Of a stretch of 64,000 nt of DNA, positions 1 to 64,000 are shown in pieces. The stretch comes from Halichondria panicea. Lineage: Eukaryota > Porifera > Demospongiae > Suberitida > Halichondriidae. Each line of letters starts with the position of its first letter. Within the stretch, counting starts at the first letter, position 1. The position numbers and the translations under genes were made by a program. The stretch spans positions 3,832,646 to 3,896,645 of the forward strand of contig NC_087391.1 of assembly GCF_963675165.1 (NCBI RefSeq), given 5' to 3'. The notes under the pieces are model-generated. The model had not been told where the DNA came from. It saw nothing but the letters and a program-made list of their open reading frames with translations, and made no database searches.

Positions 1-237
1 CTGTACCCCACACCATTGCCGTTCTTATGCACCCACTTACTAAATAGGTGTTGTATTATAAATACCAAGTTCATCATGCAGTAGCTAGAGTATATCTACC
101 CACTCATTAGCATTCCTATACAGAGAAGGAGACTAGCTACTATGCACATGTGTAGTGGATGTATTTGGGAGTTGAATGTTCATCTGTTCACAAGCCACAA
201 CTAGTTGCCCATGCGCCATACCCACACGTAGCATTGT

Positions 238-630
238 CAGGGCCGTAGATAGCTTAGGTTTGCAGGGGTGGCAAAATAACAGCTGAAAATTTTTACTAAG
301 TGAACTGTTTTCCATATCCTCTGAATATGGCAACTTCTAACTTGCTGCCGTGGCACCAACTTAGCTATTCATGAAGCAACTAAAACAAGGTAGATTGTAC
401 TAAGAAGATGCTCTTGCTTCCCAGAGGCGTAGAGTGCAGATCCAGAAGAGGTACGACATCCGCGTGTCTTAAACACACACATTTCTTATTATATTGAACT
501 TTGATCTAAGGAATGTGTATCTAAAACATTTCCTTTGACACGCCGTCGCGGATGTCATACCTCCTCTGCATATCTAGAATGCTAGGGGGGGAGCAACTGC
601 CCCCCTGTCCCCCCGCTGTCTACGGCCCTG
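238..630. mobile_element. Non-autonomous inverted-repeat element (hAT-like ends)
   Basis: The left end reads CAGGGCCGTAGA and the right end reads TCTACGGCCCTG, an inverted match extending about 16 bases with one mismatch. CAGGG ends are typical of hAT elements. The bases attgt lie directly outside both ends, so the duplication could be only 5 bp, shorter than the 8 bp expected for hAT. It has no coding capacity and is interrupted by another element at 443-568. Confidence 0.5.
443..568. mobile_element. MITE nested in a larger element
   Basis: The inverted ends share about 22 bases: the left starts CAGAAGAGGTACGACATCC and the right is its complement with two differences. The same terminal sequence (CAGA-n-GAGGTACGACA) occurs on the element at 8825-8967, so both belong to one family. 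I see no clear target duplication for this copy, which may be decayed. Confidence 0.6.
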
Positions 631-1697
631 ATTGTTCATGCATGACCCATAACACTGTCAGATGCAGCTGTGTAAATCATTTTAATTGTGTGAGCCTCAA
701 GTGGGTGAGTTTGCAGGTGTTCTCCATTGTATTTCAGTGGGGAAAGAATTAAGTCGAAGAACAATGCTATGTGTGGGTGTCGTGGACTAACAGTTGTGGC
801 ATGTGATGAAAATTCAACTCCCAAAGGAAACGTCCCGAGCTAGTGAGTGGGTAGATACTCTACTTGTGAACAATTGGGTTAGTGTACAATGCCTAGTTAA
901 AGTGGGCGCGCATGATAACAATGATGTGGGTATACAGTTGTAAGACATAATTATTACTATCTGTCAGTGAATGAGTGGGCTCTAAATTGTCAGTCATGCA
1001 ATATTGTGTGGGCTAGCTATGAGACACATGTAAAACTATTGTGGTGTGTTACCTAGGATTAAAACGCGATCTACATGCATAACTTCTGCATGCATGTAGG
1101 CCAACTACTAGCGCATATTAATGAACATTTTGTGTATGTGCATAAAGGAAGAAACGAGACCCAAGGTGAATGGCTTGCATCAGTTGTGTGGCAGTGCATT
1201 TTCACTCTACTTATATTATACTACATGAGTAGGCAAGCAAAGGTAAGCTACTAAAATGGCCACTCTATTAAACCATGGATAGAACAAAAAAGGGATTGAA
1301 AACGACCAGGTCACCCTGTGTAAACGGAGACTATAATAACGTTTAAAGGGTTACAGTACCGGCATAATGTTAAACATGGAGTGGAACCCCCAAATAAAGG
1401 ACGCTTTGAGGTCAATATAAAATCACATCTGTTCCATGTACTGAGCACGCTTGTCTATAGTTAATTCTTAGAGAAGTTATCATTGAGGTGTACGTGTCTT
1501 TATCTGGAGGCTCCACTGCGACTATTCACTACATATACGTATACCTTGCACGTGTACAGACCACATGAAATAATGATATGCATTACGGTCACCTGTTATG
1601 CTACACAATGACATACTTTAGATCTCTCAAGCATAACTTATATGGAAATCTGACTGTTGCCCACTATCATTTTAAAGGTGTGGTATGAACAAGTGGA

Positions 1698-1710
1698 TAC
1701 TATAAAATAT
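1698..1710 (+). promoter_or_regulatory. Possible TATA box of the secreted-protein gene
   Basis: The sequence tactataaaatat lies about 45-55 bases before the ATG at 1754. That suits a TATA element only if the 5' untranslated region is very short. This rests on sequence resemblance alone. Confidence 0.25.
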
Positions 1711-1753
1711 GCCTTCTGTAGATATTGTCATTCTAACTTCACATTGAATAAAG

Positions 1754-3097
1754 ATGAAGTTTCTCGTCTTGGCCTGCATTGTACTTGCTCTTGGTGCTGT
1801 TGACAGCAAAAAGGATGGATGTTCAGGCGCTAAGAAATGCAAAAAAGCACGTCTCTGTGACCAGCTTGGTTGTGACAGTGACTTGGAAAACTGTGAGATG
1901 TTCACAGTAGGAGCAAAGACCTTTGCAAAATGCGTGCCAAAGAGTGAGTCGAGGTCAACTCATGTCATACCTATTAAATGCATTCATGTACATGTACAGC
2001 ATTTTTTATTTTATTTATACCTTTCTTGCACATGCATGCATAGATTACTCAGCAACCTGTGAAGAACTGCAATGTGAAGCAAGCAACAGCACCTGCAAGG
2101 TGTATTCCAATGAGAACATCGAGTTTACTTTCTGTCAGCCTCAGAGTGAGTTTTTTTCTGCCCCTTCACAATGATAATTATGTTACATTTCATGGACGAA
2201 AGAAATCATCTCGTTAATCTTTTTCAATTTGCAGAAATTACTATGAAGGACACGAAAGAGAAACCCAGCAAGCTTAGGCCTGACAGCAATCAGAATGTGA
2301 CAAAAGACAAGAACGATGATGAACTAGAGGAGTCAAGCCATCGCAATCGTACAAAGGCAGAGAAACCAGAGGAGAAAAGCAAACTCGGTCAGTCAGGCTC
2401 TCGCAATAGTATCCGACCTGTGTCACCTAAGCCCACTGAACTGACACCTCAGCGACCTTCCAGACCCACTGCAGCTAGACCACAGAGACCTGCTAAACCA
2501 ACTGGAACAACACCACAGCAACCAAAAAAGCCGGCTGAGTCTACACCACAGCAGCCTGAAACGTCAGAAAGTCCCAACCCTGAAAGCGATGACGGAAAAA
2601 AAGATTCTGATCGATCTGGGAGACCAAATCGACCAAATCGACCAAATCGACCAAAACGAGCTTTTCCCGGTCGCAATAAACTTGGCAATATGAGACACGA
2701 GCAACCAGATAAGTCAAAACAGATTAATCGCCAACACAACAACACCAGCAACTGCAGTCGCACGAAAGGAGAGGGTCTTAGGCCTTGCAGCAACTACATA
2801 AAAAATGGCACAAAACCTGATAAGCTTGAAAAAGACAACTCTCGTAATGGCACACATAACAGTACAGAATCTCACAAGACCAAGCGACCTGGAAAACATG
2901 ATAAGCCAGAGCAACATAACAAGCCAATGAAAAATGCTCAGACAAATACAGCTAAGCCAACGGGAGCACCACTACAACGACCTACGAAGCCAAACTCTGC
3001 TAGACCACAGCGACCCAGGCCGACAAAACCATTGAGTGTTACAGAACGTCCCATGCAGCAGAAAGTTCCTGGGCGTGGTGGTAAACCTAAGCCTTGA
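1754..3097 (+). CDS. Secreted protein: two four-cysteine modules plus Pro/Lys/Thr-rich tail
   Basis: Inferred exons are 1754-1943, 2044-2145 and 2235-3097 (384 residues); both introns are GT-AG and in phase 1. Residues 1-18 look like a signal peptide (hydrophobic LVLACIVLALGAV core). Two cysteine modules follow, one per exon, both with spacing C-x4-C-x6-C-x12-C, so exon 2 looks like a duplicate of the module in exon 1. The spacing loosely recalls follistatin-N (FOLN)-type modules. The rest is a long low-complexity tail rich in Lys, Arg, Pro, Thr and Asn, with PQRPxKP-like repeats, a run of RPN repeats and several N-x-S/T sequons. No enzyme motif or transmembrane helix was seen. An extracellular matrix or biomineral-associated role would be a guess; the family is not recognised. 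Confidence 0.75.
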
Positions 3098-3257
3098 ACC
3101 AGCTATAGAACATAGAAGTGACTTTTCTATATAGCGAGTGTATCTAATTATAATTATACATACCTAATTTGCTTTGATACACTGTTAACAAATAATTATA
3201 TGGCTTGTAATAATTGTGTTGATGTGATACACGTATAATTTGAATCTTGAGCATTGG

Positions 3258-3722
3258 AGAATCAGGCCTAACAAAACCATAATTATATAGGATTATTGTT
3301 CATTGATCACCAAAGTTCAGTCAGTCCCACATTAATAGAGTGTGATTTGAGTCAACCTTATTATAATATTGATAGATTGAATGAACATTGTCTATTGTAA
3401 CGATAGTGGTTTAAATTAATTAAAAGCAACTGCTCACATAGTGTGCATAGAAGCATGAGATCAAGAAAGCTAGGGAAACAGTTATTCTAGGTGTCTGATT
3501 CATATAGAATCAGGCCTAACATATAATTATTGTTCGTTGATCCAAAGTTCGGTCAGTCCCACATGCATTAATTGATCCCAATAGAGTGTGATTTGAGCCA
3601 ACCTTATGTAATGATAGATTGAATGAACATTGTCTATTGTAACGATAGATTGAAATTGGTTAACTAAAAGCAACTGCTCACAGATAGTGTGCATGGAAGT
3701 AAGAGATCAAGAAAGGGAAACA
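3258..3722. repeat. Tandem duplication of about 220 bp
   Basis: Copy 1 (3258-3481) and copy 2 (3506-3722) both run from agaatcaggcctaac to gatcaagaaag..gggaaacag, with small indels. They fill the space between the secreted-protein gene and the 3' end of CRIPT (minus strand), so they may include downstream sequence of both. Confidence 0.75.
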
Positions 3723-3747
3723 GAAGAACATAAAATGAAATGAACAA

Positions 3748-5870
3748 CTAAACACTACTTTGTTTGTAGTTCTTGGTGTCCAATATTTCTTTTCCGCACA
3801 TGGCACAAATACCCTTCTTGTATGCACATCCCTGACAGTAGTGGCTCCCAGCTTGGTGGACAACTTGCTTGCATATCCGACACTTTTCAAACTTTGTTGT
3901 GTATGGTGTGAATCTAGGTGAGTAAATCAAATATGGAACATTCTTGGTAACCTCAATAATAGAGTGACGTGAACCCCCTCTAAGAAATAGTTATAGGCCA
4001 GTTATAGGCCTAGTCCAAGGTCTCTTGCGAGGGAACTACTAAGGGCCTTAGGGTTTCGAATAGCGTAGACACACTGTACGAGGCCATTAACTGCTTTAGA
4101 ATAAGCCAGGCAACTGCAACGCAAAGGGAAAGATCAATGGGTGTGGTCCGTGAACTTGAAGAAAATTACTTAGCAAAAACGTCGAAAGCACAGCGCTTAT
4201 ATATAGACCAAGGAAGCTCCTGAGAGTCTTTAGGATACACGTGTTGCTCAACTAGCCTTTTGGCGTCTACAAAATCTGGCCTATTCTCATTATTTATGCA
4301 GTAGCACACCGTGCATCCAACTGTTGCTATAGAGCTCCTTTTTATCATTTGGTCATGTGCGAGGTTTGTAGGCATAATCAAAATAGACCTCAGAAGAAGA
4401 CCTCTAGAAGAACACCTCTGAAGGTCTGAACAGGTCTCTAATGGGCCTCTCGGTGAACAATCAGATTGCATCATTATTTTGTGACAAGTATATTCTACTA
4501 CTAGCATTAAATTTATATCACATTAATAAAATAACACCAAGTGTCTTAACCGGTAACGGACATCAACAACATTGGTGTGGACTAAATTTATAGGAATATA
4601 AAGGTCCTTATTCCAGGAGCTAATGATACACCATTTTGTAGAGTCTTTTTCTAATTACAGTGCCACCCGAATAGAAGTGCCAAGTCCAATTTAAATTGAG
4701 CACCAACCCAACCTAGTGTAGTTTTTCTTTTTTTGTGTGTTATATTTGTGCGCCACTATAAAATTTATGTTTTAGGCGTTGTAAGCTCACCTAGCTCTCT
4801 TTCCAGTGAGTGCCTTGTTTTCTCCTACAGAACGTCCACCACTTTCTGTAAAAATTATTAGACTTTATAGAGCAATTAAGGCTTATATATAACAGTGTTA
4901 CATGTCTTATTAGAGGCTTCTGGTTTCAAAGGAGGATGACAATACCGAGTGTAAATCTTTCATTCTATGGGGGGGGATATATCTATAGTATACGTGTTAC
5001 AAAAATAATGAAAGCACCGCGGGTGCTGATGCCTCGGTGGAGGTGCCAAAGCTACATAACATAAAACTACTAATAGCTAGCTTTTATACACACATTGATT
5101 ATAATTATCATGATGAACATCTTTAATTTTGCTGCATTCAAAAATGGCGGAGGACAATTTTGTCATGAAAGTCCCATACAGCGGATGGATGCAATCAACC
5201 GAATAGTGGGTAATGATCAACCATGATTTTTGTTAAAAACGATTGATGCCAAAAGTTCAAGTCTAAAATTATGGCTGGCTGCAAGTCAGCAGAGCCTTGC
5301 AGCTCTCTGCTCACTCTTGCAGCTACCAATAGCTAGCGTTCTAATGCAGAGCTAACTACTAAGTAGAGTAGTAACACTCGATGAACAAGTTTTGCTACGG
5401 ACTCTTCTGAAAAGGCTGCAATAGCATTCCAAGTAAGCAAAACTAGGCATAACTCGAGAACGAAGCATTATTTTGCAAATCCACGAATTAAAATCCAAGT
5501 AAACATGACTAGAAGCCTATAGAAACTCTTACTTGCACTTCATTCATCCTTGAGCAGCTGTAGCGGTCTACACACACACACAGACACACACCCACACTAC
5601 CGTATACCTCGCTTGCGCATGTGCACCAAGGCATAATTATTGTTAAACAACGAAAATAATGAATAAATTAATGTACACTTACCCACAGTGTTTCTTGCAC
5701 CACTCTTCCAGGGGTCAGGACATATCACACGACCCAACTTCCTTTCACCTGTGGCACGGACCATAGATCATCTATGCGTAGATACACTACGACACAATTA
5801 ATAAACAATACAATCGAATCGAAAGTTTATACTCAACAAAATACTGTAACTTACATTTCTTACAAACCAT
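3748..5870 (-). CDS. CRIPT: CRIPT, cysteine-rich PDZ-binding protein
   Basis: Coding exons on the minus strand, in transcript order, are 5855-5870, 5683-5748, 4791-4845 and 3748-3913. They join to exactly 303 nt, 100 residues; human CRIPT has 101. The first exon encodes only MVCKK plus one base. Four CxxC pairs are intact (CKKC, CRIC, CQGC, CAMC), as expected of this zinc-binding fold. The C-terminus is KQSSV, a class I PDZ ligand matching vertebrate KQTSV. In vertebrates CRIPT binds the third PDZ domain of PSD-95 and links it to microtubules, and it has been tied to the minor spliceosome. Introns 2 and 3 are about 0.85 kb each, long for this window; intron 2 carries a repeat element (5008-5640). 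Identification is by strong resemblance across the whole protein. Confidence 0.95.
5008..5640. repeat. Dispersed repeat family R1, copy 1
   Basis: This copy lies inside CRIPT intron 2. It starts near atgaaagcaccgcgggtgct and ends near cgcatgtgcaccaaggcat. Closely similar sequence recurs at 7953-8483 and, reversed, at 52550-53062, with partial copies near 50578 and 60895. Shared internal landmarks are 'tagctaccaatagctag' and 'ctatagaaactctta'. The subterminal ATGCCTCGGTG-like motif is inverted at the two ends. No coding capacity was seen. Confidence 0.75.
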
Positions 5871-6355
5871 TTCAATCCTGTATGTGTGAAACCAGTAGAT
5901 ATATCTACATGAAGATTTATATTTTATTTATGAAGTTTACAAAGGCTGTGCTGACTTGACACCTTTTAGGGCCCGCCCAACCAACTAAGACACACCTTTT
6001 TACATGGATATGAGAGGGCGGCGTGATCATAATTTTAAGGGGAGGGGCTCATGCACAGGGGAACAATAGCCATCATTCAATCAAAATTGCACTCCTTGTC
6101 TCAGTACCTAAGCTACCTGCTGACCAGTACATGTACTACATGATGTAGCCAAAGTGTAGTTACACTATGGAGTACATAGATCTAACTAGCCTCGACTCCA
6201 GCCCCCTTCAACAGTGGCTTTTCCCTGCGGCCTGGAATCGAGGCTAAGATCTAATATTCACTTTCTGGCTAAGTATTTAGTTGGAAAGAATCAATAAAAC
6301 AGTAATGATAGAAAAATTATGCTCAATTGACTCAGTGGAGAACACCAAACTGACA
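5871..6355. other. Intergenic: CRIPT 5' flank and TRAPPC6 3' flank
   Basis: Both neighbours are on the minus strand, so this holds the CRIPT promoter and the TRAPPC6 3' untranslated region. The only structured element seen is the foldback at 6187-6246. Confidence 0.5.
6187..6246. repeat. Short foldback element
   Basis: The ends tagcctcgactccag and cctggaatcgaggcta are inverted copies about 60 bp apart. The same terminal motif (AGCCTCGATTCCAGGCC) recurs near 47102-47143 and 47792, so this is a small dispersed family. Confidence 0.6.
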
Positions 6356-7268
6356 TTATGACAGTACTTTGACTTGGAAAATACCTGCGTGAAGAACAAA
6401 AATATCAGAACAATCCAACAGTTGATGATCACTTACATGCAGGCATTTGCAAAGCCTCTGCAGACACTTGACATCGAATACCAAGGTTGGTCAACGCACC
6501 ACTCACCAGTCCACAACTGAACGCTAAATACTGAGGGAGGGGAGAGGAGGGGTTGATATGAGCATGACATCACCACATTGGCAATTAAACAAACATCTTA
6601 CCAGTGGAGCCTTATCTTTGTACTGTTCTGAATGAGACATATGTGTTAGAAGACGAAAGTTGTAGTCATGCAAGACATAGGTGTCCTGTGAAAAAAGTAA
6701 TCACATCAAACCCAAATAGTATAAATGGTGAAAGGGGGCCTTCTTTCGAAGAAATACGGTACACTTATCTCAAGTTGCAATTTACAATTTGCCCCAAACT
6801 TCCCAGTGAGATACAAAGCACAGTACATGTATGAGCACGTACGATACCTGATGGTTAGTTTTCAAGTTGTCGATCGGCTTGTTAAACGCCAGGGACCAGA
6901 AATGCTTACAGATAAACACTACAGCGTCTAGCTCTGTCCTAAATCGAGGTGAGTCTCGAGACGTTCTCTCCACCAGGCTCTCCCCCACACGATGCCCCAG
7001 CCTCTCCAACTTCTCTATGACCTCAGGCTGGGAGCACTGAAGCATGACAGACAGAAGTATGACAGACAAGAGCATGGTATATTTCTACTGAGAAGCACTG
7101 AACTTATTATCATGATTGGGGTTGGTTCGAGACTACTAGATCTTGGCCTCCTATCAGTATCTATACCTTGTCTGAAGACTGTTGCTCCAGGAAGTAATCC
7201 ACCACCTCAGCATGTAGAAACTCAAACACACACTGACTCACATCTGGATTTATAGTAACTGTGGACAT
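6356..7268 (-). CDS. TRAPPC6: TRAPP complex subunit 6 (Bet3 family)
   Basis: Minus-strand exons in transcript order are 7167-7268, 6848-7036, 6602-6685, 6437-6530 and 6356-6384. They sum to 498 nt, 165 residues, against 158-159 in human TRAPPC6A/B. The family core is clear: LERLGHRVGESLVER, FICKHFWSLAF and NLKTNHQ in exon 2, then NFRLLTHMS in exon 3 and LAFSCGLVSGALTNLGI in exon 4. The subunit is part of the TRAPP tethering complexes, Rab GTPase exchange factors in ER-Golgi and intra-Golgi traffic, where it pairs with TRAPPC3. All introns are GT-AG and phases fit. The start MSTVTINPDV is the first ATG of an exon whose frame continues the family alignment. A single copy cannot be assigned to 6A or 6B. 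Confidence 0.95.
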
Positions 7269-7557
7269 CTTTATGATCTGACCAGAGACTAGACTAGACT
7301 AGACTAGCTCGACTTGACATTGGTAAAAGGGCAAAGGTGAGTTTGTCTGGGGAAATCCCTCGGCATGCCAAGGCGCTAGGCCATGTGGCTTCTAATTAGT
7401 GACACAAAGAAGTTTCCAGAACCTTGTTGTCTGTGCTGGGCGCTCCTCCAGCTAGTGTAGTGTGGTGAGTTTTACCATTGCTACTACATATCTGTCTAGA
7501 ACAACCTTGATATCCAGTGAGGGAACTTTGAGTACAAACTAACTTTCAATCCTAAGT
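7269..7557. promoter_or_regulatory. Putative bidirectional promoter, TRAPPC6/AHSA1
   Basis: Only 289 bases separate the TRAPPC6 start codon (minus) from the AHSA1 start codon (plus), so the two genes very likely share this promoter region. It contains a short TAGAC tandem (agactagactagactagact). No TATA box was seen. Confidence 0.55.
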
Positions 7558-10500
7558 ATGGCCAAGTGGGGTGAAGGTGATCCACGATGGATTGTCGAAG
7601 AGAGGCCTGATGCCAAGAACGTCAACAACTGGCACTGGTAAACTGTTATTTATATTATTGTTGTGGCTTTTTGGATTGAAAAGGTCAGGCTTAAGGGAGA
7701 GTTCATGTAACCACTCAAGCTCATGGCGTGGTCTCAAGTGAGATAATACAATACCGTAGCCAGTCGTTATTAGCCATATAATACTAGCACCAACTGCATG
7801 TGGAATTCAACTTTTTCCTGTTCTAATTAACCCATTTCGAAATAATTATTTTTTTGTGTAGCTAATTAGAATGCACATGGACCATACATGCAGAAGGAAT
7901 GCATGCCATTAAATAGTGTTGCTAGGAGTCTATGTAAGTAGGACCACAGATAATGAAAGCACCACGGGTGCTGATGCCTTGATGGAGGTGCCAAAGCTCA
8001 TAACATAAAGCTACTAATAACTATAATAGCACACATTATATCATGACGAACATTTCTGCACAGGAAAACTCAAAAGAATGGGTAATGAATGATCGACCAC
8101 GATTGTTGTTAAAAACGATCAATGCCAACAAAGTAAGTCATGGCTGCATCAGCAGAGCCATGCAGCTCTCTTCTCACTCTTGCAGCTACCAATAGCTAGT
8201 GTTCTAGTGCAGAGCTAACTACTAAGTGGAGTAGCAACACTCGGTCAACAAATTTTGCTAAGCACTCTTCTGAAAAGGCTGCAATGGCATTCCAAGTAAG
8301 CAAAACTAAGGCATAACTTGAGAACAAAGCATTATTTTGCAAATCCACTAATACCAAGAAAACATGACGTAGAAGCCTATAGAAACTCTTAATTGCACTT
8401 GATTGATCTTTGAGCAGCTGTAGCAGTCTACACAGACACGCTACCGTATACCTCGCTTGCGCATGCGCACTGAAGCATAATAATCGATAGTTAGATCTTG
8501 AGACTGAGAGTTCAGTTCTTTGAGCTCAGTTTGAGCTTTGTTAAACCATGCCTATTCAACTGTTCAGCCTTGCCACAGCTTTGGGTAAGATTCACACCAA
8601 GTAGATCTTCTACAACCACTTCAAGCCGAGGGTTTTTAGTACATAGTGCACTGTTTAGCTAGACTACCTCTGTTCCACAGTGTTGATGAACAACAACATT
8701 AACTCCACAGAAATGGGTGGGTAATGCTGTGTGTACAGTATGCGAAACCCCACATGTATCTACCGTAGTTTTTGTACATGACAGCACATCCTGTGTGGTC
8801 TATACTTCCCCTGTGGTAAAGTGGCAGACGAGGTACGACAGGCGCGGTGCAGCTCAGGCAATTAGCCTTTTATTGAACAATAATTATCCGCCCACGTCGT
8901 ATGTTTTTGCGGAGAGTAATCAGAGGCTAATTGCTTGAGCTGCACCGCGCCTGTTGGACCTCCTCTGGTAAAGTGGTAATGGTTGCCAGTTGCCACAGTA
9001 GTTACTCCCCACGCCGCCACGTGTTCTAATAATCTGTCAGTCTGTCTGTTTGTTTGTCGTTCTGTGTTTTGTACTGTGGATAGCCTCAAGGTAATAGTTT
9101 TAAATTTGACAGATTTTGATGTTGCTAAGAAGCTTGAATTTGCACATTGGTCTAGATGCACTCGCCTTTGACTCAAGGTCCGTCTAAACTCCAAATTACC
9201 GCCGAGGGTTTGCACTTTAGTGCTCTAGTCGACTATTGTTGTGTTGTGGTAATTTTGAGCGCCCAATGTAGAGGATCAATTTCCAGAAATTAGTTTTGCA
9301 ATATCTCTATATACTGTGTCCAACTACAATCACGGTAACAGTTACTCGATCCCTATACATGTAGGTCTGAAAGTGATGCAAGTGGTTGGTCCAAGATTAA
9401 GCTGAAGGAATTGCTCGTGGGGTTAGAGTTCAAGGGTACAGAGGGGGCCTGCAAGACAATTGAAGTGGTCAGCTGCAAGGGAGAGGCCTCTGCCAAGTGA
9501 GTGGGGCTACTGTGGCACACTGTGATCTAGTATACTGCTTTAACCCTAAGCTTGATTTTCAATGGGTCTGCAGGATTTCATCATTTGCGGGGGGAGGTTT
9601 GGGCGCGCGTAAGCACGTCGCAAAATGTTAGTCCACTCCCACATTTGTTCCCCACACCTCTTATTACATGCTAGTGCATCACAGTATATCTATATATTGC
9701 ATAGTACTAATGTGATGATGTCATTATTCTGCAAACATTTTGGGGGGAAGCTGAGCATTTTGGGGGGGGGGGGAGGTTCACCCCTGCCCCCTCCCCCCCC
9801 CACTAGATAAAGCCCTGGCCTGTATGAGTGTATTTGAAGCTCTCCCAAACTTGAACAGTAAAGTTTTTGTCACTGTGTGCATATTCCGAGAAACTGTTGG
9901 TAATTGAATGTCTTCTCAGTAATCGAAAGGGAAAGCTGATCTTTTTCTACGAATGGCAGATCAACTTAAAGTGGACAGGTAAATCTCGTACAAAATCGAT
10001 GTACTGTTATATGCACAGTTAGTGTTTAGTTAGTGCGTTTGTGTGATGCATAATTATCGCTCATAGAAAAGAGGCCCTGTATACTAGAAATTCATGTACA
10101 TTACGCTTCCCCATTCCCCCAGGCTCTTGCAACCCCCCAAATTCGACCGTGGATTGTGACGACGAGAGCAAGGAGTATAGTGGGGAGATTGAGATCCCTA
10201 ACCTGAGTGAAGAGAATGACATAGATGATGTGGATATCATAGTCACTGCCAAGAAATCGTCTCGGGAGGCCAACAAACTGAAGGAGCTTGCTCACAAAAT
10301 AGCCCCAAAAATTGTCAGAGAGCAACTCAGTTTGTATCTTGAGTCCATGAGAGAGGGTACGTGTGTAGCCTGCATGTTTTCTCGTTGAGTTTAATGGAGC
10401 ATTGCTTGTAGTTAGCGATTTGTAGTGTAATAATCACCATTACCTTTGCAATAATTATCTGTGGTATCACCCGTAATATGGCAGGGCTGTTGAGTAATTG

Positions 10501-12132
10501 ACATCTCGTAAGATTTGTGAATATTTGCCTCCAGAGTTCTCCAAAGGTCTTATTTTTCCCAAGACTGGTGACGACCAGCCCAATAACATAACTACCTCCC
10601 GCCAGAGCTCGATGGGGCCTAACCTAGACACCCCGGCCGCTCAATCCTCCCCCTCTCCCATTGGCTGTCGTATTTATACTGCAAGAATCACACTCACTGA
10701 CACGTTCATGGCTCCCGTGGAGGAGTTATATGACTGCCTGACAGTGCAACAGGTGAGTAGGCGTGTTCGGTTTGTACTTAATCATCACTATATCTAGTTT
10801 GGTTTGTGCTTGCTATGTACACTCAATCAATACATTAATTGTTCAGTGGATCCCAGCTGTCCACGTCAAAACTTAGGGGAAAAGTTTGTGTCTCGGCTTA
10901 CAACAAAACATGTCTTTTCATTTCACAGAGAGTCGAGGCTTACACTCGTAATGCAGCTGTAGTGGAGAGTGTGAAGGGTGGCTCCTACTCGATTATGAAC
11001 GGGCAAATCACGGGAGAGTTTGTGGAGCTGGCACGGCCCTCCAGAATTGTCATGAAGTGGAGGGAGAAGATCTGGCCAGAGAGTAAGTGTGGCTGTAAGA
11101 TGTACAAGGTGATTATTGGTACTGTTGGGTTTCGATTTTTCACAAGCTGGAACATCAGTCGAGGATTTGGGAAATAGCAATAGTTTTCGTGGATGACGAT
11201 GACTTCTCATTTGTCTGTACAACACTGTTCAGGGTTTCATCTAGGATAAAATTCGGGGGGAGGGGGGTAGATTTTGTTAAAATGTTTAGCTTAGTTGAGT
11301 TATGATGTCCTGTAGTACTAATGTGATGATGTCCTTATACTACAAAATACCCCCCCCCCAATAGATAAAACCCTGTCGCGTACCATATAGCCGGTAATTT
11401 ACGACCATTTTCATACAGGGAGAGTGACGTTAAATCTATTGCGGTAGAATAATTTCGTAGTTTTAATTTTCGGATGATGCTCTTCAATAAGAAATACGAA
11501 AATTTCCACTGTACGAAAACAACCTGCTATACGGTATTAACTGTAGTTGGCTTTAAGGCACACTATTAGACCAGATCCCATGTTTTTACTCTGTGGTGGG
11601 ACCTGGGGGACATGTGTGCCAGAGTATGAGGTGAAGATACTGAAACAAGAGTGTGCTTCTCCATGCTCTTGTTCAACATCTCTCACACAGTGCTTCTTAC
11701 ATTTGCCATGTGTATATAGGAGAGAGTTTGATAAGTATCAAGCTAACTATTGATCCATTTGCAGCGTGGCTGATCTCTCTCTCAGTGTTTATATATAGTC
11801 ACAAAAGTAAACAGTTAAATGATTGAATCACATAGGTTTTCATTTCCTTGTACAGTCATGTAAACCGCTACATGTACATATACATACATTTTTAATATTC
11901 ATACACTTACGATACGAATGTACTCTTAATATTTCTCTTGTTGTATACCCTCCTTGCAGACCACCACTCAAAGGTGACTATTGAAATCCAGCAGGAGCCA
12001 ACACATTCTAAATTGATTCTCACTCAAACTGAAGTTCCTGAAGCCGAATTAGAACGAACTAAGCAAGGCTGGAAACGCCACATTTTCAGCTCCCTTAAGT
12101 ACACATTTGGCTTTGGCGTAGCGCCCCTTTGA
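7558..12132 (+). CDS. AHSA1: AHSA1, activator of Hsp90 ATPase
   Basis: Seven exons: 7558-7637, 9365-9496, 9920-9978, 10123-10356, 10535-10752, 10929-11082 and 11960-12132. They total 1,050 nt, 349 residues; human AHA1 has 338. The N-terminus MAKWGEGDPRWIVEERPDA and the NVNNWHW motif at residues 21-27 are hallmark Aha1 sequence. The Aha1_N domain (about 27-165) contains GKLIFFYEW and GEIEIPNLSEEN. The C-terminal Bet v 1-like AHSA1 domain (about 220-345) contains GQITGEFVEL, IVMKWREKIWPE and QGWKRH. The protein binds Hsp90 middle and N domains and stimulates its ATPase in the cytosol. Introns 1 and 6 are long and hold repeats (R1 copy, MITEs). Every junction is GT-AG and keeps frame. Confidence 0.96.
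7953..8483. repeat. Dispersed repeat family R1, copy 2
   Basis: It lies in AHSA1 intron 1, in the same orientation as the copy at 5008-5640. It shares the start (atgaaagcaccacgggtgct), the middle, and the end (cctcgcttgcgcatgcgcac). It is shorter because of internal deletions, including most of a CA-rich stretch. Confidence 0.75.
8816..8976. mobile_element. MITE with 9-bp target duplication (Mutator-like)
   Basis: The element proper is 8825-8967 (143 bp) and is flanked by an exact 9-bp direct repeat, gtaaagtgg, at 8816-8824 and 8968-8976. Its ends form inverted repeats of about 45 bases with few mismatches, beginning CAGACGAGGTACGACA. A 9-bp duplication is characteristic of Mutator-like elements. 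It lies in AHSA1 intron 1 and has no coding capacity. Confidence 0.85.
9571..9817. mobile_element. G-rich MITE, CAGGGTTTyATCTA family
   Basis: It lies in AHSA1 intron 2. The left end is caggatttcatc followed by a G run; the right end is a C run followed by actagataaagccctg. The interior shares agtactaatgtgatgatgtc with the element at 11230-11375, so both belong to one family. Confidence 0.6.
11230..11375. mobile_element. G-rich MITE, CAGGGTTTyATCTA family
   Basis: It lies in AHSA1 intron 6. The ends are cagggtttcatcta and its near-complement tagataaaaccctg, with G- and C-rich runs inside. CAGGG ends suggest hAT. No matching 8-bp duplication was found at the edges. Confidence 0.6.
11381..11536. 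mobile_element. Inverted-repeat element with TACCGTATAGC ends
   Basis: The left end taccatatagccggtaattt pairs with the right end gaaaacaacctgctatacggta. Related end sequence appears near 45280-45480 and 50290-50345, so it is dispersed. TA at both outer edges would fit a Tc1/mariner-type target. Confidence 0.45.
11556..11620. repeat. Short palindromic repeat, copy in AHSA1 intron 6
   Basis: The unit begins aggcacactattagaccaga and ends acctgggggacatgtgtgcc, with the two halves roughly inverted. Better-preserved and longer copies lie in CHEK2 introns at 56541 and 57237. Confidence 0.6.
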
Positions 12133-12703
12133 CCTAAACAGTAGCTAAGAGAAATGGACTATTATTTTATTCTATTTATACATGCTCATGTGTTGCATAT
12201 TTATAGGGTTTAATGTTTCAAGTTTTGTGATACTTATTGGTTTTCTATAATCATCTGTGTATTGTATCACAATTATTATATATTCTATGACATGACATTG
12301 GTAGACTAGATATCTAGATGCAGCATGTCATCCTTTTGTTATTGGCCACTGTGCTAAGTTGAGATACCATCTAAGTGTGCATACATGATTGCACTTCCTT
12401 TCACTGTACATGTACATGTACGAGCTGAGCCAGCTAAGTATCAAAAGAGCCTCTACTCCCTTGCCTGGTTCTGCACTCGCCTGTTCTGCACTAGCTGTTA
12501 TCAAACTACATACAAAGTCTAGTTGTGGATTCAAAAAATTGTAAGTAGCTAGCTATACAGGTACTGAGTACATTTTGTTTCCTTGTAATAATAATCCAGG
12601 GCTCGTTTCTATTCTATCTATGAATTTCATTATAGATTGATTGTCTTCTATATTAACTATGCAATCATCATGGTTATAGGTTTTCTTCGAGAAGACAGGC
12701 ATA
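12133..12703. other. Intergenic, nothing recognised
   Basis: This holds the AHSA1 3' flank and the upstream region of the first PPxY protein gene. I see no supported gene, repeat or clear regulatory element beyond a short tacatgtacatgtac palindrome near 12407. Confidence 0.5.
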
Positions 12704-13351
12704 ATGGACCAATTTAGTTCTGCAATAGGAGTGGAAGCAGCTGGATTCATTGGTGCATCCGTCACTCTCATTCTAGTAATTGTATTCATGATTCTCATGG
12801 TGATTCTGGTTCGACAGTGTCTACAGTATCTAGCTAAACGAAATATTATTCGTGAGCAAGAGTTACAGCAGAGTCAGGTCAGGCAACAAGTTCAACAAAG
12901 ACGTCGCCTTAGTGTTACAGAGCCTGTCCCAGCCACTTTTGATTGGCACCATTCGATACGAGTAGAGGGCACTCCGCCCCCCACATATATCGAGGCCGAG
13001 AAACTACCCACTCTTGAGAAAGACAAAAATCAGAGTATAGAAAAAGATGACTCCATCGAGGGAAACATGGACAACAAAGTAATACAGGATATGAAGATAG
13101 CCAACACTGGAATGACTCCTCTCATTTCCAATGGCTTTGAAGACAATCGGTCCAATTCTGTTAGTGGACGAGAGGTGGTAGAAGTGGCGATAACAGTGGA
13201 GCCGAGTGGAGTACAGTCTCCTAGAAGCACAGGTATCACATCCCCGCAGTCACATGGATCACAGGGGCACGGTGTGGCTGGAGCCAGAACTGAGAGTCCT
13301 GAAGGTGACATGGAATTTAGCACAGCATACACTCAGTATGTCGCACCTTGA
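12704..13351 (+). CDS. Single-pass membrane protein with PPxY motif (paralogue 1)
   Basis: An uninterrupted 215-residue frame. Residues about 12-36 form one hydrophobic helix, followed by a basic stretch, so the N-terminus is probably outside and the rest cytoplasmic. Then come an Arg/Gln-rich segment, RRRLS at 66-70 (a basophilic-kinase type site), the stretch VPATFDWHHSIRVEGT, and PPPTY at 91-95, a canonical PPxY ligand for WW domains such as those of NEDD4-family ubiquitin ligases. The acidic, Ser-rich tail ends in AYTQYVAP. The gene at 14240 is a clear paralogue, and conservation between the two supports both as real. The family is not recognised; adaptor or trafficking regulator is inference. 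Confidence 0.8.
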   Translation: MDQFSSAIGVEAAGFIGASVTLILVIVFMILMVILVRQCLQYLAKRNIIREQELQQSQVRQQVQQRRRLSVTEPVPATFDWHHSIRVEGTPPPTYIEAEKLPTLEKDKNQSIEKDDSIEGNMDNKVIQDMKIANTGMTPLISNGFEDNRSNSVSGREVVEVAITVEPSGVQSPRSTGITSPQSHGSQGHGVAGARTESPEGDMEFSTAYTQYVAP

Positions 13352-14239
13352 ACAGCTAGTTTATACTTGCTCACATTATTTTCAATACATGTACTTTACT
13401 TTCATTGTCACATTCACATGGTAAACACACTCATTTTGTCGCCAATTTGCTTTCCATTCTGTTGTATAACACAGCTTACATGTACAGCTTCAATATTACC
13501 ACCATGCATACTTATGTAACCTCTTAACAAGAATTCTAGGTTGCCAAATGTGGGTATAAAAACTGCAAACAGACATTTTACCATTTGCCTCCTTAGACAT
13601 GCTGATACTTTCCATTGGCTTGATATTCGATCACTTATAAAGAAACTGGTTGCTAGGCAATAGACTGTCATAGCAAGCTGCCCCAGCGGCATGTGTGGGC
13701 AGATACTATATTGTAATTGTTCTCCTATCAAGTGTATCATATGGATCAATACCTTACATACCTTTCCTGACATGTGTAGCATGTGACAGTGTACACAATA
13801 TAAGGAAACCATTGTATAGCCAAGGTTTCCAGTTTACTTGTCGGAAAAATAAACTGTTTAACAATAAACAAGCTTTAGAGTTAGTGTACCTGCTAAGTAA
13901 GTGCTCTATAGACAGTTTAAAAAGTTGTGTTTGAGCTGAAACTCTTGTTTGAACAAGCTAAAGTGTGCTTAGTTGATGACATGTAAGTGCTATCATGTCA
14001 TGTGAGTGTTGTTAATTGTTTAATTTCCCACATACCATAATAAACATACCATATTGAGTCTTGTATTTGGCAGCAGCTAGGCTACTCTGACTTTAGAAGT
14101 CAGGACAAACCTGGGAACTTTACTATGACATGGCCATTAGGGGATGGCCACAATAATTCAGTGTGATCCATTTTCAAATGCCCTTATATATTATATTGGA
14201 GGTTCATTTGTCACTGTATTATAATGTGCGCAGAACACC
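13352..14239. other. Intergenic between the tandem PPxY genes
   Basis: It holds the 3' flank of paralogue 1 and the upstream region of paralogue 2. AATAAA-like signals occur near 13848-13868 and 14038. A 132-codon open frame on the minus strand (13414-13812) was judged spurious. Confidence 0.5.
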
Positions 14240-14734
14240 ATGGAAAACGGCGAAGATTCTCTACCGAATGCAGCAGCTGCTTTTATTGGTGCTGCCGTCA
14301 CCCTCATTCTGGTGGTTGTGTTTATGATCCTTATCATCATCCTGGTGAGACAATGCATTGCACTCCGAGCAAAACGAATAGCCCTACGTGAGCGACAGGA
14401 GCAAGAGTTACAAAGAGCACAGGTTGGACGAAGAAGACGAGGAAGTGTGACAGAGGCAGTTCCGGCCACTTTTGACTGGCACCACTCTATTCGAATTGAA
14501 GGAACCCCTCCCCCCACTTATGTTGAAGCTGAGAAGTTGCCCCCCATTGAGGATGAGGTTAAAAGGTCCACGCCCAACAGTGTCGGAGAAGATATGAAGC
14601 TAGTGTCGAAGAAATCTATGAGAAAGGAATCCACTGCACCTCTAATGGCTACCACAAAATCGCATGACCTGAGCTTAGAAACTATCCAGGGCTTTAGCTC
14701 ACAGTATACCGAGTACAATGCAACGGAAAATTGA
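14240..14734 (+). CDS. Single-pass membrane protein with PPxY motif (paralogue 2)
   Basis: An uninterrupted 164-residue frame, paralogous to the gene at 12704. It has a membrane helix at about 13-36 (AAVTLILVVVFMILIIILV), the same RQC flank, a RRRGS phosphosite-like motif (S69), the shared VPATFDWHHSIRIEGT block and PPPTY at 90-94. The cytoplasmic tail is about 50 residues shorter than in paralogue 1 but keeps the C-terminal YTxY element (QYTEYN). Same strand, 0.9 kb apart and both single-exon, so tandem duplication is the simplest origin. Conservation is concentrated from the helix to the PPxY, suggesting these carry the function. Confidence 0.8.
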   Translation: MENGEDSLPNAAAAFIGAAVTLILVVVFMILIIILVRQCIALRAKRIALRERQEQELQRAQVGRRRRGSVTEAVPATFDWHHSIRIEGTPPPTYVEAEKLPPIEDEVKRSTPNSVGEDMKLVSKKSMRKESTAPLMATTKSHDLSLETIQGFSSQYTEYNATEN

Positions 14735-15594
14735 TATTTTGTGTGTCTCTGTGTGTGCTCTATATCATTATAGCCGTTTACTCCTCAGATACTGATAAGT
14801 CATGGATTTGGCCCGGGTAGATCTAGTCTCATGGGCGTGAAATCTGTATAATTACGCAATTTGTCTCTGTCTAGTCTAACATTTTATTACAGCATTAGTA
14901 TCTACGCTTACAGACACAAAAGAACTGTCTCTACATACGTAGTAGCCTTGTCCCAGGCCGAGTTTTCGCTTTTAGAACGGTTAGGCGAACAACTAACCGT
15001 TATAAAATCGACTTTACCAACTTTTATGTGAATGCTGCGCATGGGCATAACTAGCTAGATCTATAGCTCTAGCTAATGCGGCAATGAAGCTCACTCAGAC
15101 ATGGACAAGATACAGAGACTCCAGCTCATATGGGATATGGGGACCTAGAGATAATAGGTGAAAAAAATTTAATTTGGCACAGGCCTAGTGACGACAGTTT
15201 ATCTTATGATGATCAGTTTGTATCTACAAAAACGCGAAATGTTGCACCTCATAAACATTTTCCGCTCTAGTTATTCTAGTATTAACCCGTACCTGAGAGT
15301 GCAGTGCAAATTAATGGCTCTCTACTCAACTTGGTACAGTACCATAGTTCTATATCTATGGTAATGAAATTGAATCTTTTTTAGCCAGATTGGCTTCTAT
15401 TTATTTCTCTGTGGTATGCTAGTAAATGTAACAAGAACTCAATTGAATCAATTAGATCTCGAAACCTTAGAAATTAGACTAATATATACATGTATGCTTT
15501 GTTGACAATTCAGATTATCTTCAGCTTTCAGACTTAGTCTATATAGAGTAGATTTAGCTACATGCAGTTCATTTAACTTGAGAGTTCTTTAGCA
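14735..15594. other. Intergenic upstream of the giant receptor gene
   Basis: No gene, RNA or repeat was recognised. It should contain the promoter of the receptor gene starting at 15595. No obvious TATA box was identified. Confidence 0.45.
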
Positions 15595-18456
15595 ATGTAT
15601 GCTAGTACAAATTATTGTCTTCTATCGGTGTGCTTTTATCTGTTTGCCAATGGTAAGTTGTATTGATGCTCACAATAATTGCATTCATTGTTATTTTGTT
15701 GTGGTGTAGCTGCTTCTCAGCGTATTGAAATACAGCCAGTCGATCATCTGGATATTTTGCCTGGAACAGACGTTGTGTTTTCAGTAACTGTAGCTGATGG
15801 AGTTGGTTCTCTTGACTATTACTGGCTTAAAGATGGCGAAGTGCTTACTCATTCTCCTAAATATAGTGGAATAGACACCGGCACAATAACTGTTTTGAGT
15901 GCTAATGAGGAAGACGAAGGCTTTTATGTGTGTGTAGCTGTGTTTGAGCAAACAAATTTTTTTTCCAATCCAGCCTCACTCACTGTTCGTAAGTTGAAAG
16001 AAGTGGTATAATGATTACTACAGCTATATACATAATGAAGATTTCCTTTAAATGCTGTGTAATTTTCGTGTATGCACAGTGGATGTACCTGTACTCAATT
16101 CTCAGCCGGCAGACCAGATCAATGTTCCGCAGGGCAGAAATGCTGTTTTTGGTGTAGTGATTTCCGGTCAGTTCCTCAAGTACCAATGGAATAAAGATGG
16201 AGTTAACATTGTTGACACACCAGGCACCTATTCTGGTACAAACACGGCTACACTTACTGTGACTGCTGGCGAAGAAGGGGAATATAGCGTTTTAGTCACT
16301 AATCCAGCTGCACCATATGGGATCTCTTCCAACAGTGCTTCACTAATAACCTGTAAATAGCTATGTTTTTACACACTCATACTCATACTAATTTTCTGTG
16401 CAGTGTACCCTCCAGTTATTGCACAACAACCTATGGATCTGGGAGCTGCATTGGGTGACACTGCACACTTTTCGGTAGTGGTAGTTGGAAGTGGTATTTC
16501 GTACCAATGGCTGGTTATTTCTCCCCTTGGAGATGGAAGTGCTCTCACTAATACTGCCACCATGCTTTATACGAATACAGACACCTTAATTCTAATCGGT
16601 GTTACTGCAAATGATGAAGGAAAAACATTCTACGTTCGTGCCAGTAATGCTGCAGGAGATGTGCTGTCTACTACAGCAGTACTTACTATTGGTGAGTGGT
16701 GTTAGTTAAATGTGCATGAATGTGCTTTTCATGCATTTTTCCAATTTAGTACATCTTCCTGTAATCTACATCCACCCACAACTTTCGACACATCATGCTT
16801 CCTTTTCGGTTGTTGCTGCTGGTCAAAACTTGAGTTATCAATGGCTGAAAGGCAGTTATGCACTCAATGATACTTCAAAATTTTCAGGAGCTACAACAGC
16901 TACGCTGACAATACTCAGTCCTGTTTCTCCAGATGATGACGGATTCTACAGTGTAATGATTTCAAATGCTGCTGGTTCTATGACATCCAGCCAAAGCCTT
17001 CTAACTGTTTGTAAGCTAGACATACATTCTGTTGTTGGTTGTAACTATATAATTATGTTGTGCCTGAAGGACTGAGCATGCATGATTCCAGTGTTTTCCC
17101 CGTTCAGCAAATGAGCAAAACCTCACTATCCCTGTTATCGTGACTCACCCAGTGAATGTTGAAGCTCCTGTCAGGGGAACAGCTACATTTTCAGTTGTTT
17201 CTGTTGGAGATAGCTCTATACAGTGGTTTCAAATTCCAAATACGCCTCTTATGAATTCGGCAACCTTCAGTGGTACACAGACCATGTCATTGACCATTAG
17301 TAGTGTTACTCACACAATGGATAGGGATATGTATTATGTGAGAGTTAATGATTCAGCTGGAACTGCTGTATCAAGCACAGTTTCTCTAAATGTCGGTGAG
17401 TATATCACTCATTAGAAGCGGCAGGTTTGTAGTCTCCATAATTATAATAACTAACTCTCAGATGATTATTCTGTACTATAATTACACTCCCTTATACAGT
17501 TGACCCTCCTGTTGTCAGTATTCATCCATCCAACATGTTGAACCAGTACTCTGGAGCGCTTGCTTCTTTCAGTGTGGTGGCTACTGGACATGGACTGACC
17601 TATCGGTGGCAAAAGGATGGAGTTGTGCTTAGCGATACAGACAAATACACTGGAACCACCACCCCCACTATTAGAGTTACTGATATTGTCTTTCCAGTTG
17701 ACTCCGGCTTCTATAGTTTGGTTATTACCAATGTTGCTGGTGCTGTTGTATCCAATGCAGCTTCGCTCACCATTGGTAAGTCCACACCACCTGTATATTC
17801 CGATCCATTATTGTGCCTGCATGGAGGTGTCAGGTATACAGCCTTATTATGTGTGGGAAATTTTCTTGTAATTATTCTTAATTGACTAACAGCGGAAATG
17901 TAGGGAATTTGAAAATTCATCTATTCACCATACATTTTCAATTTCCTTCAGTTGCTAGGAATGACAGGAAAACAATACCTCATACGGCTACCATGCAGTA
18001 TTTAATGAACACCTTAATAGTGATATAGCAAGGGGTTATCAACTGCACTATATAGACATGCATAGTGTGGTTACTTAGCGATATAAATCGCTCTTACCAA
18101 GTTCTCATATGCTACTGCATAGTGCTAACAATTATATCATTCACAAGACATAATTTGTTCATATGCATGCATGCACACTCAAATAGTTGCCATTGTGAAG
18201 GACCCTGAGAGTATAATTGTCGCTGGTGGAGAGAATGCCACACTTACTGTGGCAACAATTGGGGACTCCCTCATTTACCAGTGGCGAAAGGATGGAGTAG
18301 ACATTACCGACACACCTGGTGCTTACTTGGGAGCAAGCACACCCACTTTGGTGGTGCTTAGCACTGATGATGATGATGAAGGCTTGTACCAGGTGACAGT
18401 GACAAGCATGGGCAAACAAGATGGTATTATTTCTACATCTGCATCATTGACTGTTC
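15595..18456 (+). other. Receptor block: signal peptide and Ig domains 1-7
   Basis: Exon 1 is 15595-15652 (MYASTNYCLLSVCFYLFAN, hydrophobic). Seven Ig exons follow: 15710-15988, 16080-16352, 16404-16691, 16750-17010, 17108-17395, 17500-17775 and 18187-18456. Each is one domain of 87-96 codons with a central W (YYWLKDG, YQWNKDG, YQWL, YRWQKDG, YQWRKDG) and a C-terminal D-x-G-x-Y element. Most lack the usual disulfide Cys pair: where an I-set domain has C before W and Y-x-C near the end, these have other residues (for example FYSLVI). They resemble the Cys-less Ig repeats common in invertebrate surface proteins. All lengths are multiples of 3, phase 1-1. Confidence 0.85.
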
Positions 18457-21400
18457 GTAAGTGCTTTTTAATGTGTTTGTATGCATGATGGTTCAAAAAT
18501 TCTCTTTGCAGTTACGTGCCCTGTATTACCTCTTCCTATGAACGGTGGCATTACATTTAACATGAGTTCTCTTCCAAGTGGTGGTTACCCACTAGGAAGT
18601 ACTGTGACATACAATTGTATCAGAGGCCAGATATTTGAAGGTGATATGATAAGAGTGTGTCAGTATGATGGGACGTGGAGTGGAGTAGGACCCAGCTGCA
18701 CTGGTGAGAATCAAGTACCTTAAGGAGATGATAAACAGAAATATTGATGCAAACATTTTGATAACTGTAAAAAGATGCGCATAGTGTTGTTAAACCATAT
18801 TCACTCTTTTCCATGCAGAATATTGTCCTGGTCTGACTCTAACAGATGGAAATGTTACATACTCTATTGGTACTAAAGAAGGCAACCTACAGCCTGGTGC
18901 TGTAGCCACTCACCAGTGTGAACTTGGCTTTGACTTGTCTGGTGGGACCAACAGGACCTGTTTTAATGTGGAAACGTCTGGACAAGGAGTGTGGACTGGG
19001 ACCAACCTAATATGTGAACGTGAGTTACTTTTTTGAATGAAATTTCCCCAACAATTTTATATATTAATGCATTTTCTAGCTAGGTTTTTAACTTTTCAAT
19101 CAAGGTTCCGATTGTGGGTAGAATTAGTTATGTACAAATCACATGCATGGCTTTATGGATACTTTATACTGAAACTTGTTGAAATTGGCCACCATGGTAA
19201 CAGAATGACAACTGTCTTACTGAAGTATTCTTTCCTTTGTGTCAGATTACAGAAATTAGGTTTATATAGGCTTCTGTAGTTGGTGTTGCTATGACTCAAT
19301 GGTGCACACATATTTCATACTGAAACTTGTTGAAATTGGCCACCATGGTAACAGAATGACAACTGTCTTACTAAAGTATTCTTTCCTTTGCTTCAGATTA
19401 CAGAAATTAGGTTTATATAGGCTTCTGTAGTTGGTGTTGCTATGACTCAATGGTGCACACATTGCTTGTTATAAGGGCTGCTATTAGCTAGGGGTATATT
19501 TTGTCTTCCACTTAAAAATTTGCAACCATTGAATTTTACTGGAAGGTCAGTCATATAGGAGAGTATAGTATAGCACAAACCGATATAGTACACTCAGCAA
19601 CAGAAATTGCATATAGCATGATTTAGTATTAGTTTTTGGACCAAGTTTAGTCAACGTGAGGGAGTGTATAGTGATGTGCAGAAGCCATGCACTACCGGTA
19701 ATCACTCCCGAGAGTTTACTGTTATCTAGCTTGCTACTGAAACTATGTCAACAAACTCATTAATTAGTTCAACGCGGGAAGCAGTACTATACACATGCTA
19801 TCTGGCTTATTTATTCTACCGTGTGAGTTAGTGACCTACTGGCACGTTTTTTGGATAAAAAACTCTTGACATCAAATTGAATGAATAATAGTTAGTTAGT
19901 GACCTGCTGGCACGTTTTTGGATAGAAAATTCTTGACATCAAAGGTTGAAAGAATAATTACCTGAGGTACGAAGGCGACTACGGGTTATAATAGTCTGTT
20001 GTTGTCTGTTTTGAGTCTGCTCACCTGGCTATCATAGCACTACGTTTACAGTTTACAGCACGGATATAGCTTCAACACCACAGCCATTTTCAAAGCCTTG
20101 TCATAGCGTTCAAATCTGATTTTTCTCTGTTTCATTGCCCTCTGTAGTTGCTGATAGGTTTCCATATTCATACATATAGCTACTAGATTTTCTTCTACTG
20201 ATTCCCAGTACAACACTTATGGTTGTGAGACGTTATAACGGCCGAGGATTTAGTAGTTGTTGCTAGTCTCTATCATATAACAATTATAGGTACATTTTAT
20301 ACTACAATGTCTCTGTTATTGTACGTATCACAGCATTTTAACACTTTTAATTTTTTCAGGTGTAAGGTGCAATCCTCTACTTCTTGAAAATGGATTTATC
20401 GACTATAGCTCAGATGTAGAACTTGGTAGTGGGTCTGGTTTTTTTGCTGAGCAAAATGATGGATATAATTTTGGCACTGCTGCCACTCTCACCTGCAATA
20501 CTGGGTTCTCTTTGACTGGCGGTGATGCTGCGAGAACCTGTGATAATGGTATAGGAGTAGAGGGAGAGTGGAGCGGAGAGCAGCCTGATTGTCAAGGTGA
20601 GTTTTGCTTGTCAGTAATTTAACAAGAACATTTATGTAAAATCACCTTTTTAATGCAATGATTTTCACAATTCAGACATTACCTGTGGGTTTATTATTCT
20701 GGAAAATGGGATCATCTCGTTCGATTCAAACTCAGACTTCCCTTTCAGTTTTGGCACTGCGGCCACACATAAATGTGACCCAGGGTTCTCCCTTGTGGGT
20801 ACAGAAATGAGAACATGTGATGGGAATGGGTCTAGTACATCTGGAATGTGGAATGGAGAGGCACCGATTTGTCAATGTAAGTACTGTATTGTTTTATTGT
20901 TTACGATGAATTCATTTGCATTCCACAGCTATTATGTGTCCTGCTCTGCTCCTTGCTAATGGCAATGTGGAGTATGATGGTGGAAGTCGTGTATACTCTG
21001 GGGACAGTGAGGGAGGAAGTCATGTATACTCTGGGGACAGTGAGGGAAAAGATGTCGGCTCTGGAGATGGTATTCAATACGGTATCAATGCCACTCTCAC
21101 TTGCAATGAGGGCTTCATTATGTTGGGTGACGTGACTAGAGTTTGTGAAGGAAGTGGTTCTACAGGAGTATGGAGTGGCTCTTCTACGATGTGCTCAGGT
21201 TTGTAATGTAAGTAATGTTACCGCCTTTATTTATTTTGCTTCAGCTGTTATGTGTCCATCGCTAACTGCTCCCAGTAATGGATCTATTTCTTATGCTGAG
21301 GACATGACAGCTGACTTTGAGTTCATGACGACTGTAACATATAGTTGTAACTCAGGCTTTGCACTACTTGAAGGAGATTCTATGAGAGAGTGTTTGGGGA

Positions 21401-24400
21401 AGAACGAGTGGAGTGGAAGTCCGCCTCTTTGTCATGGTTAGAATGAGATACGTATATAATTGTGTGTGTCTGTATTGTGACGGCACCCCTTCAGTTAGTA
21501 TATGTATAATTATAGGACGATGTTTTTCTTCCAGCTGTTACGTGTCCTACACTCGTGGATATATCCAATGGTGTGAACGTGACCTATGACCATGCTCGGT
21601 TGCCCAATGGCAGTCTTACAGTTGGAACAGTAGCCACTTATGGCTGCATGGATGGATTTGCACTACTAAATGGATATACTTCAAGAACATGCACTGGTAA
21701 CGGCACTACTGTCAATGGGGAATTCGATGGACAAGAACCATCATGTGAAGGTGAGAACTGTGAGTCATAATGATTGTATATAACATATGCATCTCTATCT
21801 CTCTGTAGCAATAACCTGCCAGGCATTGCCCGAACCAGCAAGTGGAACTGTGTTCTATGATGACAATAGAGATGACGGCTCGTATGCATTTAATGTTGTG
21901 GCCAGCTATAGTTGTGACATAGGGTTCACTCTGGTGGGTGGGACGACTAGAACTTGTACTGGAGATGGCAGCAGTGTGGTCGGTGCTTTTGATGGACTGG
22001 CTCCAACTTGTGAAGGTGATTAGTAAAAATTTTTGTGGAGCATGTATTTAATATTTTTCACTGGCAACTGTAGCCATCGTTTGCTCTGCTTTGTCAATTC
22101 AAAATGGAGTTATAGAATACAATAGTAGCATACTTTTTAGTGGATTCTTCTTTGGTGAACGAGCCCAGTATGACTTTGGAACTACTGCTATTTATACGTG
22201 CAACACTGGATTTGCTTTGACTGGTGGTGATGTTGTGAGAAGCTGTGGTTGTGGCATTGGAGTCGATGGAGAGTGGAGCGGACAGCAGTTGACATGTCAA
22301 CGTGAGTTACCTTTACTAAGTTTTAATTGCTTCTTTGCCAATTGCTTACCTGTGTGCTTGTAATCTTTCACATTTCAGCGATTGTGTGCAGCTTTTTGTT
22401 CCTAGAGAATGGAGTGATCACATACTCGCCAGACACAGAACAGCTCCCTTACAGTTTTGGCACTGTGGCCACACATCAATGTGACCCAGGATTCTCCCTT
22501 GTTGGTACTGGAAAGAGAACATGTGGTGGGAATGGAACATATACATATGGAATGTGGACTGCGGAGGCACCAATTTGTCAACGTAAATAATTAATGGCAA
22601 TGAATGTGTTTTGTCTTTTGACTACTCTTCTCTCTATTCATAGCCATATTTTGTCCTGCTCTGGTCCTCACTAATGGCTATGTGGATCATGGGGATGGAA
22701 GTGGTGCATACTCTGGGATCAGTGAAGGAAGTGGTGCATACTCTGGGGTCAGTGAAGGAAGTGCTGCCGGCTCTGGAGATGTAATTGAATACGGCACTGT
22801 GGTCACCTACACTTGCAACATTGGTTATGTGTTGACTGGTGGTGATGCTTTGAGAACCTGTAGTGATGAGGGCGAGTGGAGCGGAGGGGAGCCTACCTGT
22901 GATTGTATGTTTGCAAACTAGCATCACGACTAACAAATACTTATCTCTTACACATAGCCGTCCTGTGTGACTCACTGACCCTCAGCAATGGTTCTATCTT
23001 GTACTCACCTGACACTGACTCTCCTTTTGATTTTAACACTGTGGCCATTCCTAGATGTGACAAAGGATTTGCTCTGAATGGAAGTGTTGCAAGGATATGT
23101 GAAGGGGATGGAGTCAACTCTACTGGTATTTGGAGTGGAGAGCCTGCATTTTGTGAACGTGAGTTCTCAGCGATGTTTAACATTGGAGCTACTGCTTTCT
23201 ATACTTTACTTCAACCTTTGCAGCAATTTTTTGTGATCTAGTGACTATTGAGAATGGAGTCATTGAGTACTCAATGAGTAATCTAGCCCCCTTCTTATTT
23301 GGTACCGTGGCTACTTACTCTTGTAATGAAGGATTCTCATTGTTTGGGGTTGTGGAAAGGATTTGTGATGGAGATGGAGCCAATGTATTTGGAGTGTGGA
23401 GTGACATGCCTCCCACTTGCAAACGTATGCAATATAATGTTTTGCCCTGACTGTGTTTACAACTGATTCCCTTCTCAGCCATTACATGTGACCTGCTTTC
23501 CCTGGATAATGGAGTAATCTCATACTCACAACCAGACACAGAGTTCCCTTTGAGATTTGGCACTTCGGCCACACATCAATGTGACCCAGGATTCTCCCTT
23601 GTAGGTTCAAAAATGAGAACATGTGATGGGAATGGGTCTAGTGCATCTGGAATGTGGACTGGGAAAACACCAATTTGTCAACGTAAATTAAATATTTTGT
23701 TGAATTAACTCTTAATTCAACAACTCTCAATTACACTTCAGCGATTGTGTGCAGCTTTCTGTTCCTAGAGAATGGAGTGATCACATACTCGCCAGACACA
23801 GAACAGCTCCCTTACAATTTCGGCACTGTGGCCACACATCAATGTGACCCAGGATTCTCCCTTGTTGGTACTGGAAAAAGAACATGTGGTGGGAATGGAA
23901 CATATACATATGGAATGTGGACTGCGGAGGCACCAATTTGTCAACGTATATAATTAATGGCAATGAATGTATTTTTGTCTTTTGACCACTCTTTTCTCTA
24001 TTCATAGCCATATTTTGTCCTGCTCTGGTCCTCACCAATGGCTATGTGGAACACGGTGATGGAAGTGGTGCATACTCTGGGGTCAGTGAAGGAAGTGGTG
24101 CATACTCTGGGGTCAGTGAAGGAAGTGCTGCCGGCTCTGGAGATGTAATTGAATACGGCACTGTGGTCACCTACACTTGCAACATTGGTTATGTGTTGAC
24201 TGGTGGTGATGCTTTGAGAACCTGTAGTGATGAGGGCGAGTGGAGCGGAGGGGAGCCTACCTGTGATTGTATGTTTGCAAACTAGCATAACGACTAACAA
24301 ATACTTATCTCTTACACATAGCCGTCCTATGTGACTCACTGACCCTCAGCAATGGTTCTATCTTGTACTCACCTGACACTGACTCTCCTTTTGATTTTAA

Positions 24401-27400
24401 CACTGTGGCCATTCCTAGATGTGACAAAGGATTTGCTCTGAATGGAAGTGTTGCAAGGATATGTGAAGGGGATGGAGTCAACTCTACTGGTATTTGGAGT
24501 GGAGAGCCTGCATTTTGTGAACGTGAGTTCTCAGCGATGTTTAACATTGGAGCTACTGCTTTCTATACTTTACTTCAACCTATGCAGCAATTTTTTGTGA
24601 TCTGGTGACTATTGAGAATGGAGTCATTGACTATTCAATGAGTAATCTAGCCCTCTTCTTATTTGGTACCGTGGCTACTTACTCTTGTAATGAAGGATTC
24701 TCATTGTTTGGGGTTGTGGAAAGGATTTGTGATGGAGATGGAGCCAATGCATTTGGAGTGTGGAGTGACATGCCTCCCACTTGCAAACGTATGCGTTATA
24801 ATGTTTGCCCTGACTGTGCTTACAACTGATTCCCTTCTCAGCCATTACATGTGACCTGCTTTCCCTGGATAATGGAGTAATCTCATACTCACAACCAGAC
24901 ACAGAGTTCCCTTTGAGATTTGGCACTTCAGCCACACATCAATGTGACCCAGGATTCTCCCTTGTAGGTTCAAAAATGAGAACATGTGATGGGAATGGGT
25001 CTAGTGCATCTGGAATGTGGACTGGGAAAACACCAATTTGTCAACGTAAATTAAATATTTTGTTGAATTAACTCTTAATTCAACAACTCTCAATTATACT
25101 TCAGCGATTGTGTGCAGCTTTCTGTTCCTAGAGAATGGAGTGATCACATACTCGCCAGACACAGAACAGCTCCCTTACAGTTTCGGCACTGTGGCCACAC
25201 ATCAATGTGACCCAGGATTCTCCCTTGTTGGTACTGGAAAAAGAACATGTGGTGGGAATGGAACATATACATATGGAATGTGGACTGCGGAGGCACCAAT
25301 TTGTCAACGTAAATAATTAATGGCAATGAATGTATTTTTGTCTTTTGACCACTTTTCTCTCTATTCATAGCCATATTTTGTCCTGCTCTGGTCCTTACCA
25401 ATGGCTATGTGGAACATGGTGATGGAAGTGGTGCATACTCTGGGGTCAGTGAAGGAAGCCCTGCCGGCTCTGGAGATGTAATTGAGTACGGCACTGTGGT
25501 CACCTACACTTGCAACATTGGTTATGTGTTGACTGGTGGTGATGCTTTGAGAACCTGTAGTGATGAGGGCGAGTGGAGCGGAGGGGAGCCTACCTGTGAT
25601 TGTATGTTTGCAAACTAGCATCACAACTAACAAATACTTATATATATCTTACACATAGCCGTCCTGTGTGACTCACTGACCCTCAGCAATGGTTCTATCT
25701 TGTACTCACCTGACACTGACTCTCCTTTTGATTTTAACACTGTGGCCATTCCTAGATGTGACAAAGGATTTGCTCTGAATGGAAGTGTTGCAAGGATATG
25801 TGAAGGGGATGGAGTCAGCTCTACTGGTATTTGGAGTGGAGAGCCTGCGTTTTGTGAACGTGAGTTCTCAGCGATGTTTAACATTGAGGCTACTGCTTTT
25901 TATTTTACTTCAATCTTTGCAGCAATTTTTTGTCATCTGGTGACTGTTGAGAATGGAGTTATTGAGTACTCAATGAGTAATCTGGCCCCCTTCTTATTTG
26001 GTACCGTGGCTACTTACTCTTGTAATGAAGGATTCTCATTGTTTGGGGTTGTGGAAAGGATTTGTGATGGAGATGGAGCCAATGTATTTGGAGTGTGGAG
26101 TGACATGCCTCCCACTTGTAAACGTATGCGATATATTTGCCCTGACTGTGTTTACTTACAACTGATTCCCTTCTCAGCCATTACCTGTGATCTGCTTTCC
26201 CTGGATAATGGAGTGATCTCATACTCACCACCAGACACAGAATTCCCTTTGAGATTTGGTACTTTGGCCTCACATGAATGTTTCCCAGGATTCTCCCTTG
26301 TGGGTACAAACATGAGAACATGTGATGGGAATGGGTCTAGTGCATCTGGAATGTGGACTGGGAAGACACCAATTTGTCAACGTAAATTGAATTACCTCTT
26401 AATTCAACAGCTCTCTTAATTCAACAACTCTCAATTCATAGATATAGTATGTCCTGCTCTGCTCCTTGCCAATGGTAACGTGGAGTATGATGTTGGAACT
26501 AGTGGGGACAACGAGATCAGCTCTGGAGATGTGATTGACTATGGAACCAATGCCACTCTCACCTGTAATGATGGCTTCTTCCTGTTGGGTGAAGTGACTA
26601 GACTTTGTGAGGGAAATGACTCTACTGGAGTGTGGAGTGGATCTGCTACAATGTGCTCAGGTATGTATACGTGTAATAATAACCAATTTCTTTGACATTC
26701 ATTAAGGTACTATTTTTATCATCAGTGATCATGTGTGAAAGCCTAAGTGCTCCGCTGAATGGAACCATATCATTCCAAGCTGACACAGCAGCCACATTCA
26801 ACTTCAGAACCATGGCCACGTACGCATGTGACAAAGGTTTTGCCTTGTCTGGTGGAAATCCAGAGAGGACGTGTGAGGAAGGCCCTACTGAGGGGATGGG
26901 AGCGTGGAACGGATCTGCTCCTACCTGTTCTGGTAAGCTGATTTTGTTGCGTTAATGTATATGCCTCAAATCTTTGTCGCTTTTTTTATTTGAATGCATG
27001 CCCTCTTCCACAGAAATACTGTGTAATACACCAAGTGATCCGTTTAACGGCAAAGTAAACTTGAATGTCAAAAATCTCACCATTGGAGCCGTAGTGGCCT
27101 TTTCGTGTGATCCTGGTTACTCTCTTGTGGGCAATGTCAGCATAACTTGTGAGCAAGAGGGTGTCGTTGGAATGTGGAGCAATGATATTCCAACCTGTGA
27201 TGGTAAGAAATGCATCATCAATTTATTGTATGTAATTATTTTGTTTTTCTATAACAGCGATAGAGTGCTCAATGGTGAATACATTGCCCAATGGAACGGT
27301 GATGTACAGTGTTGACACTGTGGCACCCTTTGAGTTTGGTACTGTGGCGACACTTTCTTGCGATAATGGATTCTTTCTTGACGGAGACAATGTAAGGGTG

Positions 27401-30400
27401 TGTGAAGATGACGACCAGCTCGACACAGTGGGTGTGTGGAGTGAATCTAACGCTGCTTGTGAGGGTAAGCTACCTATGAATCAAACTCTTCTAGTTGTTC
27501 GTCTATTATCATTGAAACACTAAACACATTACGTTATGCAGGAATTGTGTGTGCCCTATTGGAGGACCCGGAAAATGGCACGATAGTCTACAATCGTAAT
27601 GTGTCTGAGCTGGTGGATTTCAGAACAGAGGCCCACCACTCTTGTGAAGAAGGCTTCTTCTTGGTGGGAGAGAGCATTAGAGAGTGTGGTGAAGGAAACG
27701 GAACAAGTGTTGAAGGAGAATGGAGTGATGGTGCCCCCGCCTGCTCAGGTATGTATACGTGTAATTATAAGCAATCTCTCTGACATTCGTTGAGGTACTA
27801 TTTTTATCATCAGTGATCATGTGCGAAAGCCTAAGTGCTCCGCTGAATGGAACTATATCATTCCAAGCTGACACAACAGCCACATTCGACTTCAGAACCA
27901 CGGCCACGTACGCATGTGACAAAGGTTTTGCTTTGTCTGGTGGAAATCCAGAGAGGACGTGTGAGGAAGGCCCTACTGAGGGGATGAGAGCGTGGAGCGG
28001 ATCTGCTCCCACCTGTTCTGGTAAGCTGATTTTGTTGCGTTAATGTATATGCCTCAAATCTTTGTCGCTTTTATTATTTGAATGCATGCCCTCTTCCACA
28101 GAAATACTGTGTGATACACCAAGTGATCCGTTTAACGGCAAAGTAAACTTGAATGTCCAAAATCTCACCGTTGGAGCCGTAGTGGCCTTTTCGTGTGATC
28201 CTGGTTACTCTCTTGTGGGCAATGTGAGCATAACTTGTGAGCAGGAGGGTGTCGTTGGAATGTGGAGCAATGATGTTCCAATCTGTGATGGTAAGAAATG
28301 TATCAATTAAAGTATTATTACGATTCGTTTATTTTTGTATAACAGCGATAGAGTGCTCAATGGTGAATGCATTGCCCAATGGAACGGTGATGTACAGTGT
28401 TGACACTGTGGCACCCTTTGAGTTTGGTACTGTGGCGACACTTTCTTGCGATAATGGATTCTTTCTGGACGGAGATGATGTGAGAGTGTGTGAAGATGAC
28501 GACCAGCTCGACACTGTGGGTGTGTGGAGTGAATCTAATGCTACTTGCGAAGGTAAGCTTGCCGTAAGAATTTACAACACTATATGTTATAAATTATATG
28601 CAGGAATCGTGTGTGCCCTATTGGAGGACCCGGGAAATGGCACGATAGTCTACAATCGTAATGTGTCTGAGCTGTTGGATTTCGGAACCGAGGCCTACCA
28701 CTCCTGTGAAGAAGGCTTCTTCTTGGTGGGAGAGAGCATTAGAGAGTGTGGTGAAGGAAACGGAACAAGTGTTGAAGGAGAATGGAGTGGTGGTGCCCCC
28801 GCCTGCTCAGGTATGTAATTATAAGCAATCTCTTTGACATTCGTTGAGGTAATATTTTTATCATCAGTGATCATGTGCGAAAGCCTAAGTACTCCGCTGA
28901 ATGGAACCATATCATTCCAAGCTGACACAGCAGCCACATTCAACTTCAGAACCACGGCCACGTACGCATGTGACAAAGGTTTTGCCTTGTCTGGTGGAAA
29001 TCCAGAGAGGACGTGTGAGGAAGGCCCTACTGAGGGGATGGGAGCGTGGAGCGGATCTGCTCCCACCTGTTCTGGTAAGCTGATCTTCTGTTGCTTTAAA
29101 TATACATGCATCAAATCTTGGTTGCAGTTATTATCTGTGTCTCTTTATATGAATGCATGGATGTCCTCTTCCACAGAAATACTGTGTGATACACCAAGTG
29201 ATCCGTTTAACGGCAAAGTAAACTTGAATGTCAAAAATCTCACTGTTGGAGCCGTAGTGGCCTTTTCATGTGACCCTGGTTACTCTCTTGTGGGCAATGT
29301 GAGCATAACTTGTGAGCAGGAGGGTGTCGTTGGAATGTGGAGCAATGATATTCCAACCTGTGATGGTAAGAAATGCAGCATCAATTAAAGTATGTAGTTA
29401 TAATTCATTTATTTGTGTGTAACAGCAATAGAGTGCTCAATGGTGAATGCATTGCCCAATGGAACGGTGATGTACAGTGGTGACACTGTGGCACCCTTTG
29501 AGTTTGGTACTGTGGCGACACTTTCTTGCGATAATGGGTTTTTTCTAGTCGGAGACGATGAGAGGGTTTGTGAAGATGATGACCAGCTCGACACTGTGGG
29601 TGTGTGGAGCGAATCTAATGCTACTTGTGAGGGTAAGCTACCCATGAATCGAACTTTTCTAGTTGTTTTTTGCATCACTTAACATATGTTATGCAGGAAT
29701 TGTGTGTGCCCTATTAGAGGACCCGGGAAATGGCACAATAGTCTACAATCGTAATGTGTCTGAGCTGGTAGACTTCGCAACCGAGGCTCACCACTCTTGT
29801 GAAGAAGGCTTCTTCTTGGTGGGAGAGAGCATTAGAGAGTGTGGTGAAGGAAACGGAACAAGTGTTGAAGGAGAATGGAGTGATGGTGCCCCCGCCTGCT
29901 CAGGTATGTATACGTGTAATTATAAGCAATTTCTTTGACATTCGTTGAGGTAATATTTTTATCATCAGTGATCATGTGCGAAAGCCTAAGTGCTCCGCTG
30001 AATGGAACCATATCATTCCAAGCTGACGCAACAGCCACATTCGACTTCAGAACCACGGCCACGTACGCATGTGACAAAGGTTTTGCCTTGTCTGGTGGAA
30101 ATCCAGAGAGGACGTGTGAGGAAGGCCCTACTGAGGGGATGGGAGCGTGGAGCGGATCTGCTCCCACCTGTTCTGGTAAGCTGATCTTCTGTTGCTTTAA
30201 TATACATGCATCAAATCTTTGTTGCAGTTATTATGTGTGTCTCTTTATATGAATGCATGGATGCCCTCTTCCACAGAAATACTGTGTGATACACCAAGTG
30301 ATCCGTTTAACGGCAAAGTAAACTTGAATGTCAAAAATCTCACTGTTGGAGCCGTAGTGGCCTTTTCATGTGACCCTGGTTACTCTCTTGTGGGCAATGT

Positions 30401-33400
30401 GAGCATAACTTGTGAGCAGGAGGGTGTCGTTGGAATGTGGAGCAATGATATTCCAACCTGTGATGGTAAGAAATGCAGCATCAATTAAAGTATGTAGTTA
30501 TAATTCATTTATTTGTGTGTAACAGCAATAGAGTGCTCAATGGTGAATGCATTGCCCAATGGAACGGTGATGTACAGTGGTGACACTGTGGCACCCTTTG
30601 AGTTTGGTACTGTGGCGACACTTTCTTGCGATAATGGGTTTTTTCTAGTCGGAGACGATGAGAGGGTTTGTGAAGATGATGACCAGCTCGACACTGTGGG
30701 TGTGTGGAGCGAATCTAATGCTACTTGTGAGGGTAAGCTACCCATGAATCGAACTTTTCTAGTTGTTTTTTGCATCACTTAACATATGTTATGCAGGAAT
30801 TGTGTGTGCCCTATTAGAGGACCCGGGAAATGGCACAATAGTCTACAATCGTAATGTGTCTGAGCTGGTAGACTTCGCAACCGAGGCTCACCACTCTTGT
30901 GAAGAAGGCTTCTTCTTGGTGGGAGAGAGCATTAGAGAGTGTGGTGAAGGAAACGGAACAAGTGTTGAAGGAGAATGGAGTGATGGTGCCCCCGCCTGCT
31001 CAGGTATGTATACGTGTAATTATAAGCAATTTCTTTGACATTCGTTGAGGTAATATTTTTATCATCAGTGATCATGTGCGAAAGCCTAAGTGCTCCGCTG
31101 AATGGAACCATATCATTCCAAGCTGACGCAACAGCCACATTCGACTTCAGAACCACGGCCACGTACGCATGTGACAAAGGTTTTGCCTTGTCTGGTGGAA
31201 ATCCAGAGAGGACGTGTGAGGAAGGCCCTACTGAGGGGATGGGAGCGTGGAGCGGATCTGCTCCCACCTGTTCTGGTAAGCTGATCTTCTGTTGCTTTAA
31301 TATACATGCATCAAATCTTTGTTGCAGTTATTATGTGTGTCTCTTTATATGAATGCATGGATGCCCTCTTCCACAGAAATACTGTGTGATACACCAAGTG
31401 ATCCGTTTAACGGCAAAGTAAACTTGAATGTCAAAAATCTCACTGTTGGAGCCGTAGTGGCCTTTTCGTGTGACCCTGGTTACTCTCTTGTGGGCAATGT
31501 GAGCATAACTTGTGAGCAGGAGAGTGTCGTTGGAATGTGGAGCAATGATGTTCCAACCTGTGATGGTAAGAAATGCAGCATCAATTAAAGTATGTAGCTA
31601 TGATTCATTTGTTTTTCTATAACAGCAATAGAGTGCTCAATGGTGAATGCATTGCCCAATGGAACGGTGATGTACAGTGTTGACACTGTGGCGCCCTTTG
31701 AGTTTGGTACTGTGGCGACACTTTCTTGCGATAATGGGTTTTTTCTAGTCGGAGACGATGAGAGGGTTTGTGAAGATGATGACCAGCTCGACACTGTGGG
31801 TGTGTGGAGCGAATCTAATGCTACTTGTGAGGGTAAGCTACCCATGAATCGAACTTTTCTAGTTGTTTTTTGCATCACTTAACATATGTTATGCAGGAAT
31901 TGTGTGTGCCCTATTAGAGGACCCGGGAAATGGCACAATAGTCTACAATCGTAATGTGTCTGAGCTGGTAGACTTCGCAACCGAGGCTCACCACTCTTGT
32001 GAAGAAGGCTTCTTCTTGGTGGGAGAGAGCATTAGAGAGTGTGGTGAAGGAAACGGAACAAGTGTTGAAGGAGAATGGAGTGATGGTGCCCCCGCCTGCT
32101 CAGGTATGTATACGTGTAATTATAAGCAATTTCTTTGACATTCGTTGAGGTAATATTTTTATCATCAGTGATCATGTGCGAAAGCCTAAGTGCTCCGCTG
32201 AATGGAACCATATCATTCCAAGCTGACGCAACAGCCACATTCGACTTCAGAACCACGGCCACGTACGCATGTGACAAAGGTTTTGCCTTGTCTGGTGGAA
32301 ATCCAGAGAGGACGTGTGAGGAAGGCCCTACTGAGGGGATGGGAGCGTGGAGCGGATCTGCTCCCACCTGTTCTGGTAAGCTGATCTTCTGTTGCTTTAA
32401 TATACATGCATCAAATCTTTGTTGCAGTTATTATGTGTGTCTCTTTATATGAATGCATGGATGCCCTCTTCCACAGAAATACTGTGTGATACACCAAGTG
32501 ATCCGTTTAACGGCAAAGTAAACTTGAATGTCCAAAATCTCACTGTTGGAGCCGTAGTGGCCTTTTCGTGTGACCCTGGTTACTCTCTTGTGGGCAATGT
32601 GAGCATAACTTGTGAGCAGGAGAGTGTCGTTGGAATGTGGAGCAATGATGTTCCAACCTGTGATGGTAAGAAATGCAGCATCAATTAAAGTATGTAGCTA
32701 TGATTCATTTGTTTTTCTATAACAGCAATAGAGTGCTCAATGGTGAATGCATTGCCCAATGGAACGGTGATGTACAGTGTTGACACTGTGGCGCCCTTTG
32801 AGTTTGGTACTGTGGCGACACTTTCTTGCGATAATGGGTTTTTTCTAGTCGGAGACGATGAGAGGGTTTGTGAAGATGATGACCAGCTCGACACTGTGGG
32901 TGTGTGGAGCGAATCTAATGCTACTTGTGAGGGTAAGCTACCCATGAATCGAACTTTTCTAGTTGTTTTTTACATCACTTAACATATGTTATGCAGGAAT
33001 TGTGTGTGCCCTATTAGAGGACCCGGGAAATGGCACGATATTCTACAATCGTAATGTGTCTGAGCTGGTGGATTTCGGAACCGAGGCCCACCACTCCTGT
33101 GAAGAAGGCTTCTTCTTGGTGGGAGAGAGCATTAGAGAGTGTGGTGAAGGAAACGGAACAAGTGCTGAAGGAAAATGGAGTGGTGGTGCCCCCGCCTGCT
33201 CAGGTATGTATACGTGTAATAATAACCAATTTCTCTGACATTCATTAAGGTACTATTTTTATCATCAGTGATCATGTGCGAAAGCCTAAGTGCTCCGCTG
33301 AATGGAACTATATCATTCCAAGCTGACGCAACAACCACATTCGACTTCAGAACCACGGCCACGTACGCATGTGACAAAGGTTTTGCCTTGTCTGGTGGAA

Positions 33401-36400
33401 ATCCAGAGAGGACGTGTGAGGAAGGCCCTACTGAGGGGATGGGAGCGTGGAGCGGATCTGCTCCCACCTGTTCTGGTAAGCTGATCTTCTGTTGCTTTAA
33501 TGTACATACATCAAATCTTTGTCGCAGTTATTATGTGTGTTTGTTTATTTGAATGCATGGATGCCCTCTTCCACAGAAATACTGTGTGATACACCAAGTG
33601 ATCCGTTTAATGGCGAAGTAAACTTGAATGTCCAAAATTTCACCGTTGGAGCCGTAGTGGCCTTTTCGTGTGATCCTGGTTACTCTCTTGTAGGCAATGT
33701 TAGCATAACTTGTGAGCAGGAGGGTCTCGTTGGAATGTGGAGCAATGATATTCCGACTTGTGATGGTAAGAATGCAGCATCAATTACGTTATTATCATTT
33801 TGTTTTTCTGTAACAGCGATAGAGTGCTCAATGGTGAACACATTGCCCAATGGAACGGTGATGTACAGTGTTGACACTGTGGCACCCTTTGAGTTTGGTA
33901 CTGTGGCGACACTTTCTTGCGATAATGGATACTTTCTGGACGGAGACAATGTGAGAGTGTGTGAAGATGACGACCAGCTCGACACTGTGGGTGTGTGGAG
34001 TGAATCTAATGCTGCTTGTGAGGGTAAGCTACCCATGAATCAAACTCTTCTAGTTGTTTTTTTTGCATCACTTAACACATTACTATGTTATGCAGGAATC
34101 GTGTGTGCCCTATTGGAGAATCCGGGAAATGGCACGATAGTCTACAATCGTAATGTGTCTGAGCTGTTGGATTTCGGAACCGAGGCCCACCACTCCTGTG
34201 AAGAAGGCTTCTTCTTGGTGGGAGAGAGCATTAGAGAGTGTGGTGAAGGAAACGGAACAAGTGTTGAAGGAGAATGGAGTGATGGTGCCCCCGCCTGCTC
34301 AGGTATGTATACGTGTAATTATAAGCAATCTCTCTGACATTCGTTGAGGTAATATTTTTATCATCAGTGATCATGTGCGAAAGCCTAAGTGCTCCGCTGA
34401 ATGGAACCATATCATTCCAAGCTGACGCAACAACCACATTCGACTTCAGAACCACGGCCACATACGCATGTGACAAAGGTTTTTCCTTGTCTGGTGGAAA
34501 TCCAGAAAGGACGTGTGAGGAAGGCCCTACTGAGGGGATGGGAGCGTGGAGCGGATCTGCTCCCACCTGTTCTGGTAAGCTGATTTTGTTGTACATGCAT
34601 CAAATCTTTGTCACAGTTATTATATGTGTCTCTTTATTTGAATGCATGGATGCCCTCTTCCACAGAAATACTGTGTGATACACCAAGCGATCCGTTTAAT
34701 GGCAAAGTAAACTTAAATGTCCAAAATCTCACCGTTGGAGCCAGAGTGGCCTTTTCGTGTGATCCTGGTTACTCTATTGTGGGCAATGTGAGCATAACTT
34801 GTGAGCAGGAGGGTGTCGTTGGAATGTGGAGCAATGATGTTCCAACCTGTGATGGTAAGAAATGCAGCATCAATTAAGGTATTATTATGATTCATTTTAT
34901 TTTTCTGTAACAGCGATAGAGTGTTCAATGGTGAATGCATTGCCCAATGGAACGGTGATGTACAGTGTTGACACTGTGGCACCCTTTGAGTTTGGTACTG
35001 TGGCGACACTTTCTTGCGATAATGGATTCTTTCTGGACGGAGATGATGTGAGGGTGTGTGAAGATGACGACCAGCTCGACACTGTGGGTGTGTGGAGTGA
35101 ATCTAATGCTGCTTGTGAGGGTAAGCTACCCATGAAGCAAACTCTTCTAGTTGTTTTTTTGCATCACTTAACACATTACTATGTTATGCAGGAATCGTGT
35201 GTGCCCTATTGGAGAATCCGGGAAATGGCACTATAGTCTACAATCGTAATGTGTCTGAGCTGGTGGACTTTGCAACCGAGGCTCACCACTCCTGTGAAGA
35301 AGGCTTCTTCTTGGTAGGAGAGAGCATTAGAGAGTGTGGTGAAGGAAACGGAACAAGTGCTGAAGGAGAATGGAGTGGTGGTGTCCCAGCCTGCTCAGGT
35401 ATGTATACGTGTAATAATAAAGCAATTTCTTTGACATTCGTTGAGGTACTATTTTTATTATCAGTGATCATGTGCGAAAGCCTAAGTGCTCCACTGAATG
35501 GAACCATATCATTCGTAGCTGACACAACAGCCACATTCGACTTCAGAACCACGGCCACGTACGCATGTGACAAAGGTTTTGCCTTGTCTGGTGGAAATCC
35601 AGAGAGGACGTGTGAGGAAGGCCCTATTGAGGGGATGGGAGCGTGGAGCGGATCTGCTCCCACCTGTTCTGGTAATCTGATCTTTTGTTGCTTTAATGTA
35701 CATGCATCAAATCTTTGTCGCAGTTATTATGTGTGTCTGTTTATTTGAATGCATGGATGCCCTCTTCCACAGAAATACTGTGTGATACACCAAGCGATCC
35801 GTTTAACGGCAAAGTAAACTTGAATGTCCAAAATCTCACCGTTGGAGCCGTAGTTGCCTTTTCGTGTGATCCTGGTTACTCTCTTGTGGGCAATGTCAGC
35901 ATAACTTGTGAGCAAGAGGGGGTCGTTGGAATGTGGAGCAATGATGTTCCAATCTGTGATGGTAAGAAAAGCATCATTATTAAGGTATGTAGTTATGATT
36001 CATTTGTTTTTCTATAACAGCAATAGAGTGCTCAATGGTGAATGCATTGCCCAATGGAACAGTGATGTACAGTGTTGACACTGTGGCACCCTTTGAGTTT
36101 GGTACTGTGGCGACACTTTCTTGCGATAATGGATTCTTTCTGGACGGAGACAATGTGAGAGTGTGTGAAGATGACGACCAGCTCGACACTGTGGGTGTGT
36201 GGAGTGAATCTAATGCTGCTTGTGAGGGTAAACTACCCATGAATCAAACTATTCTAGTTGTTTTTTTGCATGAAACACATTACTACATTATACAGGAATC
36301 GTGTGTGCCCTATTGGAGAATCCGGGAAATGGCACGATAGTCTACAATCGTAATGTGTCTGAGCTGGTGGATTTTAGAACAGAGGCCCACCACTCCTGTG

Positions 36401-39400
36401 AAGAAGGCTTCTTCTTGGTGGGAGTGAGCATTAGAGAGTGTGGTGAGGGAAACGGAATAAATGCTGAAGGAGAATGGAGTGATGGTTCCCCCGCCTGCTC
36501 AGGTATGTATAATTTGAAGCAATCTCTCTCACATTCAATATTTTTGTCGTCAGTGATCATGTGCGAAAGCCTAAGTGCTCCACTGAATGGAACCATATCA
36601 TTCGTAGCTGACACAACAGCCACATTCGACTTTAGAACCACGGCCACGTACGCATGTGACAAAGGTTTTGCTTTGTCTGGTGGAAACCCAGAGAGGACAT
36701 GTGAGGAAGGCCCTATTGAGGGGATGGGAGCGTGGAGCGGATCTGCTCTCACCTGTTTTGGTAAGCTGATGTTACTTTAATGTACATGCATCAAATCTTT
36801 GTCGCAGTTATTATGTGTCTTTATTTGAATGCATTCCCCATAATGCCCTATTCCACAGAAATACTTTGCGATACACCAAGCGATCCTTTTAATGGCAAAG
36901 TAAGCTTGAATGTCCAAAATCTCACCGTTGGAGCTGTGGTGGTCTTTTCATGTGATCCTGGTTACTCTCTTTTGGGCAATGTCAGCATAACGTGTGAGCA
37001 GGAGGGGGTCGTTGGAATGTGGAGCAATGATAATCCAACCTGTGATGGTATAAGTTGAATTTTTTTAGATGATTGTGGATTATCTCGTTTGTTTGCAGTT
37101 ACTTGTTCTCCTATTTCTGGTATCGAAAATGGCTGGGTGAGCTACAACTTACTCCGAGAGGTCAATATGGAGTATATCCTTGGAACTCGAGCTTCCTATT
37201 CTTGTGACGATAGAGCTGAGCTATTTGGGGAATCTACAAGAGTGTGTGTTGGTGATGATTTGTGGAGTGGCAACGCTCCTTCATGTCAAAGTATGTTTAA
37301 TTCTCTACCCCTGATATGTTGCATACCGGTAGTGCTTTGGTTCGCATGTGTTATCATTTGTTAATTTCACAGGTGTTTGCTCGAGCCTAGAAGAAGTGTT
37401 GTATAGCAGTGTTACATATTCTTCTGCTCCTAATGCAAATGATAACTATATGATGGAAACAGTTGCCACGTATCTGTGCAGTGAAAATTACGTACTCAAC
37501 GGTGCAATCAGTCGAACATGTGGACCTGATATGCAATGGTCTGGAACTGCTCCTAGTTGTGAATGTGAGTATTACTACATGCACTGTACATTTCTTTCAT
37601 TGATAGTCTTATACTGTCCCTCAGTAATCATGTGTGACGAGTTGGCTCGTCCTTCCAATGGAAATATCACCTTCTCAATGGGTGTCATGCCAAGCTTTGG
37701 TGTAATGACAGTAGCAACATACAACTGTCACACTGGCTATGCTCTCACTGGCGGAAAAAATGTACGAGTGTGTGTGGGGATAAGTGACGCTCAATTGGGT
37801 CAATGGAATGGAAGTGAACCCGTTTGTAAAAGTAAGTATACTTTATACCGCAAAAACGATTTGACTGTATGATGTTTTGCAGTAATAACATGTCGAATGC
37901 TCCCAAGTCCTGGCGCTGGCTCAGTTTTATATTCAAACCTCTCTGAGCCCATAATTTCAGGAACAGTAGCTACATATCAGTGCAATCCAGGATTTTCCTT
38001 AGTTGGAAATGTCAATGCAACTTGCGTTGGTAATGGCCATAATGTTTTTGGTGTTTGGACAAGCAATGAATCATCTTGTGAACGTAAGAATGACCACTTG
38101 GCTTTTGAATTTTTTTATACACTTCTTTTTCTCTATTTGTAGCAATCAAGTGTCCACCATTAAATGCTCCTCTAAATGGAAGTATTCACAATGCTGCAGA
38201 CTTTAGAACCTATTCTAGCTTCGGAACCGAGGCAAGATATTCATGTGATCGTGACTTCAAGCTCAGTGATGAAAGTGCAGTAAGAATTTGCATGATGAGT
38301 AATTCACTCGGTGTGATGGGAGTATGGAGTGGAGTCGAACTTAAATGTGATCGTAAGTTTATCACTCTAAGTCCTTTGTAGTCACTTGTTAATTAAGCTT
38401 ATGACTTTTACTTCTTCCATATGCACTAGCAATACAATGTCAGGAAAGTCTTTCCCTTGTTGATGGCATCATCTCGTATGATCCTGAAAGTCCTCCATAC
38501 GTCATTGGCACCGTTGCCAGATACAATTGCAATGCTGGGTACTTTCTAAACGGAACACTATTGAGGAATTGCACTAACGATGAACCTAACGAGCGTGGTG
38601 TATGGAGTACTAGTGGTCCAGAGCCACTTTGTGAAGGTAAAATCCACACTTACCCCTATATTGTGTCTTATTTTCCGTTCTTTGCAGCTATTGAATGTGA
38701 AGAACTGGTGCTTCCGGCTAATGGTGAAAAAATTATGTACACCAAGGACACCGTGGCTAATTTTGAGATAGGAACCCTTGCCATTTATACCTGTCTCCCT
38801 GGTTACACATTGCTTGGTGATACGAACAGAACTTGTATAGATGATAACCAGGCTGACGGAAAGGGTGTGTGGAATATTACTCACGCAAAATCAGAACCAA
38901 CCTGTAATGGTGAGCTAGCCTTATGTTAATTAATTAGGAGCTGGATTATTTGGACTGATGTAAAACTAAACACAAAAAACCTTGTTTTTACCTGTAGTTG
39001 TTGTACGTATTGTGTGCTGCTTATGATTTAATTATGTGTTCGTTCGCCACTAGAATAACTATTACATTACTTCATACAGAAATCCATTGGAACGACTCGG
39101 TATCGGAAGGTTCTCCTGCTCAAGTTTGCATCAACTTTAATACCTCTGTTGTTCTGTATACCACAACAGACACTGCTACAGGTTAGTTAGTGTACCCTCT
39201 GACTATAGAAGTGATGATGCAGACAATAGACTTGAAAATACAAGTATGTTCTCATTCCTTTTATAGTGGGTGAAGACTTCGAAAACATTTCTACCATAAT
39301 CAATGCGCATTCTCCACCCATGATGGCATGTGTCAGCATCAATACCTCCAAGGACGCCACTTTTGAGCCTACAGAGTATTTCTTTGTGAAGCTAAGGATA

Positions 39401-42400
39401 ATGGATCCCAATATTAGTTTTCAACAGCCACTGATCCGAATCTCAATTCTAAACATAGTAAGCTTATCTTTGCATCATTCAGAAATGTCATTCCATATTG
39501 CACTGCAGGGTGGATTTCCGAATGGTTCCATCTCCACCGTTCTTTTCATGTTATCGGATATTGTGCGGAATATATCACAGTCCTCTGATTCTATCTCTTC
39601 CATTGACAACTCTCTTGCAGAGATCCTTGAAACATTCTCGTCTGAAGGCACTTTTGATAACATTGAAATGGTAAAGTCAAATAAACACATGTCAACAACC
39701 AATTCCTGCATTAAGCATTGCAAATTGGTCCTACCAACGTAATTAATATAGCACATCATTTTTTCCTCCAGACAATAGATGCATTTATCTCAGTTGTGAA
39801 CACTCTTCTTGGTTGGCCATCAGACGTTCACTCTATGACCTCAGCAAGGTTTGTATTATAATAGTCTCTTTACATATGCCATTGTGCGTGATTTGGTTAC
39901 AGCATCATCTCCAAGTTCGAGTCTTTGATTAATTTGATAGTTACAGAAGATATGTTTAAGGAGATCGAACAATTTGACGAGCAGATTTCATTGCGTGCAC
40001 TAAAGGTAATTTTGAACTTGCATGCAATCCAGTTTTAACAGACCTAATATGTAATTGTGTGCAGAAATCTCTGTCAGAGCTTCGCAATAATGGTATAGCA
40101 TTCAACTCACCAGTTTCAACAACTTCTCGAAAGAGACAAGTTTCATCTCAAATACTATTTTCAAGTGTCACATTTCTACCTTCATTCTTCTCTGCCAGCA
40201 GTACTGGAGCAGTTATATTCACACTCTTTAAGACTTCAGTCATGTTTCCCTTGTTGGATGATAAGTTCATGGTTGCTACTCCAATAGTGGGAGCCAGAGA
40301 ACCCACGGAGGGCAGCTGCGACCAAGAGATGTGCATTTCCATCAATTATGAGCTACAAAATGAAGTAAGTGCAATATTTCAATGCATAATTGGGTTATTA
40401 TTATGTTGTTGTTTTCCTCACAGTACTACAATGTAACATGTGTTTCCTGGAAATTTGGTAATTTATATAAGCATAATATAATTGTATTAATAAAAATACT
40501 AACCAAACATTATTATTGTCAACAGATTATGGTGGTTGGAACAGTAGTGGTTGTAGGTTATCGGACTCTTTTACTGAACCTATTCATGGGAGTATTACTT
40601 GCAGCTGTAATCATGCGGGAAACTTCGCAATTCAATATGTGAGTGTACGTGTGTAACCAGTTACGTAATACTCATCATGCTGATTTTTCATTATGTAAAA
40701 TTATAGTGCCCTATTCCACAACGATGTGACCCAAATGCAAACTGTAGCACAGGGGAGGATTGCCCGTGTAATGCAGGATATGGTCGAAACAATGATAGTC
40801 CCTACTGTAAAGGTATAATTACCATGTAGCACTGCATATTTTATGTTATCAGTGCATGCCATGCATTCACTGTATGTAATCTTTCTAGGAATCGTATGCG
40901 AGCCACTTAATGAACAACTAGGCATGAATGGAAATGTATATTACAATAATTCTGATCTTCGTGTGATGACCACTGCGAATATAAGTTGCAAGGACGGCTT
41001 CTCTCTTCAAAATGGTAGCCACACCCGAATATGTGAACAGGACGACCAGACAGACACTACAGGAAAATGGAGTGGGAAAATGCCAACCTGTGAACGTAAG
41101 TCCTGCACTTGGTTTGCACTATATAATATATAGACCATTGAATCTATAAAGTGTAAGCCATTGTTTGATTGTGCATGTGCTTTGTTTGCTAATAAATTTA
41201 TCATCACTCTAGATTTTTTTTTCTCCTGGCCATTTTTATCACACTTACTGTCTCTTCACAATTGTAGCCATACTATGTATGAAGCTTGGTAATCATCCAA
41301 ATGGCAGCGTTACATACGTTGTGGATGATACCCCTGACTATGATCTTGGGACTAATGCCACCTACAACTGTAACTATGGCTACTCACTCAATGGAATGGA
41401 TGCTGTGAGAAAATGTGTTCAGGATGACCAGATAGACACTGTTGGAAACTGGAATGGAATAGTACCACTCTGTCTTGGTAAGACTCCTATATAATAAGTA
41501 GTAAAATCAGAAAGTCACTTATTTCACAGAAATCCTTTGTCCTCCTCTTGATGAGCTTGTCAATGGAAGCATCGTTTATGGAGAAGATGAAATAGCCAAC
41601 TTTGACATTGGAACAACAGCCAAGCATTCTTGTGACTATCGGTACCGTATCGATGGGAGTGTGAACAGAACTTGTGACCAAGACAACCAAGTAGATACAG
41701 TGGGAGTTTGGAGAGGAGACCCTCTCAATTGCAAGCGTATGTTCACAATGCTTTAATTTGCAGTTAGCATGATGATCGTTCTTATATCTTATATCCAGCT
41801 ATACCACCAAATATTGAGATAAATGTAACGGGTATCAGCTTCAACAACTCAGTGGACCCTGGAAGAGCATTCAGTATGTTGTGTTTCTCTGAAGGAGAAT
41901 TCTCTGGTCCTGTCTCATGGAAATGGAACAATGGAATACCTGTACAGAGCATAGGTATATGTAAACAAAATAATTTGTTTAGACATTCTAATGCACACTT
42001 CATATCTACGCACTCTACAGATTATATTGAGCAGCGTTCGATCAGTTTGGGCAGCTTAACTCGCCTCTATCAATCCACCTTCAGTGAGGAGCTAATCAAT
42101 CGTACGACTTATTTTGCTGAGTTGGTGACACTGAAAGATTTTGGTGTGGAACCTGACTCCAGTGGATTGTACACATGCACTGCTAACAATGGTCTCACTA
42201 CTTCAAACAATCACACTTCAATCACTATTAACGGTAAAGAATTAGTGTACTAGAGTATTGTGTCTTACTAATAACTATATACAGCTCCCTCAGTCAAGAT
42301 AGAGAATAAGACTACTTACATCAGGTATGATCTTAACATCAGTTCACTTGAGGCTATTGAGGCGCAAAGAAATCTGACATCCCGAAATGTGACTCTCAAG

Positions 42401-45400
42401 TATTTGAACACAGCGGTGAGGTTGTGTACATTTTCACTTGAGCTAATGATGATTTGCTTTATCAGTTTCTGAGGGGGCTGAAAGAGGACGTTGAAGGCTT
42501 CTACTTAATCGAATCGTTAACAGTTTCAAGGTTTGTTTTCGTACGTGTAAAACTATGATGCCCTGTAAACTCATGCATGCTGTGCAAATCTTGAGCACTG
42601 CAAAAAAGTCTATGCAATCTATATATTGCATTCATTTAGTGACACTGATCTGATAATGGCACGTATGGAGACAAGAGTGAGAAGATTTGGGTTCAAGTTC
42701 ATCCAAGCCTTCAGCATCAACGATTCTCTTGATGCTTTAGAGATGGCCGGTCTCCCTGCTACCAATGTGTCCATGTCCTTCAAACAATCTGGTATGCATG
42801 TGACTGCTATTGCATTAATCATTTAACACTTAAAATGCAGAAATGGGATTCTGCTCAATGGATGTTAATATGTCCATCTTGTATGGAAGATATGTATGGG
42901 AGGAGGTTGAAGTGGGTCAAAATGATTCACACCCTTGTGTGTATGGAAGTCTTAATGGCATGGGAGTGGCGTCCAGAGTATGTCGAGCACCACTTATATG
43001 GGACGATCCTGTGTATGTGCCAGTGGATGAACCGGGTTGCTTCACACGGAATACCAAAAGATTCCAGGAACTTCTGAACTCAAATGTGAGTTAACAACAT
43101 GGCTGATGCAGGTTGTTGCATTTCACTATGTACATTAATTCTACAGCTGACTTTTGAGACTGCTGTTGAGACACTCACCAACCTTAGTGATGTCGTGTCT
43201 CTGTCGACTGCTCCTGAAGACCAGAGCAGTCTGAACTTTGGTGTTATAGTCACTCTGTTTAATATCACTAGCAACATGCTGGACTCCACCACTGGCACAA
43301 AACTAGAAGAAAAAGAAGAAATTGAAGTGAGTTGACAAACATTGCTTTCATGTGACTTGTGACTTCTATACTATAAATGGCAGGTTGTTACACAAGTTCT
43401 TGATGTGGTTGACACTGTCACTAACTGGCCTGAGGAAGTTATTAACGAAGGATCGTCCATGTATGAATTCTTTTTCAGTATGCAAAAATTACTAATTCTT
43501 GTCTTTTTTTAGGGTGGTAGATTCCTTTGAAAGGATTCTGACAAGTTTTGTTGGGCGTGAGAATCTGACAAGCAATATATCCATCACTGGAAATGATACA
43601 GCAATACTTGCACTAAGGGTAAGATAACTATGTCCACAGTCTGCTGTAATTATTTTCTAAGCTAGGCCGAGTCGGAAATGATATCCATCGAAGGATTTAG
43701 TGTGACCACTGGTCAGAACGGAGTAACATGTAAGGCTGCATGCATCTTATTTGGTCATGTTTGCATACGTCTGTCATGACGCCATTATAATTATTCGTTC
43801 ACATGCACATTTGCAGCAATTGTGAACTGTAGTGACGAAATGAGGAATAGAGATGAAGCATGCATAGCGTTGCCTCCATTAGTATTTGAAGACAGTGAGA
43901 AAGATGTTGGACTTGTCTTCACGTACTATAACAGCCCTTCTTTATTCCCCCTTGCTGACAAAAACAACTCTAACAGTTCCACAGTGGTGGGAACAAGCGT
44001 TATTGGAGCTATTGTAGGGGGAGGCAATCACACAGGAAACGTTACCATCATTCTTCCATTTCTTTTGTCGGTAAGGATGTGTTATGTATATTATGTATTA
44101 AGAATATGTGTATTTATACAGTATTATATATTAAGAATATGTGTATTTATACAGCCGGCTGCATACAACCGTTCAACAATTGCTTGTGTCAGCTGGGATT
44201 TCTCTGGAAACGGTATTCAATTTTGGCATATTGAATGCTCTTTTTTACACAATTTTTCTTGCAGGCGGTAGAGGAAACTGGACCACGAAAGGATGCACTG
44301 TTAATAGTGACCTTTGCAGTAACATAGTCAGCTGCACATGCGACCATCTTACTAACTTTGGAGCATTGGTGGTATATTCTTGTTATAATTATATTAGTTG
44401 TGTTATATAGCGACTCAATGAATCGTTACTAACAGTAATTCTATCTTTTAAATTCAGGATTTCTGCCCAAATCCTGGAGGTTGTGAACCACTGCCAATAA
44501 AATTACAACTAGCATTAGACTATTTTTCTTGGATTGGAGCTTCATTGTCTATCATTGGATTGATTCTTACTCTAATAACATTGCTTGGATTTAAGTAAGC
44601 AAAGTTAAATTTCATGCATATTGACATTACTGTCCTCACGAGCAGGAAACTGCGTCAGAGAGATGCTTCCAAGTATCACATCCAGTTGTGTCTTGCAATG
44701 TTGCTATCGCTCATTTTCTTTCTTATTGGAATTGAGGCAAAAATATATACAGGCACCTGTGTTGCCGTAGCAGGACTAGTACAGTACTTCATCCTGGTTT
44801 CATTCATGTGGATGGGTGCTGTTGCATTGCTGATGTTCCAGAAGTTGGTTATTGTGTTTGGGAATATCACAACTAGGTTTATAGTGATCATCTCCTTAAT
44901 TTGTTGGGGTAAGTTTATTTGCAGCTATATATAATTTTGAATTGAGTGTAAACTGCATAATCAGCAGTAATTCAGCACTTGGCTTCCCTTTGTACGTTGC
45001 ATATTCGTTAATGTTGCTCTATCTACGGTACCTGCATACCATATATACATGTAGCGGGGAAATGTTTTTTCACCAGCTATATGGTATTCTCCCTATCATG
45101 CAGGTGCTCCTGCATTACTGGTTATCCCTCTGACAGCAGCAAGCGGAGACCTGATGATTACGGTGACTAATGACATGGATAATTGTACAAAGCAACCTAC
45201 GGAAAACAAAACTATTAGATCGTAAGTCTTTACTGTGATGCTGCATTAGTAAGTGTTAGTGTTAATACCAATAGTCTCTAGCTGGTTACTTTCGAGGTTT
45301 TTGAGGATTGACCCAGAAACACGAAAATTTAATGCCTTGAAAATTGGTTTACATCCGGTATTGAAATGTCTATACTGTAGGGGTGTGATCATTTGAACCT

Positions 45401-46625
45401 CTATCCTTGAAAATAAAATCCTCGAAATGAGCAATCTCAGAAAATTTAGTGCCTCGAAAATAACCCGCTATACGGTGTTTGTGTATTGTATAATTTGTAG
45501 GACGTTGTATTTCTCGTGAGGACCCAAATTCCAAATGACCTTAGCTTGTGCTGGCTTTCTATGTCCTCCATAAACATAGTGCTTTACAATTTGGGCAGTT
45601 TCCAAGTAATCTCAATTGTCTATCTCTTTGCACACAGTTGCTTTACTAGTGACCCAGGGATATTGTACGGAACATTTCTCGGTCCCATACTTGTGGTGAT
45701 TGTCTTCAATTTCGTCATATTTTTCTGCATACTTGCGGTTCTTTCCAATCATATAAAGAAGAAGTATAAACGAGCTGTAAACCCACGAAGATTGGTAATG
45801 AAATTCGTAATCAACATCTTTGGCATTGTGTCCTTGTATGGTTTCACCTGGCTCTCTGCGTTTTTGGTAGCCACACAGGAGAGAACAGCAAACTATACCT
45901 TTCAGGTAATCTTCACCGTACTAAACTCTCTCCAGGGGTTTTTCTTGTTCATCTTCTTCTGCGTTATTAGTAAAGATTCAAGAGATGCTTGGAAAGGAAT
46001 CATTTGTCGAGGAAGACCAAGAAGTAAGTCGACTAACAAGCAAAGTAGCAGTGGTCATACTGATAAAACAGCAAGTACTCTCGCTAGACGCCGCCATGGT
46101 AATACTATGTTATATTCTACTTCTACAATGGAAAGAAGATACACTGGAGCAGACAGCATGATGGGAACATTAGAGAGGAGGCCCAGTACCGGTATACTAG
46201 GCACAAGCTCAGTTGTGAGTACTCTCAACAGAACAGACAAACATTTGAGTAGCATGCCTCCTGCCATTGCTGAAGAGCTTGAACTGAATAATGAATACAT
46301 ATTCGCAAATGAGAATACCGAAATTGAAACTGAATGCTACATAACCGGCCCTACTACAAGTCCTATTATACCCATGGATGCTGAGGAAGGTGGTGCTTCT
46401 GTTTTCGAGAACGTGGAAGCATTGATTAATGATCAAGATGGTCATGGAAGAGAAAGCGGTGAATACATACAAACTGATGGAAAGCTAAATGCTGAGGAAG
46501 GTGGTGCTTCTGTTATCGAGAACGTGGAAGCATTGATTAATGATCAAGATTGTCGTGGGAGAGAAAGCGGTGAATACATACAAACTGATGGAGAGCTAAA
46601 TAGCAATCCATTTGCTCATATTTAG
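15595..46625 (+). CDS. Giant adhesion GPCR: 8 Ig, 73 CCP, Calx-beta, two GAIN/GPS, 7TM
   Basis: By my count 107 exons join in one frame to 21,582 nt (7,193 residues) with no internal stop; block coordinates are in the following entries. Order with approximate residues: signal peptide 1-19; Ig1-7, 20-664; CCP1-70, 665-5485; Calx-beta 5486-5583; GAIN1/GPS1 5584-5846; EGF-like 5847-5881; CCP71-73, 5882-6089; Ig8 6090-6212; unassigned 6213-6328; HormR-like 6329-6410; GAIN2/GPS2 6411-6692; 7TM about 6693-6987; cytoplasmic tail to 7193. Only one signal peptide and one 7TM region were found. The exons for Ig1-7 and CCP1-70 are all phase 1-1, so one gene is the simplest reading. Adhesion GPCRs normally self-cleave at the GPS and signal through a tethered agonist; the ligand here is unknown. 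Transcript evidence could still split the model, and exon 1 rests on signal-peptide logic. Confidence 0.85.
18512..22301 (+). other. Receptor block: CCP domains 1-9
   Basis: Exons: 18512-18703, 18819-19019, 20360-20596, 20676-20876, 20929-21198, 21245-21436, 21535-21750, 21809-22015 and 22074-22301. Each encodes one sushi domain with four cysteines, an N-G near the start, a Y/T-x-C-x-x-G-(F/Y) centre and a W-S-G-x-x-P-x-C end. The exon at 20929 carries an insert with two copies of VYSGDSEG. All are phase 1-1. The intron 19020-20359 is unusually long and contains tandem duplications. Confidence 0.88.
19170..19462. repeat. Intronic tandem duplication, 151-bp period
   Basis: Within the long receptor intron 19020-20359, a unit beginning tgaaacttgttgaaattggc at 19170 repeats at 19321 and is almost identical, including ggtttatataggcttctgta. 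A second, smaller tandem pair built on gttagtgacct..ctggcacg lies near 19826-19960 with a period of about 69 bp. Confidence 0.8.
22379..26660 (+). repeat. Receptor exon array 1: five-CCP unit T-P-Q-R-S, three copies
   Basis: CCPs 10-25. Unit 1 exons: T 22379-22582, P 22644-22904, Q 22958-23158, R 23224-23424, S 23479-23682. Unit 2: T 23742-23945, P 24008-24268, Q 24322-24522, R 24588-24788, S 24842-25045. Unit 3: T 25105-25308, P 25371-25601, Q 25659-25859, R 25923-26123, S 26178-26381. A diverged P-type exon at 26442-26660 closes the block. Unit spacing is exactly 1,363 bp from T1 to T2 and T2 to T3; exons and introns are both highly similar. P exons differ only in the number of a 30-nt repeat encoding SGAYSGVSEG (two in P1 and P2, one in P3). 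All exons are phase 1-1. Confidence 0.9.
26726..37047 (+). repeat. Receptor exon array 2: four-CCP unit A-B-C-D, 9.5 copies
   Basis: CCPs 26-63. Starts of A exons (207 nt each): 26726, 27814, 28868, 29969, 31069, 32169, 33269, 34368, 35465, 36554. B (189 nt): 27014, 28102, 29177, 30277, 31377, 32477, 33577, 34666, 35773, 36859. C (207 nt): 27258, 28346, 29426, 30526, 31626, 32726, 33817, 34914, 36021. D (207 nt): 27542, 28604, 29697, 30797, 31897, 32997, 34096, 35192, 36296. The array ends after B10. From C3 to B7 every exon is exactly 1,100 bp from its counterpart, introns included, with only a few substitutions. Each exon is one four-cysteine sushi domain, often with an NGT sequon, and is phase 1-1, so unit number can change without breaking the frame. 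Confidence 0.92.
37099..38909 (+). other. Receptor block: CCP domains 64-70
   Basis: Exons: 37099-37290, 37373-37564, 37625-37831, 37883-38083, 38143-38352, 38430-38636 and 38688-38909. These are diverged, non-repeated sushi domains with the four expected cysteines and W-S-G or W-x-x-x-x-P/S-x-C ends. All are phase 1-1. Their divergence contrasts with the homogeneous array just upstream. Confidence 0.87.
39080..39457 (+). other. Receptor block: Calx-beta-like domain
   Basis: Two exons, 39080-39181 and 39267-39457. The read-through shows Calx-beta landmarks in order: SVSEGSPAQVCINF, then VGEDFENIS (usually GxDYxxxS), then FEPTEYFFVKL (usually E-x-x-E-x-F-x-V-x-L) and the terminal strand IRISILN. 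Calx-beta repeats occur in vertebrate ADGRV1 and in sponge aggregation factors. Only one is seen here. Confidence 0.75.
39509..40638 (+). other. Receptor block: first GAIN domain with degenerate GPS
   Basis: Exons: 39509-39670, 39772-39848, 39903-40005, 40065-40364, 40424-40457 and 40526-40638. The helical GAIN-A part (DIVRNISQS, FISVVNTLLGWPSDV) precedes a beta-rich part. The GPS reads TCVSWKF, then DYGGWNSSGCRL, then SITCSCNHAGNFAIQY. The four GPS cysteines and the tryptophans are present, but the cleavage tripeptide is H-A-G where active sites have H-L-S/T. It is followed by an EGF-like module, not by a membrane helix. A KRQ basic site occurs within the domain (SRKRQV). Confidence 0.82.
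40707..41736 (+). other. Receptor block: EGF-like module and CCP 71-73
   Basis: The exon 40707-40812 encodes a 35-residue six-cysteine module (CPIPQRCDPNANC, CPCNAGYGRN, PYC) resembling EGF. Its 5' boundary is phase 0, directly continuing GPS1. Sushi exons 40889-41095, 41268-41477 and 41530-41736 follow, each with four cysteines and phase 1-1. Confidence 0.78.
41799..43085 (+). other. Receptor block: Ig8, unassigned segment, hormone-receptor-like domain
   Basis: Ig8 uses two exons, 41799-41954 and 42021-42233, and unlike Ig1-7 has a classical Cys pair (SMLCFS and DSSGLYTCTA). A stretch of about 116 residues from 42285-42415, 42466-42530 and 42640-42791 is not recognised. The exon 42841-43085 contains YVWEEVEVGQ, CVYGSLNGMGVASRVC and a terminal GC, matching the W..C..G-x-A-x-R-x-C..C layout of HormR domains that often precede GAIN in adhesion GPCRs. 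Confidence 0.7.
43147..44371 (+). other. Receptor block: second GAIN domain with canonical GPS
   Basis: Exons: 43147-43326, 43384-43460, 43513-43618, 43666-43729, 43817-44070, 44155-44212 and 44265-44371. The GPS reads IACVSWDFSGN, NWTTKGCTV, then SCTCDHLTNFGALV, so the HL/T cleavage site is intact and the tethered agonist would begin TNFGALV. The second exon (77 nt, VTNWPEEV) corresponds in length, phase and sequence to the 77-nt exon of GAIN1 (LGWPSDV), showing that the two modules are duplicates. A 34-bp duplication before 44155 creates two possible acceptors. Confidence 0.88.
44458..46625 (+). other. Receptor block: seven-transmembrane domain and cytoplasmic tail
   Basis: Exons: 44458-44594, 44646-44908, 45104-45221 and 45638-46625. 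Seven hydrophobic segments are clear: SWIGASLSIIGLILTLITLL; IQLCLAMLLSLIFFLIGI; VQYFILVSFMWMGAVALLMF; VIISLICWGAPALLVIPL; FLGPILVVIVFNFVIFFCIL; VINIFGIVSLYGFTWLSAFL; IFTVLNSLQGFFLFIFFCVI. The SLYGFTWL and LNSLQGFFLFIFF motifs are diagnostic of the adhesion family. The roughly 200-residue tail is Ser/Thr-rich and contains a perfectly periodic 37-residue duplication (111 bp at 46380-46490 and 46491-46601), each with a GEYIQTDG element. Confidence 0.93.
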
Positions 46626-47178
46626 TGATAACACACAACTGACTTGCTACATTGCTATAGATATACTTATTGACTAATACTATAATTTATGGAGCTGCTA
46701 TTAAATTAATTAAGGCTGTAACACGTACGTATAATAATATATATAGCAATACTTTTATTATGTATCTAGATCTAGATCTATATGGATTAATTTCTGCTGA
46801 CCGGCTTAACTTTACAGTAGCCCACATATTGATGGGTTATAGGTGTGAAGTGTGTATACTGATAGAATATGAAGAATCTGTGTTGAGTAAACCATAGCCA
46901 TAATTATAATAACTATTTAGTCTTGCAAGCCAGCTGTTTATTTCAACTTCTGCGAGACTACAAAATAATTATGATACAATAAGTTGAATAACAAAGCAAC
47001 AAAACCAAAATTTTCATTGCACATGTAGATCTACACAGCACTGTAATAACATGCATGGACCTAGGTGAAAGTTAAAATGATGTGCAGGCTTGGAAGTATG
47101 GCCTCGATTCTGGCCCTTTACTGCTGCCTGTAATCGAGGCTAATGGAGTAGAGTCTACAGCTTGCTGTTGCTACTTTG
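46626..47178. other. Intergenic, no gene seen
   Basis: This holds the receptor 3' flank and the upstream region of the hydroxyacid oxidase gene. The only structure noted is a small foldback at about 47102-47143 (gcctcgattctggccc / ggc..gtaatcgaggc) of the family also present at 6187-6246. Confidence 0.5.
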
Positions 47179-47220
47179 ATGATCATTGCCAATCAAGAAT
47201 TCATTCGCAAAACATGCAAA

Positions 47221-50200
47221 ATGCTTTGTTTAGCCGATCTGGAAGCCCATGCTAAGGAGGTACTCGACAGAAATGCCTGGGGATACTATTCTTCAGGAGC
47301 AGATGCTGAACAAACACTCGAGGACAACCAAGAAGCATTCAGCAGGTGAAATTGCATACCGTACTTACAGTAGAACCTCGATTATCCGGCCCTCCATTAT
47401 CCGGAACCTCGATTATCCGGCTTGGCAGTTTTCTTGTTATCACTGATAACAAGATCAGAAAATGGGCGTGTCCCTAAAATGCGCATGCACATTGCAGCTG
47501 TTACCATGGAGACATGCCTGCTTACATTCTGCGCATGCGCAGACAACCATGTGGCACTGCTGTTTATCAATAAAGTGGGTGGATCAAGGCGTGGTTTATC
47601 TATTCAATTATCCGGCATATTCACTTATCCGGCCTGCTTCTGGAACCAAGGTGTCCGGATAATCGAGGTTCTACTATATTCAATTTTAGGCGACTCCCTA
47701 AATTTCTGATGCCTTCTGACCTCTAAAAATAGCGACTGCTGCATTGATAATCATTTTTTTATGCCGCGTCGTAAATAGGTCAAACTATAGCCTCGATTCC
47801 AGGCCGTTAGAAATATTCAGCAGCTTGTATTAATTGAGGATTGTAGATCTAGTATAAACCTCGACCTACCTCCAATTAAATGCGACCCTCTAAATATGCG
47901 ACACCAGGACTTCAACATCATTTATCAACCTCAAAAAGAAACGACCTTGGTTCATAATTAAGTGTCGCCTCAAATCGAATAAGTACGGTACATTAGAATT
48001 TCCGGGGAATTCCTCAGAATGTGCCAAACTGACAGTTGGTTCGTCATGGTTCTGTAATTAGAACAAAGACGGTACTACCTATAATTATATAGCTCTATTT
48101 TCTAGGTATCGTCTCCGTCCCAGAGTGCTAGTTGATGTGTCCAAAGTTGACACCCAGGTGGAGCTATTTGGAGGATGGGCAGAGTTCCCGATATGTGTAG
48201 CACCCACAGCCATGCAGAAAATGGCTCACATTGATGGGGAGATTGCTAATGCTAAAGGTAATACTAATACTGTAGGATTATTACATTATTGCCTTAGAAC
48301 TGAAACTGTAGCCATACCGTAGAAACTGGATTATTAGCGCTTACTCGACTATAAGCGTATCTTTATTTTAAGCGCATGCTCAACTGCAGGCTTTTTATAC
48401 TCGAATTGAAGCGCTTTTCCAATTATGCGAAGATTATTAGTGAAATTTTAGACTATCTATGAGCTAGTTAGCTTGTACAGTGCCTGATAGCTATATATAG
48501 CTGGTGATATCCATCTGTAAGGACTCTCTGGGCATACTGTTACCTTGTCTGATCATGCTGAGAGAATGTGAGACATGGATGAGGTCCTTTTATTCAAAGT
48601 TCCTGGTCAATATGAATGTTTTTATAATAAATTATGAATTTAAATGATGTAAATGAACTGTAAAATGAACTGTAACATAATAGTATGATATAGATTCAGT
48701 TAGGGTTGCCTGCTTGCCTTGCTTGCTCACTTTTTAGCCAGCTTGCGAGTCAGTTCTCATCACAGAGACATCCGGTTGCTGGGTGGGGCTCGAAATAATT
48801 GCATTATAGGCGCATTCTCGAATATAAGCATGTAGAGCTCTGCTATTGGCCCTAAAAGCGCATGCGCTAATAATCCAGTTTCTACGGTAGATTGTTAAAA
48901 AAAAACCTGATTTGCCTTAGCATCCCTTTCACTTTATGATGATTGTACGAGTTTCCCTTGTATCTCAGTGTTGTTCCCATGTCTAAATAAAATGTTATTT
49001 GATAGACTACAATACATGACTGTACAGTAGTCTTACTTACCTCCAATTCTATTGAGCAACTGTACCTTCGTCATAGCTTGCTCTAAGTTGGGAACTTGTA
49101 TGACTCTCAGCTCGTGGTCTACTGCGTCCATCGAAGAGGTTGCTCGGGCTACCGGAGACACTGGATTGAGATGGTTTCAACTGTATGTATACCGTGATAG
49201 AGCCCTCACAAAGTCTCTGGTTCAAAGAGCAGAAAAAGCCGGCTATAAAGCTCTTGTTCTTACAGTGGACACTCCTGTACTAGGTCGAAGATTGGCTGAT
49301 GTTGAAAATCGATTCACCCTACCTCCCTATCTAAAACTAGCAAATTTCTCTGCTTTTCAGTCATCCAATCTCCAAACTGACAAGCAGGACTCTGGTTTAC
49401 ATTTGTACACTCAATCGTTGATTGACCCAACTCTGAGTTGGGAGACAGTGGATTGGTTGCGAGGTATCACTTCTTTACCGATCGTGTTGAAGGGTATTGT
49501 GACCAGAGAAGATGCAGAGGAAGCACTCAGACACAATGTACAGGGGATAATAGTGTCCAACCACGGAGCTAGGCAGTTGGATGGTGTCCCTGCCACTGTG
49601 AGTGAGTGTGTACACGTCCATTGGTTAGTATGGTCCAATGCAGCTTATTTGTCTGAGTAATGGCACGTAGATGTACATGTACTGAAATCTTTGATACATA
49701 ATAACTAGAGTTCATAATAAAAATAATGGACGAAGCCTCGGATCAGAAAGTAAATAACGTGATTTCCTATCTGAACGTGTGATCAATTGATGAGAATTTG
49801 GCTGCTCCAGGCGTTCAGATTAGTTAATTAACCAGCAGGAAGTTACGTTACTTTCCAACTATATCTGATGCAGGGTAACGCTTCGTTCAATACTCTATCT
49901 CTTTTATTATGGACTCCTGATAATAGAATAAGCCTCTACGTTATACAAACCTGTTGGTTTGGTCAAAAAATCTGTATTATTATACATGTAAGCAAATATA
50001 CGTCCCTGTGCCCAGATTGATGCCCTCCCTGAGGTGGTGGAGGCTGTGGGGGGGCGGCTGGATGTCTTCCTGGACGGTGGTGTGAGACACGGCACTGATG
50101 TATTTAAAGCGCTGGCTATGGGAGCCAGAGCTGTGTTCATAGGTAGGCCCATCTTGTGGGGACTGGCCTATGACGGACAGGCTGGAGTGGAGAGAGTCCT

Positions 50201-50535
50201 GGAACTTCTCAAAGATGAGCTCCAGAGGACAATGAAACTAACAGGTGAACCAAACATCTGAATTAGAACATTTCGCCAATGTAACCATATAGCGGGTTAT
50301 ATTTATATGGTGGAAATGTTCGTATATTTCGTATTGTACGAAAATTACCTACTGCAATAATTATGTTCAACGTCACTACCTTGAGCTGAAATGGGTAGTT
50401 TAATATATGCACCAATTACCCGGTAGCGTAAAATTTCCTTATTCTCTAATTACAGGTTGCAAAAGCTTGACAGAAATCCAACCTGAGATGGTCGTCCACG
50501 AATCCTACTACAGACCGTACAAATCAAAACTCTGA
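47221..50535 (+). CDS. HAO1: 2-hydroxyacid oxidase (glycolate oxidase type), peroxisomal
   Basis: Five exons: 47221-47345, 48106-48257, 49077-49597, 50016-50244 and 50456-50535. They total 1,107 nt, 368 residues; human HAO1 has 370. It is an FMN-dependent TIM-barrel enzyme that oxidises glycolate and other L-2-hydroxyacids to 2-oxoacids with release of hydrogen peroxide. Visible motifs are [36 protein letters not shown], the active-site [11 protein letters not shown] with catalytic His, and the FMN-phosphate loop [20 protein letters not shown]. The last three residues are SKL, a perfect PTS1 peroxisomal signal. An in-frame ATG 42 nt upstream (47179) would add 14 residues; 47221 fits the family start better. 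The exact paralogue (HAO1 or HAO2) is not resolved. Confidence 0.95.
47368..47676. mobile_element. Pogo/Tigger-like MITE
   Basis: It lies in intron 1 of the hydroxyacid oxidase gene. The terminal inverted repeats are about 21 bases, cagtagaacctcgattatcc at the left and its complement at the right, with TA flanks. Related ATTATCCGG motifs recur inside. These ends are typical of pogo-type Tc1/mariner elements. No transposase frame is present. Confidence 0.75.
48315..48889. mobile_element. Mariner-like MITE with 26-bp perfect ends
   Basis: It lies in intron 2 of the hydroxyacid oxidase gene. Both ends carry the same 26-base inverted repeat, starting taccgtagaaactggattat and continuing to tagcgc. 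The outermost TA may be the duplicated target. It is about 575 bp with no coding capacity. Confidence 0.8.
49718..49905. repeat. Dispersed inverted-repeat element
   Basis: This sits in hydroxyacid oxidase intron 3. It has elements in inverted orientation (gatcagaaagtaa..aacgtgatttcc and ggaagttacgttactttcc). It resembles the larger element at about 62844-63074 in the transporter gene, including gtcatgttactttctga and gatgca near the right end. Confidence 0.5.
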
Positions 50536-51624
50536 AATGTGTAAATGTTGTATATCAGTTTTCACATAAATTTTTCATAATTATGCCTCGAGGCGTAGCC
50601 GCACGAGGGATATGGTAAAGCTGACTGTGTGTGTGTGTATCTGTGTGTCTGTTCCAGCTGTAACTGCTCAACGGTTGCAATGCGACGAAAACTAACAGCT
50701 TCTATAGGCTTCTAGCCACGTTCTCTTGGATTTTGATTCGTGGATTAGCAAACTAAAGCTTCTTTCTCGAGTTATGGCTAGTTTGACTCACATTGAAGGC
50801 TGTTGCAGTCTCTTCAGAATCTTTCATAGCATCATCTGTCCGCACAAACTTTCTATTCAACATATGAGTTAGCCTTGCACTAAAGCGCTAGCTTTTTGTT
50901 AGCTACAAGACTCAGAAAATACCTGTTAAAACAGCTAGCTAGCAGTAGCCATTTGTGAAATTGATCTCTTTGGACACACCCTTTAATTATTCCTATGGAT
51001 GTAATGCGCATGCGCGCTCATTCCCCAGATCCAGATCCTCCTGGCAGAATCATATTTTTCTTGAGGGCCTGGTAAGCCACAAAACACTACTATAGATAAC
51101 AATATGCATGTACACAAGTCTTTTCTTCTTAAATATTATAATTATACACTGCATGAACTACAGATCCAATTTTCTTCTTTCTTGAGGTCCTGGTATTAAA
51201 GCCACATAATACAACAATAGATGCATGTAATAAGTCTTTTCTTCTCAGTGACTTTATATAGATAAGCTAACTTTATGAAATAATTATGCACTTCCGCTTA
51301 TAATTAATTGAAAACAAAATCTTCTTCTTTGTTGCTTCCTAGATCCTTGAGGTCCTGGTATAAGCAGCCACAAAACACAACAATGATACCATAATTATAC
51401 AATTGCAAGTCAGTTTTAGACAGATTATTTTATACACTTTTTCCTCTTCTATACTTTCTCTTCTATACTTTTGAGCGAAAGCAAATCATGGCGAGAGGCA
51501 TTAGCACAGCGCCAGCTTGAACACTAGTTATTATTGTGTTTTGATTATGGCTCCATAAATAGTCGCGGTTATAATCAAGACATTGTGAACACGTGGCATT
51601 TCAGAGGAGTTCAGAACATTAACA
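50536..51624. other. Intergenic with partial R1 repeat
   Basis: No coding sequence was recognised. About 50578-50960 is a diverged reverse-oriented copy of repeat family R1 (aattatgcctcgaggcg, cttctataggcttcta, ctcgagttatggctag). Related short phrases (gaggtcctggta, agtcttttcttct) repeat three times between 51050 and 51360 and look like a degenerate tandem repeat of about 120-180 bp. Confidence 0.55.
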
Positions 51625-54600
51625 ATGGATGTGATGCAAACTCTAGACGTAGTAGACGGTCCTTATGAGGAAGAGGACTCTTGTGAAGATGATGAGGGTG
51701 TGTGGGGCCGGCTATTCCCTCTCAGAAAAGAGTTTGTGGCTCTGAGTGAGTTATGTGCATTCTTTTCATATGGGTATCTACATGTACATATGAAAGGACG
51801 AATCTCATGATACGGGATTGGATGTGGAAACGCCCTAATTTGTATACCTTGCTAACCTGAACCCCTCTCTTCCCCAATTACATCTGGTGCCGTATATATG
51901 CCACTTAGTCCCAAACTTATCAAACTGAAATTCTAAATGCAATTTTCGTGCTAAACATCAGTTGATATGCCTAGTGTGTACCTCACCATGGAAAAGTAGA
52001 ACCCATACATTATTATTTATTGATGATCTGGTTACCCAGCTTGCTTCCCATTGTAGACATGGTGAAAGATGAGTACACTTTTGGAAGGGGTGAGGAATGT
52101 GACTATTGCTTTGAGACCCACGGTAAGTCAAACTCTCACTACCAACAGTTGAGCAAGACACACTTCAGGATCTTTAGGGTATTAAGGAATTCACCATTGT
52201 AACCTCTATAATTCAATGCAATCTCCTTTGTAGGAGAAAGAGAAAAATAATCCTTCTAAGTATATCGTTTTTGTGGAAGATAAAAGGTAAAAACATTTCT
52301 TGCCCGTATGCCTTTGTGCATCATTTCGTTTTGCAGCACTAATGGGACGTTTCTAAAAGGAGAAAAAATTGGTAAAAGATAGAATTGACCTTACATTATA
52401 ATAATAATTATTATTGTCTTGTAGGCAAGAATAAGAAGCAAGTGGTGAACAGTGATGATGAACTTGCTCTAGCACTAAAGAAGAATAAAGGTATATATAC
52501 TGTATTTTTATGTGCTATTAATATGATTTTTTTTTTTACATATTCCTGTGATTGTGCCTCGGTGCGCATGCGCAAGCAAGGTATACAGTTGTGTGTGTGT
52601 GTGTGTGTAGTTAGGCTGCTACAGCTGCTCAAGGATCAATGAAGTGGCAAGTAAGAGTTTCTATAGGCTTCTTGTCATGTTCTCTTGGATTTAATTTCGT
52701 GGATTTGCAAAATAAAGCTTTGTTCTCGAGTTATGCTTAGTTTTGCTTACTTGAAATGCCATTGCAGCCTTTTCAGAAGAGACCAAACTTGTTTACCGAG
52801 TGTTGCTATTCTACTTAGTAGTTAGCTCTGCACTAGAACGCTAGCTATTGATAGCTGCAAGAGTGAGAAGAGAGCTGCAAGGCTCTGCTGAAGGCAGCCA
52901 TTAATTTTACACTTTAACTTTTGGCATCGATCGTTTTTAACAACAATCACGGTCGATCATTACCCACTCTTAGAATTTGCATGCAGCAAAATTGATATAG
53001 TAGCTTTATGTTATGTAGCTTTGGCATCTCCACCGAGGCATCAGCACTTGCGGTGCTTTCATTTATTATTAGTAATTAAGAACTGCCGGTCAAATTAGTA
53101 TGCTTTGTTGGCGGTGGAATTTTTTTGCAACTTCGTTATACTATTGTTTTGCAGCTTTTATCTTTAATGACTGCGCTGTCACCTCAACCTCAGACTCTTT
53201 ACCACAAGTAAGGGGTGTGGCCTCTGTTGTGTGGTGTATTCGACAATACCTCCCTCCATTGCAGGAACTCACAGAGAAATACACAATGTCGAAACAACTA
53301 GGCAGGTATGTATTGTACACACCTTCAGTGAGGCTATGTAGTTTGTAGGCTTAGCTACATAACAGTGCAGGGCTGCATCCAGGATTTTGGATCAGGGGGG
53401 GGGGCGAAATGAGCAAATTAAAATGTAAGAGGGGCGAAGTCATCATAATAATAGCAGTACAAATGAATCTGCCAGATCGTAGGGGTGGCAAATTACCCCC
53501 CTCGCCCCCCCCCCCCTCAATGCAGCCCTGCAGAGTCTTGTAACAATTGTCTTACTTTGCCAACAATATTACTTTGTACGCCACTGATGATTCTGTATAC
53601 ACTAAAAGGTCAGTATTGGTCACTGACAGAACTCTACTGTACATACGTCATGTGACCCCCCCCCCCTACCCCAGAGGTGCGTGTGGTGAGGTGAAGCTAG
53701 TATTTGAAAAAGAGACGTGTATGAAGTACGCTGTCAAGATAATTAATAAAAATACCTTTTCTGTCGGGGTAAGTCCACTAGTTTCAGTGTGTGTATTTTT
53801 TTACTTGCTTTTTTTCAGCCGCTGGGTAGATCAGTGAAAGATGAAGTCAAGATACTCCAAGCCTTAAAGCATGTAAGAACCTGTGTAACGGTTACACTGT
53901 GTGTTAGAAAAACTGTGCTACCACTACAGGCCAAGTTGTTTCTATAGTAACGTAGGTCAACGACTAGGGATGCGGCGATTATGCGAGCATAATTTTGAGA
54001 ATAATAGGTAGCTTGCAGCATTGGGAATTATACTGGAATAAACGGTAGAGTGGGTGGGAATAATTATGCCACGTGGCTAGCATTCTAAATAAAGCACTAA
54101 AGCTATCTTTGTCATGGAATCTGAATTATCTGATCAAGAGAGTAGCACAGCCAGGCCCAGTACTACCACTTGTGGCACAACAGACACTGAAACTGAAGCC
54201 AGCTCAAGCTCCAACCCCCCAAGGCCTGTTATATCCATGCTGGATAGACTCAGAGCACCTACTTTGGCTGATATCTCAAGATCTCGCAAGACAAAAAGTA
54301 ATCCACCACCGAAAGGAAAGCGTAGATGTATGGGAACTCTCCATTCTGACCCCAAGGGAGTTTCTCCAGCCCAACGAATAAAAGAATATAGTGAGGAACC
54401 CTTTTTGATTTCAAACTCTCGACTCTTTTGCTCTGCATGTAGAGAAGAACTAAGCTTAAAACGCAGTGTTATTAACAACCATATCCAGTCAGGGAAACAT
54501 AACAATGGTATAGAGAAGTTGAAAACCAAAGAACTTAAAGAGAAACATATTGCTGACATGCTGATAGAGCACAACCAAGAAGAACACCTCAGGGGAGAGA

Positions 54601-57600
54601 CATTACCTGAGCAACAGCAGGTGTATCGGGTTAAGGTAGTCACTACATTCCTTAAGGCTGGTGTACCCCTTAGCAAGATTGAGCTATTTCGAGATCTACT
54701 CGAAGAGAATGCATACCGTCTCACTGATCGTAGAAATATGCTTGATTACGTACCATTCATACTCAAAGATGAAGAAAAAACTATTCGCCAGGAGATTAAA
54801 GGAAAGAATGTGTCTGTTATCTTTGATGGTACCTCTCGTCTTGGGGAAGCCCTGGCTGTATTACTGCGATATATGGATGATGAATTCACCTTACAACAAC
54901 GTCTTATAAGAGTACAGATGCTGTCTAAGTCTTTAACAGGAGAGGAAATAGCCAGAGAGCTACTCACGGTGCTTTCAGTCACTTATAGTATCCATCCAAA
55001 CAACCTCCTAGCCGCTATGAGAGACAGAGCTTCAACCAACAATGTTGCCATGCGAACCTTGTCTGTTATCTATCCCAATGTAGTGGACATTGGATGCTTT
55101 TCTCACACAATTGACCATGTTGGCAGCAAATTCAAAACACCTGTGTTAGTGGATTTTACCTCTTCATGGATATCTCTCTTTTCCCATAGCCCTAAATGCA
55201 GACTGCTATGGAAGACTCGTACTGGCAGGAGCATGAAAAGCTATTCCAGTACTCGATGGTGGAGCAAGTGGGAAGTTATGAAACAAAATTAATGATGCTC
55301 TTCTTTGGTGATATTGAACCATTTTTAACCGAAAACGAAGACATTGGAATGGCTCTAAGACCCAAGCTATTGGCCGTTTTGAACACTTCACAAAAATGTA
55401 CCTGCCTTCGCATTGAACTAGCAGCTACAGTGGACTGGGGTGAGCCGTTTGTTAAGGCGTGCTATTATCTGGAAGGAGATGGCCCATTAGCTGTCGATTG
55501 TTACGAAGCTATGGATAAAATCATAATCGGAATACGCACGGAGTACACCCCCAATGTCCGAGCAGTTGCTCAGTTGCTGTCTGGAAAGCCTCCTACTGAT
55601 CCTGCTCATGAAGCCTGGGTCTCATATGCTAAAGACTGTGTTCAACCAGGATTGGATTACTTTCAAAGGCAATTGGATACGAGTTTAAAAAGATCTTTAG
55701 AGGTATTCAACGGTTGCCGTCTGTTTTCACCCTCAAAAGTGCATACTATGCAGCCCAACGCCTCAGCAGTCGACCAAGCTCTTAGTAAAGTACCCTTCTT
55801 GAACTCAATGCAACAGCTAAATGAACTCAAGGTAGAGTTACCAGCATATATAGCAAGGGCAGCAGATACTGACGAACAGTTTAACATTTTAGAGTGGTGG
55901 AAACGAAATTCATCTCACTTACCCAAGTGGTCAGCTGCAGCAAGAAGAATATTCCTAATACAGCCGTCATCTGCTGCATCAGAAAGGGTTTTTTCCTTGC
56001 TAAATAATTCGTTTGGTGATCAACAAGAGAATGCCCTTCAAGATTATGTTGAATCTTCACTCATGTTACAATATAATAAAAGATGATTTTTATGATTTCA
56101 ATGAAGAATAATAATATTTTTATGAGAATAATGGGCTGAATCACTGAGAATAATAGGCTGTAGCTTGGGAATTAGAGAATAGAATAATCGGTAAAATTTG
56201 GAGCATAATAGCCTCAAGCCTATCAACGACTAGGTGTTGACAGTGTAGTGTACCTTATTGCACTTTTAATTCCCCTAAAATTAGAAGTCTTAACAATTCT
56301 TCATTGTATGGTAAAGGTCACCAAAAAAGACTAGAGACTACTACTGGTGGTGGCAATTGTCTTGTTACAGTTTGTTCCTCCGATGCAGCCGTGTGTGATC
56401 CACATAGAGGACGTGATCGACAGTCCGAATGCACTCTACATCGTACTGGAATTGTAAGTGTCCCCTTCTTTGTCCCCATAAGTGGCCGGTACATTGTATA
56501 TACATGATTGTAGGTATGTTCCTGATATATTTATTAATTAAGGCACACTAATAGACCAGATCCCACTCTCTCCCGTGGTGGGCCCTGGGGGACATGTGTG
56601 CTATAGTGACGGGCGGCTTTAAAACAGCTGTGTTTATCACACCACACACTGCTACTCAATAGCTATCCAACATTGACTTGTGACTTGTGCCATGCGTTAT
56701 TTCATTTAAATGGTAAAACCATCCATTGCAAAAGCTTCCAAGGACGTGCAAATTGGTATTATGGCAATCTGCACGGCAATTAAACTTATTTTGTGCCAAC
56801 AGAAGATCGTTTTAATGTGTTACTGAATATGTGTGAGCAATACTATGCCCCTTTACTCAATTGAATGAGTCTTGGCGTAGAATGAGCTGTTTGTGTCTTT
56901 GTTTGAAGCTGTTCCATCCTCAGGGCGGAGGGCGGTGAATTGTTTGAAAAAGTGATAGAGTGTGGCACGTTTAGCGAGCCCCTAGCCAAGCTATACTTTT
57001 ACCAGCTGATATCTTCTGTCAAGGTACAGTATATAGTTGCCATTGTAATAATGGTTTTGGTTTCATGCTATCTCCATTCACAGTACCTCCATGACCAGGG
57101 AATAACTCATAGAGACCTTAAAGTAAGTTTTGATACACTGTATACGTAGCAGGGCGTATGCAATGGTTCTATCTGATGTAGTATTACAGTTCAAATAACG
57201 TCGTCATGTATATAATTATGAGATATTTAAATCTAAAGGCACACTAATAGACCAGATCCCACTCTCTCCCGTGGTGGGCCCTGGGGGACATGTGTGCTAT
57301 AGTGACGGGCGGCTCTAAAACAGCTGTGTGTATCACACCACACACTGCTACTCAATAGCTACCCAACATTGGCTATGTTCAACAAAAATGCTTTGTGCCA
57401 TGCGTCATTTCAAAAGCATTATAGCAATCAAACTGATCTGTATACACTACCCTTCTTCAGATTTACTTCTTTACAATTATGTTCTCCAGCCTGAAAATGT
57501 GCTTCTTGCCAACGATGATGACGAGACGTTGATTAAAGTGACCGACTTTGGCCTGTCAAAATTTGTGGGAGAAAATTCTCTCATGCAGACACTGTGTGGT

Positions 57601-58657
57601 ACCCCTAGCTACCTAGCCCCTGAGGTGCTGCAGACAGCTGGCACTGGCGGATACACCAAGGAAGTGGACTGTTGGAGTGTGGGTGTCATCCTCTACATCA
57701 TGTGAGTGCATGGAGACGGTTAGAAACATCTCATAGGAAGCAACGACTGTTTGTGTTTGAATTATAGCCTCACTCTCATCGTCTCACCCCCACACACAAA
57801 GGTTGGGAGGCTACTCTCCTTTCTCAGACGATAAGTACACTTTACACGATCAAATCTGCCAAGGTCGCTATTCTTTCCCTGATAAGTTCTGGAAGAAAGT
57901 CTCGAAAGATGGCATTGACATGATCAAGCGATTACTGACGCTCGATCCCAAATCTCGTATCACAAGTGCAGCTGCTCTTGAGCACCCCTGGCTACAGGAT
58001 GAAGAGATTATTGCCAAGGCTGAGAAGCTAATGAGCCGTTGTAACTTCAAACCCAATGCTAAACCCTCTAGCATGTGTCCACCAGCTCTTCCTGCGGTTA
58101 GTTTATGTCAGATTTTCATAATTACGACGAATGCTTTCCATGCAGTCGTTTTCCTGTAAGATTTCCCTAAACATACATTCAAGCACAAGTTTTTTACGAA
58201 CCCTACCCTAGTAAAAGCAACATTTCTTGTACAGCCCCTAGTACATGTAACAGACAAGTTGACAGGCATTTTAATCCTTGTAGGGCTACAATGTACATTG
58301 TAACTGAGTCAAGCTATATACCTTAACCCTCCTATAGCACATGTACAACATTATGGCAAATGGTGTCAAAACTCTAACATAATCTGTCATTTTGCAATGC
58401 AATGCAATAATTAATTGTGGGTGTATGGTTAGGTAGCATTACGATGTTTCTCATTTTGTTCATAGACTCGAAAGAGGTCTGCTCCGAACAGTGATGATGA
58501 GGGTGTAGCTAAACCAGCCAAGCGAGCCACTGTGGACACTCTTTCCCCAACAGAAGAAGCACCCTCCACCACCGAGCTATGTGCTGAGTCAGTGAATAGA
58601 CTTAATAAGAACAAATCTAGTGATAGTACTTGCTCAGTTACATCTAATGAACGTTAA
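51625..58657 (+). CDS. CHEK2: CHEK2 checkpoint kinase (FHA + Ser/Thr kinase)
   Basis: Fifteen exons: 51625-51745, 52057-52178, 52234-52286, 52337-52371, 52425-52490, 53155-53207, 53265-53305, 53675-53768, 53819-53872, 56389-56453, 56924-57023, 57084-57122, 57490-57701, 57802-58096 and 58466-58657. They total 1,542 nt, 513 residues. The FHA domain (about 41-140) shows [21 protein letters not shown] and STNGTF. The kinase (about 155-430) has glycine loop LGRGACGEV, Lys185 in YAVKII, Glu204, HRDLK with Asp279, DFG at 300-302 and SYLAPE. Thr315 and Thr319 match human activation-loop Thr383/Thr387. The C-terminus has basic nuclear-import-like clusters (TRKRS, PAKR). CHK2 acts downstream of ATM after DNA breaks. 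The N-terminus is short and lacks the usual SQ/TQ cluster. The acceptor at 57801 (cacacacaaag) has a poor pyrimidine tract. Confidence 0.94.
52550..53062. repeat. Dispersed repeat family R1, copy 3 (reverse orientation)
   Basis: It lies in CHEK2 intron 5. It reads as the reverse complement of the copies at 5008 and 7953, starting near gtgcctcggtgcgcatgcgc and ending near caccgaggcatcagcac then gcggtgctttcat. The boundaries are clean, suggesting a complete copy. Confidence 0.75.
53368..53530. mobile_element. G/C-rich MITE with CAGGGCTGCAT ends
   Basis: It lies in CHEK2 intron 7. The ends are cagggctgcatcc and tgcagccctg in inverted orientation, with adjacent G and C runs, in the style of the hAT-like G-rich elements at 9571 and 11230. 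Confidence 0.6.
53957..56230 (+). mobile_element. hAT transposon inserted in CHEK2 intron 9
   Basis: The element is 53965-56222 (2,258 bp). An exact 8-bp target duplication, tcaacgac, flanks it at 53957-53964 and 56223-56230, the hallmark length for hAT. The ends are imperfect inverted repeats: left TAGGGATGCGGCGATTATGC, right (complement) TAGGCTTGAGGCTATTATGC. It carries one transposase gene, split by a frameshift (see next entry), in the same orientation as CHEK2. CHEK2 exons on either side splice in frame across it, so the insertion need not disrupt the host gene. Confidence 0.92.
54114..56086 (+). pseudogene. hAT-family transposase, one frameshift
   Basis: Frame 1 runs 54114-55292; the continuing part is in another frame and stays open to 56086. 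The first part has a C-x2-C..H-x5-H BED/CGG-binding-type zinc finger ([18 protein letters not shown]). It continues with hAT core landmarks: [33 protein letters not shown] and [11 protein letters not shown]. The second part ends with the hAT dimerisation segment ([16 protein letters not shown]). The switch falls near 55280-55295, right after the TRWWSKW motif; a single small indel explains it. The remaining protein is otherwise continuous, so inactivation looks recent, unless it is a sequencing error. Confidence 0.88.
56541..57376. repeat. Pair of direct repeats in CHEK2 introns 10 and 12
   Basis: Copies at 56541-56680 and 57237-57376 are nearly identical over at least 135 bases, beginning aggcacactaatagaccaga and including gacgggcggct and cacaccacacactgctact. 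The first 65 bases form an imperfect palindrome and recur at 11556-11620. They lie in separate introns of one gene, flanking exon 11 and exon 12, so each probably inserted independently or was locally duplicated. Confidence 0.75.
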
Positions 58658-58683
58658 AAGTTAATAATTTTATACAGACAATC

Positions 58684-58689
58684 AATAAA
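58684..58689 (+). promoter_or_regulatory. Probable CHEK2 polyadenylation signal
   Basis: A canonical AATAAA lies 27 bases after the CHEK2 stop codon at 58655-58657 and about 145 bases before the RPL30 start. The very short 3' untranslated region this implies fits the tight spacing between the two genes. Confidence 0.55.
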
Positions 58690-58831
58690 CTTTGAACTCT
58701 AATGCAGAATAGCGCATGCGCATCAAGTTTCACAACCACCACGTGTGAGCTACTAGTGAAGAACATCTCTTGTGTGTTTGTGTTATAGTGTTTGAATTGT
58801 AAAGCCGGAGTACAGTTGTTTGAGTACTGAG

Positions 58832-60063
58832 ATGGCACCAGGCGTTTCTAAACAGGTATGAATCTTCCTCACCCACACTGCACTAGGTGGTGATCGACTC
58901 TCACACCAGAGCTGAAAATATATAATGGGTAACCTTTTTTATTTTATTTTATTCTTCTTAGAACCTTTGTGTGCGTGTATTTCTGTACTGTCATGTTTTG
59001 ATAATAAAGCTTAAGTTTTGTAATCTGTATCTACTGAAATCGTATTAATTTTTGAGAGTGTTTTCCTCCCTCTAGAAAAAGGCCATGGAGAGCATCAACT
59101 CTCGTTTGGCTCTGGTCATGAAGAGTGGTAAATATACTCTTGGATATCGCTCGACAATCAAGAGTCTTCGACTGGGCAAAGCCAAACTGGTCATCCTTGC
59201 TTCGAACGCCCCTCCCCTCAGGTACGTAGGTATGGCCGGGTGTAAAAGAGTGGTGGTGGTGGGGAGTGACTATCCATTTTAAAAAGAAATGGGTCTCTTT
59301 GATAGGTCTAACAGTTTAGAATATGCGAAAGGTAGAGAAGCTTGTGCAGAAGTGGGGGTTCCACCGCAGAACCATTGACCGTGCCCACAATTGTTTCCAC
59401 CCTAAAGCCGTGTATCTCATAGGAGGGTTAACAAATTCAAACACAAATTTACCTTCTCTCTATAATCTGCTGATTTGTGCAGATTTCTGCAACAAGCTCT
59501 CACCCACTGACCTGAATTTTGGCGCCTTTTTCCCCATTGATAACCCAATCCAGCCACACACAACACCCCCTGAACGCCAGCTGAGTAACGTTACTTTTTT
59601 AATCTCCAACTGTCACAGATCGACTTTCGCTATTCCGGCTCTTTGAAGTACGGCCACCTCAATAATTAGACTTTATAGCCAGCAGGAGTGCTGCAAGTTA
59701 GATAGCTTTAGTTTTAGATAGCTAGATATAGAACAGTGTGCAACTATTCAGTTGCACACTGTTCTATATAGCTAGCTCGCATGCAGCTGCATGCTTGTTC
59801 TACGGACGCTTTTCGTACTCAATAAAGATCTGTACCCAGACAATTACCAAAATAATAATTGTTCTTTCATCCACTGCAGGAAGAGTGAGATAGAGTACTA
59901 TGCTATGCTGGCCAAGACTGGTGTGCATTATTACAGTGGTGACAATGTGTCACTGGGAACAGCTTGTGGCAAGTATTTCCGTGTAAGCACCCTCTCCATA
60001 ATTGACCCCGGGGACTCTGACATCATACGCACGGTACCGGCTGATTCAGGCAAGAAAGAATGA
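58832..60063 (+). CDS. RPL30: Ribosomal protein eL30 (RPL30)
   Basis: Three exons, 58832-58855, 59076-59221 and 59880-60063, total 354 nt, 117 residues (human 115). The sequence is recognisable throughout: [61 protein letters not shown] and [11 protein letters not shown]. It is a core protein of the large cytosolic ribosomal subunit. The start MAPGVSKQ is on a tiny first exon, typical of ribosomal protein genes. Intron 2 contains a strong hairpin (59719-59777). The gene follows CHEK2 on the same strand by only about 175 bases. Confidence 0.97.
59719..59777. repeat. Near-perfect hairpin in RPL30 intron 2
   Basis: Arms tatagaacagtgtgcaact (59727-59745) and its exact complement (59750-59768) are separated by only 4 bases. 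The stem extends a further 6-7 pairs with one bulge (gctaga / tagctagc). A 4-base loop is too short for a typical microRNA precursor, so a foldback mobile-element remnant or a cruciform-forming palindrome is more likely. Confidence 0.75.
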
Positions 60064-60220
60064 ACTGGTTGAACTGTTGTGTGAAGATTTTTTGTTGTAC
60101 CTTTTTCTGATGTGTATAAATGAAACAGCATGCCATAAACAAATCAAAGACATAAAAATTTTAATAATGGGTAAGGGTCGTGGGGGAGTGTTGTGTAAGA
60201 GCTAGAGGTCAGGAAAATTA

Positions 60221-62024
60221 ATGGAGAAACCTAAGATCAAGAAGCCCTGCTACAGCCTGTATGGATGGTGGTACAGTAAGATACCTCCAACTTGGATGGT
60301 CATCACTGGAGCATTGATTGTGCAGGTACAGATCAGTGGTTTAATATTGTAGCTCCATTTATTTAATAATTAAATACTAACAAAAACCTGCTAATAGAAT
60401 ACCTCAAGGCATGTTTTCTCTAGAGCTGATGGCTAGAAAGGATCTTCTTCTGGGGGGCAAAAAGATCTGGAGTGCACACACTACAACTTTTCAGAGCATG
60501 TCATGTGATATGATTGGCCACTCAGCTTACTAATGTAGATCGAATTGTTACTCAGCTGGTTCCATTAATTTTTGATGACGCCGCATTTCATTTAGCTCTA
60601 TCCACATTCCACTATAAATGTTGCAAGAGTCCAGACTTATTCAGTCTCTCCTTAACTATTTCCCTGAGAATACAGTATTTTGACAATTAATAATAAAAAA
60701 GGCAGAGAGGTCGAATTTCACAATGGCTTTCAATTCTGCTTCCGGCTTTGCAGCTATTTTCACTCTGGTATATATTAGGCTACCGGTAACCACAGAAAAT
60801 CAATTATCAACTTCGTAAGAAGATTTGCTATGCAATTGCTACATGTATACAAAAGACTGCGACAGCCTTTTTAATATGTAAAACCTCCCATAAATGATAA
60901 TAATAATTACTAATCCACGAATCAAATCCGAGCAAACGTGGCTATAGAAACTGGTCGTTTTTTTAGTCGCATTCCAAGTGTTGAGCAGGTACAGCTGGGA
61001 TACACACACACACTGTTGTCTTTACCGTATTCCCCTGTGACTGCCCCCCCCCCCCCGAGGCATAATAATCAGTCACATGCAGTGTCAGGTAATACGTTTC
61101 CTACAGGTCGGGTTCGGGCTGTATCCTGTAATTGTGAAGAAGTTTGCCGCTGGAGTGAAAGCCGATCCGCTAGTGCTGAGCTTTTACAGGTGAGCCCGTG
61201 GGGGCAAATCCCAAACAAAATTTTTGGCCTAACTCTTCAGAATCCCAATTTTGCTGTACAATTAGTGTATGAATTGATTATGTTCTCCCTATCGCAGAGA
61301 TGCGTTGTGTTCGCCAGTGCTGTTCCTATGTGCTATCATTGCTGAGAGAAAGATTCTCATCCCAGGGTTCAAAATGCTTGTTGTGAGTGTATTATTAAAT
61401 TGTCAACCTCTTGTGCTTACTATATTACTAGAATATTTTTCGGGTGAAAACCTTTGCGAATGAGCCAAATTAGCAGAAAATTTGACCCTTTTGCGATCTA
61501 ACTATTGCGTTCTCGTATGTATTTACTAGTAATAATTTAGGATTTTATTGTTGCGAATTGATCAACCCTCGCAAAATTCGCAAATGTTTGATGCTCACAA
61601 AACATTCTAGTAATACGGTATTAAATTAATGTTATTCATCTAAAGTGACTGCATTCATCTACTGTATTACATTTCAGGTCCTTATTCTACTGGGCTTGGT
61701 AGGAATGTTCGGAAATCAGGTAACAAACTTGAAATGTGGTGGTGCAATCTAATGAACGTAATCGTAAATCTACTCAAGTTTGACCAACCTAGTGACTTAT
61801 AGTCGACTCACTCTGCAGTTGTTGTACATTCTTGGGGTGTACTGGGCGGGGCCAGACATTGCCAGTGCTTTCCAGCCCATCATTCCAGTGTGGACAGCCA
61901 TCCTCGCACTGCTCACTTGCACAGAGAAAATACCCTCCCCATTTAATGTGAGTGACTCATTCGAATTCCATTAGAAAATCAAAATGTGTGTGCTATTAAT
62001 GAAAATAAAGTAATAATAATAATA

Positions 62025-62061
<37 letters not shown>

Positions 62062-63865
62062 TTATAAAATAAATAAAATAAGAAAATGTCGTCGACCTTT
62101 ACAAACCACCATCTAGTTACATGCTTTTTTCCATCTTTGCAGCTTCACACCTGGATAAAGCTGTTGGGAATAGGGCTAGCAGTAGGTATGTGTATGTTCC
62201 CAATAATTATCCTTGTCACCGTTACCTCCCACATTGTAGGCGGGGCTATAGAGTTGACTGTGACCGGTCAGAAGGGTGATGCTCCCTCCAACAACCACAC
62301 CTCTCACTCCAACTCAACTGACTCTGGAATCAACTTACATGTGATGGGCTATGTTGCTCTCTTTGGTAACACCTTTTGTATGGTGCGTTACTTTACTGTC
62401 TTATGGTAACCTATTAATTTTAGCATTATGAATAAAGTATTACTAGTATATAATAATACTCTGATGCCCAAATTTATATTTATCGCAGAGAATAGTACCT
62501 GCAAATAGGTAGTTTTGCTGTGCATTGATACCTTGAGTGACGTAAAGTGGGCCCTACATAGTTTTGGGGAACTTATTGGGTAATTGCACAAATCTGTTTC
62601 ACAAAACATTACAGTTGTCGTTGTTTGCTCTTTAGTCCTATATAATGAAATGATAACTCGTTTGTTATTTACAGGCTATTTATGTTCTCTTGCAAAAAAA
62701 GTTCATCTTCAACAAACTAAATTGTGAGTTCATGACACTTTTCTCCACGTAATCTGTAAATGCACAGGAACTCTGGTTAACCAGAATTATAAAAAGCTTA
62801 ATTTCAAGTTTAATGTCGTCACTTTTAGCAAGAGTCCACAATAAAAAAGGGAGAGTATCGAACAAAGCATTACTTTGCCTCACATGTATTTGGAAGGTAA
62901 CGTGACTTCCTGCTTGGTAACTGACCAATCCGAGCGCCTGGAGCCGCCACCACTTGCCTCGAGGCAGCAATAATGTTATTGCATATTGATCACGCGTTTC
63001 AGACAGGAAGTCATGTTACTTTCTGAATACATCTGATGCACAGGTGCATTGTTTGATACTCGCTCTCTTTTTAGTTACTGTTGCTTTGCAAAGGTCAACT
63101 GACACCAGACCCTACTCTATCAACACACAGGTCGATGGCGAGATTATCCTGTGTCAGTGACCGCGTACTCATACGTATTTGGTGCTATGTTCATGGGACT
63201 AGCCGCCACCATCTACCTCCCAGCCATGGGTCAGACCGACCACTTTATATTGCCAAGCAATGTGAGTTAGTAAAATCTTCTGATGTCAATGTTCAATCAG
63301 CAGTCATGCATGTATAGTTACGTCTTATTTACAAAAAGTCTAAACTTCAATACATTTTCATAGCCCTATGGTAAGGTATTTTTATTAAATAACTGTTTAT
63401 GTCTGCCTTCACATCACCCTTAGACTGACTAAGTATCTCGACTGATAGAAGGAGTGTTTATAAGATAGTGCTGATTCTCTTTCCCTTCTCAGGCTTGGTA
63501 TGCCCTGGTGTATGCAGTGTTTATCACATCGGCTCTTTGTTACCTCCTCATCACCTGGTCCAACATGCACCTCTCTGCTACCATAGTCACTGCCTTCTGG
63601 CCATTCCAGGTACCTACGTACCTGTATGTATTTTGTGTGGATGCATTCACTGATAAATTCTTCGCAAAAATCTATTTTGGCCCTACATCTTTCTGGGAAT
63701 CAGGTTTACTAGAGTGGTCCATCTACTTGTATTGGTTCTCTTTACCACAAGCTTATAATTATTTAGTGGTCTATAGTAACGTACAATATTTACTTTTACT
63801 TTATTCAGGTACTTGTGGCTGTGTTGGCGTCGTACTTCATTACTGGAGATGTTCTAGCTCCATTG
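60221..63865 (+). CDS. EamA/WAT1-like drug-metabolite transporter, 3' end beyond window
   Basis: Ten in-frame exons: 60221-60325, 61107-61189, 61298-61382, 61678-61719, 61819-61947, 62143-62382, 62675-62723, 63131-63261, 63493-63609 and 63809-63865. They give about 346 residues so far; at least one more exon lies to the right. The first half follows the EamA pattern closely: GFGLYPVIVKKFA, DPLVLSFYRD, ILLGLVGMFGNQLLYILGVY, ASAFQPIIPVWTAILALL and EKI. About nine hydrophobic helices are visible, against ten expected for the family. A hydrophilic segment with sequons (NHTSHSN, NST) sits between the two halves, after GGAIEL. The fold is shared with plant WAT1/nodulin-21 transporters; the substrate cannot be predicted. 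The ATG at 60221 was chosen as the only one consistent with a short cytosolic N-terminus before the first helix. Confidence 0.82.
60895..61075. repeat. Partial R1-related repeat in transporter intron 1
   Basis: Fragments atccacgaatcaaatccgag, gctatagaaactg, ttaccgtat and cgaggcataataa match parts of repeat family R1 in order, with much of the middle missing. Confidence 0.5.
61425..61613. mobile_element. Inverted-repeat element with TTACTAGAAT ends
   Basis: It lies in transporter intron 3. The left end ttactagaatatttttcggg is matched by the right end aaaacattctagtaa in inverse, and tgcgaat/attcgca repeats lie further in. It is about 190 bp and noncoding. Confidence 0.6.
62011..62064. repeat. 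(AAT)n microsatellite
   Basis: An imperfect run of about 17 AAT units lies in transporter intron 5. It is likely to vary in length between individuals. Confidence 0.9.
62844..63074. mobile_element. Inverted-repeat element in transporter intron 7
   Basis: The left end gagagtatcgaacaaagcat is inverted near the right end as gcattgtttgatactcgctc. Inner blocks (gtaacgtgacttcctgc / caggaagtcatgttactttc) are also inverted. A related element lies at 49718-49905. Confidence 0.6.
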
Positions 63866-64000
63866 GTAAGAACAGCAACACATTTTTTTACTGCCTGTGT
63901 TCGCGTGGTTACCGTAGTGCTAGAAGCATAAAATGTTGCTGTCTTGGGCCAATTTTAAGGCTACGAAAAGGTTATGCGATTTTGCAATTATTTCCTCGAT

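Follow-up and report, generated by a model that had tools for sequence, protein, structure and literature searches.

ADGRV1 (VLGR1) is an adhesion GPCR of about 6,300 residues whose ectodomain is made of Calx-beta repeats, and GABA-B1a is a GPCR with two sushi modules on a class C body that has no GAIN or GPS. The receptor gene described here resembles ADGRV1 in joining a very long ectodomain to the body of an adhesion GPCR, and GABA-B1a in having sushi modules on a GPCR, although it shares neither the class nor the number of modules with the latter. Its GAIN-GPS-7TM body is held in common with ADGRG2, ADGRG4 and similar group-VIII-type adhesion GPCRs. ADGRV1 is listed as the largest human ADGR (PMC9146371). 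Repeat-rich N-termini have also been described for the SRCR-repeat and Ig adhesion GPCRs of Amphimedon queenslandica (PMC4302439), of which the SRCR repeats resemble those of the paralogues presented below and the Ig modules resemble those of our gene. The adhesion GPCRs of amphioxus likewise carry unusual extracellular modules, including SRCR, lectin and Ig (PMC2246102). As far as the accessible portions of these two papers go, the words sushi and CCP are absent from the text of both (figures apart for PMC4302439), and a second GPS is not mentioned in PMC4302439. A two-GAIN adhesion GPCR is likewise undescribed in the accessible portions of PMC4302439, PMC12716839, PMC6208332, PMC8242945, PMC13197933, PMC2246102, PMC9146371, PMC11697300 and PMC13062082, and the phrase “two gain” has a count of 0 in those of PMC13197933, PMC11697300 and PMC13062082. 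More generally, we found no description of such a receptor in the open-licence literature of PubMed Central, which is weak evidence of absence.

The window, by which we mean the whole stretch of 64,000 nt that was analysed (G000:C15:3832646-3896645), belongs to a genome of 131 Mb that comprises 39 contigs. A first-pass annotation of the window had proposed an adhesion GPCR encoded by a single gene of 107 exons. We rebuilt this gene from the DNA with our own splice and coding programme, and then curated the model by eye, because the programme, trained on sushi exons, missed the exons encoding the 7TM region. The rebuild was not blind: the exon count of 107, the ends and five junctions were known beforehand, and the start at 15595 and the stop at 46625 were fixed in the curated model, so that agreement has to be read as a check. 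The curated model consists of 107 exons in a single frame, with a CDS of 21,591 nt including the stop codon that encodes 7,196 residues, and contains neither a stop nor a frameshift. The chain of GT-AG exons proposed earlier was thus recovered, with all 106 introns being of this type. The size also held, with a difference of 9 nt from the earlier figures (21,582 nt, about 7,190 residues). The exon ends at the named junctions (15652, 18456, 37047, 38909 and 40638) are all present in the rebuilt model. The introns vary between 46 and 1,340 nt with a median of 64 nt, and 90 of them are in phase 1. An ATTAAA word is located at 46700, 75 nt past the stop codon. The largest intron (19020-20359, 1,340 nt) contains two copies of a 151-bp tandem repeat at 19159-19462. 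The features of the gene are the following:

15595..15652, + strand: exon 1, start codon and signal-peptide-like stretch (MYASTNYCLLSVCFYLFAN), judged by hydrophobic core score; an in-frame TAA lies upstream of the ATG at 15574
15710..18456, + strand: exons 2-8, each encoding one of seven Ig-like modules (Pfam Ig_3/I-set, seven stretches)
18512..38909, + strand: exons 9-78, each a phase 1-1 exon encoding one of 70 sushi modules (Pfam, local model)
22379..26381, + strand: exons 18-32, a five-sushi unit of about 1,363 bp present three times (self-comparison shifts 1363/1364; pN/pS 0.25)
26726..37047, + strand: exons 34-71, a four-sushi unit, about 1,100 bp long, repeated 9.5 times (pN/pS 0.23)
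39080..39457, + strand: exons 79-80, Calx-beta-like module (Pfam 22.1 bits, below the cut-off of 27)
39509..40638, + strand: exons 81-86, GAIN1 ending in GPS1 at 40424-40638 (Pfam GPS 33.2 bits; homology with GAIN2)
40707..40812, + strand: exon 87, EGF-like Cys stub following GPS1, identified by eye and without a match in Pfam
40889..41736, + strand: exons 88-90, sushi modules 71-73 (Pfam, three stretches)
41799..42233, + strand: exons 91-92, weak Ig-like module (Pfam E 0.025; 15.5 bits, cut-off 30)
42285..42791, + strand: exons 93-95, linker in which Pfam found no family
42841..43085, + strand: exon 96, Cys-rich module before GAIN2, hormone-receptor-like by eye only
43147..44371, + strand: exons 97-103, GAIN2 ending in GPS2 at 44155-44371, with H-L-T (Pfam GPS 42.3 bits)
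44458..46014, + strand: exons 104-106 and first part of exon 107, 7TM region (7tm_2), right limit approximate
46015..46625, + strand: rest of exon 107, cytoplasmic tail, with the stop codon at 46623-46625

A Pfam search with the residues of exons 1-12 and 72-107 returned 7 Ig, 14 Sushi, 2 GPS and one 7tm_2. Twenty further sushi exons, run singly, were all above the cut-off, which brings the sushi exons that passed Pfam to 34 of the 34 tested. The remaining 39 are identified by a local model that was derived from the first 14; this model matched all 73 sushi exons, and it matched none in the reversed protein. The proposed number of 73 sushi modules is therefore borne out. Each sushi exon encodes four Cys residues, except for exon 17, which encodes five. 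Seven of the eight Ig modules of the first-pass annotation were recovered by Pfam, but the eighth is the weak module of exons 91-92. The seven N-terminal Ig-like modules contain one Cys altogether, located in the first, and hence the usual disulphide pair is absent from them. A domain search of the joined protein had been suggested with the first-pass annotation; Sushi, Ig, GPS and 7tm_2 were all found above their cut-offs, but Calx-beta stayed below its cut-off and Pfam's own GAIN model gave no match at E up to 1. This sets the ectodomain apart from that of ADGRV1, as it contains one sub-threshold Calx-beta module and 73 sushi modules, with exons 13-71 being sushi exons throughout.

The 7TM region was detected with PF00002 (7tm_2) at an E-value of 2.5e-34 and 119.1 bits, against a cut-off of 20.6, and is immediately preceded by GPS2 (PF01825, 42.3 bits). 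The GAIN and 7TM parts together align to the structures of ADGRG2 and ADGRG6. Among solved structures, the closest to GAIN2-7TM is ADGRG2 (7xke, E 8.4e-56); the ADGRV1 structure (9fte) is a weak match (E 1.5e-4), and the scores of class B1 structures are well under that of ADGRG2. A secretin-type (class B1) receptor is not indicated either by the modules, since a GPS is present and HRM gave no Pfam match at E up to 1, the module of exon 96 included. The assignment as an adhesion GPCR with one signal peptide at the start and one 7TM region at the end, as first proposed, is thus upheld by the signal-peptide-like exon 1, the single 7tm_2, the GPS and the match to ADGRG2. In the cytoplasmic tail, an in-frame 111-bp (37-residue) tandem repeat is present at 46378-46601 in two copies that are 95% alike.

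The best named matches in protein databases are ADGRG2-like and AGRG4-like proteins. No sponge protein appeared among the names given by these searches, each of which scored about 8,000 candidates of 0.55-1.75 times the query length (3, 20 and 44 matches). The best match of the first protein search was discarded, as its sequence is that of a sushi protein that is not related and lacks the GAIN-7TM part. Five of the 20 matches (from mollusc, cnidarian, placozoan and fish) were scanned, and all five had one GPS each, whereas the gene in the window has two and, in addition, 73 sushi modules.

The first-pass annotation had regarded the sushi and Ig modules on a 7TM body as the main novelty. We consider that place to belong to a second GAIN/GPS module, which it had missed and which is the stranger feature. 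Both GPS (PF01825) are above the Pfam cut-off of 22.5, with 33.2 bits for GPS1 and 42.3 bits for GPS2. No transmembrane segment directly follows GPS1; instead, the EGF-like stub, three sushi modules, the Ig-like module, the linker and the Cys-rich module intervene before GAIN2/GPS2 and the 7TM region. GAIN1 and GAIN2 are 20% identical over 229 aligned columns (two-sequence E 2.9e-11). Their exons end in phases 0,2,0,0,1,0 and 0,2,0,1,0,1,0, respectively, with an extra intron in GAIN2, and the corresponding exon lengths are 162/180, 77/77, 103/106, 300/(64+269), 34/58 and 113/107. Together, this homology and the matching phases lead us to interpret GAIN1 as a duplicated exon block. Against solved structures, the best E-value of GAIN1 is 0.003, obtained through its GPS part. 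We take the two GAIN/GPS modules as a variant of the ADGR layout, which usually has one, and not as a reason for exclusion from the ADGR family.

The canonical GPS cleavage motif is H-X-S/T (PMC13062082, accessible portion). GPS2 has the sequence C-D-H-L-T-N-F-G (H6687), and has thus kept the cleavage triplet H-L-T. The sequence of GPS1 is C-N-H-A-G-N-F-A (H5836), in which the triplet is H-A-G and the S/T nucleophile is absent; judged by this motif, GPS1 is probably uncut. The same source portion describes ADGRB2 as having HLS and yet being uncut, so that H-X-S/T alone is no proof of cleavage (PMC13062082).

A coding and splice model trained solely on another locus of the genome, on contig C11, scored 1251 on the + strand of the window and 56 on the - strand. 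It recovered 76 of the 107 exons exactly and covered 18,186 of the 21,591 coding bases. This model replaces a control that had been trained on the gene in the window itself (1313 versus 51); the strand scores of the C11 locus (5629 versus 9) come likewise from a model trained on its own locus. For the tandem sushi copies, pN/pS is 0.23 in the four-exon and 0.25 in the five-exon unit, summed over all equal-length pairs of copies, which are not independent of each other. When the first and last copies were compared, the rate at nonsynonymous sites was the lower one in 4/4 exon types. The copies hence differ mostly silently, from which we conclude that the array is translated; by these sequence measures, there is purifying selection between tandem copies in both unit types. 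At the level of the DNA, the observation of a giant adhesion GPCR gene model is confirmed as real.

This does not fix which products are usual. With 90 of the 106 introns in phase 1, most sushi exons could be removed without a break in the frame, and the repeats are near-identical. The phase 1-1 exons of a single gene might thus be skipped variably, in which case the usual products would be much shorter and the 7,196-residue form would be a minor one or a theoretical maximum. The purifying selection on the tandem copies, which implies that their translation matters, speaks against this, and we consider it unlikely. The gene in the window, if made at full length, is likely longer than ADGRV1, as had been claimed (7,196 versus about 6,300 residues), but the locus on C11 may be longer still, and the status of “largest GPCR” is not established for the gene in the window.

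Further loci with two GPS are present in the same genome. A genome-wide search gave 68 GPS matches, of which ten form five same-strand pairs: those of the gene in the window, C11 (+), C2 (-), C2 (+) and C3 (-). In each, the paired GPS are 3.2-4.4 kb apart and located before a 7tm_2, and no 7tm_2 lies between them among the matches listed. The module of exon 96 is found between both GPS at 4/4 paralogue loci, and the Ig module of exon 91 at 2/4. The sushi exons of the window had no match upstream of the four paralogue GPS pairs. Pfam runs on pieces of the C2 (+), C11 and C3 drafts identified EGF_CA and SRCR in their upstream arrays; that of C2 (-) was judged by eye only, from start fragments. 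One spliced piece of the C3 draft holds two GPS stretches (Pfam). As in the window, phase 0 is the end phase of the GPS1 exon in the C11, C2 (+) and C3 drafts, and the next exon is a short stub with end phase 1. The GPS1 triplets of the paralogues are HLS (C11 and C2 (+)), HLG (C2 (-)) and HLT (C3). At the C11 locus (G000:C11:2000118-2078897), a merging setting of the programme joined 303 exons into one chain of 48,537 nt, or about 16,000 residues; this chain is a weak draft, whose 5' end lies beyond the part of C11 that was covered. Under the strict setting, a 72-kb slice of this locus fell into 11 pieces of >600 nt, versus three for the gene in the window. The draft suggests that the C11 locus may be a candidate for a still larger receptor.

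A different tandem GAIN is located at C13:776801-779200. Its two near-identical GPS, both HLTNFAILL, are 2.1 kb apart and are joined by a Ser/Thr/Pro-rich repeat linker and GAIN-like sequence; no 7TM-like frame was seen in the 2.1 kb between them. A further GPS pair is present on C13 at 769055/767259. On C4, sushi matches are found on the same strand, 3-5 kb before a 7tm_2, at 205236-208984, 247572-252090 and 1554075-1562595; judged by these matches, they are possibly other sushi-bearing 7TM receptors.

The junction that follows GPS1 (40638/40707) has weak splice sites, with the donor and acceptor in the 6th and 8th percentile, respectively, of the gene's own sites. The gene contains 16 AATAAA/ATTAAA words, and AATAAA is present around GAIN1 at 39680, 40489 and 41191. 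The locus might therefore comprise two genes in a row, the first encoding a secreted or otherwise anchored Ig/sushi/Calx-beta/GAIN1 protein and ending at about 40.6-41 kb, and the second an ordinary adhesion GPCR with sushi, Ig, GAIN2 and 7TM. Besides the splice sites and the words at 40489 and 41191, the lack of a transmembrane segment after GPS1 fits such a division. Programme runs with free ends gave one chain (15650-42156), or, under the strict setting, the pieces 15650-17903, 18171-44876 and 45798-46625, or, after training on C11, the pieces 16433-41141 and 41279-44459, whose break would also agree with two genes but lies inside a run of sushi exons, away from GPS1. A loose setting over-joined the gene to 1754-63857. 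As the free runs either split or over-join the gene, they do not decide the number of genes, and because of the over-joining neither the single-gene claim nor the length of the C11 locus is rested on the loose chain. No candidate for an alternative signal-peptide first exon was found in the 106 introns; control scans of 9.5-kb flanks on the two strands gave 0 and 1 candidates per flank. Moreover, the order of GPS1, exon-96 module, GPS2 and 7tm_2 recurs at 4/4 paralogue loci under quite different arrays. On balance, we regard two genes as improbable. That the repeat array is an artefact, either a decayed array or an assembly error multiplying the 1.1-kb unit, is most improbable: copies of the four-sushi unit within about 29.1-33.5 kb are 95-100% identical, and the copy number can be wrong in such a stretch, but the 107 exons contain no stop or frameshift, pN/pS is about 0.23-0.25, the other copies differ, and an assembly error would alter the count and not the architecture.

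We thus think it likely that the locus is one gene with a double-GAIN layout, the rarity of the full-length form being counted separately. Its status as a single gene is supported, not proven, by sequence features, namely the GPS1-GPS2-7TM order at five loci, the GAIN homology and the shared phases.

Downstream, a segmental duplication onto C8 includes the last exons and the region that follows them (window 44355-53070, about 82-98% identical depending on the piece). The copy of the last exon on C8 (93%) was rejected as a second giant gene, as the likeness starts inside exon 103 and only exons 104-107 match, which identifies it as a segmental copy of the 3' end. The stretch shared with C8 also contains an exon of an FMN-dependent dehydrogenase (window 49031-49657; PF01070, E 3.4e-60). 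A hAT transposase dimerisation region is present at 55196-56083 of the window (PF05699, E 6.3e-13).

For the single gene, we propose the following assembly. The encoded adhesion GPCR would have at most 7,196 residues, arranged as signal peptide, seven Ig and 70 sushi modules, the Calx-beta-like module, GAIN1/GPS1, the EGF-like stub, three more sushi modules, Ig, the linker, GAIN2/GPS2, 7TM and tail. The array has grown by duplication of exon blocks, as the tandem units show; such blocks can be added without breaking the frame because they belong to one phase class. GAIN1 would go back to an ancestor common to the double-GPS loci, in which all exons of a GAIN were duplicated as one block, with the direction and date of this event being our reading. 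Given its intact triplet, GAIN2 is predicted to be self-cleaving, with the cut falling between L6688 and T6689. A fragment of about 6,690 residues would then stay attached to a 7TM fragment of 508 residues, which would begin with the tethered agonist TNFGALV. GAIN1 of the window, having lost the S/T nucleophile, would most likely act as an uncut folded spacer or a force-bearing module. The very long tether may bind a putative partner on another cell, the matrix or a microbe, and so pull on GAIN2. Going by the usual length of the module, 73 sushi modules arranged end to end could extend over roughly a quarter of a micrometre. A role in cell recognition or immunity, as suggested in the first-pass annotation, is a guess by analogy with the module types.

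More tentatively, these loci might represent a tandem-GAIN receptor family with giant expandable ectodomains, consisting of sushi and Ig modules here and of EGF and SRCR modules at four loci, with an independent tandem on C13. Members with HLS or HLT in GPS1 might be cut twice, giving three non-covalently joined pieces that could serve as a two-stage sensor of force or shedding, while the GPS1 of the window, locked as H-A-G, would leave one release point; the longest member might exceed 10,000 residues. We hold this wider reading to be possible, but rather doubtful.

Adhesion GPCRs have been described with one GAIN beside the 7TM region, and how pull on the ectodomain frees the tethered agonist is a standing question. 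The second GAIN described here lies at a distance from the membrane and, going by its motif, could be cut in some paralogues but is locked in the gene of the window, so that the two states would be open to comparison within one genome. The tandem arrays, whose copies are under purifying selection and in part recently duplicated, indicate how ectodomains can reach thousands of residues.
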